From: Vitis vinifera
Taxonomy: Eukaryota > Streptophyta > Magnoliopsida > Vitales > Vitaceae
Assembly (NCBI RefSeq): GCF_030704535.1
Contig: NC_081818.1
Coordinates: 25,087,001 to 25,151,000 of the forward strand
Reading direction: 5' to 3'
Length of the DNA: 64,000 nucleotides
Position numbers and translations under genes: made by a program. The notes under the pieces are model-generated. The model searched no databases. It had not been told where the DNA came from and saw only the letters and a program-made list of their open reading frames with translations. Positions within the stretch are counted from its first letter, which is position 1, and each line of letters starts with the position of its first letter. This document shows positions 1 to 64,000 of this stretch, one piece after another.

Positions 1-421
1 TTGCCGCCATAGCTTAGCTCAGAAGCCAAGGGGTATTTCCAGAAATAATGTAAATAATCCATGAACATGAAAACATGCACTCACAGTAGTGTATATATAT
101 CGAAAGAGAATAAAAAGAAGAAGAGGAAGAAGAAGAAGTTGAAGCCCATAAGTTATCATCTACTCATTAGTGTTAAACAGGAGTTCGAAACATAAGAAGA
201 TGATAGACATGTGAAGCAGTAAGGTTGAAGTTCAACAGCTCCTAACTCAAGGAATATGGAATGGATTATACCAGCGAACCTTCAACTTGCTATATATGTA
301 TACTAGGCTAGCATTCTCACCTTCTTTCAGGCTCAGTTTGGTGGTTCCAAGGGGAAACAAAAAGACAAAAACGAAGAACATGAACAGAAAATGAAATAAA
401 TAGAAAAAAAAGAGAAGAAGA
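1..421. other. 3' flank of the zinc-finger gene
   Basis: No gene is supported here. The stretch lies downstream of the minus-strand zinc-finger gene and probably holds its 3' UTR near 300-421. A purine-rich AGA/AAG run at about 104-140 and an A-rich stretch at about 355-420 explain the low-complexity open frames. Confidence 0.6.
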
Positions 422-832
422 TTATAAACGGAGGGTGAGGTCAAGGTTTACGTGGTCAGCAGGCTCAGTGGAAGGGGAGAGAGCTTCGGGAGTGGAACCA
501 CCATGAACGGCATGAGAGATTGAGCTTGAGGGGTGGTACTGGTGGGCTCGGAGGGGTTCGAACCAATGTTCGAGAAAAGGTGCACCAGGGCCCGGAGAGG
601 GCTCGGCATTAAGACGAGCCAATCGTTCTACTGCGAAGCTTCTCCGAGCGGCGGCGCGCTCTCTCTTGTGTGCATTTTGGTGACCTCCGAGAGCTTGAGA
701 GGTGTAGAACTTGCGAGGGCAGTAGAGACAAGGGAAAAGCCGAGAAGCTGAAGCTGGCTTTCCGGTGGCTGATTCCGACGGTTGTTTCAGGAAATCGTAC
801 ATACCGGAGTCCGCCATTGCAGAGCAGAGCAA
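422..832 (-). CDS. Single C2H2 zinc-finger repressor, KNUCKLES-like
   Basis: Intronless gene for 136 aa (131 aa from the second Met at 817, which begins [10 protein letters not shown] and may be the true start). One plant C2H2 finger lies at about residues 34-54 (CLYC ... [10 protein letters not shown]), with the plant-specific QALGGH helix; a basic [10 protein letters not shown] stretch follows. The C-terminus ends LDLTLRL, an EAR-type repression motif. In this family the finger binds DNA in the nucleus and the EAR motif recruits TOPLESS co-repressors. The finger and tail resemble Arabidopsis KNUCKLES and related one-finger proteins that act in floral and meristem development, but the match is not good enough to assign orthology. 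The lack of introns is normal for the family. The product class is secure; the specific role is inferred. Confidence 0.85.
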
Positions 833-3031
833 ATACGAAAGAGAGATGGGGTTGAGGTGAGGTTTATATGGGGTTTTTGTTTTTGTTTTTAGCTCACAGA
901 AAGCTTACACGAACTCGTATATGATTGGTTAGAGAATAAAAAGACCAAATTACCCCCTATGGGATGAAAATGGCCATAATATTTTACACATACCCTCCTT
1001 TTTTTTTTTTTTCTTTTTTCTTTTTTGAAATAAAAACCCTTCTCAGAAAATCTATCGTCAAGCCCTTACCATAAGAAAAAGGAAAAAAAAAAGAAAAAAA
1101 AAAAGGAAAGAGCCCATTCCCCTCCCACCCACCTCAAAAACAAAAATAAAATAAGTAAATAAATATAATATGAAGCGTGAAACTTTGGATTTTATGATTG
1201 GGACGATATATTTTATTGCAGTATTATTCAGTCATTTTGTGATTGGTGGTTGGAAAGCTGGTGGTGCCCTTTAATTGGTTGTAGAGTGCCCCGCTTTAAT
1301 TGATTGAAAAGTGTCACTTTGAATGTAGCCCATCAAATTACAATATTCTATAGCAAGACCTACTACTTTTCTTATAAATCTGGACATTAACACTATAGTT
1401 TCTGGTTTCTAAGGATGTGAGCTAAATGACAACCTCTATTTTTTGTACAAATAAACCCAAAAGGAGAAAGGTTTAAAAAGTGGGGTCTGAACTTTTAAGT
1501 AGGGTGGTGAGGAACAAGAGTCATTAGTTGGGTTAGTTGGTGGGAGTGTAGGGTTTGGAGGATATTGTGGGGGAGGGTCGTGACGAAGGACAATGAGCTA
1601 ATACTGATGAGGGTGATGATGAGGATGTGACACGTGTACGGCCTAGAATTTGATACACATAGGAAAAGCCTCATTGTCTAATCCCACAACACTAGCTGTG
1701 GACAGTGGTATGGTACTTGTAAAAATTCAAAAAAAAAAAAAAAAAAAAGAAGGTTGGAGGGGAAGAATGGGGAAAAAAGAAAAAAGGGAAGGGTGATGGG
1801 AGGGAATGGGAAAGGAAAAGGGAAGGGGGAAAGGACAGGAAGTGGGAAGAGATAGGGCATGAGGTGAGTGGAGTAGGTGTTATGTCGGACAGCCCCAAAC
1901 GGGTAACTAATTCCCTCCCTTCTTGTAATCGACAGCACAGCGCTGGCAAATGGGGCACTGCCATTGCAGATGGGGGAGAATGCAGTGAGACTCAGACACG
2001 TATCTCAACTCTGGTTGGTTCAAACTGGAGGGTCCAATCATATACGCCTTTTACCATAACAAGTGTGTTTTGAGAGAGGCACAAACATAGGTGTTTATCG
2101 CGGATTTGGAATATCATGGAGGCCCACCTCCACTGCACCTGCGAGTGAGTGATGAGATGAAGATCCAAGATACAGAATTATATATATATATATATATACA
2201 TGTGATTTTTGAACAACGGGCTCCACCCCCAAAAAAGCGGGGGCGAAGAACCTCTGACCCACTTGCCCTCTCTTTTGAAGCTACAAAGACCTTTCAGTCT
2301 CCAGGGTTTACTATGTCCAGTACACACTCTCTTCTATTCCACCACTTTCATGAGTCATGACTCGCAAGCCCCCTCTCATGATTTGTCCTTTCACTCATTT
2401 CCAATTTACTCCCAGCCCCAGATCATGGGTCAGGCCACTTCAATATCATCACATCATCACATGCCAAACAAGGGGGTTACTGTTCATTATCTGCTTCCCT
2501 TACTAGGCCAAGCCCAAATGAAAACAAGGGTTGTTGCGTATTATCCAGGTTGATTTGGGCTTGCTTGACTGGGCCAAACCCAATTAAATTATGGAAAATT
2601 TGAAATTGGGTTTTTTGTAGCAGAGGTGAGAGGAGACGGGGTTTTGGATTGGGATCTTGAGTTTAATTCACCATATGACTTTAATTGCAACCCAGGCGGT
2701 GAAGGGAAAATGGGAAATGCAATCCATGAAATCAGCTGAATAGGTGGCACAGAAAGATGAGTCTTCATTTGGGAGATGGATGGGTGTGGGTCCAGTTGTA
2801 CTCCCAATATACTGGAAATGGAGTCCAGAGCCCCACCCACCTTTCGCTTTCACTTGTGCTTATGACGGTTATATTGGCATTGGAGAGAGGACAATAACAT
2901 CTAGTCTATCAAATTATTGAGAATCATAAAGTCTTTACAGGTAGAATGGGGTTAGTGTCATTTGAAGTAAGATGACTAAGAACATGTACAAAGCCCGCAA
3001 GGGAACAGCTGAGGAGATGAATTCAAAGATT
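833..3031. other. Intergenic, zinc-finger upstream and Atos downstream
   Basis: No gene is supported. It holds homopurine/homopyrimidine tracts (about 985-1025, 1075-1110, 1725-1850) and a short TA run near 2180-2198. The rest is unique AT-rich DNA. The open frames at 1678-1964 are low-complexity Pro/Phe/Ser translations of the purine tract. Confidence 0.55.
863..869 (-). promoter_or_regulatory. Possible TATA box of the zinc-finger gene
   Basis: The minus strand reads CATATAAAC about 31-46 bp before the two candidate start codons (832 and 817). If it is used, the 5' leader is very short, which favours the start at 817. This rests on the motif and its position only. Confidence 0.35.
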
Positions 3032-6000
3032 TCAGTTGCCGATGTCAAAGTATTTGGGATCTTCTGGGTAATGGTATTCCACGTTCAACTGCCATCAGCC
3101 AGCAACAATTCTCATTAGACAAACATTCAGTGCTGATATATTAAACAAACAGAGAGAGAGCGAGAGAGAGAGAGAGAGTTCAATAAATTTTTTCCTTCTT
3201 TTTTTTCCTTTTTGTTTGGCAATAGGCTTCAAGATACACAAATTCTGTATAGAAAATGCAAAAGAATCCCCAATCCAGCCTTTTGTGGGCAAGGCACCCT
3301 TTCATGTTTTGAAACATTTTGACAGGTTCTGAGCAGGTTACTTCCATTGCATTTCTAAGGCTTCAGGACCATGGCCATCAGTAATAGCATCATTTGGCCA
3401 TTCAGCTAATTGAGATAGCTGAGAGACCAAGTGAGTAATAACTAATTGCTACCAAAGCTGGTGCCATTAAAATTGTTTCAGAACTAAGCACTATTTAACC
3501 TAATATTAACCTACTTAAAATATGGTTCAGTTTGCAGAACCATCAACAGCTCTTATTAAAGCAATTATGAGAAAAAGAAAGCCTGAAAGCCCATCAAGAT
3601 GTGTAACAAAAATATATTTAAATTTACAGCATTTGACATTTCCTGTCTGAGGCATTAACATCATAAATATCAGATGCAGATTTTGGAACCATGTAAAAAA
3701 GCAACACAAAACCATGTTATATGTGAAGCTAGAACCACATACCTTGCCCTCATCAGCATCCGAATGTCGTTGAGGGAATACAACCCTCAAATCATTGTAT
3801 AAATAGAATCTCCTCTCTCCTTCAATGTCTAAGCAAGTTCTTTGTGGTATTGATAGAGGATCAGATTTGCATCTCTGAATGGATCTAGAACATTTCTTCG
3901 AAGGGCATAGAAAGCGGAGATGAAGAGCGTACCGCAGAGCACCAGCACTGGTAGAATTCTCATTGGCTTTCGAACAACCATGGGCAGATTTTCTGTCATT
4001 TTCATTGCATGCATCCCCCCAGCTCTCACTTTCAAGAGTTCTTGAGGATTCAGCACTGTTGCATCCCTCCTCAAGCAAAAGGGAAGGTACATCAATCCTC
4101 CCTGCATCCCGTGTATCTATTGAGTGAACTAAATCTGAACCATCCCTTCCTTCGAAACTAGTACTTGGTTCTATAGATCTCATAGCATTAAGCATGTCAA
4201 ATTCATATGAAGTAGTGATTTCCCTGCTATTCTCTACTTGATGGCTTTTATCTGAGGATGAAATCAACTTGTCTTTGACTTTCATGTCATGATCTCTCTG
4301 TTCACCATTCACCCGTGGAGAAGTTGGGCAAGAAGATCCTATAGTAACCTTTTGGCGCAAGAATGTCTAATTTAATTTGAACAGAAAAATGGCATCATAA
4401 TCATCATTAGAATATTGCTAGAAAAAAAAAAACGAATACTTCAAAACAGAAATAGTCCATTTAGTAATGAGCAGGTTGAAAATAAAGAAATCTCTTCATT
4501 TCTTTTCCCAAAGTAGTAATGCATCTGCATTGATGATCTATTAGTGATATCTCCCTATACCAATTTTTATGTAAAAGCTAAATGAAGATAATTCCAACAT
4601 CTTAAGAAAAAGGTCAGGACACCAATCTGTCTAACAAATAAAGCATAGAAAACAATCCAGTAATCATTCCAACTTACTTTGGTACCACTTGGCATGTCAC
4701 TCAAATCATAGTTGCAAAAGAACGAGTGTAGGGGTGTCTTCTCTGGATTGCTGAGAACCTGGGAAAAGATGATAATAAAAAATGAAAACAGAATAGGAGG
4801 AGAGATCCATGAGCCCAAAAATGTTACACCTGGATTGACTGGAGTGTTAAAACTCAATGGGTATTTAAACCATGGAAAGAGAAATCATGCAATTTGTTCT
4901 ACAATACATCACATGGTACCGGGAATATTGTCTACAGACTCCTTTGATGAATTTTCTGGACTCATTTTTAGCTAGAAGTTAGAGAAGTTCAGGGGTTAAT
5001 GTATTTTTCTGTTTCTTGCTGCCTTGCATGTGTCCAGAGTCCTTGAACACACTATATTCTTACCTTTAAATAAATTTGTTCACTCATGATTCTCCACAAA
5101 TTCAAATAACAAAGAAAAGCAACTCCAAAAACAACTAAAAAGATTCTTCTCATTGGCTGAAATGGTCTTTTTGCCATGTTATTAGTAGTAATAGTAGTGA
5201 TAATATTAATCAAATTGATTGGCCATTTGAATGGCCAAAACTCAAGAGGGATGCAATGGACAAAAAAGGGTCATTTTTTCGTTTTTTGATAAGTAGACAA
5301 AAAAACTGGTTTTCTTATTCACCTAAGCTCCTATCAAGGTTCACTCACTTGAAGCATGATTAAACTAAAATGAAACAGAGTTCCACAACTCGAACTGTCA
5401 AAATCGAAGGTTAAAGAAACATGAAAGAAAGCTTAAAGCTAGAGTATATTTAAAATAGTAACTACTCGGTTGTGAGAGAGAAGAAACAAAATACCAGTTG
5501 TATGCGCCCTTTCATAGGTATCCGCAGGTGACTCTTAGCAGTTTGTGAATCATCATTGCTAAGGCCTCTATTCAGTTTTTGGGCCCTGAACCTTTTTGAT
5601 AACAAATTTCCTGCAAGATCTATGGATGCATAATACAATAAGTAGCTATCTCCATCAACACTGGATACTGAAAATGGGAGTTTCCGTGATTTTGGTGAGA
5701 AGTCCCCTCCAGTAACACTTAGAACAGCTAAAAATCCATCAATTCTCTACAAAAATAAGGCACCAACAATAGGCAGTTGAAAGAAAAATCAGATATCTTT
5801 GGAGAGAGATTCTCAAAGATTAAATAAGGAACTATCTACAGAAAAGGCTATCTATATTACACAACACAAACACTAACCTGATTGAATTTTCCATATGAGA
5901 ACCGACCAGACAATAGGGACTCCTCAAATGAACCAACTAAGGACCTCCTAACAGGAAGTCTGCTCAAATTTCTAACTAACTTCATATATTGAGGTGTGGG

Positions 6001-7143
6001 TGCTGAATTTTGTGACAGAGGCCAACTTATGCCAGTACTTTCCAAGGAAGATGAGTAAAACTCTTTGTGCAAAAGCTCAACACCATCAAATGATTTTCTT
6101 GTCGTCCTAAACACCTCTTCTTCCTGGGTGAAGAAAATGTCTGATACAGCTCCATTGAGCGACTTTTCCATATTCTTTAAAGTTAAATAATCACTGTGCA
6201 TTTCTTCTGTGACATTCCTGCACCCTCCTGCAGTTCTCATTCTTTCAGAAAATTTTGGACCAAGAGGAGACAATGATAGAGGAGGCGAGACCACCTTTTT
6301 TGGGGATATCATTATTGACCCAGTTTTGGATCTTACCTTACTTGATTCTCTAAAGTGATTAAGTTCAGGTGAAGATACACAAGTATTGTGATCCTGGTTC
6401 AGGCCATCAGTTTGAAAAATGGAAGTTGCTCTACTATTATCATAAAAAATGTTATTGTGTTCTGAGCAATTAGATATAGACCAGATTGGTGAGGTGAAAT
6501 TCTTCTTGCATCCAATATTTGCCTTCTTATGATCTTGCGCCATCACACCCCCAAAGCCACCATTAAAAGCAGGGGTATTCATCGAAAAATTGCTGCAACC
6601 AATGTCGAGAGGATCACCATTAAACTGTTCTGGAAAAAGCATACCATTCAAAGGTGACAGCATCCGCTTCCTGGCTAATGACCCACTGGACTTGCTTTCA
6701 TTAACTGTGCTACCAACCGGAGCAGTGGAATGGCCATGGTCAACTGAATCTCCCTCCAATCCAGTACTCATAGAATTCATTCCACCCGATTCAAACCCCA
6801 CAATCCTAGAAACAGGAGTCTGAATATCCCGTCTGTGTTTAGGAGGGAACCAAGCTACTTCATCCATAGAACTTATCTTCAGAACAGTGGATGTAACATC
6901 CACAGTCCCTTTCTGTTCAAACAAATCATCTGAAATCTTTGGGGGCTCCAAGGAGCTTTTCCTCTGGAAATCTCCTGAAGGAGAGCATATGGAATCCCCA
7001 CCCATTCTGCTTGGACTTCCTCGAGACATTCCATCCAAATCACATGTACTCAAACCAGCAAATTGTGGACTTTGCAAAAATGTACTAATCGATTCTGCAA
7101 CTTCCTCAGCAGTTTTAATTGATGATACTTGTGGCAAGCCCAT
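3032..7143 (-). CDS. Atos/FAM214-like protein (DUF4210, 'chromosome segregation during meiosis' family)
   Basis: Five coding exons: 7143-5878, 5746-5495, 4758-4678, 4366-3743 and 3088-3032. All junctions are GT-AG in phase 0, giving 759 aa. The N-terminal 390 residues are Ser-rich and probably disordered. The conserved part starts near residue 395 ([19 protein letters not shown]), continues across exons 1-2 ([11 protein letters not shown], then [20 protein letters not shown]), and includes [19 protein letters not shown] and [11 protein letters not shown]. The C-terminal block has [37 protein letters not shown] and [14 protein letters not shown]. These match the Atos conserved domain and its C-terminal partner domain, found from animals to plants. 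In flies Atossa is a nuclear regulator; the plant role is unknown. The start at 7143 is the first Met of the long open exon. Exons 3 (81 bp) and 5 (57 bp) are short, and automated annotation may miss them. Confidence 0.88.
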
Positions 7144-9776
7144 AGTTTACAAACTAATGGGCATCTTATTTCCTAGAAGACCTAAATGGGTCCTTTACTC
7201 TGTTCATCTTCCCAACTGCTGTATATTCAAATATATAGTTACTCAGTTTTGCCAATCCAAAAGGAATCCTCTTGCATCCATGTAATTAACCAACACAAGA
7301 AAAGCTGCCTTCTCCTTAAAATACCCTTCCAAAGAAGAGCACAGAATGCAGCACTCTGCAATATCAACTAAATCTAAAGAAAATGTCCAAATCTACAGAG
7401 ATGCTAATGCTATATCCACCAACAGCATCGGCATTTCAACTAGTGGCCCCTTACAAGGTTGTGGACATGGACCCAAGCACTTACTAAATATCCAAAAATA
7501 ATCAGTGAAATCTATATTCAGTTCTTCACACCAGCAAGCAATGAGGAACACAGAATTCACAGCAGCTAGCAATGCAAACGCCTGACAAAAAAGTTCCAAA
7601 CCAAAATTAGTTTTCCAAGTGACTTGAAAAGAATATATGAAAACACTAAAAACAAGTAAAATTAAATAAATACGTTGTTGCTTTCCAAATTTTCTCTTGA
7701 TTGATGAAACCCACAACTATAAACCCTTTGAACTCAATCACTGTCCATCAAGGAACATTTACAGGACCAGTTGACTGGTACAAACAATTACAAGATAAAA
7801 CAAGTTTTACTCTATGAAGAAGGCTAGAAGCCCATAGCCATGAGTTCTTTGATAATAAACGCTAAGCAAACTGCGATAAACACTACCTCAGAATCAAAAC
7901 ACACTCCAACAAATCATCGATCTGCATAATCTAATGGTTTTGACAGCAATCCAACAAAAGAAGGCGGCAAATTTATGATCAAAGAAACAGAAATGAAGAC
8001 TCAAGGAGAAGGGGTTACTTGTACGGCACACATTCACTACAGACCCCTAACTTTCCGTCATCATCTACTCCAAGCAACTTCATATTTTCCACCCAAAAGA
8101 AGAAACAATCAACCAAAAGCATTTGCAACCCACAAAATCCCCTCAAAAGCAACGAAATCAAAACCCACCCAGATCATCAAAATGTGAAATGATACACAAT
8201 TGTTAACGCACCAATCAATGAATCTGACCTTGACTCTAATGTAATCCTTTTCTTTTTCATTTTAAAATGTTGAGATCACACAATCAAATTTTAAGGAGAA
8301 CCGGAAGGAGAGAAAATGTGAGGAGAGAGATGGAATTTTTCCAGTTGGGTCTCTTAGGGAGGTGGTTGTAGGATTGGGTTAGAGGTTCTTGGCAGCCCCA
8401 TTTGTTTCTTGTGTCTCCCCTCTTTTATCTCTGTGTTGATAATCCCAAAACGCAGCACCCTCATCACCACCCTCACCCCCCACTTGCTCCCTCTATTTTC
8501 TGCCTGTAGTTTTCTTTTTTCTTTTTCTTTTTTCCCTTCTTTTTGGAAATTCCAAACTAAACCTCTCATGACCCTTCCACCTTAATTCAATTTCTGTCAC
8601 CTCTAATCCCTCTTCCCAAAAATTCACCTTGGATCCATGTTTTTTTTTTTTTTCCCTTTTCTTTTCCAATAAAATGATCATTAAATTGGTTTGAAAACAA
8701 AAAATCAATAATTAAAATTATTGTTATTTAAGAGGGTTATTATCAATACTCATAGATTGAGTTCCTTTACATGTCATCAATTTATTCAAACAAAGAACAG
8801 AGAATTCTTCAATGGAAAAACAAAATATACTTTTTTGGGTAATAAAAAGCTTTTCTTTTAGAAAAGGGGCATGGGTATAACCGTAATACGCAAGCCTTAA
8901 TCATTCCACGTGGACTGTCGCTGCACAGATCCAACACGTGGCAGCAAAGTATTGTTCGTAGTGGCACATATCGCCAGCCTATTGGTGAAGAATTCAATTA
9001 ATTCGTAGGGCGAAGCAGCAGAAAGGGAAGACGGTAGCTGAATTGAATTATTCTGTTTCGTTCCCCCACAGTCCACTGTCCATCCAACAAGAAAAGCTGC
9101 TGCCTGTTGCCGGTGCTGTGCTGCTCTTATTAAAGTGGGCCTATTGGGCCTCTTCACTCTGCTCAATGTTACGCTAATAATAAATTAACTTTAAGAAAAT
9201 ACCAATCTATCAAAATCCCTACCTACCAAAGTCCGCCCATCGGGTATGAGTTATAAAATCTAAACCCTTCAATAATAATACAAATGAATGAAATCATGAT
9301 ACAAAGATATTTTCGAAAGTGATTTGAGTATAAAGCCATAGACCGAAGGTATACACGCGACACCATGAGTAACGATACATTTTCAATATTATAACCGTCT
9401 TTCTTGTAGAAATCATGGAACCAATCAATGCAAAATTGAGGGAAAAGGATTCCTAGGAAACTAGGTTTAGCAAGAGAGAAACATAGCACTACTCTGGTGT
9501 CACTGTAGCAACTAGGTCTGCATCATGTGTGTGTGTGTGTGTTTTTTTTTCCCGGGAAAATTTTCCATTGCAACAACCACCTGTGGAAAAGGTTTATATA
9601 CATATCAGGGCAACACTTGATTCCATATTTCTGGTCCAAACAATACTGGATGTAAAAAGTGAACTCAAAAAGAAAAAGAGAAAAAAAAAGGAGGGGGGTG
9701 CCGGGGGCGGGCTAACCCATAGGGCTACAGGGACAAAAGGAACTGCTGCAGAAGTAATGAAACATCGGCTTGTCAA
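7144..9776. other. 5' region of the Atos gene and spacer to SKL1
   Basis: No separate gene is supported. The part next to 7143 probably holds 5' UTR, possibly with a leader intron. A 107-codon minus frame at 7393-7716 is membrane-like only because the DNA is AT-rich. Pyrimidine-rich DNA at 8500-8660 resembles a plant leader or core promoter. G-box motifs lie at 8906-8942. A (TG)n run sits near 9525-9542 and a purine tract near 9665-9710. Confidence 0.5.
8906..8942. promoter_or_regulatory. Paired G-box/ABRE-type sites
   Basis: CCACGTGG (palindromic G-box, 8906-8913) and CACGTGGC (ABRE core with GGC flank, 8935-8942) lie with starts 29 bp apart. Such pairs are bound by plant bZIP (ABF) or bHLH factors and often give abscisic-acid or light response. 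They sit about 1.8 kb before the Atos start codon, so they could act on that gene if its leader is long. This is inferred from motif and position only. Confidence 0.45.
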
Positions 9777-12494
9777 CTAAAATGGCCTTGCAGCCTCTTC
9801 CATCATCTTCTTTAGTCTGGTCAGTCTTTGTATCTCTTTGAGAACCTGAAGTCATTACAAAAGCAAGGCGAAAGTGTATTTAGTTAGTTTAGTTTGATAA
9901 TTAATTAGTGATCACTTTGTAGATGATGTCATTTACCTCCATAGCCATGTCTTCAGTGGTTACTGCATCCAAGTCATCGTAACCTAATTGGGAAGCTACT
10001 TCTGCTAAGAACAAGAAGTAGTTAACACCAACAGCAACAATGGTTCCGGACAGGGTTCCCTAGAAGAACGATGGGGACTTACTTTGGAGTGAAACTGATG
10101 CATCCGCTGTTGCATATCCACCTTTCATTTCTTCATACACCACAGCTAGCTGAGCAAACACCTGGTTATCACCAGTCTGGAGCAGTGATTAAATAATCAG
10201 GCAGGTTCAAGATTGCTAGAAACAAGGATGCTTATTGGCTAAAAGGTTGATCAGGCAGGCTAACTCAATATTTGCAAGGGAACCTCTGACCTCAGAATAA
10301 GATTCTGCAGTAGATAATTCTGTTACAGGAATTTGAACCCCTTCTTCTATCATGTTCTTGGCAACCATTTCTATCGGTACATCAATCCATATTGAAATTC
10401 CATGTCTCAGAAGTGCCCTATCATTGTTAAGAGAGGATGGTTGAGGATAAGAGAACTGATTTTGACCATAACAAATGACTTGACGAAGCATTAGAAACAG
10501 AAAAACCAGAAACCGGTTTCCATACAGATTAGTTGAGCTCTGAACTAAACCATCTCCAGCACAAACCACCAGCCGACCCATGGATGATAACTGTTTCAAT
10601 ACTTCAGTCTGAAAGAAAATGTCAGTTTAAAGTTAGCTGCTGGATTAGCTAGCATATCAATGAAGCAGTTTGTATAACAGATAGCCTTAATTTCTAGGGT
10701 TGAGTGTGCAGCATTGGCATCATGCTGCCTCTAAAGGCAGATTGGGGTTTGCTCTTTTGGTTCAGCTGCTTCTCAAATTGATTAGCCCCAATAAGAACCA
10801 GTTTGACAATCCCAGTCCCTAGCCCTGTACATAAGTAAGCAGACACACAAGCAACAGGATAAAAGTCCAAAAGAATCACCTCAGAGTCATGAAATCCCTT
10901 CTCATCTTGCTCTTTTAAAGACTTGGCAGCAGATTCACCACCGCAAGCTTCCTCAACCAAACTATCACTGCAAGCAGAGAGTAAAAGTACAAATTTTTTG
11001 CTATCATATCCACAGCTACAAGATCTTCTTCCAGGCTTTCAACAATAAGACGAACAAACCTGTCAAAGTGATAATATCGTAGTGCATCTGCTAGAAGTTT
11101 CCCCACATTGGTTTTAATGGTGCTGTTCATCCCTTTACATTGAAAAATCTTTGTATCATACATATAAGCATTCATACCCAAAACCCAAGTAGAAACACAT
11201 CAATTAGGATGCAGCAATGCCTACCCACAAGAAATATGGATGTCCCTTTCAGTACAGGGGATATCTCCATTGCCTTCTTCTGAATTAAAACAGAACAGTT
11301 AAAACGAGCACTTCAAAATATAGAAGCTCATCAAGCTCAAGTTATTTCTCAATCCATGGGCATTTTCTAAAGCATAAGCAAAACCTTAAAACACAAATGT
11401 GAACTTAGGTTATGTTTGTTCCCGAAAAGTACTAAGGAAAGAAAAAAAAATGTGAAAGAAAATTATTTTCTCATATTTGATTGTCCTACGGAAATATCAA
11501 AGAATTAAAAGAGTTAGAGACTTATACATTTTTAAATGATTTAATCTTTATATTGATGAGTTAAAATAAGTGAAATAGGTTTGAAATAGCAAATAAAAAT
11601 AATTAAGACTTTAAATCTATTTTCTTCTACTTTTCCTCTCTATTTTCTTTCCCTTACATTTTCCCTCAAATTTTCTAGGAACCAAACGTAACCTTAATTT
11701 GAGTAGAGATGGAATGGGATCTCACCTTGACTGCAAGAGAGAGATCAACGTCAACAACTTTTGTTGCTGAAACTGAACACATTCAAGCAAGAAATCATTG
11801 AAACCACCCAAAATTGTAGCAGATATCAAGTTGTTTAACAACACTAACTAGAAGAGAATCGAGATAGATAACTAACACAGAAAAAATAAATGGGGAAACA
11901 AACAAACAGATACAAAAAATTCTGGTACCATGTTAAGATATTGGCACCCCAACGGCATAAACTCCAGGGAAGGGGCATACAATGGATGTCAAACTAACAG
12001 TACCATGGGCAAAGAGTGGATAACATCAGGAAGGTTCGAAAAATATGTGTCCTTGGATTATTCTACTCTCATGCTCATATTTCAAAGGAGCAGCCATAGG
12101 TTGGCTACTTGCATAATTGAATTGTAATCGCAAACCAAGAAATTTCACCAAACATTTGGCATGAAACCCAGAAATGTTTCCAGTAAAGAAAAGCTTAGCG
12201 GATCAGTGTCTTGTTCTACGAATAAGACAATAGTTATCATAATAAACTGAATCAAGAAGGAAGATGGATGAACTCACTGGAAGAAGCGCCATCAGGAAGA
12301 GAGAAAGTGATGGAGAGGGATTTGGGGGAGGAGGTAAGAGGAGGAACACAGGGACAGAGAGAGGGCAGAAGTTGATGAAGAGGATGGCGCTTGGGTTTAG
12401 GAGCCTCGAGCAAGGACCGTGGGAATCTCGGCGTCACCACCTGAAAATGACGATGAAAGACATGAAACGCTCTGGTTGAGGCTAGTGTCGCCAT
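9777..12494 (-). CDS. SKL1: Shikimate kinase-like protein 1, chloroplastic (non-catalytic)
   Basis: Ten exons: 12494-12278, 11772-11726, 11279-11225, 11132-11060, 10967-10880, 10608-10526, 10417-10291, 10161-10083, 10001-9937 and 9845-9777. All have GT-AG borders, giving 300 aa. The first 70 residues are rich in Ser/Pro/Arg/His and poor in acids, as in a plastid transit peptide. The core follows the shikimate kinase fold (FLVGMNSTIKTNVGKLLADA, YYHFDSDSLVEEACGG, GRLVVCAGDG, LLRHGISIWIDVP). The P-loop GxxGxGK[ST] of true shikimate kinases is replaced (GMNSTIKTNVGK), so ATP binding as in the enzyme is unlikely. The C-terminus ends KKMMEEAARPF, as in Arabidopsis SKL1, which has lost kinase activity and is needed for chloroplast biogenesis. 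A MITE fills most of intron 2. The call is secure. Confidence 0.93.
11408..11693. mobile_element. MITE in SKL1 intron 2
   Basis: Terminal inverted repeats of about 24 bp: GGTTATGTTTGTTCCCGAAA at the left and, reverse-complemented, GGTTACGTTTGGTTCCTAGA at the right. The trinucleotide TTA flanks both ends, consistent with a PIF/Harbinger-type 3-bp target duplication, though an hAT origin cannot be excluded. The element is about 286 bp, AT-rich and non-coding. It takes up most of the 446-bp intron and leaves the splice sites intact. Confidence 0.7.
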
Positions 12495-12670
12495 ATCTCT
12501 CCCCTCCTTTCTTTGCTTCTCGACTGATTTTATTTATCTGTTTCCCGTCCCACCCTTGGCTTAGGGGTATTTTGGAAAAAACCACCGCAATTTTAGAAAT
12601 TATTTTTTGTAATGTGATAATTTAAAATTTATTTTTAAATTTATTACCGTAAGACAATTTTGTCTTAAAA

Positions 12671-12722
<52 letters not shown>

Positions 12723-15588
12723 AATAAAGAAATTACAGCATACCTAGATTTTGATCGAAATGCATTTTTTTTAATTCAACATTATATTGAAAAAAAAAAT
12801 TTCATATACACTTGTCTCACTTGAGGAACAGTATGCTTTATATGGTATATGTTACCGGTATGAAGGCAAATGATACAATAAAATATGATATATTTGACAA
12901 CTGTTTATAAAAACAGTTTTTTGTTTATGAAAAAGAAAATAAATACATATTTAATCGATAATCATTTTCAAAACAAATTTTTCAAAATTAATCAAATATG
13001 AAGAATGATCGAAAATAAACACTACATATAAATATTATTTTAACAAATAGTTACAAACACAAACAAGATTCTAAAATCCCAAATAAGTTCTGCTCCAAAA
13101 AATGTCACAGAATAGTTTTTGGAAACTATTTTTAAAAATTGCTTTTGGAAAACTATTGTTAAAAACTATTTTATGAAAACTGTATTCAAAAACATTCTCA
13201 AACCATTAAAACCAGATGATAGCTACGAACCATACAGCGCCACTGCGGAGTAGAGAAATAAAGTGGGGCTTATAACCAGAAAGAGGTCTCTGAGCCAGGG
13301 CCTCTACTTCCAGTTGGAGTAGAGGCTCAGCCTCCGCAATTAGCCCTGCAACCCAATATCCGAAAACATAGCTCATAAGGGTTACAATCTCTATTTTCTG
13401 TGGACACCGATCATTTTATTTCGTGAACTCTGGCCAAGGTCTCAATGCAACCACACGACCTAGAGTATATACTTTGTGAAATAAGCTTTGATTACATCCC
13501 TCCAGAGGAAATGACAATTTCTCAGGGAATCAAGATCCCAGTATTGCATACATTTACAAGCTATGAGAATGGCAGTACAGGATGTTCTAGAAGTGTGCCC
13601 GCATTGAACCATTATCAACTTCCACAAGCAAAGCCCTAACTACTCCAGGACAGAAACCTCAGCTGGAAATTGCATCAAAAGAAATACTTAGGCCTGCCTT
13701 AAGTACCAAACTCTAGGGCAGGGATATACATGTATATTGAGAAACCTCAAAATCAATGACTCTTGCCTTCTTCTGAAAAAATGAAACATCCTTGCTTGAC
13801 TGGTAATTCCTTGACCAATAAAAACAAAATTCCTCATTTGATGATATACAAGAAACGGTGACCTCTCTGCTGGGGTGAGTTCTCATCTAATCAACAACAA
13901 ACGGTGAACCAATATTGTGATGAGAAGCTAAACAATTCGTGAAACGTCATTATATTTACAGACCTCACCCAACACTAGATGATGAAATGCAGATCCTGTC
14001 CCACAGGCCCAAAAGAATCAAAGCTTCACCAAACAAAACATGAAATCAACTCTCACCTGCATCCAGTGAAGATATTCCAGAGTCAGAGGAGAAATATAAG
14101 ACTATAAGCAGCACATAAATAGACAATTATTTTGTTTGATTCAATATAGAATGCTAGGATTCTTTCATTGAGCCCCAAAAATAGAGCGTGGCAATTTGTC
14201 TGCAATATAACAGAAACTGACCTGCTCTTCAATTTTGGAGCCTAGAAGTTTATTTCCTATTGTTGAGCAAGTGTTTTAGGGTGAGAGAAAGGGAGGAAAA
14301 TGCCCAAAATAATTCCTGTAATTAATTATAAAGCATATTTCATAACAAAATAAAGAAGCAATATTTACCAAAACAAACATGCAATTAGTAAATATCATAA
14401 TATAACATTTATCAAAAAATAATTATAAAATAACATTGTCAATCTAATCAATCAAATACATTACTAGAAAGAGTATAAAGACCAGCCTGTCGAACACTCA
14501 ATCAGAATGAATTCAGTGTTCTGAAGATTAAAAGGTGATGTAGTGGAGGCCTAGAGATATCCAGAGATCTGACCACCTAATGTAGCATTTAACAAGTGGA
14601 ACATGTACACCAATGGCAAGCGCATAGTGTGCCTACAAAAGCTTATAACTGTTAACCTCCATGTACAATCCATAGCTATATATATATATATATATATATC
14701 AAGACAAGTTAGAACAATATTATCAAGGTTTGGTTCTCCATTGCATCAATATAGTGCTTCAATCCACAAACCATAGTGTACTTCTTGGAAACAGCAGGGC
14801 TCCGTTATGGAATGTTCCAAGACTTGTCAAATGAGACTCGGGGGTGATTATCACCAAAAAGCTTCAAGCATCTATAGCTTGACATTGACATTACTGCCCC
14901 ATTTCAAGATGAGAATTAAAAGACTGATGGGAACCGACTTAAATGCCACATTCAAAAGCAGTATGCAATTGGAATTTTGACCGCATTTGATAATGCACAA
15001 ATATAGAAAAGAATTGTTCCATAATTTCTCCACCAATCTTATGGTTTGAAGCAGAAGATTATTAATATACTGATTTAAACAAGTTCCAACCCCCACATCC
15101 CTCTCTCTTTATCCCTGAGACACAATAAGAACCCTACCCTTCACCAAATCACCAAACCCCTTCCCCACCCCCACCACCACCATTGAGAATTGAAGAAAGA
15201 GAAAAAAATCTAATAATATGCATTTATTTTCAACAGTAATAGGACCTCAGATTTCAGAGCAATGAGAGTTCTTGGGAATCATTTATTTTTTTCCCCCTTT
15301 TCAAAGGCCCAAATGCAACTGTAAGGCATTATAAATGACTATATGAAAGTAAACAAGGCAATGTTTCTGATATCACAACTACATAAAATAGATACAAGTA
15401 ATACTGCAGACAGGGCCTAAACACACACACACACACCAAGCAATGTAATACTGCAATCATGGCCTAAATGTCACACTAATTGGGAGAGGTAATGAATGTG
15501 GTCACCAAGTTACCCTAATTTGACAGACTAAAGAGACCATACACAGACAAAAGCAATGTGATACTGCATGCATGACCTAAATGCCATA
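12495..15588. other. Spacer between the SKL1 5' end and the BAR gene 3' end
   Basis: No gene is supported. It contains a long (AT)n run (12679-12719), AT-rich MITE-like debris with repeated AAACTATTTT motifs (about 13085-13200), a short hairpin with GCCTCTACT/AGTAGAGGC arms (about 13299-13325), a second (AT)n run (about 14680-14699) and a (CA)n run (about 15421-15436). The part closest to 15588 should include the 3' UTR of the BAR gene. Confidence 0.5.
12679..12719. repeat. (AT)n microsatellite
   Basis: About 20 uninterrupted AT units just upstream of SKL1. Similar AT runs occur at about 35061-35088 and 40840-40875. Confidence 0.95.
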
Positions 15589-18500
15589 CTAGTAGGAGGA
15601 GATAATGAATGTCATCTCCTCATTACCTCTGATTTGACCAGACTGAGAGGCCACTTCAGAGATCGTTGATGTTGGCTTACTATTTGAGAGAGAAATAGGT
15701 GTCAATGGTGGAGAGCCAACTTCTTCAGCCTTGTCTGGATTTTGAGAAGATTCCAGAACCTTGGTCACATGTAATGCCGTAGCTCTCTGACTGCTTGATG
15801 GTATGGAGTAGCTCCTCGGGACAGGAGGAGTTGGCAGTGGAGAGGCTGCATTTGATGCCATTGAAGAGGTTTTACTTGTTGCAGAAAGCTCATTTCTGGA
15901 TATCAAAGGAGCAGAATGGCCAACCAAACCGGGAAATCTAGCTGGCTTGGTTGCCAAGCTGACAGGAGGCCTAGGGAGCTCATGGAGCTCATTTATTCTG
16001 GGAGAAGATACAAGAGGAGGAGAAGCACTTGGAGATATTTTTGGGGACGAAGAAGGCTGAGGAATTGGAACACGAGAAAGCAATCCAGAAACTAGTTGGG
16101 GAAGTTCGGCAGGGGCAATGGGACCACTGGAAGATAGAACAGGCTTTGTTGACCATGGCTTACCTGTCAATGGACCTGAAAAAGCTAGTCTTTTGACCTT
16201 TTTAGTATCAGATGTGTTCAGTGTATCAAGCTGTGGAAGTGAAAGTCCCTCAGCCAGAGGAGGGGGCAGTCGGATGGCAGCATTATTACTGTTGCTCTCT
16301 TTGAGAACTGATTGTGCTTCTGATATGGTTGAACCTGACATGTGATCATCTCCAGAATCTTTCTCATGCTTCTTTGGCTCTAAGGGGGAAGAATGCCACA
16401 AATTGCGGGTGCCTCCATGGAGGCTTGTTGGCCTTGTTCGGGGAACCGAATTGCTTGTTCTTGAAGGAGTTGAACTCTTTGCACCAACTGGTATGGGTAG
16501 CACATACGTGTGCAACTTCCGTGTGGATGATTGTGTTCTTATCCTTTCAGATGGATCACTCTTCTCTGCAATTATTGGAGCAGAATAACTGCCTGCTCTA
16601 GGTTCCCTACTGAAACCCTGGAGATCCCCATGGTTTTTTTCTGGATTTAACTGCAGATGGAGAGACTGGGTTAAGAAGCTGAAGAATAGTTCACATTTGT
16701 GAATTTAAAGAACAGATCCTTGAAGGTTTGCAACTGAGAGGCTATGAAACTAAACATGATAGTACAAAATGGTCATGGCTCATTTCTATTCGGAACATTG
16801 AAAATAATTAGTGAATTTGAGATGCAGTTTCTGCTTGTCATAGCATGAAGTTGGGTAATGGATAAGCAAATGAGTGAAAAATAAAACTGGGCTATAAGCA
16901 CTGAAAAACTTAATCTTGAATTATAAGTGTTAAATAAGAAGCAAGAAACTTGTTGCTATCATCTGAAATTTTAAGTGTTTCACTTAGTAAAAAATTAGCG
17001 TTTCTTTTATATATATATAAGTAAAGGGACGTATATGTATTAAAAAGAGGCGCCAAAATGGCGACTCAAGGTATACATGATAGATACACCCCACCCCCAC
17101 ACAGCTAAAACAAAAAAGGCTGCCAAAATGGAGGGTATGAAAACATCCCCACCCTCAATGAGAGTCCAACCAATCAATGAAACTAATTAGCATCGAAGGA
17201 CCATCCTTTATGAACAACTTAGTCTTTGACCAAAGAAAACAAACAAAAGAACTCTTTAGTCTTTGGATGGAAAGCACGTCATTTTCAAAAGCAATTCTAT
17301 ACCTTGCCTTCCCAACTGTCCAGAAGATGCACAAGGGGCCTACTCTCCAAACTTCCCTTCTCTTCTTACCCACATAGGACCCATCCCAACCCAAAAGTGT
17401 TGCCTTAACTGAAGATGGCAGCACCTAAGGCACCCCAAAAATAGTGAAGAACATCACCCATAAAACCCTTGTGTGGACCAGCATTTTTCACATGTGTCCC
17501 CACTTAACAGCAAGACTCACTTTTTCTTAACACAATAGAGGAGGATGTGATCTATAGATTCTTCGTGCATTTGGCAAAAATAACATCTACTCTTCTTGCA
17601 TTTGGTAAAAAATTAGCATTATAATAGTTTATTATTCAAATTTGTTGCCACACCCTTAATATGACATTCTTTAATATTTTTTAGTAATATTATATTAGTA
17701 AATACCTGATTACACAAAATGTTAAATAGACAGTATCCTTAAAATAGTTTAAAATGTATCAATTTGATACAAAACTTATTCTTATATTCACACGTGAGAT
17801 TCTAAAATCAAAAGTTATGTCACATGTGTACTTGAAAATGAGAAATTTCTCAATTTGAAATTATAATTCAAATTAAAGACCCAAACTTCTTCATTGTAAA
17901 GATCCCTAACTAAATAAAAGTCAAAAGACTCAAAATCAAATCCAAGTAAGATTCTCAAAGACACCAGCAAGACATTAAGTTTTATTCCTAGATTCTTTAA
18001 TGGAGAAGGCCAAAAAATTATAATACAAATTATTTATTCTATGTAAATATACCCTGAAGTATTCAATCAAATAAATTTTTTTTTCCTTGCATGACACCAA
18101 ATATTATTACTGGCATTGTTCAAACTTAACGATCCATTGATAAAAAGCTTTTAGCTTCTTTGTTAACAAAATTTATTGCAAGAAAAAAAATTTTATTAAC
18201 AAAATTTATTGCAAGAATGAGTGAATATTAAAAAGAATTTAATTTTCATGGGGAAAATAGAATTTACAAGTGATATAACTTTAGAAATCACTTACAGTGT
18301 TTTGCATAAGTGCTAGTCAGGTCTCTATTACTTAATGCATTAAGTGGTTTTGAAGTTGGATCTAGTCATAAGTGACAATCGATTCAAATTAGCGGGATCC
18401 ACTGATCTTTTACATTTCAGCACTTGATATTGTTATCAAAGAACATCTAAGGTGGTGTTTTTTTTTTTGGCTTTTTGCTGAAAGCAATTTAGTTTTAGAA

Positions 18501-21500
18501 TTTAGGTTGTTTGTTTTTCTACTTTTTCATGACTTATTATAAATTTTTTACTGAATAGAAAAAGCCAAAATATGTAGCTTTTTCTAAATAGAAAAAATAA
18601 CATATTGGTTTTTTTTACTTTTTAATACTTAATAGAAATAAAATACTATAAAAACAAACAACCTAATATTTAATACTATTAAGCATTAAGGTTCTATTTA
18701 GAATTAAGTAAAAAAACAAACACCACCTAAATCTATTATCCAAGGGTTATACACGATTTTACCTCCACCGTTTCCACCGTTGAAGCTTGGGGAAAAGAAA
18801 GGTCTGATTGATCCAACTGCAGAGCAAGCCACCATGTTATAGACACAAATATAAGGAATGGCAGAAGTACAAATACAGCATAAGAAATTAGTCACTGTCT
18901 AAAAGCTCAGCAAAATGATGATCACTGTTTATCAAAAAACAAATTTCCTATAGCATTAGTTCCTTACCTCCATAGAATTTCTTGTTGCAGACACAACTTC
19001 AATCCCCCTCTTATTTTGTCTATAGTCAAAACTCAATTCCCCACCCTCACTTGCATCATAGCCATTCTCGCCATCATCTTCTCCATCTTCCACATCATCA
19101 TCTTCAAGTCCACTGAATTGGTAATCAATGTGTTGTCGTTCTGCAACCACTCGTAAGTGTTGCTCAACTGCCTCAAGAGATTTAAGTCCCTTTCGAAAGA
19201 AATTCAACTGTTCAAATAGCAGGACAAAATTGAGAATGGAAAGAATATGAACATCCATCCCATTGAGAAAAATAAGATGTTTTGACATTTGAAATTTGTG
19301 TTAAGGTAGAAACAAAACCTGAGCCGCATGATGACGAGCTGCCTGTGTTAGAAGACTTCGGGACTGCCCTTGTTTCAGAGATTTCAACCGAAAAACGCAT
19401 AGGGTTGCCTCATCATTAAATTCATCATGAGCTGCTGTCAATTGCTGCAAACTTTCTCCTTTCCCACTTTTTGACCTTCCTTTTTCTCTCTGTTGCGCCT
19501 TCATGTATTCATACACGTTTCTGAAGATCATATACCCAATTAAGAAGAAATTTACTTCAACCAAAGGCAAAATATCTTAAAATAGAAAGGTTCAGACCTC
19601 TTTTCATCACACTGCCGCTTCATTTCCTACACAAGCAAACAAAAGAAAGGCCTCAGAATAATTGGCACCAATAATTGTATAAATGCCTATGTATTTCACC
19701 CCAAAAAAAAAAAAAGGAAAAACTTAAAAATGAACTCCCTGCTTTGATGACATGAGGAAAAGGAAAAACAAAGGAGGTGGGAAGACACTGTTTGAATCCA
19801 TGGGTCCTATCCATTTCACATTTATATTAAAAATAATAATAATTCTAATACAGCACAAATTTCAAAGATTCCATTGCTGTCTAGTAAGGAAAATAAGAAC
19901 TTTTTTATTTTCAGAAGACACAAAAACATGTCCATAAACACAAGCACATTTAAAAAATATGTCCAAAACATGGGCGCTTTTTAAAAAACATCAAATGCTG
20001 TTTTTTCATTTTTGGGGGAAAAAAAAATGAAAGCACTTCATAAAACTTGACCATTAACTGAAAATGACTAGTTTTTTGGCATGCTCATCATTTTCATTTC
20101 TGCAAATAGGAAAATTTTCTAAGATGTCATTTCCACACCTGCTACCAAATGGGCCCTACATTTTCAAACATTTTTTTTGTTGTTGACACAAGATAAAATT
20201 TATTGTCTTTTCAAATCAAAACATGTCATGGTAATTTTCAAATTAAGGCAACTACATAAATTACCATAAGGAGACATTTTTCACTTTCTAAAAATTCAGG
20301 AAAAATTATGCTGGTACAGTTTCTCGACTCAATTAGTATTATGCGTTCAAGTAAAACCACCACAAATTAGAAACCATGACAAAGATGATACATAGGACAA
20401 CAGCATGCACATTAGAATAGAAGATCAAAAGCTCTAGGGATACAATAAGACCAAATATAAACCAGTTTGAATAACAGAATATGGGTCATGATTATCATGG
20501 CATCCAATTGGGACTTATGAGAAAATATATGATTATGATATGCTAAAAAAAATAAAGGAACCATATAGACAAACCTCTACTGTCCGAAGTTCATTGAGAA
20601 GAGACTCTGATGGGTTTGTAATTGTCTGGATAATATGAGACCGCTGAAGGACAAAAAACATGTAATTACTAGGTTAAAGTAAAAGGCAATATTCTAAAAT
20701 GACTGTGTGTTTAAAGTTGACTGCATAACAATCCACACCCACATAGCTATCAACAAGTTTCTGAAGATCAAACTGCACTTTTCCCATCATTAACAAAACT
20801 TTGCCTGCAAATAAATACAAAGCGTTATAGTACCAGTTGAACATCCCAAATTTTATATGATGATTAAAATTTGAATAAGATGCTTGCTCCTAAATAGAGG
20901 CAGAATTAATGAAAACCTCCCGCACACTCCAAAACGACCCCCACCCTCAACACACACACACACACACGAGAAAAAAAAAATGAAAACCAACCAAACACAC
21001 AAAAGAAAAATAATGAAGCCAAAGCAAAATTTTTGCTTTTCTCAACAAATATCAAGTAATGATCTCGTTAATTTAGTAATTTACAGCACATGAAACTGAA
21101 CAATCTCAAATGCATTTATGGCTAAGAAGTAGGCAGCCTCATATTCTTAACAGGAGATCACCTTCATCACTGTAGTTATGGCATGTTTAATGGCACATAC
21201 ACCCAAACAACCTGCCAGGGGCCACACATGAGGGCTTTGTGCTTTGGCTAAAAGATGCATGCCAAATCTTAATTAGGTAATTTTACCCAGGTGTTTTAAG
21301 AAATTAAACATCAAGTGAGATACACATGGAAACCATCATAAGTTTGTAAGGTTTGTTAATCAAGAGTTAGGTCATGCATGCATTAAATAAGGTATATCAA
21401 TCCTTACCACTTTCTTCATCATCATTAATTGAGGTTTTTTCCACTAGACAAGAGCCCATTTCCCCCAATGACACTGAAAATTCTGCAAGCATAGCTGGAG

Positions 21501-23944
21501 TTAAATGGCAAACTTCTTCCATATCCTAATGAAAGAGGAAGCAAGGGGGAGAAGACATGTGCATGCACATGCGCATGAGCGAGAAAGATCCATGCCCTAA
21601 GAACCTATCTACTAACTTGATAATCAATATAAATTCCTGCAGATGAACTTAAATTGAATTTGTACCATATGCACTGTTTGTTGTAGCAGCAGCAGCAGAA
21701 AGCAAGCTATCATAGCAATTTCTCATTTCTTGCATATCCTGTGAAAGCAGGGAACAGAAAGAAAATAAATAGTAATACTTTTAAGGGCCTAGGTCAATAG
21801 CATAAAAACCAATATTTACCAAGTTTTCAAAAGTCATTAACTAAATGAAAGAAAATGATAGCCCATAAGAACACAAAAGATCAATTAATTTCCATTTCAC
21901 AGAACTCAATGGAGTCAGTTATAGTGATCATACTACTGGAAAACTATGCTAAACTTGCTCAATTAGGTGAAAGTTCTGAATTAGATTGTGCTGCTTTGAA
22001 ATCTGATGGAGTTTTCTTTACCTGTTCAAGGGGTTAGTTTACTTCTGCACATGCTTCATTTGCTCTACTCCGTTACTTTGGACACATTTGGCATGGTGCT
22101 TTAACCTTGTTCAGAGACACTTATACTGGTATTGACCCCACAGATTTGGATAATCAAGTGGAATTTATATCATTCCAAAAACTTGAGAATCCAACTACAA
22201 GAAGCCAAGTTGTCTGAAACAAAATTTCCTTAATATCTTTCATGTTTATTTTCTTTTTGTAAGTTAATTTAGGGTACCAAATAAAAATTTTGACTTGTAT
22301 CTTTTCCTTTTTCTGACTCTGTTATCTAATTTGGTGAATTCCTTTGAACCTCAATTACCTATTTCAATCTTTTTCCTTTTTGAAATGATTATGGGGATGA
22401 AAGGCTCTCAACTCCAAAATTCAAATAGTGAACAGCATTCTGAAACTATTAATGAAAAGTGAAAACCTTGCTAAATTCGATGGTTAATATCCCAGTGGTG
22501 CTCTTTTCCTACTCTCCCTTCCACAAGTATTTGAATTTACATAATCTGTATAATCAAAGGACGTAACAGTGAAATTTAGTCTATACAACACTGTTCTTCC
22601 ACACACATAACACACAAAGGAATAATATTAAGAAGAAAACCAGGGCATGAAAAAGTTTCCTAACAGTGATTTAGGCAATGACGTGCAGGCCATTGCCCAG
22701 TATTAATATTTGCTCTTTCTTGGCCAATTGCCAAATTTAGCATATTTTCTACTTCTCATCTTACAGATATATGTGCTACAAAATTGAAATAATCAAAGAC
22801 AACAATGACACTCTAGTGAACATTTATTTTGATCTGCTTAATCAAAACAGTCAGATTTTCTCTTTTTCTTTTCTGTTTCTTTTTTTTTTTTTTTTAGATT
22901 TTTGATAAGCTAGAGACTTTCTCTTTCGTCATTCATTATACCTAGCAAGCTTCAGGAAAGTATAGAAATACTCAACCTCTAGAACAAGATGCTGTAAAAT
23001 TCATTTTAAGTCATTGAATAAAAATGAATTTATGCTGGAACTAGAATGAAACACTGCCCACGTTACCAAATGACCCTAATGCTCTAACTCTTCTTTTCCT
23101 GAAAGTTTAATCCTAATCAAATAACAATAAAAAATTCTTACACTCTATTTGGAAGGCAAACACTGTAAGGTAAAGGAAAGAAAAACTGAGCTTAATAAAT
23201 TCTTTTAATTCTTTGTCCAACTCAATTAAGGGTTTGAAAATAAATGAAGTTTCAAATGATCTTTTTACATTTTATTTTCCTTTGTATCGTCCACTGCAAC
23301 CCAAAAAAAAAAAAATTAAGATTCCTTCTGATTTTTTTCCTTTTCCTGATGGTGTTGGGATCCAGATTAGCGTAACTGAATTCACATGTTGCTTGACAAA
23401 CTGATTCTACTCCAACTTTAAATGTTTGATTTAAGAAAATTTTCAGCAAGTAATTATAATTAACTTTGACGGTTTTTTTTTTAGAATGAATTCCTAGAAA
23501 TGGATACCCAAAAAGGTTATGCTTCTGTTGTATTGAGTACAGAGTCCCCAATAAATGAGAGATCAATCTTTAAAGAGGAAATCAGATGGAGATAACTACT
23601 CATACATGAAAATAAGTTCACTTCATTGAAACTCAGACTAGGATAGTGCACCCAAACTCGTTTCCCAATTTTACGAATCAGAGAAGCTTCAAGCCTTCAA
23701 CCATCGTCACCACGAATTTACAGAAATAACACTAAACGCAAGCTCAAAATATTAATACATCAACATCGAGCTCTGTTTCAGACGCCAAAAATTGAGAATA
23801 CCGAGAGCAGACACAGTAAGGTTGGAGTACCTGCGAGGCCTGGGCTAGCTCATCCACGTGCGCCGAAAGTTGAGCATCTCTTTTCTCCTTGGAAGCATCG
23901 TTCTTTGGCAGCGCAAATTTCCGAAGCTTTCCCAGAGACTTCAT
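15589..23944 (-). CDS. BAR-domain, Pro/Ser-rich protein (plant 'hydroxyproline-rich glycoprotein family' type)
   Basis: Ten exons: 23944-23831, 21738-21666, 21482-21408, 20804-20743, 20643-20575, 19626-19598, 19520-19319, 19207-18968, 18816-18763 and 16650-15589. Frames join without a break to give 659 aa. Residues about 1-260 look like a BAR/IMD-type helical membrane-binding dimer: charged coiled helices, [40 protein letters not shown] and a following acidic loop. The last exon (353 residues) is low-complexity, rich in Pro and Ser (for example [17 protein letters not shown]), with no recognisable domain. Arabidopsis relatives At3g26910, At5g41100 and At2g33490 are labelled hydroxyproline-rich glycoproteins, but there is no signal peptide, so a cytosolic membrane-sculpting role is more likely (inference). 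Introns 1 and 9 exceed 2 kb and hold inserted DNA. Confidence 0.88.
16987..17617 (-). mobile_element. 5'-truncated LINE in BAR-gene intron 9
   Basis: A 605-bp insert (17000-17604) is bounded by perfect 13-bp direct repeats GTAAAAAATTAGC (16987-16999 and 17605-17617), a clean target-site duplication. On the minus strand it encodes the end of a LINE ORF2: a zinc-knuckle-like [18 protein letters not shown], then, after frame breaks, 89 codons at 17424-17155 including [20 protein letters not shown] and SFIDWLDSH. This tail is typical of LINEs common in grapevine. The 3' end (left) is an AT-repeat tail. The insert has the same orientation as the host gene, is broken in frame and cannot encode an enzyme. 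Confidence 0.85.
18450..18728. mobile_element. MITE next to BAR exon 9
   Basis: Termini AGGTGGTGTTT (left) and AAACACCACCT (right) are inverted repeats. The inner 30-40 bp also pair imperfectly (GGTTGTTTGTTTTT against AAAAACAAACAACC). Flanks AACATCTA and AAATCTA agree with one gap, which suits an 8-bp hAT-type target duplication. The element is 279 bp, AT-rich and non-coding. Its edge lies only 34 bp from the exon 9 donor site at 18762. Confidence 0.72.
21870..22405 (+). other. Nuclear plastid DNA insert (NUPT): psbB 3' end and psbB-psbT spacer
   Basis: Plus-strand translation recovers the C-terminus of CP47 (psbB). NGVSYSD lies near 21903, then [20 protein letters not shown], and after a stop [36 protein letters not shown] and [14 protein letters not shown]. 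Plastid CP47 has the same order with [20 protein letters not shown] and [14 protein letters not shown]. The following sequence to about 22405 reads like the plastid psbB-psbT spacer (from memory). The copy has many substitutions and an in-frame stop, so it is an old, non-functional transfer. It lies inside BAR-gene intron 1, in opposite orientation. The outer limits are approximate. Confidence 0.88.
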
Positions 23945-26900
23945 TCTCCAGAAACCCTAGGAAAATGAGAGAGCAAATCGAAGACTCTCTGTTCCCCAAT
24001 CTGCGAAATAGAGATGCGAACAGCCAAATTTATGAGCAAACACTGAAATTGAATCGATTTTTCGAACTTCAATGTCCAGGTCAAAACACTCGTAACAGAT
24101 CAAAGCCGAAAAGAGAGAAGAGGCGAAGCGAAATAAGGAGACGGAGAGGAGTGAGGAATGAGAAAATAAGCGAAAATGGAAAGGCAAGAAAAAATAAAAA
24201 TTAAAGTGACAGAAAGAGAGAGAAAATTCTAACGTTATTCGCCGAAGTGAGCAAGCATCTCCTGATGCGGTGACGCGTGGCAGTAAAGGTCAATTTGGTA
24301 ATTAAACAGGGAAGGATGGTCTTTCGTACGTACAACCTCGATCTGAGGGACAGCTGGGCTTCCAAAGGAGCGAGTATGAGGTGACGAGTAGGCTGGGAAG
24401 TGGGTTACTCATGACTGGGAACCGGTGTCTAGAAGGAAGTCAGAGTCGGAGATCCTACGCTGTATGCTTTGAAAAACAGAACCCTACTCGCGCGGGCAAG
24501 AACAAAAGGGAACTCGCTGTGGTAAATGGACTTTTGTAGCCAATATTCACCGAAGGTGACATGAACTGCTGACTGTGACGGTTCGGACGGTCAAAGCGGT
24601 CTCTCGTGGCAGATAGTGATTGGTCATACAAAATAACACGTAGACATCAGATGCTCTCAGTAAGGAAACAGAAAAGTCAGATTTTGCTGACATAGAAAGA
24701 GGCATTTCCAGAACACGCACTGTCTCCGCTTTGACCACCGCCCGACGGTGGTATCACGACCGATCTTTTCTACAATTACCATTTCACCCTCTACCCATTC
24801 AAAAAAATACAAGAAAAAATACAACACAAACTAACATAAAATATTAAAATCATCGCATATTCCCTTTACAAAAAAAATCTTTTATCCCATCGTGTCAATG
24901 GACCCTGAATTAAAAATCAACATCATTCCACCGTGGTTCATTGGGTCATCACGTAAACAAAAGAGGAAAATTGCACAACACGAATGGTAGTCCATCATTC
25001 TAGTCAAAGGTAATTATATCATTTTTTATTTTTTATTTTTTATTTTTTATTTTTCTCCAATAGCATAATAAGTACGTTCTCCATGCTACATGAGGCATGC
25101 TTCTCCTACCAACGCCCTATTAATTTTGATTTATTTTAATAATAATAATTATAAAAAAAAATTATGTTGAAACTTCAGTGAGCTGAGACTGGACTGTTGG
25201 GAATCGAAGGGCATTCAACACTTGTTTACTTTTGTTTTTGTTGAATTATGAGTTTCGATTTTGAGATTTTTAAAGTGAAAAAGTCCAGCAAAAGGCCAGG
25301 AGAATTATTATGGAGCGATGGCGACAGGGAAGAAACCAGAGGTTTTGTCGTTTGAATCCAGATTTTCTCTTGGTCAAAGAGGCGTGTTGCTTCAAGCTCA
25401 AGCGTGGAAGCGTGACGAAATTTAGAGCAAATACTTGTAGGTGTCACGTGACACAATTTGGGTTGGCAAAAGTCTTCATGGCTACTGTGACGTATTCAAT
25501 GGTAGCAGTAAACTATACATTTGAAAATCTTTCCCACCTTCCATTTCACTGAATAAAGTCTAAGTTTTGAAGCTTGAAATTAAAGATTTTTCATATGCAG
25601 AGTGGGTCCATTGATGAGGAAATATTTGTGTTGTGTCTTTGGTAGCATAGCAGATGGACTGGTACATGGCATGAAGATGGGTCTCACGTAAAGCCCGAAT
25701 TGTCTTTGATAAAAATATAATTGTTAGAATAAGTTAGAAAAATGATAAATTTGACTATTGAAAAAGTATTTATTGAATTTTGGTGAGTATGTTGACAAAG
25801 GATTAAAGACTACCAAATGTAATCTTTCAAATATTATTTTTAATAAAAAAAATGTCATTTCAAAATATCAAGATTATTTAATATGGTCTTTTGAATCTTC
25901 CTAAATCTTAAATTTAATTATGAAATAATATTTCTAAAAAAATTTAAAATTTTAAAAATTATCCACGTGCTACAAATAGGTTCAATTTTAAAACTTTTAA
26001 AATATGAGTACAAAAGTTTAGGAGTAATTATAAGGCAATTCAAAGATTTTTCAAATTAATTTTCAAGATCTTTGAATTCTCAAGTTTCAAATTTTAAAAT
26101 TGAGATTTATAAACAAATGATCTGACATACGTAAGCCTTCTATCAAGTCAAAACCCAAATTTAAACTTAAAATCAAAGTTTAAATTACCTTAAAGGCCTG
26201 CATCACACCAAGACCCAAGTTTTTTTAGAGTCTAAGTCACATCAAGATCCAAATTACACATAGGTGTAGGTTAAGCCAAGGTTCAAATCACACACTCAGG
26301 TCTTAGTTAAGACAAGACTTAAATTACACCAAATCCCAAATCAAATCAAAACTTACAGTCAAGTTAAAACTTAAAATAAAAACTTGTTTAAGAGTGTTTT
26401 TACTCAAAATGTTTTCAAGGGAAGTGTCTTCTCAAAGAGTGTTTTTAGGAAAATAATTTATTGAGTGTTTCTTCAAGAAACACAAGTAATTTTTCAACAT
26501 TATAAATGATTTTTTAAAATTTTAAAAATATTTCCTAAATTTTACCAAACACCTTTTTTTTTCTTTTTTTCTTTTTTTTCCATAAACACTCTTCAAGGTA
26601 AAAGTGCTTTTCAAAATAACTATCAAATGGACTTTAAATCAAACTAAAACTCCTATTAAGATGAATCTTTTTCCAACCCTTGATTAATAACTAGAAAATG
26701 AAGAATTAGATGATAAAATAAAGATTATACCTATATATATTGAGAAATTTATGTGTACAAAGACTTCGAGTCAAGTTACATCCTTGAAATCCATATTTAT
26801 AAAATTACAAAAAGAATTCTTCCAACCATTGAGATTTTTTTTTTGCCATTTTTTTTGCCCTTTAGAGTTTAAAGGTTACATTGCTTGGAACATATATTTG

Positions 26901-28869
26901 CAAATTATATGAGACATGGTTTGAACACTTCAAGTGAGGCTTGATATGCTCCTAACATAAATGAAATTTATTTGAAAGTTGAGATAATATCTCAATAATC
27001 CTTATTTACGAGTTGTCTTCCTTTTCCTAAACCAAAATGATCAATGAATCAACATGATCTTCATTTCACCTTCTTTCACCTATGTATCTTAACTGTTTTT
27101 AGATAATTGTTAAGTGGATTAAAAGTTAGTTTTTATTAGTTTGTTCATAAATTTTTGTATAAAGCGACCATGTAGGGTAGAAACTACCATCGGTATTCAA
27201 CTACCAATAATCACCTCTTATTTGTATGTAGTATCTTTTTTTTATGACCATTGATAATTTATATTAAGTGGTTTTTAGCTCCTTTTAAACTGTCTTACTT
27301 TCCTTTTAAGGATAAAGGTTACCAATAAAAAACTATCTTGGGGAGAACTTTAAATGTGGCAACTTGAGTGTTTGTGCTATAAGGGTTATCAGTTAAATCT
27401 ATCTAAAAAACTTAAAACTAGAAAGGCATAGCTAAACAATATAGAGACATGATCAATTCAAATCCAAATTCAATGTTAATAGAATTTGTATATTCTTCTA
27501 ATAGAAAAGGAAAAGGGTAAGGCATTTTTTGTAATAATAGGGAGCGGGTTTCATTAGATCTATGTCAATCGTCAAAATCAAATAAAGGTTAAATGATAGT
27601 TTGATTCATTAAGGGGCATAGATCTAGGCCTATCTATTCTGTCAATCATCAAAGGTTGGGTGAACCACCATGGACAAGACCTCCCAAACTTTATTCTTTT
27701 CCATAGTCCAAGGGTGAACCATAATAGAGTAGTGGGGCATGGTGGTGGCCTATTGATGCCATTCTAGACCCAAGAACAAATAGGCAAACCAAAGTCTTAA
27801 TTCATACCAATCACACCCTTCTTTGTTTGAGTTGTCTTCACACACATACGTGGATCGAAAGATCTCAATCCTCTTGAAAGGTACAAATACATGGAGATCT
27901 TCATGAGCCTAGGGAACCTATAATATCTAGAAGTGATTTATTTTTCTTAATTTCTTAATGTGGATATTAGTCAAATTAGGTAGTTTATTTTAATTAAATT
28001 ATCGAGGTCAATATTTAATAGAATCAATAAAAATAGGACTTAAGTGAAACAAATTTACCTACTAGCTAGAATGATAGGGAATTAATGTCTTCTAAAACCT
28101 ATAAATATTAAGATTTGTAATCCTATAAGGGAGTTTCCTCTATCAATCAATGGATATATTCAAATCCAATATGCCAAAGATTATTCCATTTATTAAAGGC
28201 CTATCCAATTCATACAAATTTTTTAAACGCTAACAAGTAGTTACAAGATAATATCATATTTGACTAACAAATAGTTTATAAGATAATATCATATTTGACT
28301 AAGTGACAATATCAATTCTTACCCATCATGACATCATATTAGGTTACGTGACAATGTCACTCTTTGCCACTCATAATATTATATTAAGCGATACGTCACA
28401 AATTAGAGGTAATTTGATTGTCAAATTACTAACAAAATTGACGAAGTTAATTGAAGTAGTGGAAAAAATATAAAGTCTTCGATTCACATGTATAAAATAA
28501 TTAAGAATACTTTGACATGCCTCAAACATATCTATTTTTTTTCTTCAAACATTTTCTCTTAAATTTTTTCGGGGAAACAAACCTAGCCTTGATGATCTCA
28601 AATGAATTTGTGGTAATGCAAAAACAATGGAACTACATGCTAGAATTTCTTACACTAATTGTACAACTAATCATATACTATATATTACACAACAAAATTA
28701 TGAGTAAGAGAAATTGCACCAGAGACCAAGCATATATACCTTGCACTGTTTCTCTTACCAATAGGCTACAAGATCATCTCATCCAATACAGGCAATTGAC
28801 AGAGAATTTGCAAGAGATTAAGAAAATGAGTGAGAGAAAACTTAATGAAGTGAAGAATGTCTTCAGTCA
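23945..28869. other. Long intergenic region upstream of the BAR gene
   Basis: No gene is supported. 23945-24330 is the BAR gene 5' flank. A GGTCAAAGCGG/CCGCTTTGACC inverted pair lies near 24589 and 24726. A (TTTTTA)n run lies at about 25022-25055. A degenerate array of AAGTCAAAACCCAAATTT-like units spans about 26110-26370. MITE-like DNA with TTCAAGAAACAC hairpins spans about 26380-26640 and ends in ATCAAATGGACTTT, the inverse of an AGTCC-type MITE end. Frames such as 25310-25552 and 28517-28873 have no recognisable homology. Confidence 0.5.
28231..28400. repeat. Degenerate short tandem repeat
   Basis: Two near-identical 34-bp units (28231-28264 and 28265-28298) share AAGATAATATCATATTTGAC. 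They are followed by two looser units of about 46 bp built on TGACAATRTCA...CATATTA. The whole is AT-rich and non-coding. Confidence 0.7.
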
Positions 28870-30238
28870 TTAGGAGGCTTTTGCACCCTCTTTCTGGGGC
28901 CCGTCTTGAGAAGATGAAAAACTGGGGTTATACCATGCGCTGACGTTCCAGAGATTTTTTATGGACCCATCCTTTTTTAACACCTTCCTGAAACTCCTTC
29001 GTTTTAATCCTTTCTTGGGTGATTTTGGTCTTGATCCCTGAAAAGAAGAGGAGAAAGATATTGTGAACTGGCAGAGGATAAACAGGACAATAAATTGGTC
29101 TTGTTTGTTTTCTAAATGCTAACTTCATATCCTTTTGATATTATAATGGCTTATGTATTGTGAGATTAACAGGGAGACCAGTGCTTGCTAGTTGTGAATG
29201 GATCATCATATATATACATATACCTCATTCGGAATTGGAGATGCAGCCCCCTCCTTCCTTTGTGACTTCTTCTTCTCCCTCTTCGCTCCTTTAACATGAC
29301 CTGCCAATAAGTAAACCATAAGGTATTTATTTTTGGATTAAAATTCTTTCGTTCTCCCCTTTTCATTTATAGTTTTTATAATAAAGCAATAAAGATCAAA
29401 AGTGTAACAACCCAACTGGGTAGACAGCATCTATCCCACTCTCATCGTTGACACAACCTTGGGATCAAACAGGAAGACATCGACATCAAGGATAATGATC
29501 GGTTTTGATACCATTTGAACTATACAATATCAGGATAAATCATTTCTGACGTCATTTATAATGGCCAAACAAACAGGCATCTACACAGGTGTCAAGAATG
29601 ATTTAGGATCGTTCTGATATTATTTATAATGGTTCACTTTTAATAGCGTAGATATTGTTCGAATCCAAAATACCCACAAGAAGTTTTTACATATCATAAA
29701 ATATTTAAGCACGGGTCAAAATGGCATTGTCCCTTAACATTCTCTTACTTTTGAGGCCAAAGATCTCACCATCATCCTTGTCTAGTTCCCTCGAGTAGCA
29801 GTTGATACAGTACTCCCTAAAACTTGGTGACCGTGGATAAAAGAGGTGATCTTCCCTGTCCGAAAGCCATCCTTCATCGTCTTGGTCACCGCTGTCATCC
29901 CAATCGTCCACCCTCCCCTTATCCCTTTCCTCCTCTTTCTCCTCTTTCTTGTCTCTAGACTCTACTATCTTCACGTTCACTTCATCTAAGGAAGGTGCCT
30001 CCACAAGCCCAATACTCACAACTGGGATATGAGAAACATCTTTATCACTATGTTTGGGTGCAGAACCTTCTTCATCCTCACCACCCTGTTCCTCAATCAG
30101 TTGCTTTGTGGAGAGGGTGCCCTTCCCAATGCTCTCGCTTCTGCGCAGCCACGTAATGTCCTCGAATCGACGCAACAGGCCGGGTCTGGCTGGCTGACCT
30201 TCCTCATCTTGCTCCAACCTGGAAGCTTGGCAGCCCAT
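28870..30238 (-). CDS. Uncharacterised acidic-to-basic plant protein with MGC N-terminus
   Basis: Three exons: 30238-29749, 29300-29224 and 29037-28870, with GT-AG borders, giving 244 aa. I do not recognise a named family. The start MGCQASRLEQDE fits N-myristoylation at Gly2 with a palmitoylatable Cys3, so membrane tethering is plausible (inference). Residues 40-150 are strongly acidic (ESRDKKEEKEEERDKG, DDWDDSGDQDDEG), followed by a conserved-looking FYPRSPSFREYCINCYSREL. The C-terminal third is very basic (KGAKREKKKSQRKEG, SPKKGLKRRSFRKVLKKDG) and ends with a hydrophobic aromatic patch NLWNVSAWYNPSF. The frame opens upstream to 30349, but the MGC start is preferred. An alternative donor (GATG|GTGAGA, about 29770) would remove seven residues. 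Intron 1 carries an LTR-like fragment. Confidence 0.72.
29402..29690 (-). mobile_element. Degraded short LTR-type fragment
   Basis: Starts TGTAACAACCCAACTGGG. It includes TTTATAATGGTTCACTTTTA and GTAGATATTGTTCG, words typical of a dispersed short LTR or TRIM-like family common in eudicots that starts TGTAACA. A second piece with TTTATAATGATTCACTTTTA and GTAGATATTATT lies at about 30830-30990. Both look old and broken. The strand is uncertain. The first piece lies within an intron of the MGC-protein gene. Confidence 0.45.
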
Positions 30239-33200
30239 TTGATAGAAAAATAGCATATGATTGGAAAAACATTGAGGAGGAAGGGTTGGCTTGGTGGTTA
30301 CACGTCTGAACGAATTCAGGATGCAACGTTTATTTCGGAGTAACCACAAAAGGGAAAATGGCGGTGGATTTCTGTCCCAAATTCCTTACAGTTAAAACGG
30401 TTATGCCTGTGTTGGCCCCAAGGCATCTGCTCCCCTCTGGTTCAAGTGAAGCCTCTCCTTTACAAATATAGCTTATTTTTAGAACAAAACAAAGACTTTT
30501 TCAGTTTACATGGCATAAAGCTAAGCCCACACACATCAACCTGCTTCCTTCCAACTTTGTGCCAAATTTGAATCAAAATTAATATAAACTTTTAAATTGT
30601 CCCTTTGGGCCAATAGACACTCACGACTTTCTAGGAAGTCAAGAGGAGTTTATTTATATATAGATTCATGAATTTTTTCTAAGCCTAAAATAAGCATCCC
30701 TTAGACTAAACAAACTCCCAAAGACTACAGGAAAAACAAACTCTTAAATCAAGTCAAGGCTCTAGGAACTTTCTCCTCTGAGTGTAAGCCAAACACTCAT
30801 TGTAGGACTAAACAAACTCCTAAATCGAGGTCGGTTTTAATATCATTTATAATGATTCACTTTTAATCATGTAGATATTATTGCTCTGAGCTTAATGAGT
30901 TTTCAAGACTTTAAAAAACGTCTACAAAATTAAGAGAAGTTTATTCATATATATAACTATAAAAACTTTTTCCATCATCCAGCTTGAGATATCAATGTCA
31001 TGTGATATGTCCAAACCCACCACTGCCCGGCCAAGTAGATCACCTAGTCATCGGGGCACTTTGCTAGTTTTTCTATTATTAGAATTTCTATTATTGGAGA
31101 AGAATCTGTTTCATCCTTACATCATGGCGGCAGCTCCTCAATCAAATTCGGTTGCAAAAATTTGTGATTCGTTTCGCATAATCTTCAGCACTGTATGGTA
31201 TTGCATCACCTGGCATTTTGTTTTGGATCCGTCCTTGATTTTCTACAACTGTGGACCATACATTATATTCCATTCCATCACTCACCACTCAAAACAGCAT
31301 CTGAGGCACTATATAGGGTGATTCTCGTCGAGGATTTGGATTTTATAGGCGGATGTGCCAGAATTAAAGGTTCCTTTGAAGGAGATAATGATCTGTATTA
31401 ATTACGTTACATTGAAGTTATCAACTGTCATGATACTTGCTTCATTCGGATAATGGATATGATCAATAGGTGTCTTAGTAGATGGAAGAGTAACCATGAT
31501 TTCCCAACCTATCATGAAATGGTTGGACACTGCTCAAGGGAATATCATAATAGCGTCATAATCCCCATCTTTACTTATGATTGTAAGTTAAAAAAATTTC
31601 CCCCACAATTATGATTTTGGAGTTCTTTCAAGTATTGATGTTGCTGAACATGGCAGTTCAAATGTCTCATTGTGTAATCATTAGGACATGTTAGCAGATT
31701 ATTTTTCTCTTGAATACAGATAACATGCAGCCATGACTGTAAGCAATTAAGCACGTCTCTGATTATTTCCGTGAATGGGGATGCTTTTTGTTGGTGGGTC
31801 TTGGAGCAGTAGTTGGAAATTGGATTTGAACTCCATGAATGGAACAGCTCAGTTCCTTACCACATGGGCATTGCATTCTCCTTGACTGGAAGGTAAAGTT
31901 TTGCATGACAATTACTCAATACCCCCAACCACATCAACCATGTTCCATGACAGGATCAATGATACTCTGGAAGATGTATTTGTAGCCTATACTGCCCCCA
32001 AGCTGTCCATTTCATTGACCAAAATGGAGCCAATAAGTCAGCATTCTACGCCAGAGTCCTACTCGTCCCCTTCCGTCTCAGAAAGATGATGTGGGAAATA
32101 CTGATAGCCTTGGATGAATACCAAACCACCGCCTCAAGAAACTGTGGTCTGCAGTTCTCCCCCTTTTCTTTCTCTTCCCATTTTGTTTGTTTCTTCATTC
32201 CTGCTCTGCTAGGGCAATTGACAACAACTTAATTGGTAAGAATCAATTACTGAATTCTGGGGTTCCTTGTATTTGTGCATTACATGTGGTTGCACATGTG
32301 AGGTGTCTGTGCCCCAAATTAGAATGGGTCCTGCCAAAATACAATCATACATTTCCCAGATATTGAGCTAATACAATGGTCTGGCATTTTCCCCTCGTGT
32401 ATTTACCAACAGATTAAAGAAATAGAAACAATAAAAGAATGGGTGTTGGGCTAAGTGTACATTAGGTGGGTAGATCCATAACACTAGGCTATATCAGCTG
32501 ACACAACGAATCTTATTCTCATTTCCATGAGGGGTTTGCCTAATCCAAGTAATGGAAGTAATTTACAAGACCTTTTGTGCCTTGTTCCCTCCGCCAACAT
32601 AACCAACACCATTCTTTAGGAGAGAACAGATTGTTTATTGGAATCATTTATTGATCAAGCAGTTTAAAACAATGTCTATGCAAAATCGGAGAACAGCGAA
32701 TCTTTCTGCTATTATATTCGACCCAAACCAATAATTCAAACCCAAAAAAACAAAAACAAAAAATGCAGAAAAGTAGTGGAGATTCGATGTAGGGAAGCCT
32801 TTTTTTCCTAGAGAAGAGGTATTAAGTTCCCACATATTGAAAGAAAGATGCCAAGTAGCCCCATGTGCAGATGCTCTATCCCACCATCATCTTTGTGGGC
32901 ATGTTTGTATGCTTACCCATTTGGTATTTTTCCTTTAATTTTTCACAAAAGCCATGATTAGATAACATAGACCCTCTCTTTCTTCTTTCTTTGGATGCCT
33001 ATCTTTTGTTTATTTGCTTTGGATCATCTTTTCTCTCTCAAAAATCATTTGCCTTTTGTTAATAAAAGCTCAGATACTTAAGCAGCAATCAGTGCCACTG
33101 CTTTCTCACTCACTATGATTGTCTTGAATGTGATGGAACTGTTAAAAGCACATAAGAAAGGAATAATAATATTGATTGGAAATCTTGGGTTTGCTTGCAA

Positions 33201-33308
33201 ACCACAATACCTCTAGAACAGTTAAAATGTCTTTTCATTTTGTGGTCATTTCATTGGTGGCACAATAGCTGAACATCAACTGATACAAGCAGCCTATCAA
33301 AGTGGTGT
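30239..33308. other. Spacer between the MGC-protein gene and the NAC gene
   Basis: No gene is supported. 30239-30480 is the MGC-protein upstream flank. 30830-30990 is a second copy of the TGTAACA-type LTR fragment. 31000-32250 is of more even composition and has several medium open frames on the plus strand (30995-31321, 31901-32089), with no motif I recognise and no good exon joins; it could be a decayed gene. 32600-33308 probably includes the 3' UTR of the NAC gene. Confidence 0.45.
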
Positions 33309-34262
33309 TCAGTGCTCTCTCATATATGAAGATGAAGAAAAACATGAGTAAGCACTGCTCCCTTCCTGTTCCTGATCTAAACCCACACCAGAGAGCTCAC
33401 TGATTTCACTTGAAGATGATGGTGAATAAGGTTGAGGGGGACCTGGATCAGAGCTGTTTTCCACCACCAAATCAATGATGCTCTGAGCTTTGTTGTTGGT
33501 AGAGGGCTGGGAACTGACCCCATGTCTCTTTGGTCTTCTCCTCTTCTGAAACATCCTGTATACAACCCAATCTTCCATTTCCTCCACACATTTCTGCAGA
33601 TGGAATTCAGAAACAAAACAAGAGCATTCAAAAAGGAGTAAAATAAATCACCAGAGTTCCAAATTCAATACTATTCCACTCTGTACCTGGGTTGAACTTG
33701 GAGCTGTTCCAAGACCCACAAGGCGATATTCATGCATCACCCATTGGGTTCTCGTCCCCGCCCCAAGCTTTCCTTCATAGAAAACCAGAGTTCTCTTCAT
33801 CCCCACTGCTCTGCTGCTCCCAGAAGCTACAATTTGTATGTCTTTGCCAATAGCCTTCCAGTAACCACAGCCGGTTACTCTTCTGCATTTGTTCCCAAAA
33901 CCCTTCCCACTGCTGAAAAAATATCTCCTCTCCTTCACATCACCTAAACCGCACAAGAAATTGAAACAATAAAACAAGAAGAAAACGTTCAAAATACTTC
34001 ATACATAATGCGGGCAAGCGCAATTTTTATGAACAAAAAGAACCCCAAAAGAACTCAAAATTTGTAGCCCAAACTAACCAGGCAAATCCCAAGGATTGGT
34101 TAGGAAAACGTCAAACTCAGGAATGACTGAAGCAGGCAACGGAAAAGAGAGGGCCTTTCGTTTCAAATAGTGCACCACCAGCTCTTCATCAGTGGGGTGG
34201 AACCTGAACCCAATAGGCAATTTCACCATCCCTCCACTCCTGACAAAGCTTGGCTTCTCCAT
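33309..34262 (-). CDS. NAC-domain transcription factor
   Basis: Three exons: 34262-34079, 33943-33687 and 33593-33309, giving 241 aa. The NAC domain fills residues about 14-155 with its five subdomains: [20 protein letters not shown], then [26 protein letters not shown] with [28 protein letters not shown] with WVMHEYRL, and [20 protein letters not shown]. The domain gives dimerisation and DNA binding in the nucleus. The short C-terminal tail is Ser/Pro-rich and acidic, suited to activation. Intron positions and domain sequence fit the NAC083(VNI2)/NAC041/NAC095 group. Position next to GDPD favours Arabidopsis NAC095 (At5g41090) as the syntenic partner (from memory). An in-frame ATG at 34346 exists, but a good TATA box lies just 13 bp before it, so 34262 is the likely start. 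Confidence 0.9.
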
Positions 34263-34358
34263 CTCCAAAAAGGATGAAAAATAACTAAATAAACCCAAAG
34301 ATAACAGCTCGGAGTTTTTATTCAGCTGAGTAGAAGAAGCAAGCAACCCATGTTGGAA

Positions 34359-34367
34359 TATTTATAG
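34359..34367 (-). promoter_or_regulatory. TATA box of the NAC gene
   Basis: CTATAAATA on the minus strand, 97 bp before the start codon at 34262, predicts transcription starting near 34330 and a leader of about 70 nt. A second AT run (TATATATA, 34469-34478) is farther away and followed by a purine-rich tract. Confidence 0.55.
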
Positions 34368-36179
34368 TGCATCAAATAGAGAGAACAACCAAAGCAAAAG
34401 CAAAATGCTTTGCAAAGGAGGGATAAGGGGTTGTGGGCTTGTGGGGGAAAGTAGAAGAAAGGACAGGGTATATATATAGAGAGAGAGGGGGGGGGAGGAG
34501 GAGAAGGGAGTAAAGAAATGTGAAATTCCTCAACTCCAAACACCACTTGGCTCTTACTAGGAACTCGGAACTCCCCTTTCTTGACTTGGGCTGCTTTTTT
34601 TTGACACTCGTTTCCCAAAACGTGTAAGACACATCCATGGGCCACGGCCTGTGCTCGGTCAATAAGCATGCGCTCATTGACCATCCCTGACTCCCTCATT
34701 CTCCATCTTCCTTCAAATTTTCATGATTTTCATGATTTTCGTGATTACCATTTGGAAAATTAGTGTCGTCTTTTGACCTTTCATTTATAAAACCATGTGT
34801 TTAATAAACCAGTTAGTTACCAATTGGAAATGGTATATCAAAATTCTTATAATTTCGATGTAAAATCCATGTTCTTGAACTATCTTTTTGTCTTCCTGTA
34901 CAATATTATGAGATAATTCAAACAAACAGAGTCTCAAATGTTGTGTGAGATCGATTCCCAAATTTTTTGTAAAATCTACTCCTTTTATATAAACATTTTT
35001 CATTCTGAATCTAATATTCCTTTACGATTTTCAAACGTTCTTACATGATAAAGAAAGAGTACATATATATATATATATATATATATAATGTCAGTAACGT
35101 CTTCCTTCATCCTTATTTGAAATGTGATATAAGACATTTGTTCAAACAATATATAAAGGAAACTTTTATGCATCTTTGAAGAATAAGTCAGGCGTTTGAT
35201 AGCCTGAAGTAAAAGGCTTAGCCATTGACAAGCTTGTGGGAACAGAAGAAAGACTTGAAGAAGAAACCCAAATAATATAAAGAAGAAGAAAGTCAACTTC
35301 AAACCCATTTAAACCATTTTTTTTTCTCTTCACAATTGATATTATAAGACAGACCCATCTGCTCTTTCAAATAAACGCGTCACATGAGTGGAACAGCGTC
35401 TGGGAACGTTGAACCAAACCAAAAAAAAAAATGGGTAGGGGAGGGGAAGGGAGAAAGGGTTATTTTAAAAACAAAGTTTGGTTTGGTGTGAAGGGGATGT
35501 AGCAGCAAAGGACAAGAGAAGAGAGGCGAGAATGAAAAGGAAAAGAAAAAGGAAGAATAATAGGGTAGAGAAGGGAGGCAAAGCAAAGTACCAAATCCGT
35601 ATGCGAGCATACGAGTCAAACACGACAATGATGATGATCACAATTTGCGCACACGCACCCCATCTCACGTTTCCTCTTTTGAAATTTCAAGCTTTCCTCT
35701 TACAGTCTAGAGATGCGTGTTTGAACACATGGATTTTGATTTCTCAGGAACAAAAAGTAAGCCTTATAACAAGAAAATGGGCGATGTAGCTGGTGTTTCT
35801 GTCATTGAAATTGACACTGCACTGCCACAAATTCACCTTAATGGGGGTGGGCAGGCAGTGGGGGTGCCATCATTTCCTTCATTTATTTTTCTATCATCTT
35901 CTTGTTCTTCTGGGTAAGAGCATCAGAGTATGACCATTTCTTTGGGGAAAATGATTGGGTATTCAACCCATTTCCCCAATTGATTCTCTGGTACACCCAC
36001 CATAAATACAAACACAGAATATTAACCAGGTTTTGTGTTCTGATTAAGGCACAATTCCAAGGGGCTTTTTTAACTTTTACTGCAATTTTAAAAATTAATT
36101 CTTAAAAAAATGGTACTTTGAACAAAAATTCTTAAAATATGATAATTATAAAAATATTTTCAAATCTATCGCACTTTTG
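34368..36179. other. NAC upstream region
   Basis: No gene is supported. A GA/G-rich tract lies at about 34479-34510, an (AT)n run at about 35061-35088, and a purine-rich block at about 35420-35590 that yields spurious basic open frames. The remainder is AT-rich unique DNA. Confidence 0.5.
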
Positions 36180-37050
36180 ACACCATTCATATTTTTTATA
36201 TTAATCATACGTGTTAAAAGAAAATTTGAATTTACACTAAAAGGTATGTTTTGAAGAGACACATTTTATAATTTTATAAAATTAAATTTATATTAAATGT
36301 ATCTCCTCAAAAGATATTTTTTCATAATTTTTTTATTAGTCATACACGTTAAAAAAAAATTGAATTTATACTAAAGAAATATCATTTTCACAATACCATA
36401 AAATCAAATTTATACTAAAGGTATATCTTGAAGAAACATCTTCGATAATTTTCATATTACTCACATAGTGAAAAAAAAAATTAAATTTACAATGAAGGTG
36501 TCTCAGCAATTTCACAAAATTGAATTTATACTAAAGTGTTTTTTGAATAAATTTTTTTCATAATTTTTATATTAGTCACCTATTAAACAAATTAAATTTA
36601 TACTAAAAGTGTCTTTTGAAGAAATCTTTCAATATAAATTTAATTTTATGAAATTGTGTAGGTGTCTTTTGAAAACACACATTTAGTATAAATTCAATTA
36701 TTTCAATGAATGACTGATACAAGAATTATTAAAAGTGTCTCTTCAAGGGACACATTTAATATAAATTTAATTTTGTGAAATTGTAGAAAATATTTCTTAA
36801 GGAAACATCTTTAGTATAAATTCAATTTTTTCATTATGCAACTGATATGAAAATCGTGAAAAGTGTTTCTTTAAAAGACACTTTTAATACATATTCGATT
36901 TTGTAGAATTATAAAAGGTGCCTCTTGAAAAAACACTTTTAATGTAAATTCAAATTTTTTTAATGTATGTTATTGATATAAAAATTATAAAAGGTGTCTC
37001 TTGTAAATTTAATTTTTTTGTATCGTGTATCATTAATATAAAATGATGAA
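36180..37050. repeat. Long imperfect inverted-repeat array
   Basis: The left arm (about 36180-36630) repeats degenerate units built on GAATTTATACTAAAGGTGTC, TTTTGAAGAAACA and TTTTTATATTAGTCAT. The right arm (about 36640-37050) carries the same words as reverse complements (GACACTTTTAATATAAATTC, ATGACTGATAYRAAAAT). Each unit of about 120-150 bp itself contains short hairpins such as GTGTCTCTTCAAGGGACAC. The whole could fold into a long, interrupted hairpin with arms of about 400 bp. It is non-coding and AT-rich, with no target-site duplication that I can assign. Confidence 0.75.
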
Positions 37051-37624
37051 AGATCTTTTCCATGGATAAAGTACAGTAGATTTAGAGATATTTTTCATTG
37101 TACTGTATTTTTAAAAATTAATTTTAAATACACCGTACAAATATCAAAATTCCAAGAACTGGTTAGAAAACTAGGGTGTTGCTCTTTCTTTTATTGTATT
37201 GAGGGTAGTCATTGTGGGTGTCCCCAGAAAGCCTAGCATGTTTTTTGCTTCACAGCTTCAAACAGGGCAGCCATGGCCCATATCCATGCAATACAATATG
37301 AACAGGGCTAATTTCAAAACCTCTTACCTTATTTAAAATCTATAAAGTTTTGAATTTTGGTTTTTGAGTCTCTACTCTCTAGGTTCCAATCTCTTTGTCC
37401 ACTTGCTATTTTCTTGGTTCTTTGATAAGGTGTATGAAGGTAGGATGAATCAAATTTTTTAAACATTTGTGAATCTAATAAAAGTATATTGTACAATTAT
37501 CTATGGAGGAAAATGTTTTAAACATTTAATTAAAATGATTATTTTTAAATTTTTACAATATTAATGAGTATTTTTGTCATGCATTGTGTCATTAATAGAA
37601 TTGATAAAAGGATAAAAATAAGGG

Positions 37625-39850
37625 TGTGGACCCCGCATTTCGGTTCAATGCGTTTCCCACTCGATGGCGAGCTCGATTTTCATTTCAAAAAATTGATTTT
37701 TATTGATTAAGAAAATGACTTGGAGTCGCCACTTATTTTTGTTTTATTTTAAAGAGTAAACAAAATAAGAAAGAAAAACTTTAAGTGTGACTCCTTGTTT
37801 TGGAAAAGGTCGGTTTACGAAAAATCTTATCGGGTTCGGGGGTCAGGTTACTTATCGGGAAGGTACGGTGGAGACCGTAGCACCCCTCTAAGTCCCTAGA
37901 AACAGGTCTCTACTAATAAAATGAAACAATCATGACATCTAATAAGGAGATCAATGGGTACCCGAATCTATCATGCACGTATGAGTATTAGAATATGCAT
38001 AGAGAATAACCAAAGTGGAAGTGGATGCATACTTGATCAGCAAATGGCAACGCGTTATCACAAAATAGGGTTAGTGCATAGTAATGAACATAAAGTATGT
38101 CACTCATATCACCAAACAGAAAGAATCACCAATAGCACGCATGACATTTCATTCAAATTCATTTTATTTTGAAGAAAATTTATTGATGTAGGGCCCCCAC
38201 CAAAGCCCGTTTATTTTGCATGAATTAATTTCGTGAACTCCATTACTCGGAATTACAGAATTTAAATTCATGCTTATTTTAAATCATGAAAAAATCAAAA
38301 GTTGCTCGCCAAAAAGAAAATGGTGGCCAAATTTATTGAAAATGAGATCTTGGGAACCTCAAGAAAATGCTCTAAGGATGAAGAAAAAGGTGGTACGTTG
38401 GCCGGACAAAATTCCGGATGCGAGATATCCGGGGAAGGTTGAACGTCGGCCAGACAGAATTCCGGATGTGAGATATCCGGAGAAGGTGGAACGTCGGCCG
38501 GACAGAATTCCAGATGTGAGATATCTGGAGAAGGTTGAACGTCGGTCGGACAGAATTCCGGATGTGAGATATCCGGAGAAGGTTGAACGTCGACCGGACA
38601 GAATTCCGGATGTGAGATATTCGAGTGGAATGTCGACGGAGAAGAATTATGGATGTAAGATACTCGGATAAGGTAGAACATTGGTCGGATAGAATTTCGG
38701 ATGTGAGGCATCCGAGTGGAATGTCGACGGAGAAGAATTCCGGATGTGAGACATCCGAATTAGGTAGAACGTGGTTATGAGTAGCATGAAGGATAGGTAT
38801 GGGTTGTATGGATATGGGGGCTTGGGGAAGTGGTTTTAATGGGTATGTGAAGGAGTGAAGGATGATATGCACCCGTGAGACTCCATGTAAGCGAGGGAGT
38901 GGGATGGAGAATGAATGAGAGGAAGATGGGTGTGGTGAAGGATGCTTGATTTCTGCAAGCTTGAGTGAGGAAATGGGTATGACGACCTAGAGAGAGAGAG
39001 GTGGATAGATGAACCCAAACTTTCCCTCAACTTTGGAGCCTTGAGTATGTACTCAGGGAGGAAAAGAAAACAAGGAGATAACAGGATAGTCGCAAGAAGA
39101 AAAACATGAAGACTTTAACCAGTATATCGGACCCATTTCATCCTTTCATCCATGGGTCCAACATCCAGTGAGTTAAGATGGAAAATACTCGTCAGAATAG
39201 GGCATAAAACACAGCAAGCTCTTCCAATATTTAATCAGTAATCATCAAAACAGAACAACCCAACAGGCAGAAATGAAAAATCACTGAGAATCAGCCTTGG
39301 ACAGTATGAAAAAAATGGGAAATATACAAAAAAAACAAATGGTCATACCTGGAAATCTCCCTTCTCAACTCCGTGTCCTGGATTCTTCCCAACAACCCTA
39401 CGCTCCTCCGTTCTTAACTTCCTACTCAAGTTCAACCCCTTTTCTTTTTCTCAAAACTCTCAGAATAACTCCTCTCTTCCTCTACAATGTTGTCCCCTCT
39501 TCTGTTCAGAAAACCTTCTCCCGTTTCCTTTTCTTTTTCTTCCCAACGATCTCTGCCGCAACCACATTTTTTCTGCCCTAGGCCTTCTACAGCCACCTTT
39601 TCTGCCCCACTCCTTCTGCAGTCACCTTTTCTTCTCTCTCATCCACGCCCCCTGATGACCTGTGGGACCCCCCCTCCATAAAGTTCCTCCACGTGTCAAA
39701 GTCCTACTGCAACTTCAAAAAGCGAGGTTGATTCCTTATGACCACAAAGGATGTGACACGTGGCCCACTGGGATAGTGACACCTGATTAAAAATGTGATC
39801 TGCAAAAACAAATAGAAAAAAAGTGACTCATGCCTAAATGAGGGTCTACA
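37625..39850. mobile_element. Solo-LTR-like element with internal minisatellite
   Basis: Termini TGTGGACCC (left) and GGGTCTACA (right) form the short inverted TG...CA ends typical of LTRs. The span is 2226 bp with no gag-pol coding. Near the left end the sequence passes through CTTGGAGTCGCCACTTATTT and GGTCGGTTTACGAAAAAT, words I know from dispersed LTR-type repeats in many eudicots. A second copy is not in the window, so a solo LTR or a piece of a non-autonomous element, probably Ty3/gypsy-like, is likely. Flanks AAGGG and AAAGG are only an approximate 5-bp duplication. It looks broken or reduced rather than active. Confidence 0.6.
38400..38770. repeat. 48-bp minisatellite within the LTR-like element
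   Basis: About five well-conserved 48-bp units and two or three degenerate ones. Each carries the palindromic block CCGGATGTGAGATATCCGG followed by AGAAGGTTGAACGTCGGCCG. Because 48 is divisible by three, both strands show open repetitive frames (plus strand DRIPDVRYPEKVERRP, 16 aa per unit). These are a by-product of the repeat and not evidence of a gene. Confidence 0.9.
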
Positions 39851-40838
39851 AAAGGTTATTTGAATAAAATTATTATAAATTAATTAATTTTAATTATACT
39901 GTTTAAAGACCAGATAAGCATAAATTTTTTATTTATTAATATTTTAAAATAAAAAATACTTATATATATATAATTATTTTTATCATGTCATTGAATGCAT
40001 CTAAATTAGATAAATTTATATAAAATATACTTTTAAATTCCAAATATTATTATTGAATGTCACGATATATCATGTATTAATTTTTTTAACAAAACAATCT
40101 CAAAATGTCTATTTATTACTTTTTATATCACTTTTTAGAATTTTTTTTTTTATATTTTCATGAATTTTGTTTCATTTTCGTTATACTAATATTTTATATC
40201 AAAATATTCATTAATATATTTGTAAAATCTAAATATTAATATATTGATAAAACCGATATTTTATCATCGGTCCTAATGGTATGATAATCCAAAATGGAAC
40301 TAATTGAATATGCAGCCCCGCTAAGAAAATCTGGAAAAAAACATAAATTTGTACCAAACAATGCATTTATGGCAATACAAAAAATCTTGCAAAATTTATA
40401 GTAGGTACAAGACGGATCCAATTTTTTTTTTTCCATATTTTACCTGATTTAATTTATTTCTTTGATTCATGGATTTTGAAGACAATATCTATTGCTTTAG
40501 TAAGTTCAATTTCCTTACCACCTTTAATAAAAGTATCATCAAGTGACACCTAAATATAAATATTAAATATAAATTTATTGGATTAAAGCTCAGTCACACC
40601 CAGCTTGAAGTGGTGGTACCACCAAATTATTGGGCCCCAACACAGAAAGGGTTTTGGACTCGTGCTATTTTGAAGGATTTGCTCATGGACCCAACCAGAA
40701 ACTTTGGGGATGACCTAGACGCTTCCAGCGGAGGTTGTGCGGAGAAAGGATGAAAGTATGGTGGTTGGATTTTAATATTTTAATATAAAATATCGATAAA
40801 AAAAATTTAAATGATATAATAAATATTTTAAAATTATT

Positions 40839-40878
<40 letters not shown>

Positions 40879-41674
40879 ATAATAATATGACATACGCTTG
40901 ATTAAAAAAATGAATTTTATAAGTTTATATTTATTATTAAATTATATCAGATATTATTTGATAATAATATTATGATATTTGATTATGATATATTTAATAT
41001 TAAAATTATGATTTATTTTAATTTAATTGTATTAAATGATATAAAATAAATAATGATACATGAAAAAAAAATTAATTTTTTATATTTAATTAATATATAA
41101 ATTATATAAAAAATTATCACAATAATTTTTTATATTTTTAGTGATCAATTAAATAAAATTTAAAAATAAAAGAATTAGAATTTATTTGTTTATTATTATT
41201 ATTTTTTAATATTTCGTTTTTACGAAGGTTTTAGTATATGTTTATTCTGGTGCATATAATATAATGAGTAAGTATTGTACCCAGTGTTGAATCCAAGCTA
41301 CCGGGTTTGAGTCGCAGCGCCTGCAACAAGCCAAAATTGTATAAAATCGCCCGATAAATCGGCTGGGTTCGAGTCGCAGCACCTACAACAAGCCAAAATC
41401 GTATAAAATGGGCAAAAACCCATACTAATATTCCGAAATTTTCATCGGTGTGGACAGTGCAAAAGATTGAAACATAAATTGAAGATTTTACTGCAAATTA
41501 CTAATACAGGAACAGAGTACAGATTAAGATACCCTCACTGCAAAAAAAGACCAATTTATGTACATTATGCATTCGGGGCATGACCCAGACTGAGACACAA
41601 AAGTTTTTTTGTTATAAAATTGCAACTTAAATCATCCTGTAAATTGGTAGTGTACAGTAAGCTCGTTTCGGAGT
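39851..41674. other. AT-rich spacer downstream of the GDPD gene
   Basis: No gene is supported. Most of 39860-41270 is very AT-rich, with a (TA)n run near 40840-40875 and a less AT-rich island at about 40580-40750 without coding potential. About 41460-41674 is the likely 3' UTR of the GDPD gene. Confidence 0.5.
41303..41413. repeat. 62-bp tandem duplication
   Basis: GGGTTTGAGTCGCAGCGCCT at 41303 recurs as GGGTTCGAGTCGCAGCACCT at 41365, and both copies continue CAACAAGCCAAAAT(T/C)GTATAAAAT. The second copy is slightly shorter. The GGGTTCGAGTC core resembles a tRNA B box, but no A box or cloverleaf is present. Confidence 0.8.
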
Positions 41675-43926
41675 TCAGGAATGTATCAACTCTGGTATGA
41701 GCTTAAGAAGAAATGAGAGCTCCCGCTGTGAGAACTGAGGCTTTGATTTCACCTGCATCTGTCCTACCCCCTCCGGCAAGCTCTCCTCATCACCCTCCTT
41801 GGATGGCTTCATCAAATCTGAAACTGCCTCCGTTATCTCTTTAACCAAATCAACTATCACTCCCTCCACACCCATCAAATGTTGCATGTAAACCGCCTCT
41901 GCTACATTACTGAAACACCAAATAATTCAACCAGGCATAAGTCAATTGTGCGATACCCTACATGGGGAAATGAATAAGCAACTGATAGAAAAAATCAGCA
42001 ACTTACTTCAATTGACCGTATGTCAGGAGAGAAAGTTTGGACTCTTTGATCTTAGTTACAGCCGCTGGATTTCTAAAGACTGCTTTAACTTGTGAGACAA
42101 TCCCTTGCAACCCACCCTCCAAACATAGCTTTACAGCCTCCTCTAAGGAATTTCTTCTAACATCGTAGTAAACCTCGGTCCCTCCATTAGTCAGGAAGAA
42201 AACCTGGTTTCAGTCAATGGTGGCCATCACCCATCAGTATTAACAATCCAACTTTTTTCAACAAGGACAATGAAGAGGGGATTTGTATAAAGTCCTTACA
42301 GGGTAGGAGCTCTGCAACTTTCTGACAAGCTGAGCTGCATCCGGCTGGAAAGTGGAGAAGATTATTGGCCTGTCTTTGGCGTACTGAAACACAACCTGGA
42401 CCACAGAATTCAAGAGAAATTAATGAGCATGGATACAAAATCCCATGAGCCCACTTGACTACACAAATGCATGCTGGGGTTGTTTGAGTAATTGTTTTCA
42501 CCTCCACCATGGCTTGAAGAACATGGGTGAGATACTCTTGCTCATAGACAATGTTGTCATCGAACTTCAACTCTATATTGAAGCCCAGAGAAGGCTCCAC
42601 CTTCTCAAAGGCTTCTTTCAATGTACACAAACAGTCATCTGCTTCAACATTCCAGTTCACAATTCTCCCATCTTTGGTCTTTCTCAACATTGACTTTCCC
42701 ACCTGCATGTTTTCCATGATCAGTCCAATCATTCCACAGAACAGAAAGAGAGCGATTGAGAGGGAAAGAGAGAGAAAGTAAACCACCTTTCCAGGCTCTC
42801 TTTGGGGGCCATAGCGAAGAAAATCAGAGAGGAGCAACTCTGTTACTCGCTTCTCGTACACAACACCCTGAAAATACAATTCCCAACAACATTAATCAAA
42901 TTCCCCAACATAAAAACAAAATTAAAAGAAAAGAAAAAGATGGGATGGAGATTCTTACGTTATCTTCGGAGAAGATGAAGTTGTCGTGAAAAATAACAGG
43001 GATGTCATCTTTCGTCACCTACAAAATTCACATTCATTTTTTTACTTTCCCGTCTAAGGGTCTTGCCTCACCACCTTACTTCTATTGTTTGAAACGCAAG
43101 AACTAAAATAACAAAGACAACCCCCAAGGAAGAAAAAAAAGCCCCAGGCAAAATAAACACATCAGTACCTTGGAATGCAAGAAAATTCTACAAATTATGA
43201 AACAAAAATAAATAAAGAAACAAAAGATCGATTAATCAGATCATTGGAGGTGACCTTGATTTTAGGGCAAAGAATCCAAGATTTACCCTCCCTAAAAAAG
43301 GTGCCCAGGTCTAGAGCGAGCTAAAGATATATGAAATTACTAAAAATACCCTGGGAGACAGGTGTCCAGAGATTTAATCTTAACCATGAATGCAGACAAA
43401 ATAAAGATTACGCGGCGAGCGTACGACGCACCGACAGCACGACGTGTTTCCTAGTCGATGGATACACAGATCTTTCCGGTGACCGGGAAACTCTCGGAGG
43501 TGAAAAAGAGGACCGAATAAGACGGAATGGCCGGGAACCTCACCTGAACGTCAAACTCGACGAAATCGACGGAGAATTCGGCGGCAGTGTTGAAGGAGAG
43601 GATGGAGTTCTCTTTAATGGCCTTCATTCTCCTATCTGAAGATTGCAACATGTTCATGCCGCTCCCTCTGTGCCCAATCACCAGAAACTTTGGAATTCTG
43701 AACGATGACCGACCTACGTCAACGCCTGAAACCGAAAACCAGATCAGCAACAACAACCAAGAAAGAAAAAAAGAAAAGATAATCCGACGGAGACAAAAAA
43801 GGAAATTATAAAGAAAAACAAGAAATCACCAGCTGAAAAGCGCGTGGAGTAGAGGCCAAGAGAGGCGTTCTCCGGCACCTGATCGAGACAGGGGACGTCG
43901 GAGACGTGAACTGCCTTGAGAGCCAT
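41675..43926 (-). CDS. GDPD2: Glycerophosphodiester phosphodiesterase, GDPD1/2/3 type
   Basis: Eight exons: 43926-43830, 43725-43544, 43018-42959, 42867-42787, 42702-42502, 42395-42300, 42203-42007 and 41909-41675, giving 382 aa. It hydrolyses glycerophosphodiesters to sn-glycerol-3-phosphate and an alcohol, a step in phospholipid turnover and phosphate recycling. The GDPD barrel motifs are present: FLVIGHRGSGMNML (first catalytic His), ENSILSFNTAAEFSVDFVEF with metal-binding acids, DDIPVIFHDNFIF (second His), GFNIELKFDD and RPIIFSTFQPDAAQLV. No secretory signal is seen; the N-terminal 35 residues could be a weak plastid-targeting peptide, as reported for Arabidopsis GDPD1. Length suits the Arabidopsis cytosolic/plastid clade (about 360-380 aa). 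Position beside DRB, DHHC and NAC genes matches At5g41080 (GDPD2) from memory. The promoter carries two P1BS elements. Confidence 0.93.
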
Positions 43927-44014
43927 TGTAGGAGAATGCTTGGTTTTCCACGGAGGGGAAGGACACAACGCTTGTTTCCGATATTTGTCGACGATATGGA
44001 GCTCGCCAGAGGGG

Positions 44015-44105
44015 TATTTATGGGGCACCACCCCACGGAACGGGATCTTCGCACCGAATATTCCTCCTCCTCCACCCCTCTCCAGTCATATGCCTTCGGA
44101 TATTC
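44015..44105 (-). promoter_or_regulatory. GDPD core promoter: TATA box with two P1BS (PHR) sites
   Basis: A TATA-like ATAAATA (minus strand, 44015-44021) lies 89 bp before the start codon. Just upstream are GAATATTC (44056-44063) and GGATATTC (44098-44105). Both fit the palindromic P1BS consensus GNATATNC bound by PHR1-type MYB factors in phosphate starvation. They are 35 and 77 bp upstream of the TATA box and 42 bp apart. Because related GDPD genes are known to be induced by phosphate lack, the pair probably drives that response. Confidence 0.72.
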
Positions 44106-44864
44106 TCAATTTCTCACCCTCCCCACCACCCGTGACATATTCCGTCATTTTTAACGCCCGTTTCCCTCCGCGGTTTCAGGTCCATTGTCGATTACTGTTA
44201 ATTTTGGAGGGCACTGAAAATTATTTTGTCCACGTGTCAAGATCTGAGCTGCTGATGGAGAGGGCGTTGGGTGGGTGTCCTGTGTCCGTTTGTCCTTTGT
44301 CGTGTGTCGTGCGTCGTGTCTCAGTCAAAATCGCTTCTAGAGAAATTCTACCTGCATGGGCTTCACAAATAGAAGTCGAATCCGAGAAAAATACGTTTCA
44401 AAATCAAGAGGAATATCCCGCAAATATGCCTTTTACAAACAGCCCATGGCGGGCGAATTCAAGAATGGTTTGTACTTTACTTTTTTGGCCAGCATTGAGG
44501 AGTAGGAAAAAATTAAAAAAAAGGAAGTGCGTTTTTCATAGACTGACTTCAATGTGAACGAAAGAAAAAGGAAAAAAACTGAAATCATCAAGGTTGGAAT
44601 TGTAATGCAGACACCAAACACGTAGAGCCAGCAGGGCAAAAGCAGGATAGGGGATAAGGCAAAATTAATGGGAAGATGATGCGCAGCCACGATGGAGTTG
44701 GGTGGTGCTGGAACGTAGCTTCCTTATGCCTTCCCCTAAACGCCAAGTTGGACCCTCTCTCTTTCTCTCTCTTCATTTTTATATGTCAACCCAATGAGTG
44801 GATTATTGAATAGGACCATGACCCAACCCCGAAGTGAAAGAAACGAAATAAAAAAACATGGGAA

Positions 44865-44880
44865 GACGTGGATCCACGTC
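44865..44880. promoter_or_regulatory. 16-bp palindrome GACGTGGATCCACGTC
   Basis: A perfect palindrome made of two head-to-head bZIP-type sites (GACGTGG / CCACGTC) sharing a BamHI-like centre, about 940 bp upstream of the GDPD start. It could bind a bZIP dimer pair or be chance. No further support is visible. Confidence 0.4.
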
Positions 44881-46802
44881 ATTCTCCATGTGCATCTGGC
44901 CTGGCTCTGTTAACCCTCACCCAAACACCCATTTCCACCCTTTTATTTTAATCCTTACATTATGAGTGTAGACTCCCGATTCAATAAAATTTGATATCCA
45001 CGAGTAGTACTTACTACGTGTATTTCGAAGTCACATTCATTAAAAATTAGGTCACATAGAACCGTCGTAACCAGTCCTTTAATTAATGAAGACGAACGAT
45101 ATGGTCTTCCTCCATTTATTGATCATATCATTTATATAGACTGAAATCTCCTAATTCATCATATCGTGATTATAGCCCTTATTCTAGTAAGGTAGATGGC
45201 ACCCACCCAATGACATAATCTTGTTGCGGAAGGTACCCCAAATTGACAAAATTTTAAAAATTATGAACTTTACCATTATAAATAAAATCAAATCTTTTTT
45301 TTTAATTATCAAAATAGAATTAAAAATAAATAAATATTTTCTTATTAACAATTTTTTTTTTTTAAAAAAAACCAAATATTCTCGAAGTGGAAAGAAAATA
45401 AATAAATAAACAAACAATATCTTGTTGACGAATTTTTTTTATGAAAAAGATGAGTTGTTAAAATTAAGAAACTAATTTTTTTGAATTAAATAATTAAATC
45501 TTGAGAAATTCTAAAATTTAATTTCCTAATTTCACCTATAAATAGAGACAACTTTTTTCAATATGGAGGGACTTTTTCGAATAAGCAAAACGACTCCACG
45601 TAAGAAAATAGATTTTACAAAGAAAAAAAAAACGTTATAATTACCTACAAATCTAAGAAATGACAAAAGTGTTATACACGATGATCTTCTTTTTCGATAA
45701 ATTCATTCGAGAAAAAGTCATTTATGATCCTCGATTAATTTATAAAATCAAGGAAATATTTTCATCATCGTCATTCCAATTGACTAAGGTGAAAGAATTG
45801 AAATGATATATTATTTTATAAAAGAATATTATCCAAAAATTAATCCCATTATTTAATAAATTTTATTTTATATATATTTAAATTATTTTGTTTATTTTCA
45901 GGAAATTTATGCGTATACATCAAAATTTGGTCATATCATAATGGCATGCACCGAGAAGGCAGCTAATTTTTTTGGCTGAATTAAATTAAACATAAATTTT
46001 CCCTTTACTTTGAGGAGTCCTGTCATCTTATTTTTGACGTGGAAATGACGACGAGAGTGGCATATTTGTCACGCTGCAACTTTATGGACACCTATTAAAG
46101 TAAAATATAAAAAAAATAATAGAAAATTGTGAAAAATAAGGTTCGGCGTCATTTGTATTTTTTTTATTTGCCAACGTGTACTGTAAAATAAACTACTTAA
46201 GGATACATGCGACCGTAAGGAATCTCAAATTTTCTTTGGGAGGTGCCACGGCGCCTAGGGGTTGTAAGAAAAAGAGACTAAGAACAACCAAAATGAAAAG
46301 ACCATTCAAGATGGGGATGGGACCATTTGATGCGGGTGCAGGTGGGAGTAGAGCAAGCTCCGAAGGGAGGCATTGCCGCTCGCAGACGCCCAAAAGCAAA
46401 CAGCATCCTATTGCGCTCATCAACAGTGGAGTACAGCATCCATCCATGAAGTTTGGGTTGTCTCATTGAGTCATTTCAAACTTCACATTCCTTTCAACAT
46501 TACTAAGGAATTCCGTTCTTGTTATAAAATACCTTTTTCTTTCTTTCGATCGAATCCTTACCACAAAATGAGATCGATCAGAGGGTGTTTTATGTATGTT
46601 TATTTTATTTATTTATACTATGATTTTATTTAATTTAAATTTTATCATACATTTTTTACGTCTAAGATTGAAAGTTTGGTAAGTACTAAATCGAACTTTA
46701 ATTTAACATTTTTCTTTTTTAAATACTTGATTTTTTTTTCAATTTTTTTTTCTTTTAAAGTTAAAAACGCTTTCTAAAATCACAGTCAAATCGACTTTTA
46801 TA

Positions 46803-47043
46803 AGAGTCCATTTTATAGTAATTTTAAGCAGTGCTTTTAAACTTTTTAACAGTCTATTTGATAATAATTTTTATAAACGCTTCCAATTTTTTTTACTATT
46901 TAAAACTTTTTATTTTTCAAGTATTAGAAGAATTAGAAACGTTTTTAGGAATTACTATCCAACATGCTTTAATACTTAAAATTTTTAATATTTAAGTGAT
47001 AAGGAGTATAAACATTTCCTAAAATCACCATTGAACGGACTCT
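46803..47043. mobile_element. MITE with AGAGTCC termini
   Basis: The left end AGAGTCCATTTTATAGTAAT and the reverse complement of the right end AGAGTCCGTTCAATGGTGAT match over about 24 bp with a few differences. The element is 241 bp, AT-rich and non-coding. Directly to its left (about 46752-46800) is an inverted partial copy of the same family (CTAAAATCACAGTCAAATCG), so this is a small nested cluster. I know this terminus from abundant grapevine MITEs, probably hAT-like. Confidence 0.65.
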
Positions 47044-48626
47044 AACCCACCCGATGGAGAAGTTCATGGTAGGTGATGTTTATTAGTGACATTAGTTAGA
47101 AGTAATGTATAAATAATCGAGATTATAAGCTAATATATTAAATACATAAGAAAAAAAAGACCCAAAAAATATAAGTGCACCAAGATTTAGATGAAAAAAC
47201 CTTCAAAGAAAGAAGTGATAAAGATCAAAAATCTTATTCTCTTTTACCTTTATAAGAAAGATAACCTTATCGTGTGTTTAATTTCAATACATGCAAAGAA
47301 ATAAGGAGGTGAGCATATACAATGTGGTTCTCACATGTATCATCAACTGCAAAAGCTTCACTTGTTTAGAAATTGCCAAGAATTAAGAATTTATTCTGTA
47401 CTCTAGATGCATGGAAGTTATTCCTTTGAAAGCATCTGATTTTGATTGACAATAAATTAACTATTTATTTTTAAAAATATAATAATTTTTATACAAAAAT
47501 ATGTAAACTTTCCTTTTGTTTTATTTTTTTTTTAAAATTTAAAATATGTGGACGTGAAAATCATTTACTTCTTCCATGCATGTTTGATATATATATATTT
47601 TCTTTTTTTTTAAAGATATAAAATCTAATATAAAATATAAAAATTAATTATTCTAAAAAAATAGATAAATATAAACACTTTTTAAAATTTTTAGAACTTA
47701 AGACTTTCTCAAATTTTTGGTTTTTTAGGAGAGTAGTTATATTTTGTATAAAAAGTTTTCATTTTTAAAAATAAAAAATAAAATAATATTATTATTTTAA
47801 GAACCTTAAAGCTTAAATGAGGTTGAGGTCTACATTAGTAGTGCCTAAAAAAATACTTGATAAGTGATTCTTTTAAAAAAATCTTTAGAAAAACTCTTCA
47901 AGAAAACACTTTAAATATAAACCCTCTTAAATGTACTCTTAGTGTTTGAACAATTATTTAAAATCACTTTTGGAAAGAATTTCAATTATAAAAACAAATA
48001 GAAACATTCTCAAATGCATTATAAGTGTTTGACAAATTATTTGAAATCCCTTTAAAAAATTTAGAGTTACACCCAATGATTTTTGAACAATCACTTATGG
48101 ATGATTCTTCAAAAAAAATTCTTCTTGGTTATATAATAGTTGTTGGTTCGTGATCTATGAGAGGTTCAAGGCAAACCTTTCATTACTAGACAAAGATCAC
48201 TATGAATATCCAAGTGTCCTTCGGTTGAGAGGCGAATATATTAAGAGTTGAGGGAAGGCCTCTTCATTATTTTTCTTCTTTCTTTCTCTTAAGTTCTAGG
48301 TTTGTTCTCATAGTTTGTATCTATCAAGACAGAACTGGTAGGAGGGTGAGTCAACCTTCTTCTTAGGAATTGGTGAGTTAATGGTTCAAATCTTGATACC
48401 CTCACTAAGCTCATCATTATTTGTCTTGACTTATGTTAGGCAATGTGCTAAGTTCAGAGAAGTGCCTCCCATCTGACAAGATAGATCCTGTCTTAGGGTC
48501 CACTCCTCATACATGTTCACGAGTTTCCCTTAATCTGCATGCTTCGTGGGGTTTGATGGATGTCTAAATGATTAGCATATGCATTCTTAGTCTTTTCAAG
48601 AGCTTTGAAGTTAGGCACTTCTAAAG

Positions 48627-49890
48627 TGTATTATCATGGATTGTTTGTTTGATGTTCATGACCGTAGCAAGGTGTTGATCAAGATTTGTATGTTGATTAG
48701 TTTGAGCTAAATGTAATGAGAATTGCTTCAGGGAAAGAATCTATATGTAATGTTGGAATGCTTCTTCAGAGTTCAAGCAGGTTGACCCGGTTAAGTTTGC
48801 GAAACTTGTCGCTAGTTAAGGACTTGACAATGAAGAGGAGTTTGGTCATCTCCTACATAAATTGGTCAGGAGCTAGAGTCGTTCCCCTAATGAGTTTATG
48901 GTAGGATAAACCCAATTAGCATAGTGGCATTGAAATGCATGACGTGCAGGTTGAGCCCCTTTAATCCTTGCCCATGGGGTCGCTGCATGGGTCTTACCGC
49001 TGTGAAGGAACTCTAGGCCCAAGACAAGTGGTATCAGTGTAAGGTAGGAGGTCGAGCATGGTGGTGTTCCCTTTTGACGATCTATGGTTGATGAGTTATC
49101 TCTCTTGATGGCAATACAAGTAGTTTATGAAGCCTGACGTTGCAACGGTGCGAGGGTGAGCACTATGGCATGAATCAAAGTTGCACTTATGAAGACCTGT
49201 GAGGGAGTATGGGTGCCTCCGGATCACGAGGTGTCGCCGACTGTCTAGTAGTGTGTGTGGGTGTTGCTTACTAGGGATGGGAATTGGTGTCTGGGTCCAC
49301 ACTTTCGGGGTGTTACTAGGTTAACACGACGAGTGATATCGCATCCAATGTGTGGACGTCTCTTTTATCCTAGTGGGTTTTAGCAACGAACCTTTGGTGA
49401 TTAATAACTCGTGGGGAGCAACAACATTCAAAGGCATCATTTGGTGAAGAAATGAATCCTTGCATGAGGGCATGCAAGAGTTTTGGTAAGGGAGAGTGTC
49501 ACAAACTATTTGTTTGGTGTCTGTGATCGTAGCGAGATGTTGATCAAGATTAATATGTTGATTGGTTTAAATTGAATGTAATGGGAATTGCTTTAGGGAA
49601 AAAGCGTGTATGTGATGTTGGAATATTTTTTCAGAGTTCAAGCAAGCCGACCCAATTAAGTTTAGGGAATTTGTCGCTAGTCAAGGACTTGACAATGAAG
49701 AGGAGTTTAGCCATCTCCTACATAAGCTAGTCGAGAGTTGGAGTCGTTCCCTTGATGAGTCCGTGGCAGACGAAACCAGTCAACATAGTGACATTGAAAT
49801 ACATGGCGTGCAGGTTGAGCCCCTTTGATTCTTGCCCATGGGGTCGCCGCATGGGTTGTTCTGCTGTATTGGAACTCTAGGCCCATGATA
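48627..49890 (+). mobile_element. TRIM-like non-autonomous LTR element
   Basis: Two direct repeats of about 400 bp (5' LTR 48627-49026, 3' LTR 49497-49890) flank a 470-bp internal region. Just after the 5' LTR is TGGTATCAGTG (49029), close to the plant tRNA-Met primer binding site TGGTATCAGAG. Just before the 3' LTR is a purine tract GGTAAGGGAGAG. The internal region has no gag or pol. This is the layout of a TRIM (terminal-repeat retrotransposon in miniature). The LTRs differ at roughly one site in six by eye, so the insertion is old (millions of years, possibly more than ten). It is broken and has no clear target-site duplication. End positions are accurate to a few bases. Confidence 0.72.
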
Positions 49891-50207
49891 ATATGGTGAG
49901 GCACTACTATGTTTAGTCACTAATTTGTGGGGTGAGGATGTTGTTGTCAATGCAATTGATGCAAGCTACTAACATTCGACAAGTTTTGGATATGATGAAA
50001 TGAGAAGCAAACAACATTGTTTGTGTAGTGCATATTAGTACCTTGTTGTACTTGGCATTTAGTACCTTCAATGGTTGATCCAACACCTTGATTCAACCAG
50101 CACCTAGTACCTTTGTTGGTAGATCTCGCATCTTGGTTCATTTAGTACTTATACCTCCAATAGTATTACCAAAGACACTATTAAATCACTCTTTTTTTTT
50201 TTTTATG

Positions 50208-50540
50208 TTGTTTCCAAGTATTGAATGATTTTCTTTCAAAATATTTTTAATAAAAATGTTATGCACTAAAAGTGCTTTATCCATAATCACTTAAGTCAAG
50301 TTATAAATTGAGTTAGGGTTTGATAAAGGCTCAAATTAATATAAGGTTGAGTTAAGGTGAGGTTACCTTGTTTCCAAATATTAAGTGATTTTCTTTCAAA
50401 ATATTTTTAATAAATTTGTTATTAACAAAAGTGTTATACACTAAAAGTGCTTTATCAAGAGTCACTCAAATTGAATTATCGATTGAGTTTGGGTTTGATA
50501 AAGGCTCGACCGAATCCAAAGGTTCAGTTGAGGTGAGGTT
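50208..50540. repeat. 160-bp tandem duplication upstream of TIM8
   Basis: The block starting TTGTTTCCAAGTATTGAATG (50208-50367) is repeated at 50368-50540 (TTGTTTCCAAATATTAAGTG). Both copies share GATTTTCTTTCAAAATATTT, CACTAAAAGTGCTTTATC, GGGTTTGATAAAGGCTC and a final GTTGAGGTGAGGTT. The copies differ by substitutions and short indels. Confidence 0.82.
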
Positions 50541-50598
50541 GAGCGCAGCCCACCCAAGTATGACTCGGGTCCACACCTCTAAGGGATGGGTTTTGTTT

Positions 50599-50604
50599 TG
50601 GGCC
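50599..50604 (+). promoter_or_regulatory. Site II-type element of TIM8
   Basis: TGGGCC lies 108 bp before the TIM8 start codon, within TTTTGGGCCCGAG. Site II elements (TGGGCC/T) bind TCP factors and are common in plant genes for mitochondrial proteins. A GC-rich leader follows (CGGGTTTAGGGGACCCGGGC). Confidence 0.4.
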
Positions 50605-50711
50605 CGAGAAAGCGGGTTTAGGGGACCCGGGCACGTTGGCGTGTGGGTTTAAACGTTAGGGTTTTGGGAGACATCATCAAAAGGAAACCTCACCACGCAT
50701 CAGCCACTACC

Positions 50712-52371
50712 ATGGATTCTTCGCATCTTAACTCCGCCGAGTTGCAGCAATTTCTCAGTGTAAGATTCTTGTTTATCCCTACTCAAACTATCTCTAGATA
50801 ATTTATATATTTTCAATGTCATTTCATAGATGAATCCTTGCCCTACTTCCACGAGCTTTAAAGCTTTGATAGGAGCACAAGATTGGATTCTGTAGGAGTA
50901 ATTTTTCTGTGATTATGAATTTGGGATTCAATTAATACGAGTCTATATGATGTTCCCAATCTGTTAACACCAATTTGAATTGGGGATGCTGTTTGAATTC
51001 TGGTATCCAATGACTACAACCGATCAGAAGCAGCAGAAACAGTAGTTGTGATTAGTTTTCATTGGGAGCTTCGATTTTTGGTCCATGAAAAGCTTCTTGG
51101 AGCTTAAGAATCGCTGATTTGGGTGCCCAGGGTTTCAACAGATCATAAGATTACGATTGCTTGAAAGTTAACCCTTCTGATTAGGATTAAGATCATAGTT
51201 GTAAAAGGCACAAAAGTCTCCCAAGGCTTAGGCGCACATCAATCCGATAAAATATGATCCAAAATACAATCCAAGCAACAAAAAATTTTGAGATTTCAAA
51301 TGTTCAAAAGAAGCATTCAACGAAAAAATGTAACAAAATGAAATTTTCAAAAAATAAATAAATAAATAAATTAGATGGATCTTCGTGCAGGCCTTGGCAA
51401 AATAAGGCATTATAACTGGGGAGTGGTTGAGCCTTGGGCCTAGCACACTTTAAGATTATTGATAAGAAAATAAATACTGTGCATTGATTCTTTGAGTGGA
51501 AAATAAGTTTCAGAGTAAAGCTTCCTATGGTAAATGTTTATGAAGGTTTTTATTTGAGTGGTTGGGATAGCCTTGGAGAGACCACACTGAAGGGGGATTA
51601 ATTCACATCTTAACTTACAAACAAAGCCTTGCAAGGTAAATGGTTATAGAGGTTCCTTGGGACTAAGATCCATTGTGGACTCTGTGATCAAATATAAATA
51701 TGGTTTTCAGGAACTGTGGCTGGAGAGATTGACTCATTGATGATGTTCTTGAAAGCTATGCTTTTAAGTTTCCAACAGTTCTTGGTCATTTTGGATTCAT
51801 TGTTAGAGTTGAGTATAGAACTTTAGGAATTGTGCTCTCTAAGTTGCTTTCCCATGTCATTTTAGAAATTCCTGCAAAAAATAATCTGTGTTGTTGACAA
51901 TATTTTACCCATCCTAGCTGTTCATTATCTTGGAATTTTGCTTTCTTCAGAATTGAATGAACACAATTTTGATGAATTTGTCTCTTCATTTGTTGGGACA
52001 AATGCACTTCTCTATGCCTGTCCCAAATTAATGATGTTGGTCCTTGGCCAACAATGGCTCCTTTTTCCTCTAAATCATTTTTTTCCAATTACTTTTGTAG
52101 AAGCAATAAATCCTCTATCCTCTCTCGTTTCAATATTATGTTAAGTCTATATATTTTCTTTTAATTGGCAACATTTGTGCAGCAAGAGAAGAAAAAAGCC
52201 ATGCTTAATGAGATGGTTGCAAAGATCACAAATGTATGCTGGGACAAGTGCATTACTGGTACCCCTGGTAGCAAATTCAGCTCTAGCGAATCAGCTTGCC
52301 TTTCAAAATGTGCTCAGCGCTATATGGACTTGAGCATCACCATCATGACTCGCTTTCAATCCATGCAATAA
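50712..52371 (+). CDS. TIM8: Mitochondrial intermembrane-space chaperone TIM8
   Basis: Two exons, 50712-50759 (16 codons) and 52183-52371, split by a 1.4-kb intron (donor GTAAGA, acceptor TTGTGCAG), giving 78 aa. Exon 1 (MDSSHLNSAELQQFLS) is too short to be found as a separate frame. Exon 2 has the twin CX3C motif of small TIMs (CWDKC ... CLSKC), whose cysteines form two disulfides through the MIA pathway, and the TGTPGSKFSSSESACL-like loop (here ITGTPGSKFSSSESACLSKC) of TIM8. It works with TIM13 to escort hydrophobic precursors to the inner membrane. Length equals that of Arabidopsis TIM8 (77 aa). It is the only clear plus-strand gene in the window. Confidence 0.95.
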
Positions 52372-54167
52372 TTTTTGAGTATTTCCCTGGTACCCAAATT
52401 AGTAGATTGGTCATTCCCCCGGTACTTTAGCATTTAGGCCCCCCAATCCACCCCCCACCCCTTTTTTTTCTTTTGTTGGGTAATTTGATTTGGTTACAAA
52501 GTGTTGCCTGTAATGAGCAAATTGCGCGACACTTCTTCTGAAACTTAAAAGAGATGAAATATCAGTGCTCCTGATTTTTATTGATTTTAATGTATGTGTC
52601 ATGGTGGAATGAAAGATGCATTCTTGTTTGTTCCTCCCTCCCGGTTCTTTTAGTTTCTTTCTTTTGTTGTTTGCATCATTCAAATGCACTTCAGCCTGGA
52701 CATGGAAGATATTGACCCAAGACTTCTGCCGGTCAATCCTATCAGATGATGCATGATGGTCTTAATTAAAGAATGCAGCTGGATTAAGGAAGTTCTTCAA
52801 TTCCAAAAATCAAATTTTGCATATGAAAAAATTGTTGAAGATCGCAAGTTAAAGTACTGATTTCACTGGATGTATGTTCATACTGCGGACAGAATCTGGA
52901 AGAGGTATATCTTCCTGCTTTGGCATCTGCATTTCTCTGGGCTCATTTTTATCCAGCTGATTAATCAGGGTGTGAAATTTTATGTTCTGAGTAGCTGAAG
53001 TCCATGTTCTGGCTGGCATATTTGCACGAGGGATCATACCCAGATGTCTTAAACTTTTGCATTAAGAGTACACATCCTGATTTTACTGAACGGATCTCCT
53101 TTGTACCATGTAGCTTCACAGAATCTAACTGTTAGAAGGCAAAGCCACACACTTAACTATTCCGATAAACTAGCCATCATCAAACAACTTCATCACAATT
53201 TGACTAGTTGATTATAGGATTGTTTTAATTCTTTTTCCTACACCTCCAAAGAGACAAAACAGTGGATTCAAGATCTCTCAGGTGTACTTGTAAGAGAGTA
53301 TCATAGAGTCTGCTAAACAGTTCATTATTTGACTACAAATGCTTGAGAAAAGAAACTAAAAGTGGTCTTGCTAAAGGTTGGGGTTGGATTGGTTGCCTTA
53401 GGATTGAATTCCAAGCAGTCTGTTTCAGGCTTCTGGACCACGTACCCTACCAAAATTTTGATGTAGGGTTGCTGCAAGTCTGCTCCTGATAAGATATTCT
53501 CTTAAATTAAGATATTCATGATATTAAAATCTGAAAATTTGATGTTGTAGGCTTGTAGCTTCTGTATATATAAGAAACAACAGAGTCAAAGGTAAAAAAG
53601 AAAAGAAATAATAACAACAATAATGATAATAATAGAAATGAGTGAATTTTCTGCATTCCAGATTTTCCATAGTTTCAACTTTCAAGTGATGAAAAACCCA
53701 GCTGCCTGTTAAGTGTTAAGTGTTAACCACCTACCCCATGACATGATTCAAACCCTCAAAAGATATATTTTGTATATAAATAATTTAAGAGTTGTCTAGT
53801 TTCATAATTTCAAATGGGGAAAACAATAAATGGTAATGGGCACATTGGGCAGAGTGGAGGGACAGCATTTTCCCAAGTATTAATTCCGCAAGATTAAAGG
53901 TGACCCCCCCTTATTTACCCACTGGAGAATGAAGATACACTCTCATACTAAAAGTCTAAAACACACCACCACCTCTTCTCATAGAACCAAGTGGGTTTGG
54001 TTTTTGGTTTTTGGGATTCTATTCAAATCTGAGTCAATTGCATGTGCTCCATGCCTCCATCTACATCAATATCAAATCTACTAAAGAGCCATGGAAATCA
54101 GAGAGCTGTCCAACTCTCCCATGCCCAGAACACCTACAGACCTACCCTATCTTATCTCTCTCTCCCC

Positions 54168-54199
<32 letters not shown>

Positions 54200-55078
54200 G
54201 CTTATTCCTCACCTTTTAGCCTCCTATAATTAATAGGGACAACCAAGTCTTTTTTTTATATCTGATGACTCACTAGAAGTCAACCCTGTTCCGAATGGCC
54301 ATAGCGCTTACACACGTTGACACATGGACGACAGAATCTCATTTTTACCTTATTACCCTCATTTTTGGGCATGAAATACCCTATATGCCCCTGTCGTAAC
54401 GGCTACTTCTACCTTCATAGTATTTGAAATTTTCCAGCTTTAACATATTTCTGACTCTCTCCCCTGACCAGTCATTATAATCTTCTTCGCATTTCACAGA
54501 CACCATTGAATGACAAAATAAATAAATAAAAAGAAGAAGAAAGGAAAGGAAGAAAAACAAAGGAACATGGACACTCTTTTCTTCTGTGTGGGAGAGAGGG
54601 AGGCATTAATGGTGAAGACAAGACCCATTAATTTGTCTGACGATAACTTAATGGCATGCGTTTATCGCTGCATTTGTCTGTTCGCCCTCCAGACCACCTT
54701 CATTGCTACCCCATCTGCCCAACCCTCCTTTTTCTCTTCCTCACTTATCTCTGCAACCCACTACTCCAGATTTCAATTAATGCTCTTCTCTCTCTCTCTT
54801 GCAGTCAGTAATCACATGTGAAAGGTGAACAAATATTCTAAAAATTTATCATCTTTTACAAAATTTCACCATAGAAAGCAGAACCCACTTTTCCAAGACC
54901 CATGAGACAAAATCATGGTTTTCTAAGGCCAAAAGGCACTAGTTTTAGGGAACAACCATGAGGTAAACTAGCATAAAATGCTAATTATAGATGGAAATTA
55001 GATTTTTATGATATATGGATACTTTTCTTTTTTTTCCTTTTTTCCTTTTTTTTTTATTTTTTCTGCCCCTTTTTTACT
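52372..55078. other. Spacer between TIM8 and DRB 3' ends
   Basis: Two convergent 3' ends meet here. 52372-52700 is the TIM8 3' flank. No gene is supported in 52700-55000. A (CT)n tract at 54154-54199 gives Ser/Leu-rich spurious frames. Pyrimidine-rich DNA at about 55025-55075 borders the DRB stop codon. Confidence 0.5.
54154..54199. repeat. (CT)n microsatellite
   Basis: CT-rich tract with a pure (CT) run of about 12 units at its right end. Confidence 0.93.
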
Positions 55079-56735
55079 TCACAACTGTAGCTTGTTGAAC
55101 TCAGAACTGAGTTGAGTGGAGTATAGCTCTGGCTTGTTGAACTTTAAGCCGGCTCCTGTATGTGCGGGGATTGAAGAAGAAGCACTCAAGGCTGATGGAG
55201 AAGCTTCATTCCTTGTTGGATGGTTTGATGGTGGGAGTCTCATTGGAGGAGGTGGTGCTGCACAGACTGGGATCACTGACCTGATTTGAACTGCTGGGGC
55301 AATCCTGTGTGGTTGGAACCCTCCGGTGCCCATGGTCCTGGGAATGTGAATACCTGCGGAACCCTTCATTGCTGATGGTGTTGGATTCCCAAAAGGATTA
55401 TTCTTGATATGGGTTTGCTCATGTGGTTGATGAGGGCTATCAGGCAGTGAAGTGTTTAGCTTCCCAGCATTCGGCAAGGGAAATGGCCGGTAGATAGAGT
55501 TTGCCCCATAGACACTGCTCGCATTTGCATTGCTGGGACACTCTTTTTCGGTGGGCTTTCTGATGAGATTTGATTTCCCATCAAGCCATTCTTCCTCATC
55601 CCTTTGATGCTCTTCCAACAGAGTTGGTACCTCTGGCATTTTAACTTGTGACCTGCCGATGGCTTGTACTGGGATAGGCCTGGTTGATGGGTAGAGAGAT
55701 AGAGTGTCTCTGGGTGAAATTGGTGGTAAGATCTTTGAAGCTGTTCTAGGTGGAGGTGGAGGAAGAAGAGCTACAAAGCAGTTTTGATTTTGTGCAGTAC
55801 CACCTTCTGGGACAGAATCCATTAATAGATCCATAGGCCTCCACTTTTGAAACTGTTGGGAGTTATTAGAAGTGGATGAAGAACCAGAACCACCATGACC
55901 CCTCACCATTCTTCTTCTTGCTTGATTCTGATCCCACCTCCTGATTGGTCTGCTTTCATCTTTGGACCTGAAATTTGAGAGAACCCTTGCCACCACGACC
56001 TGTTCTTCACGAGACTCTGCTTCCTTACTTAAATGGGATAATGAACCCAAGTTTGGCACTGCAGCGACATACACATTGATTGGTGATGCGGAAATACAAA
56101 CATAGCAGCATTCGAGGAAAAATCCAAAGAAGGGAAAATCAGAATTTACCTCTTTTCAAGGCAGACCAAGCTGCTATTGCAGCATTCTTTTCAGCTTGCT
56201 TCTTTGTTTTGGCTGACTCACCTGTAAAATTCATACCAGCTAGCTCTACTGTACAAGTGAAAACAGGGACATGGCCAGGACCTGATCTCACCGTGGTGTA
56301 AACTGGAAGGTTCAAGCCAGCTCTATGAGCAGTTTCTTGGAGGAGGTTTTTGTAGACTCCAGTCTCATCCTTTCAGTTCACAAGCAAAGAAGAGAGAAAA
56401 AAACAAACAGAAGATAAATGGGTGTTCTTTAAGCCCTTTAACCAATCGAGATAGACATTTGCTGGAAGTAATCGAGTGTTGAAACTTACAAGAACTCTGG
56501 CAGTTAAAGACCTTGAAGGACCCCTTGTGGAGAGGACATTGAGAGCCACTTCAGCAGCTGCATGCTCTGCCTGCCTCAACGTGGTGCAGTAACTGGGGCT
56601 CTCAAAGATCTCACCATTGAAGTTCACAGAAGCTTTGAATCTCGGTGCATGATCAGGTCCTTCTCTGATGCAGGCATAAGAAGGGAGGTTGAAACAGCTT
56701 CTCTGGGCAAGTTCTTGCAGCTGATTCTTAAACAT
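55079..56735 (-). CDS. DRB5: Double-stranded RNA-binding protein, DRB2/3/5 group
   Basis: Three exons: 56735-56490, 56369-56150 and 56058-55079, giving 481 aa. dsRBD1 is at about residues 1-70 (MFKNQLQELAQRSCFNLPSY, ATLRQAEHAAAEVAL-like helix, here TTLRQAEHAAAEVALNVLS). dsRBD2 is at about 83-155 (DETGVYKNLLQETAHRAGLN, AKTKKQAEKNAAIAAWSALK). Each has the usual first helix, GPGH loop and KKxAEK-type helix. After them comes EQVVVARVLSNFR and a basic RRWDQNQARRRM, then a long Pro/Ser-rich tail (LLPPPPPRTASKILPP) without a known domain. In Arabidopsis DRB2, DRB3 and DRB5 act in translational repression by small RNAs and antiviral defence. Neighbour genes match those of DRB5 (At5g41070) and DRB3 (At3g26932), from memory. 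The start codon aligns with MYKNQLQELAQRS of that family. Confidence 0.93.
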
Positions 56736-59129
56736 GTCTGCCATGAACAAAATCCATCCAAAACAAAAACCACAAAAAAGGAAAAAAAAAAAAAAAACAC
56801 ACAAAACCCATTTGAATCCCATCAATTGGAACCAAAAAGAAAAACACCCAAAATATATAAAGACGAGAAACAGAAAACCCATCGCCTGGAAACCCCAAAA
56901 AAGGCTTGGCAACTGCAATACTAGCCTGGAGACATGAACCTAAAGCAACAGTGAAGAAAATGAACTCCACTCACCTACTTCACCGGTTTTCTCTCTCACT
57001 CCTACATTGGCATGGGTGCCTTGTCTCTCAGGACAAAAGCAATCTGAATCTGATAGTATATTGTCTTCTGCCAAGAAGCAAAAAGGGGAGAAGAAAGCAA
57101 ATGGAAGGTGTGTGACCAAGTGAAAAATGTCAATGTGTAGCTTTAAGCTAAAAGCCCTTTTGGGTTCTGGCGTTTATTCACCTTTTGGTTTTTCCTCTTT
57201 TCCCACCTCTCTCGGTCTCTCCCTCTCTATTTGTTGTTTGTTTTTTACCCACCAGGAAAAGGAGACGGGAATTTGGATTCCATCTCTGTTTTAACTCACG
57301 CTTTCCGATTACTGCACACTTTTCCAGGAAAATGGCCTCTCTCTTTCATCCATAGGGGTATTTTCGTCTTTTCATTATTCTGTTCTATTTTCTTCCAACT
57401 GCAGAAACAGCCCAGTGGGTTTTTTCGACATCTTTGACTCGACAGTTGCATCTCTCTCCTCTGACTTTCTTCTGATCAACCCAATCGGATTCTGACGTGT
57501 GTCCAGGCATGCCCGTTATGCCCTTGGTAAAAGTTAGTTAGGAACTTATATGATGACAGTTTTACCCCTGTTGTCTCAAATACCTAAATTGACGGGGTTG
57601 ATGTGGACACATCTTGGTGCAGTGGCCCACTTGGCGGGACGGTAGGTTTGCTGCATTCCTTGGGCCTCCTCATCAATTACTGGACTTCTTCTTGGGCCCA
57701 TTTCCGTTTCTGCAAATATTGGAAAATCTTTTTTGAATTGTGTGGTTCTGTACAAGTGTCACTCAGTGGACCCTTCGATCCAAACAATTCAAGTGTTAAA
57801 AAAATTCAGTCTTTCATAAACATAGGTGGAGGATTCTTATTTAAATATTTATGTTAATATTTAAATGATTTTCAAAATAGTAAAATACTACAATAAAAAA
57901 ATTTATGAAATTCTCAAATTTAGTCATTAAAATGAAAACCTCATTCCCATTTATATTTCAGAAATTTATTTCCAAAAACTATTGTGTTTGCAAATTATTT
58001 TTGAAAACAAATTTTTATTAGTTAAAATTAAAAAAAAAAAAAGTCAGGTAAGTATTCAAAAACAATTCTTAAAATTAATTCTGAATTATTTTCAAAAACA
58101 AAAATTAGATAAACAAATTTATGTGATCATACGATTCTGATGGTGGGTGGCGAGGAAAAGTGAGTTGGGCACTGAGATTTTGGAAATTCAAAAGAGGAGA
58201 GGTGAGTTGGGCATTGATGATCGAACAAGTACATCATGGGAGGTTGAGTAGAATAATAGGCCCCACTGCAAATTGCTGGATGAATAAAGAAAATAGATCA
58301 CATGTATTCTAATATATTTTCATTTCATATTCTGTATCCAAATAGAAACGCATGGGATTCCAAATTCCAATCCCCATTTTCATTCTCTCCTTTGTACTAA
58401 ACTCTCTCTTCAAAAGAGAATTAAATATTTTCAAAATATTTTTTGAATTAAAATATATTTTAAAATTACTGTATTTTTTCCATATCTATCCACCATGTGG
58501 CTAGAACAGGGGGCTTGGTATGATTGTTTTGTCCAGCTTGTTTTCAAGTAGGAGTGGTAACGAGTAGGTCCCCAGCGACAGCAGAAAGTCTTAACTACAT
58601 TCTGCCTCTTTTAAAAACTACTCAATCCTAACCCAATCATAAACAGCCACCCGTCATATATATATATATTTTTTAAGTTCCAACTGGAAATGGCAGGTCA
58701 TGGTTTGGGCAGGATTAGACCCAACCCCAAAGGTTGCCTGGTCCAGTCAGTAATTGTACCAGGAGTCCAGGGTCTCCCTAACTCACTCGACAGCTGGTAA
58801 AACACCATGGCCCCATGAGTAGCCTAACCAGGAAGATCTAGACAGAGAGACAGAGCAATCAGACACTAACTAATTCCACAAAGTACAGATACAAAATCAG
58901 GATTTTGACAATAGAAAACTCTCATAACAACATACCACTCCTTTCTAAAAACACGAAGCCCAAACCACACTCTAGGACACCCCACCAAGCAAGGATCAAA
59001 CTCCCCCCACATCCACCCCAAAAGTTAAAAAGCATAATGCACAGAACATAGCGTGGAAGCTGAATGACCAGGATATACCTCAGTTAACCCATTCATTCCC
59101 TAACAATTCTTCATATTTCTGGTTATCTG
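56736..59129. other. DRB upstream region and spacer to the DHHC gene
   Basis: No gene is supported. 56736-57240 is the DRB leader and promoter; pyrimidine tracts (57185-57240) resemble a plant core promoter. 57830-58130 is AT-rich with MITE-like AATTATTTTTGAAAACAAAT words. A short (AT)n run lies at about 58657-58670. The last 200 bp probably hold the DHHC 3' UTR. Confidence 0.5.
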
Positions 59130-62100
59130 TCACAGCTTTGGGTCTGCATTCCGGTTACCAGACATCAAGCTGCCACTGCTACTCCCACCCACCCGGTTGG
59201 GTTCTCCCACTCTAGCTGCCAAAGCCAGAACTTCAGGTGACATTTCCCAGCTTCCACTTTTCCTTCCCCAACTGGAACGCCTGGGATGTACTCCACCACC
59301 TAGCTCCCCCATGTCCTCTATTGTAGTCCTTACATCCGGGGATATTTCACCTAAACCACCATTATCCTTAATGTTCAGGCTGTCGTTGTTGTAAATTTGC
59401 CCTTCACAATGATCTGGCCCAGCCCCCACATCTCCCCATGCTGCTGCTTTTCTGCCCATTTCAATGTCTTCCACAGCTTTCCCCATGTTTGGGCTGATAA
59501 AACCCCCACCCACTGATCTACCTGGTAATCCAGGTTCCTTTGGTACCTTTGCCCGGAAATTGTTTTTAGATGGGGAAATGCTGGTGCAAAATATCTCCTT
59601 GAAGTTCTGCACCACTCCTTTGTTGTAGGGGTTGGCTCGTCGATCATATCGGTATCTGAAATTCTCATAGGTAGTCTGCAAAAGAATGGAATAGAGAAGG
59701 AAAATTCTGCTGTTAGGCACAATATTTTGACCTAAAATTTCGGCTACAGAATCATAGCATTAGGAAGATGAGCCCGTTACCTGATTTGTACTGATCAGAT
59801 ATAAATGGAATGCAGTTAGGCCACCGACAAACCACACTGATATGAAGGTGTAAACTATTAGCACAATGGAGGCAGGGGTCTTGATCATTGCTTTCCAAAT
59901 CGTTGTCTCCTCTGAATCCATGATCCTCTTAATATAGACCCAGCAGAACCCAAACACATATATACAAAGAAGAGTCGTCGAGAAGACAAACATGAAGAAA
60001 AATCGATAATTACGCTGCACCCAGAATTGTGAAAGTGTTCAGATTCATGCATTGCCCACAAATTCAAGCACATGCATCATTCCTATCATGTTGGTGAAGA
60101 TGACAACTGGAAAAATCGTCAAATCAACAGTAATAAATCTTCCACACTAAGTATTTTAGGTAATGTCAACTATAAGAAACTTAATAGCCAGAAATTCTGC
60201 ATCTGTTAGTGACACTTGGATTTTTCATGAAGTCAAAACATGCTTCTTTTCAGTACAGACTAGCAACCATGTCCAGATGGGTTCAAGCACATAGGAGCTA
60301 GAGGTAATTCAAGAATTAGACTAACTTGAAATAAAGCATTTTTTTTTTTTTTCCTGCTCCAAAGTCTCCTTGATACAATTTAGAGCACTCTATTTTATGC
60401 ATACCATCAAGCACAGCAGCTTGAGCCCATTTCATCAACTTTCTCCTTTTTGATGGGGTCAATTATCACTCTTCAGTTAATTATCATCCTCAGTATGAAG
60501 AGGAATTTCTTAATGCACACCATCATGAAAACAATAAATGCACAGATATAACCATCAAATCCGCATCCATGGTATAATGAGTCACTACCCACCCCATGAA
60601 TGGTGTTGAGTTTTGTAAATGTTACTTCTTTGGATATAGGCTATACATCCAATATGTCATAAGGTCTAAAATAATTTATCTCTTACCAGTCCAATACACT
60701 GCCCAACCCAAGGGCAGTGGTGATCAAATCGTTCGACGCAGTTATTACATATGGAACAGTGTGAGCAGCGAGGAGGTCTATAAAGCATGCAGGTATCACA
60801 ATACTTGATCTTGACAGTGACCCCATTGACCTCTACTTCTTTAATGCGAGGCAGACGTAACTGTGGTGTTTGGCCACCAACACCTTCTGCACTTCCATCA
60901 TAACCTTCAGGCTCTGGAGGGTGGGCATTGCGAGGAATTATACCAGGATCTCTTCCAGAGGTTAGCAGTAGAAGAACTAAAACCTGAGAAATTGAACATC
61001 TCTATCAGCTGAGACTTGATATCATATTATATTTTATTAATATTTCTCTAAGAGGTCCACATACAAAACTCATAAACATGGATGGGGAAGGTTATTCATG
61101 CTCAACTTAGAGACAAATTTGCCTGTGCTACTGTTGAGGGATAATGGCAACTGGGAAGTATTTTGGCACACTACTCTTTTATAGTAAGCAGCCCTCTCCC
61201 TTGGCAATCTACCATCCAAGAAACAGACAAATCACAATGCATCCTAGTTGTTAATCTGGGCATTTCATGTCCATATTGCTATGCCAGATATACAGTTGAC
61301 AATTTTTTAAGTATTTGATCATTGTATAAAATGGCCAAATCAACATCACAGATGCATGGATTGACTATAATTTTGACATCGGGATCAATGTATATGAGGA
61401 CTGCCATGCTCCAAAAAGGTGGGCAAACAAATACATCCCAGTTGTCCTCCAACATTATCATACGGAGTAATTTGCGGTTTCTGTTTCCATCAAGTAAATG
61501 TCAGCTTCTTCCATATACTTAATGCATGGCTACATCTGGATATCAGAAAGCAATTGCTGGTCATGTCAATTGCCTTCTCAATTAGTTATCAACCAAATGT
61601 GCACCTATACAGACACGATTTGTCACACCCCAAATTGAGTAAAAACACTTGGCCAAATAAAAATGGAGAATGAACATTTTGAAGAAGAAAGGTCATTGAC
61701 ATTGCTTAAAAGTATAAAAATAAAAAAGGGCACCAGGTGAGTATATCCAACTTCCTGGAGTCCAGGTTGTCCATGGTCATTGTTAGAATCTTCCTTAGAG
61801 CAGCTCACTTTCCTGGATGGGATTCACCAGGAAAAAAAAAAAAATCACCAACTCAAACCCTCATCAAGCACACATGCACAAGCTAACTAATATTATATAC
61901 AACAAACTACACGATCATGATCTCCAATCAATGTCAACCAAATGAAACCCATGTTTGTAAAGCGATGTCAATATGCTCTCAAGAGAGTGGACAACCCTGT
62001 CCTACAGTTAAAGGAACTAAGGTCTAGAATTCCTAAAAAAAAAGGGTAAATTGAACAAACCACACCAAAATTGAATGTACTTAGGTAGTGAACCCACAAG

Positions 62101-62880
62101 AACTAAATGTTGCCAATTTTTATAAAGTGAATAAATAATAACGTTTCAAATTCATTCCACGACCACCACTACAATATCTCTCTTCCCCTCCAAGCAATCT
62201 AGTCACTACAGAAATTCTCTTAAATGGCTCACACCCATGAGTGCAGCCATTGATTTTCCTTGAATATGCCCACCTTATCAGTTGAATTCCTCTCATCTTG
62301 GCACAAGGATATCCAACACCTTGGCCTCTGAAATTCTAATAACATCCATATGTACTTTTGTAATAGACTTAGTTACTTCACAAAAGAACTTTACAGCATT
62401 AATAACTGATAGTACTTAATGTGTCCCCACCAGAGATCTTACATCAGGTCCAGATATAGCACATCTGAAGTGGAGCTGCAGTGTCCTTTAACATGGGTTA
62501 AAACACTTTTGACAACTTCTAGTCTCAGTTAGTTGTTCATACCCAATAAGAAAGCCATGCACAAGATATGCTTTCATTAGTAAAACTAAATAATAAGCCA
62601 TTGTGGAAGCTACCTTCACCAGTCAAAATTGGAACAAAAAAATGTAAGAGAAAAAAATAAAATCTCTAACAGCTAAAGATAGGAAAGGAGAACTCACATA
62701 AAAAGTGAATACAACAGCAACAACCATTATTGATATTCCCAAGTGATGAGGATAATCATCCATCAGTTTTCTGGCAACAAAGACACAGAAAACCGTAACA
62801 GGAGCAACAATAAGGAATATGGTCAGCCCCAGAGATCTAACATCGGGTCCAAATATAAGCCTCCCCTGAAGAAAAAATAT
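59130..62880 (-). CDS. DHHC-type protein S-acyltransferase (5' exon outside the window)
   Basis: Four exons are visible: 62880-62698, 60983-60687, 60014-59781 and 59675-59130, all phase 0, encoding 419 residues to the stop. The enzyme transfers palmitate to protein cysteines at endomembranes or plasma membrane. The first visible exon ([20 protein letters not shown]) carries TM1-TM2. The second has the Cys-rich domain [20 protein letters not shown] and the catalytic DHHC in [15 protein letters not shown]. The third holds TM3-TM4 ([33 protein letters not shown]). The fourth begins with the TTxE motif ([20 protein letters not shown]) and ends in a long Gly/Ser-rich tail. Family members start with about 20-30 residues ending in YQxWKGSN; that exon was not found up to 64000. 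Relatives: Arabidopsis At5g41060 and At3g26935. Confidence 0.93.
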
Positions 62881-64000
62881 CTGCAGACAAGTAATGAAAC
62901 AGATGGTGACGTCCCGAGCATGGAAATAAAAAACACTCATTATCATTTCCACATAATGAATTCAAACCTTAAATGTCTAAGATACTTTAATGCCAGACAA
63001 AAGTAAACTAAAAGTGACTCCCCACATACCTTTTCACTTGAAAAGCATGCTGAGTATTCAAAATCCGTGCTTTCAAGTCTTACGCTATTTATTTGTTTTA
63101 ATTGAATCAGAGTTGTTCATAATTAACAAAAATAATTATGCTCTCTTTGGTCATTAAGACTACAAACACAGCTACATTCTAGAAACCGTAATGTGGGAAA
63201 ACTTGGAAAATAGAATAACCAAAATATTTTTGTAGTTGAGGTTGATGGGCAAAGCTAGTAAGATCACAAGATGAAATTAATAAATTCAATAAAATTATGG
63301 GTCTAGCAGCTCTACCTTCATATGAAATAAAGGAAGGAAATAATTGAGATGTTTTGACGTTTTGCCCATGTGTAACATCCCCACCACCCTCCAAACAGGT
63401 AAAACAAACCCCAAAAACACATGCACAAAGAAAAGGACGCCAAATAAAAGGGGCAGCTATGAGGAGAAGATTTAGTGTACTAGAAGACCCTAACAAGGAT
63501 GAGATGGTCAACTGCGACACAAGTATACCTCACAGAGAAATACTAAATCACAAACACTTGTTCCGGAAGAATATTTCAAAAAACCCAACAAGGCACATGT
63601 TGCCAGTCCACCAAACCCAAACAACTATAATGTGGCATTAAGATTGTGAACATCAGAACACTACATGAGTATTTACAAAATGCTGCCCATCTGGCTCAAG
63701 TGGTAAAGGGTTGGTTGAGAGCTTGTTAGAGGTTCCAGGTTCAAGTCCTGAATGCACCCCTAGCTTTAATATAGCATATTTCCAAGCAAATCAACCGATA
63801 CACTCTTGTTGCATTTACAAATTCAGGATTTTTCCTCATTGCCCAAACACTCAGGGTTCCATGCTGATTGCAAACTTACTTTCATAAATGATAGAAAAAG
63901 TTTGATTTGCTAACTAAAAATGTTAAACATATTGTTCGGAAAATAAAATAGAAATCATTTTAAACCATTTACACTGACATGCCGGAGTTTGACCTGAACG
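62881..64000. other. 5' intron of the DHHC gene
   Basis: The visible first acceptor (CTGCAG, 62881) implies an intron reaching at least to the window edge, unless a very short 5' exon was missed. No exon encoding the expected YQxWKGSN peptide is seen on the minus strand. A SINE lies at 63680-63812. Confidence 0.55.
63680..63812 (+). mobile_element. tRNA-derived SINE
   Basis: The left part has RNA polymerase III boxes: A box TGGCTCAAGTGG (63692-63703) and B box GGTTCAAGTCC (63738-63748), at tRNA-like spacing. It does not fold as a tRNA (no matching acceptor stem). The 133-bp unit is bounded by 9-bp direct repeats ATTTACAAA (63671-63679 and 63813-63821), and its 3' end is TTGTTG-like, as in TS/Au-type plant SINEs. 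It sits in the 5' intron of the DHHC gene, in opposite orientation. Confidence 0.68.

What the first reader, a model, noticed from the sequence alone, without database searches (positions are those of the whole stretch)
3032..62880. Conserved gene block shared with two Arabidopsis segments
Reading right to left, the order is DHHC, DRB, GDPD, NAC, BAR/HRGP, SKL1, Atos, all on one strand. From memory, Arabidopsis At5g41060-At5g41110 keeps DHHC, DRB5, GDPD2, NAC095, HRGP and Atos-like genes, while At3g26890-At3g26935 keeps Atos, SKL1, HRGP, DRB3 and DHHC. The window looks like the unfractionated ancestor of both. That helps to assign orthology for the NAC and DRB genes.
Basis: partly seen in the sequence, partly recalled or inferred. 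Interest (0 to 1): 0.7.

Follow-up and report, generated by a model that had tools for sequence, protein, structure and literature searches.

The report
Plant gene block collinear with Arabidopsis
This plant DNA carries, in one row and on one strand, seven genes whose relatives appear to lie in the same order in two duplicated pieces of the Arabidopsis genome; that is ordinary inherited gene order, but it gives useful landmarks for matching genes between species.

Summary
Gene models of the minus strand and Pfam show DHHC, two-dsRBD DRB, GDPD, NAC, BAR/proline-rich, shikimate-kinase-like and Atos genes, in that order right to left, all on the minus strand. The shikimate-kinase-like gene is SKL1: it carries the SKL1 motif LALLRHG[I/V]S. 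The DRB's second dsRBD is nearer DRB3 than DRB2 (57/69 against 51/69); its first is not (61/72 against 64/72). Published locus names support the recalled Arabidopsis order for 4 of 6 genes in the chromosome 5 segment (At5g41060 PAT6, 41070 DRB5, 41080 GDPD, 41090 ANAC095) and 3 of 5 in the chromosome 3 segment (At3g26900 SKL1, 26932 DRB3, 26935 PAT7). The HRGP and Atos loci could not be checked. No Arabidopsis proteome was available, so best hits were not measured. 'Unfractionated ancestor' overstates it: this is a living genome of unknown species and duplication history, with an unlisted eighth gene inside the block. It is an ordinary conserved block. Its best use is as a positional anchor for ANAC095, whose orthology differs between family surveys.

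The parts
59130..62880 (-). DHHC-type protein S-acyltransferase gene (exons 62880 or 62865-62698, 60983-60687, 60014-59781, 59675-59130; first coding exon not found, possibly beyond 64000)
   Evidence: Pfam DHHC 1.3e-40; splice sites; joined frame open; no first exon found
55079..56735 (-). DRB3/5-like double-stranded RNA-binding protein gene (exons 56735-56490, 56369-56150, 56058-55079), 481 aa
   Evidence: Pfam dsrm, 2 stretches; best PDB match is the second dsRBD of DRB3; identities; length
41675..43926 (-). Glycerophosphodiester phosphodiesterase gene, single GDPD domain, 8 exons joined partly by hand, 382 aa
   Evidence: Pfam GDPD 1.3e-43; splice sites; joined frame open
33309..34262 (-). 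NAC transcription factor gene (exons 34262-34079, 33943-33687, 33593-33309), 241 aa
   Evidence: Pfam NAM 5e-38 on the corrected model; junction corrected
28870..30238 (-).
   Evidence: gene model; no Pfam family; first-exon coding score above all 706 overlapping control segments
15627..23944 (-). BAR-domain protein with a long proline/serine-rich tail (the 'HRGP'); ends approximate, exon 17424-17303 doubtful
   Evidence: Pfam BAR 1.3e-8; gene model; splice sites
9777..12494 (-). SKL1, shikimate kinase-like 1, 10 exons, 305 aa
   Evidence: Pfam SKI 1.1e-24; LALLRHGIS present and RPLL absent (motifs); AtSK2 is the best PDB match
3338..7143 (-). Atos-like ('meiosis chromosome segregation family') gene, 767 aa model
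   Evidence: Pfam Chromosome_seg 1.4e-18 and DUF4210 1.7e-4; gene model
422..817 (-). Single-exon gene with one C2H2 zinc finger and a C-terminal LDLTLRL, outside the reported block
   Evidence: open frame; one-exon model; two weak zf-C2H2 matches below Pfam's cut-off; coding score above all 712 overlapping control segments

Best explanation
The window is a stretch of a plant nuclear genome that has kept an ancestral gene order, DHHC - DRB3/5 - GDPD - NAC - (MGCQ gene) - BAR/HRGP - SKL1 - Atos. The Arabidopsis segments At5g41060-41110 and At3g26890-26935 are two duplicated descendants of the same ancestral stretch. After a whole-genome duplication in the Arabidopsis lineage (most likely alpha, recalled) each copy lost different genes: GDPD and NAC were kept on chromosome 5, SKL1 on chromosome 3, and DHHC and DRB (and by recall HRGP and Atos) on both. 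The order is kept by descent; nothing seen here suggests that the genes work together. Shown here: gene content, order and strand in the window; SKL1 identity; a DRB3-like second dsRBD. Supported by published locus names: 4 of 6 and 3 of 5 Arabidopsis positions. Inferred: common descent of the whole block, its timing, and which losses happened where.
For: Pfam domains and order. SKL1 motif LALLRHGIS, with SKL1 reported as never more than one copy in the plant species examined and as At3g26900. DRB second dsRBD 57/69 identical to DRB3 and 51/69 to DRB2, while DRB2 and DRB3 share 45/69. Locus names: PAT6 At5g41060 and PAT7 At3g26935; DRB5 At5g41070 and DRB3 At3g26932; At5g41080 in the GDPD family; ANAC095 At5g41090; four neighbouring locus numbers in the window's order. 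Rough chance expectation of four such neighbours in this order or its reverse in a shuffled genome: 1.7e-8 (NAC number 105, the other family sizes and the gene total recalled). One tomato gene is the best tomato match of both N. benthamiana Drb3 and Drb5, and another of both Drb2 genes, as expected if DRB3 and DRB5 split late in the Arabidopsis lineage.
Against: No Arabidopsis sequence beyond PDB chains could be aligned, so reciprocal best hits are untested; HRGP and Atos loci are recalled. First-dsRBD identity slightly favours DRB2 (64/72) over DRB3 (61/72). In cucumber the GDPD that clusters with AT3G02040 and AT5G41080 is reported collinear with AT3G02040 and not with AT5G41080. In cotton an At3g26890 match lies among genes unlike this block, though the table covers only expressed genes (15 of 38 detected) and I saw part of it. 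An extra gene interrupts the block.
Confidence: 0.85

Rival explanations
1. The block is homologous, but the window's own lineage has also been duplicated, so this is one of two or more copies and not the unduplicated state. (Compatible with the best explanation; it denies only 'unfractionated'.)
For: Many plant genomes have lineage-specific duplications (general knowledge). The window's own assembly could not be searched (none answered). The extra gene at 30238-28870 shows that content is not simply the sum of the two recalled Arabidopsis segments.
Against: All seven listed genes are present here, so this copy has lost none of the seven.
Confidence: 0.4
2. The seven genes stay together because they share regulation or function.
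For: Seven genes on one strand in one order in the window.
Against: By family (recalled functions) the products act in unrelated processes: protein acylation, RNA silencing, lipid breakdown, transcription, membrane shaping, plastid development. Several kb separate some of the genes.
Confidence: 0.03
3. The similarity to Arabidopsis is chance: common gene families that happen to be neighbours.
For: NAC and DHHC are large families (NAC 105; DHHC recalled).
Against: SKL1 was single copy in the plants examined. Four adjacent loci in order have a rough chance expectation of 1.7e-8 (mostly recalled family sizes).
Confidence: 0.01

Closest known systems
Arabidopsis segment At5g41060-At5g41110 (PAT6, DRB5, GDPD2, ANAC095, HRGP, Atos-like)
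   Same: Same family order for DHHC, DRB, GDPD, NAC by published locus names; the HRGP and Atos-like positions and the name GDPD2 are recalled
Arabidopsis segment At3g26890-At3g26935 (Atos-like, SKL1, HRGP, DRB3, PAT7)
   Same: Same relative order of SKL1, DRB, DHHC by published locus names; Atos and HRGP recalled
Fractionated whole-genome-duplication blocks of plants (general phenomenon, recalled)
   Same: An outgroup copy holds genes that are split between two duplicated segments
   Different: Nothing unusual seen apart from the unlisted interior gene

Membership tests
SKL1 (shikimate kinase-like 1) | LALLRHG[I/V]S (PGML) motif, highly conserved in SKL1 | tested here: met
   LALLRHGIS in the spliced model; motif from PMC2593004 section 10. 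The motif spans a splice junction that I set by hand with a weak donor (score -1.92); ALLRHGIS lies inside one exon.
SKL1 (shikimate kinase-like 1) | Loss of the RPLL catalytic motif of true shikimate kinases | tested here: met
   No RPLL in the 305-aa model; requirement from passages
SKL1 (shikimate kinase-like 1) | N-terminal chloroplast transit peptide | tested here: inconclusive
   N-terminal stretch before the kinase domain, rich in Ser, Pro and basic residues by eye; no transit-peptide predictor run
DRB3/DRB5 type double-stranded RNA-binding protein | Two N-terminal dsRBDs | tested here: met
   Pfam dsrm two stretches
DRB3/DRB5 type double-stranded RNA-binding protein | Closer to DRB3/5 than to DRB2 | tested here: inconclusive
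   Second dsRBD 57/69 to DRB3 against 51/69 to DRB2; first dsRBD 61/72 against 64/72; 154.6 against 109.9 bits for the second-domain chains, which differ in length. No tree; no DRB5 sequence on hand.
NAC095 orthologue | NAC domain and position next to a GDPD gene, with DRB and DHHC beyond it | tested here: met
   Pfam NAM 5e-38; window order; At5g41060-41090. On the other side an extra gene lies between NAC and BAR, and the Arabidopsis HRGP neighbour is recalled.
NAC095 orthologue | Groups with ANAC095 in a NAC tree | not testable with these tools
   No ANAC095 among the 4 PDB sequences matched and no plant proteome on hand
Collinear block with two Arabidopsis segments | Same gene order as At5g41060-41110 | tested here: inconclusive
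   4 of 6 loci confirmed by papers; 2 of 6 recalled only
Collinear block with two Arabidopsis segments | Same gene order as At3g26890-26935 | tested here: inconclusive
   3 of 5 loci confirmed by papers; At3g26890 named only 'unknown protein', At3g26910 in no library paper
Unduplicated outgroup state | No second collinear copy in the window's own genome | not testable with these tools
   The genome search was busy in all six tries

The most novel reading that the evidence does not exclude
ANAC095, which some surveys treat as unclassifiable or fast-evolving, is the strongly diverged positional descendant of an ordinary NAC gene that has sat between a GDPD and a BAR/HRGP gene since before Arabidopsis split from the window's lineage; after the Arabidopsis duplication the chromosome 3 copy was lost and the chromosome 5 copy diverged fast. 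The uncharacterised MGCQ gene next to it would be a further member of the ancestral block, lost from both Arabidopsis copies.
Probability: 0.5. Interest if true: 0.35.

Novelty: new member of a known kind. Interest (0 to 1): 0.25.

Why it matters
Conserved order with reciprocal losses is textbook plant genome evolution, so the pattern is no surprise. Its use is practical: SKL1 is a single-copy anchor in the plants examined, so neighbouring genes can be paired by position where sequence trees fail. That bears on ANAC095, for which a physic nut survey found no orthologue and which an amaranth survey calls possibly fast-evolving, while a cassava survey reports an orthologue, and on reading DRB3 and DRB5 as products of one duplication rather than two old lineages.

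Tried and rejected
Considered and rejected: chance neighbourhood (single-copy SKL1 and four adjacent loci in order make it unlikely); a functional gene cluster (unrelated functions). Transposon genes in the two largest gaps: I scanned 10 of the 27 open frames of at least 80 aa that lie wholly inside 44150-54950 and 34700-41600 (count); none reached a Pfam cut-off and 1 of 10 had a sub-threshold match, E 0.086. The other 17 and all shorter frames were not scanned, so transposon remnants are not excluded.

Led nowhere: tRNA and Rfam scans were empty. Paper searches for At5g41100, At5g41110 and At3g26910 found none. Tomato and poplar locus-prefix searches listed nothing that I could use as a neighbour of the block; I opened none of the papers new in those two lists. 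Searches for ANAC095 with synteny, DRB duplication and NAC095 with NAC083 gave the survey papers cited but no statement on this block. Passages of PMC7994812 (groups DRB2/3/5 together), PMC6209978 and PMC9820422 did not decide anything. The DHHC first exon was not found. The species was not identified.
Full report
What is in the window. The window looks like plant nuclear DNA (inference): intron-rich genes of plant families, with no tRNA and no Rfam match. I wrote a small splice-aware gene finder trained on the window's own long minus-strand open frames. With one set of settings it scored 580 on the minus strand, 89 on the plus strand and 17, 5 and 20 on three block shuffles; because of its training the strand comparison is biased. 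On the whole minus strand it returned 4 models that merged neighbouring genes, so I cut the strand into intervals by hand. Results varied with the intron penalty (two values tried), and junctions were then corrected by hand. Exon ends are therefore approximate where no splice site was clear.

Gene identities. Pfam gives: DHHC acyltransferase; DRB with two dsrm stretches; GDPD; NAC; BAR domain with a long proline/serine-rich tail; shikimate kinase fold; Atos-type protein (Chromosome_seg and DUF4210). Two more genes were not in the list: a gene at 30238-28870 whose product begins MGCQASR and has no Pfam family, and a one-exon C2H2 gene at 817-422 whose zinc-finger matches are below Pfam's cut-off. 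Their coding scores exceed every one of 706 and 712 control segments from three gaps; the controls overlap one another and include out-of-frame segments, so this is a lenient test.

Subfamily tests. The corrected shikimate-kinase-like model has 10 exons and 305 residues, contains LALLRHGIS and lacks RPLL. LALLRHG[I/V]S is given as highly conserved in SKL1 by PMC2593004 (section 10 read; other passages). The junction inside the motif was set by hand with a weak donor, but ALLRHGIS lies within one exon. The passages seen also mention an exon 10 of AtSKL1. Those authors found no plant species among those investigated with more than one SKL1, and name AtSKL1 At3g26900. For DRB, the second dsRBD is identical to Arabidopsis DRB3 at 57 of 69 positions and to DRB2 at 51 of 69; the first dsRBD at 61 and 64 of 72. 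So the second domain speaks for DRB3/5 and the first does not. In N. benthamiana both Drb3 and Drb5 match one tomato gene, and Drb2a and Drb2b another (PMC3610648, passages), which fits DRB3 and DRB5 being late duplicates in Arabidopsis.

Arabidopsis order. No Arabidopsis proteome was on hand. I therefore used locus numbers, which by convention (recalled) run along the chromosomes. Confirmed by papers, passages only: At5g41060 PAT6 and At3g26935 PAT7 (PMC4340681); At5g41070 DRB5 and At3g26932 DRB3; At5g41080 in the GDPD family (PMC13298316); At5g41090 ANAC095 (PMC4488383; also NAC95 in PMC3236301); At3g26900 SKL1. Not confirmed: At5g41100, At5g41110 and At3g26910 are in no paper of the library, and At3g26890 is 'unknown protein' in an apple paper (PMC5309832, passages). 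The strands of the Arabidopsis genes were not checked. A rough chance expectation for four adjacent genes of these families in this order or its reverse is 1.7e-8 (mostly recalled family sizes).

Results against. In cucumber the GDPD that clusters with AT3G02040 and AT5G41080 is reported collinear with AT3G02040 only, so the window GDPD could be matched to either. In cotton an At3g26890 match has different neighbours (PMC4889659, passages), though the table covers only genes detected as expressed, 15 of 38, and I saw part of it. A physic nut survey places ANAC095 among NAC genes whose orthologues were not found in physic nut (PMC4488383, section 18 part 1 read), and the poplar NAC paper PMC3017804 is not among the 25 papers, so its held text does not name At5g41090. 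An amaranth survey puts ANAC095 in a clade without strong subfamily assignment (PMC12618503, passage), while a cassava survey pairs it with MeNAC68 (PMC4552662, passages). ANAC095 is therefore unsettled in these surveys, which is where position could help.

Interpretation. Common descent of the block with both Arabidopsis segments, followed by duplication and different losses, is the best explanation. 'Unfractionated ancestor' should read 'a living relative that keeps all seven genes together'. Whether its own genome holds further copies could not be tested, because the genome search was busy in all six tries. The NAC looks to me like the ANAC083/VNI2 type in its first residues, but that is recalled and untested; in the PDB four NAC sequences match (rice NAC1, NAC92 and two of NAC19), which does not decide its group.

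Gaps between genes. The two largest gaps (44150-54950 and 34700-41600) hold tandem repeats and repeat pairs; 10 of their 27 open frames of at least 80 aa were scanned and none reached a Pfam cut-off.

Verdict. Interest is low to moderate, for use as an orthology anchor.

Noticed in passing
30238-28870 (-): Uncharacterised gene between NAC and BAR genes; acidic product starting MGC (possible lipid-modified N-terminus, inference) with no Pfam family.
   Followed up: partly
817-422 (-): Single-exon gene with one C2H2 finger ([14 protein letters not shown]) and C-terminal LDLTLRL, resembling SUPERMAN-type repressors (resemblance recalled).
   Followed up: partly
38387-38772: Minisatellite, about 8 copies of a 48-base unit with long open frames on both strands; no Pfam match for the 204-aa frame.
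   Followed up: partly
48644-49027 and 49509-49891: Direct repeat pair of about 384 bases, 80-84% alike, start-to-start 864-865 bases; could be a small LTR element or a partial tandem duplication.
   Followed up: no
15438-15644: 113-base tandem duplication (1.8 copies) across the modelled 3' end of the long BAR-gene exon.
   Followed up: no
36240-37043: AT-rich stretch with a 128-base tandem repeat and several inverted repeats.
   Followed up: no
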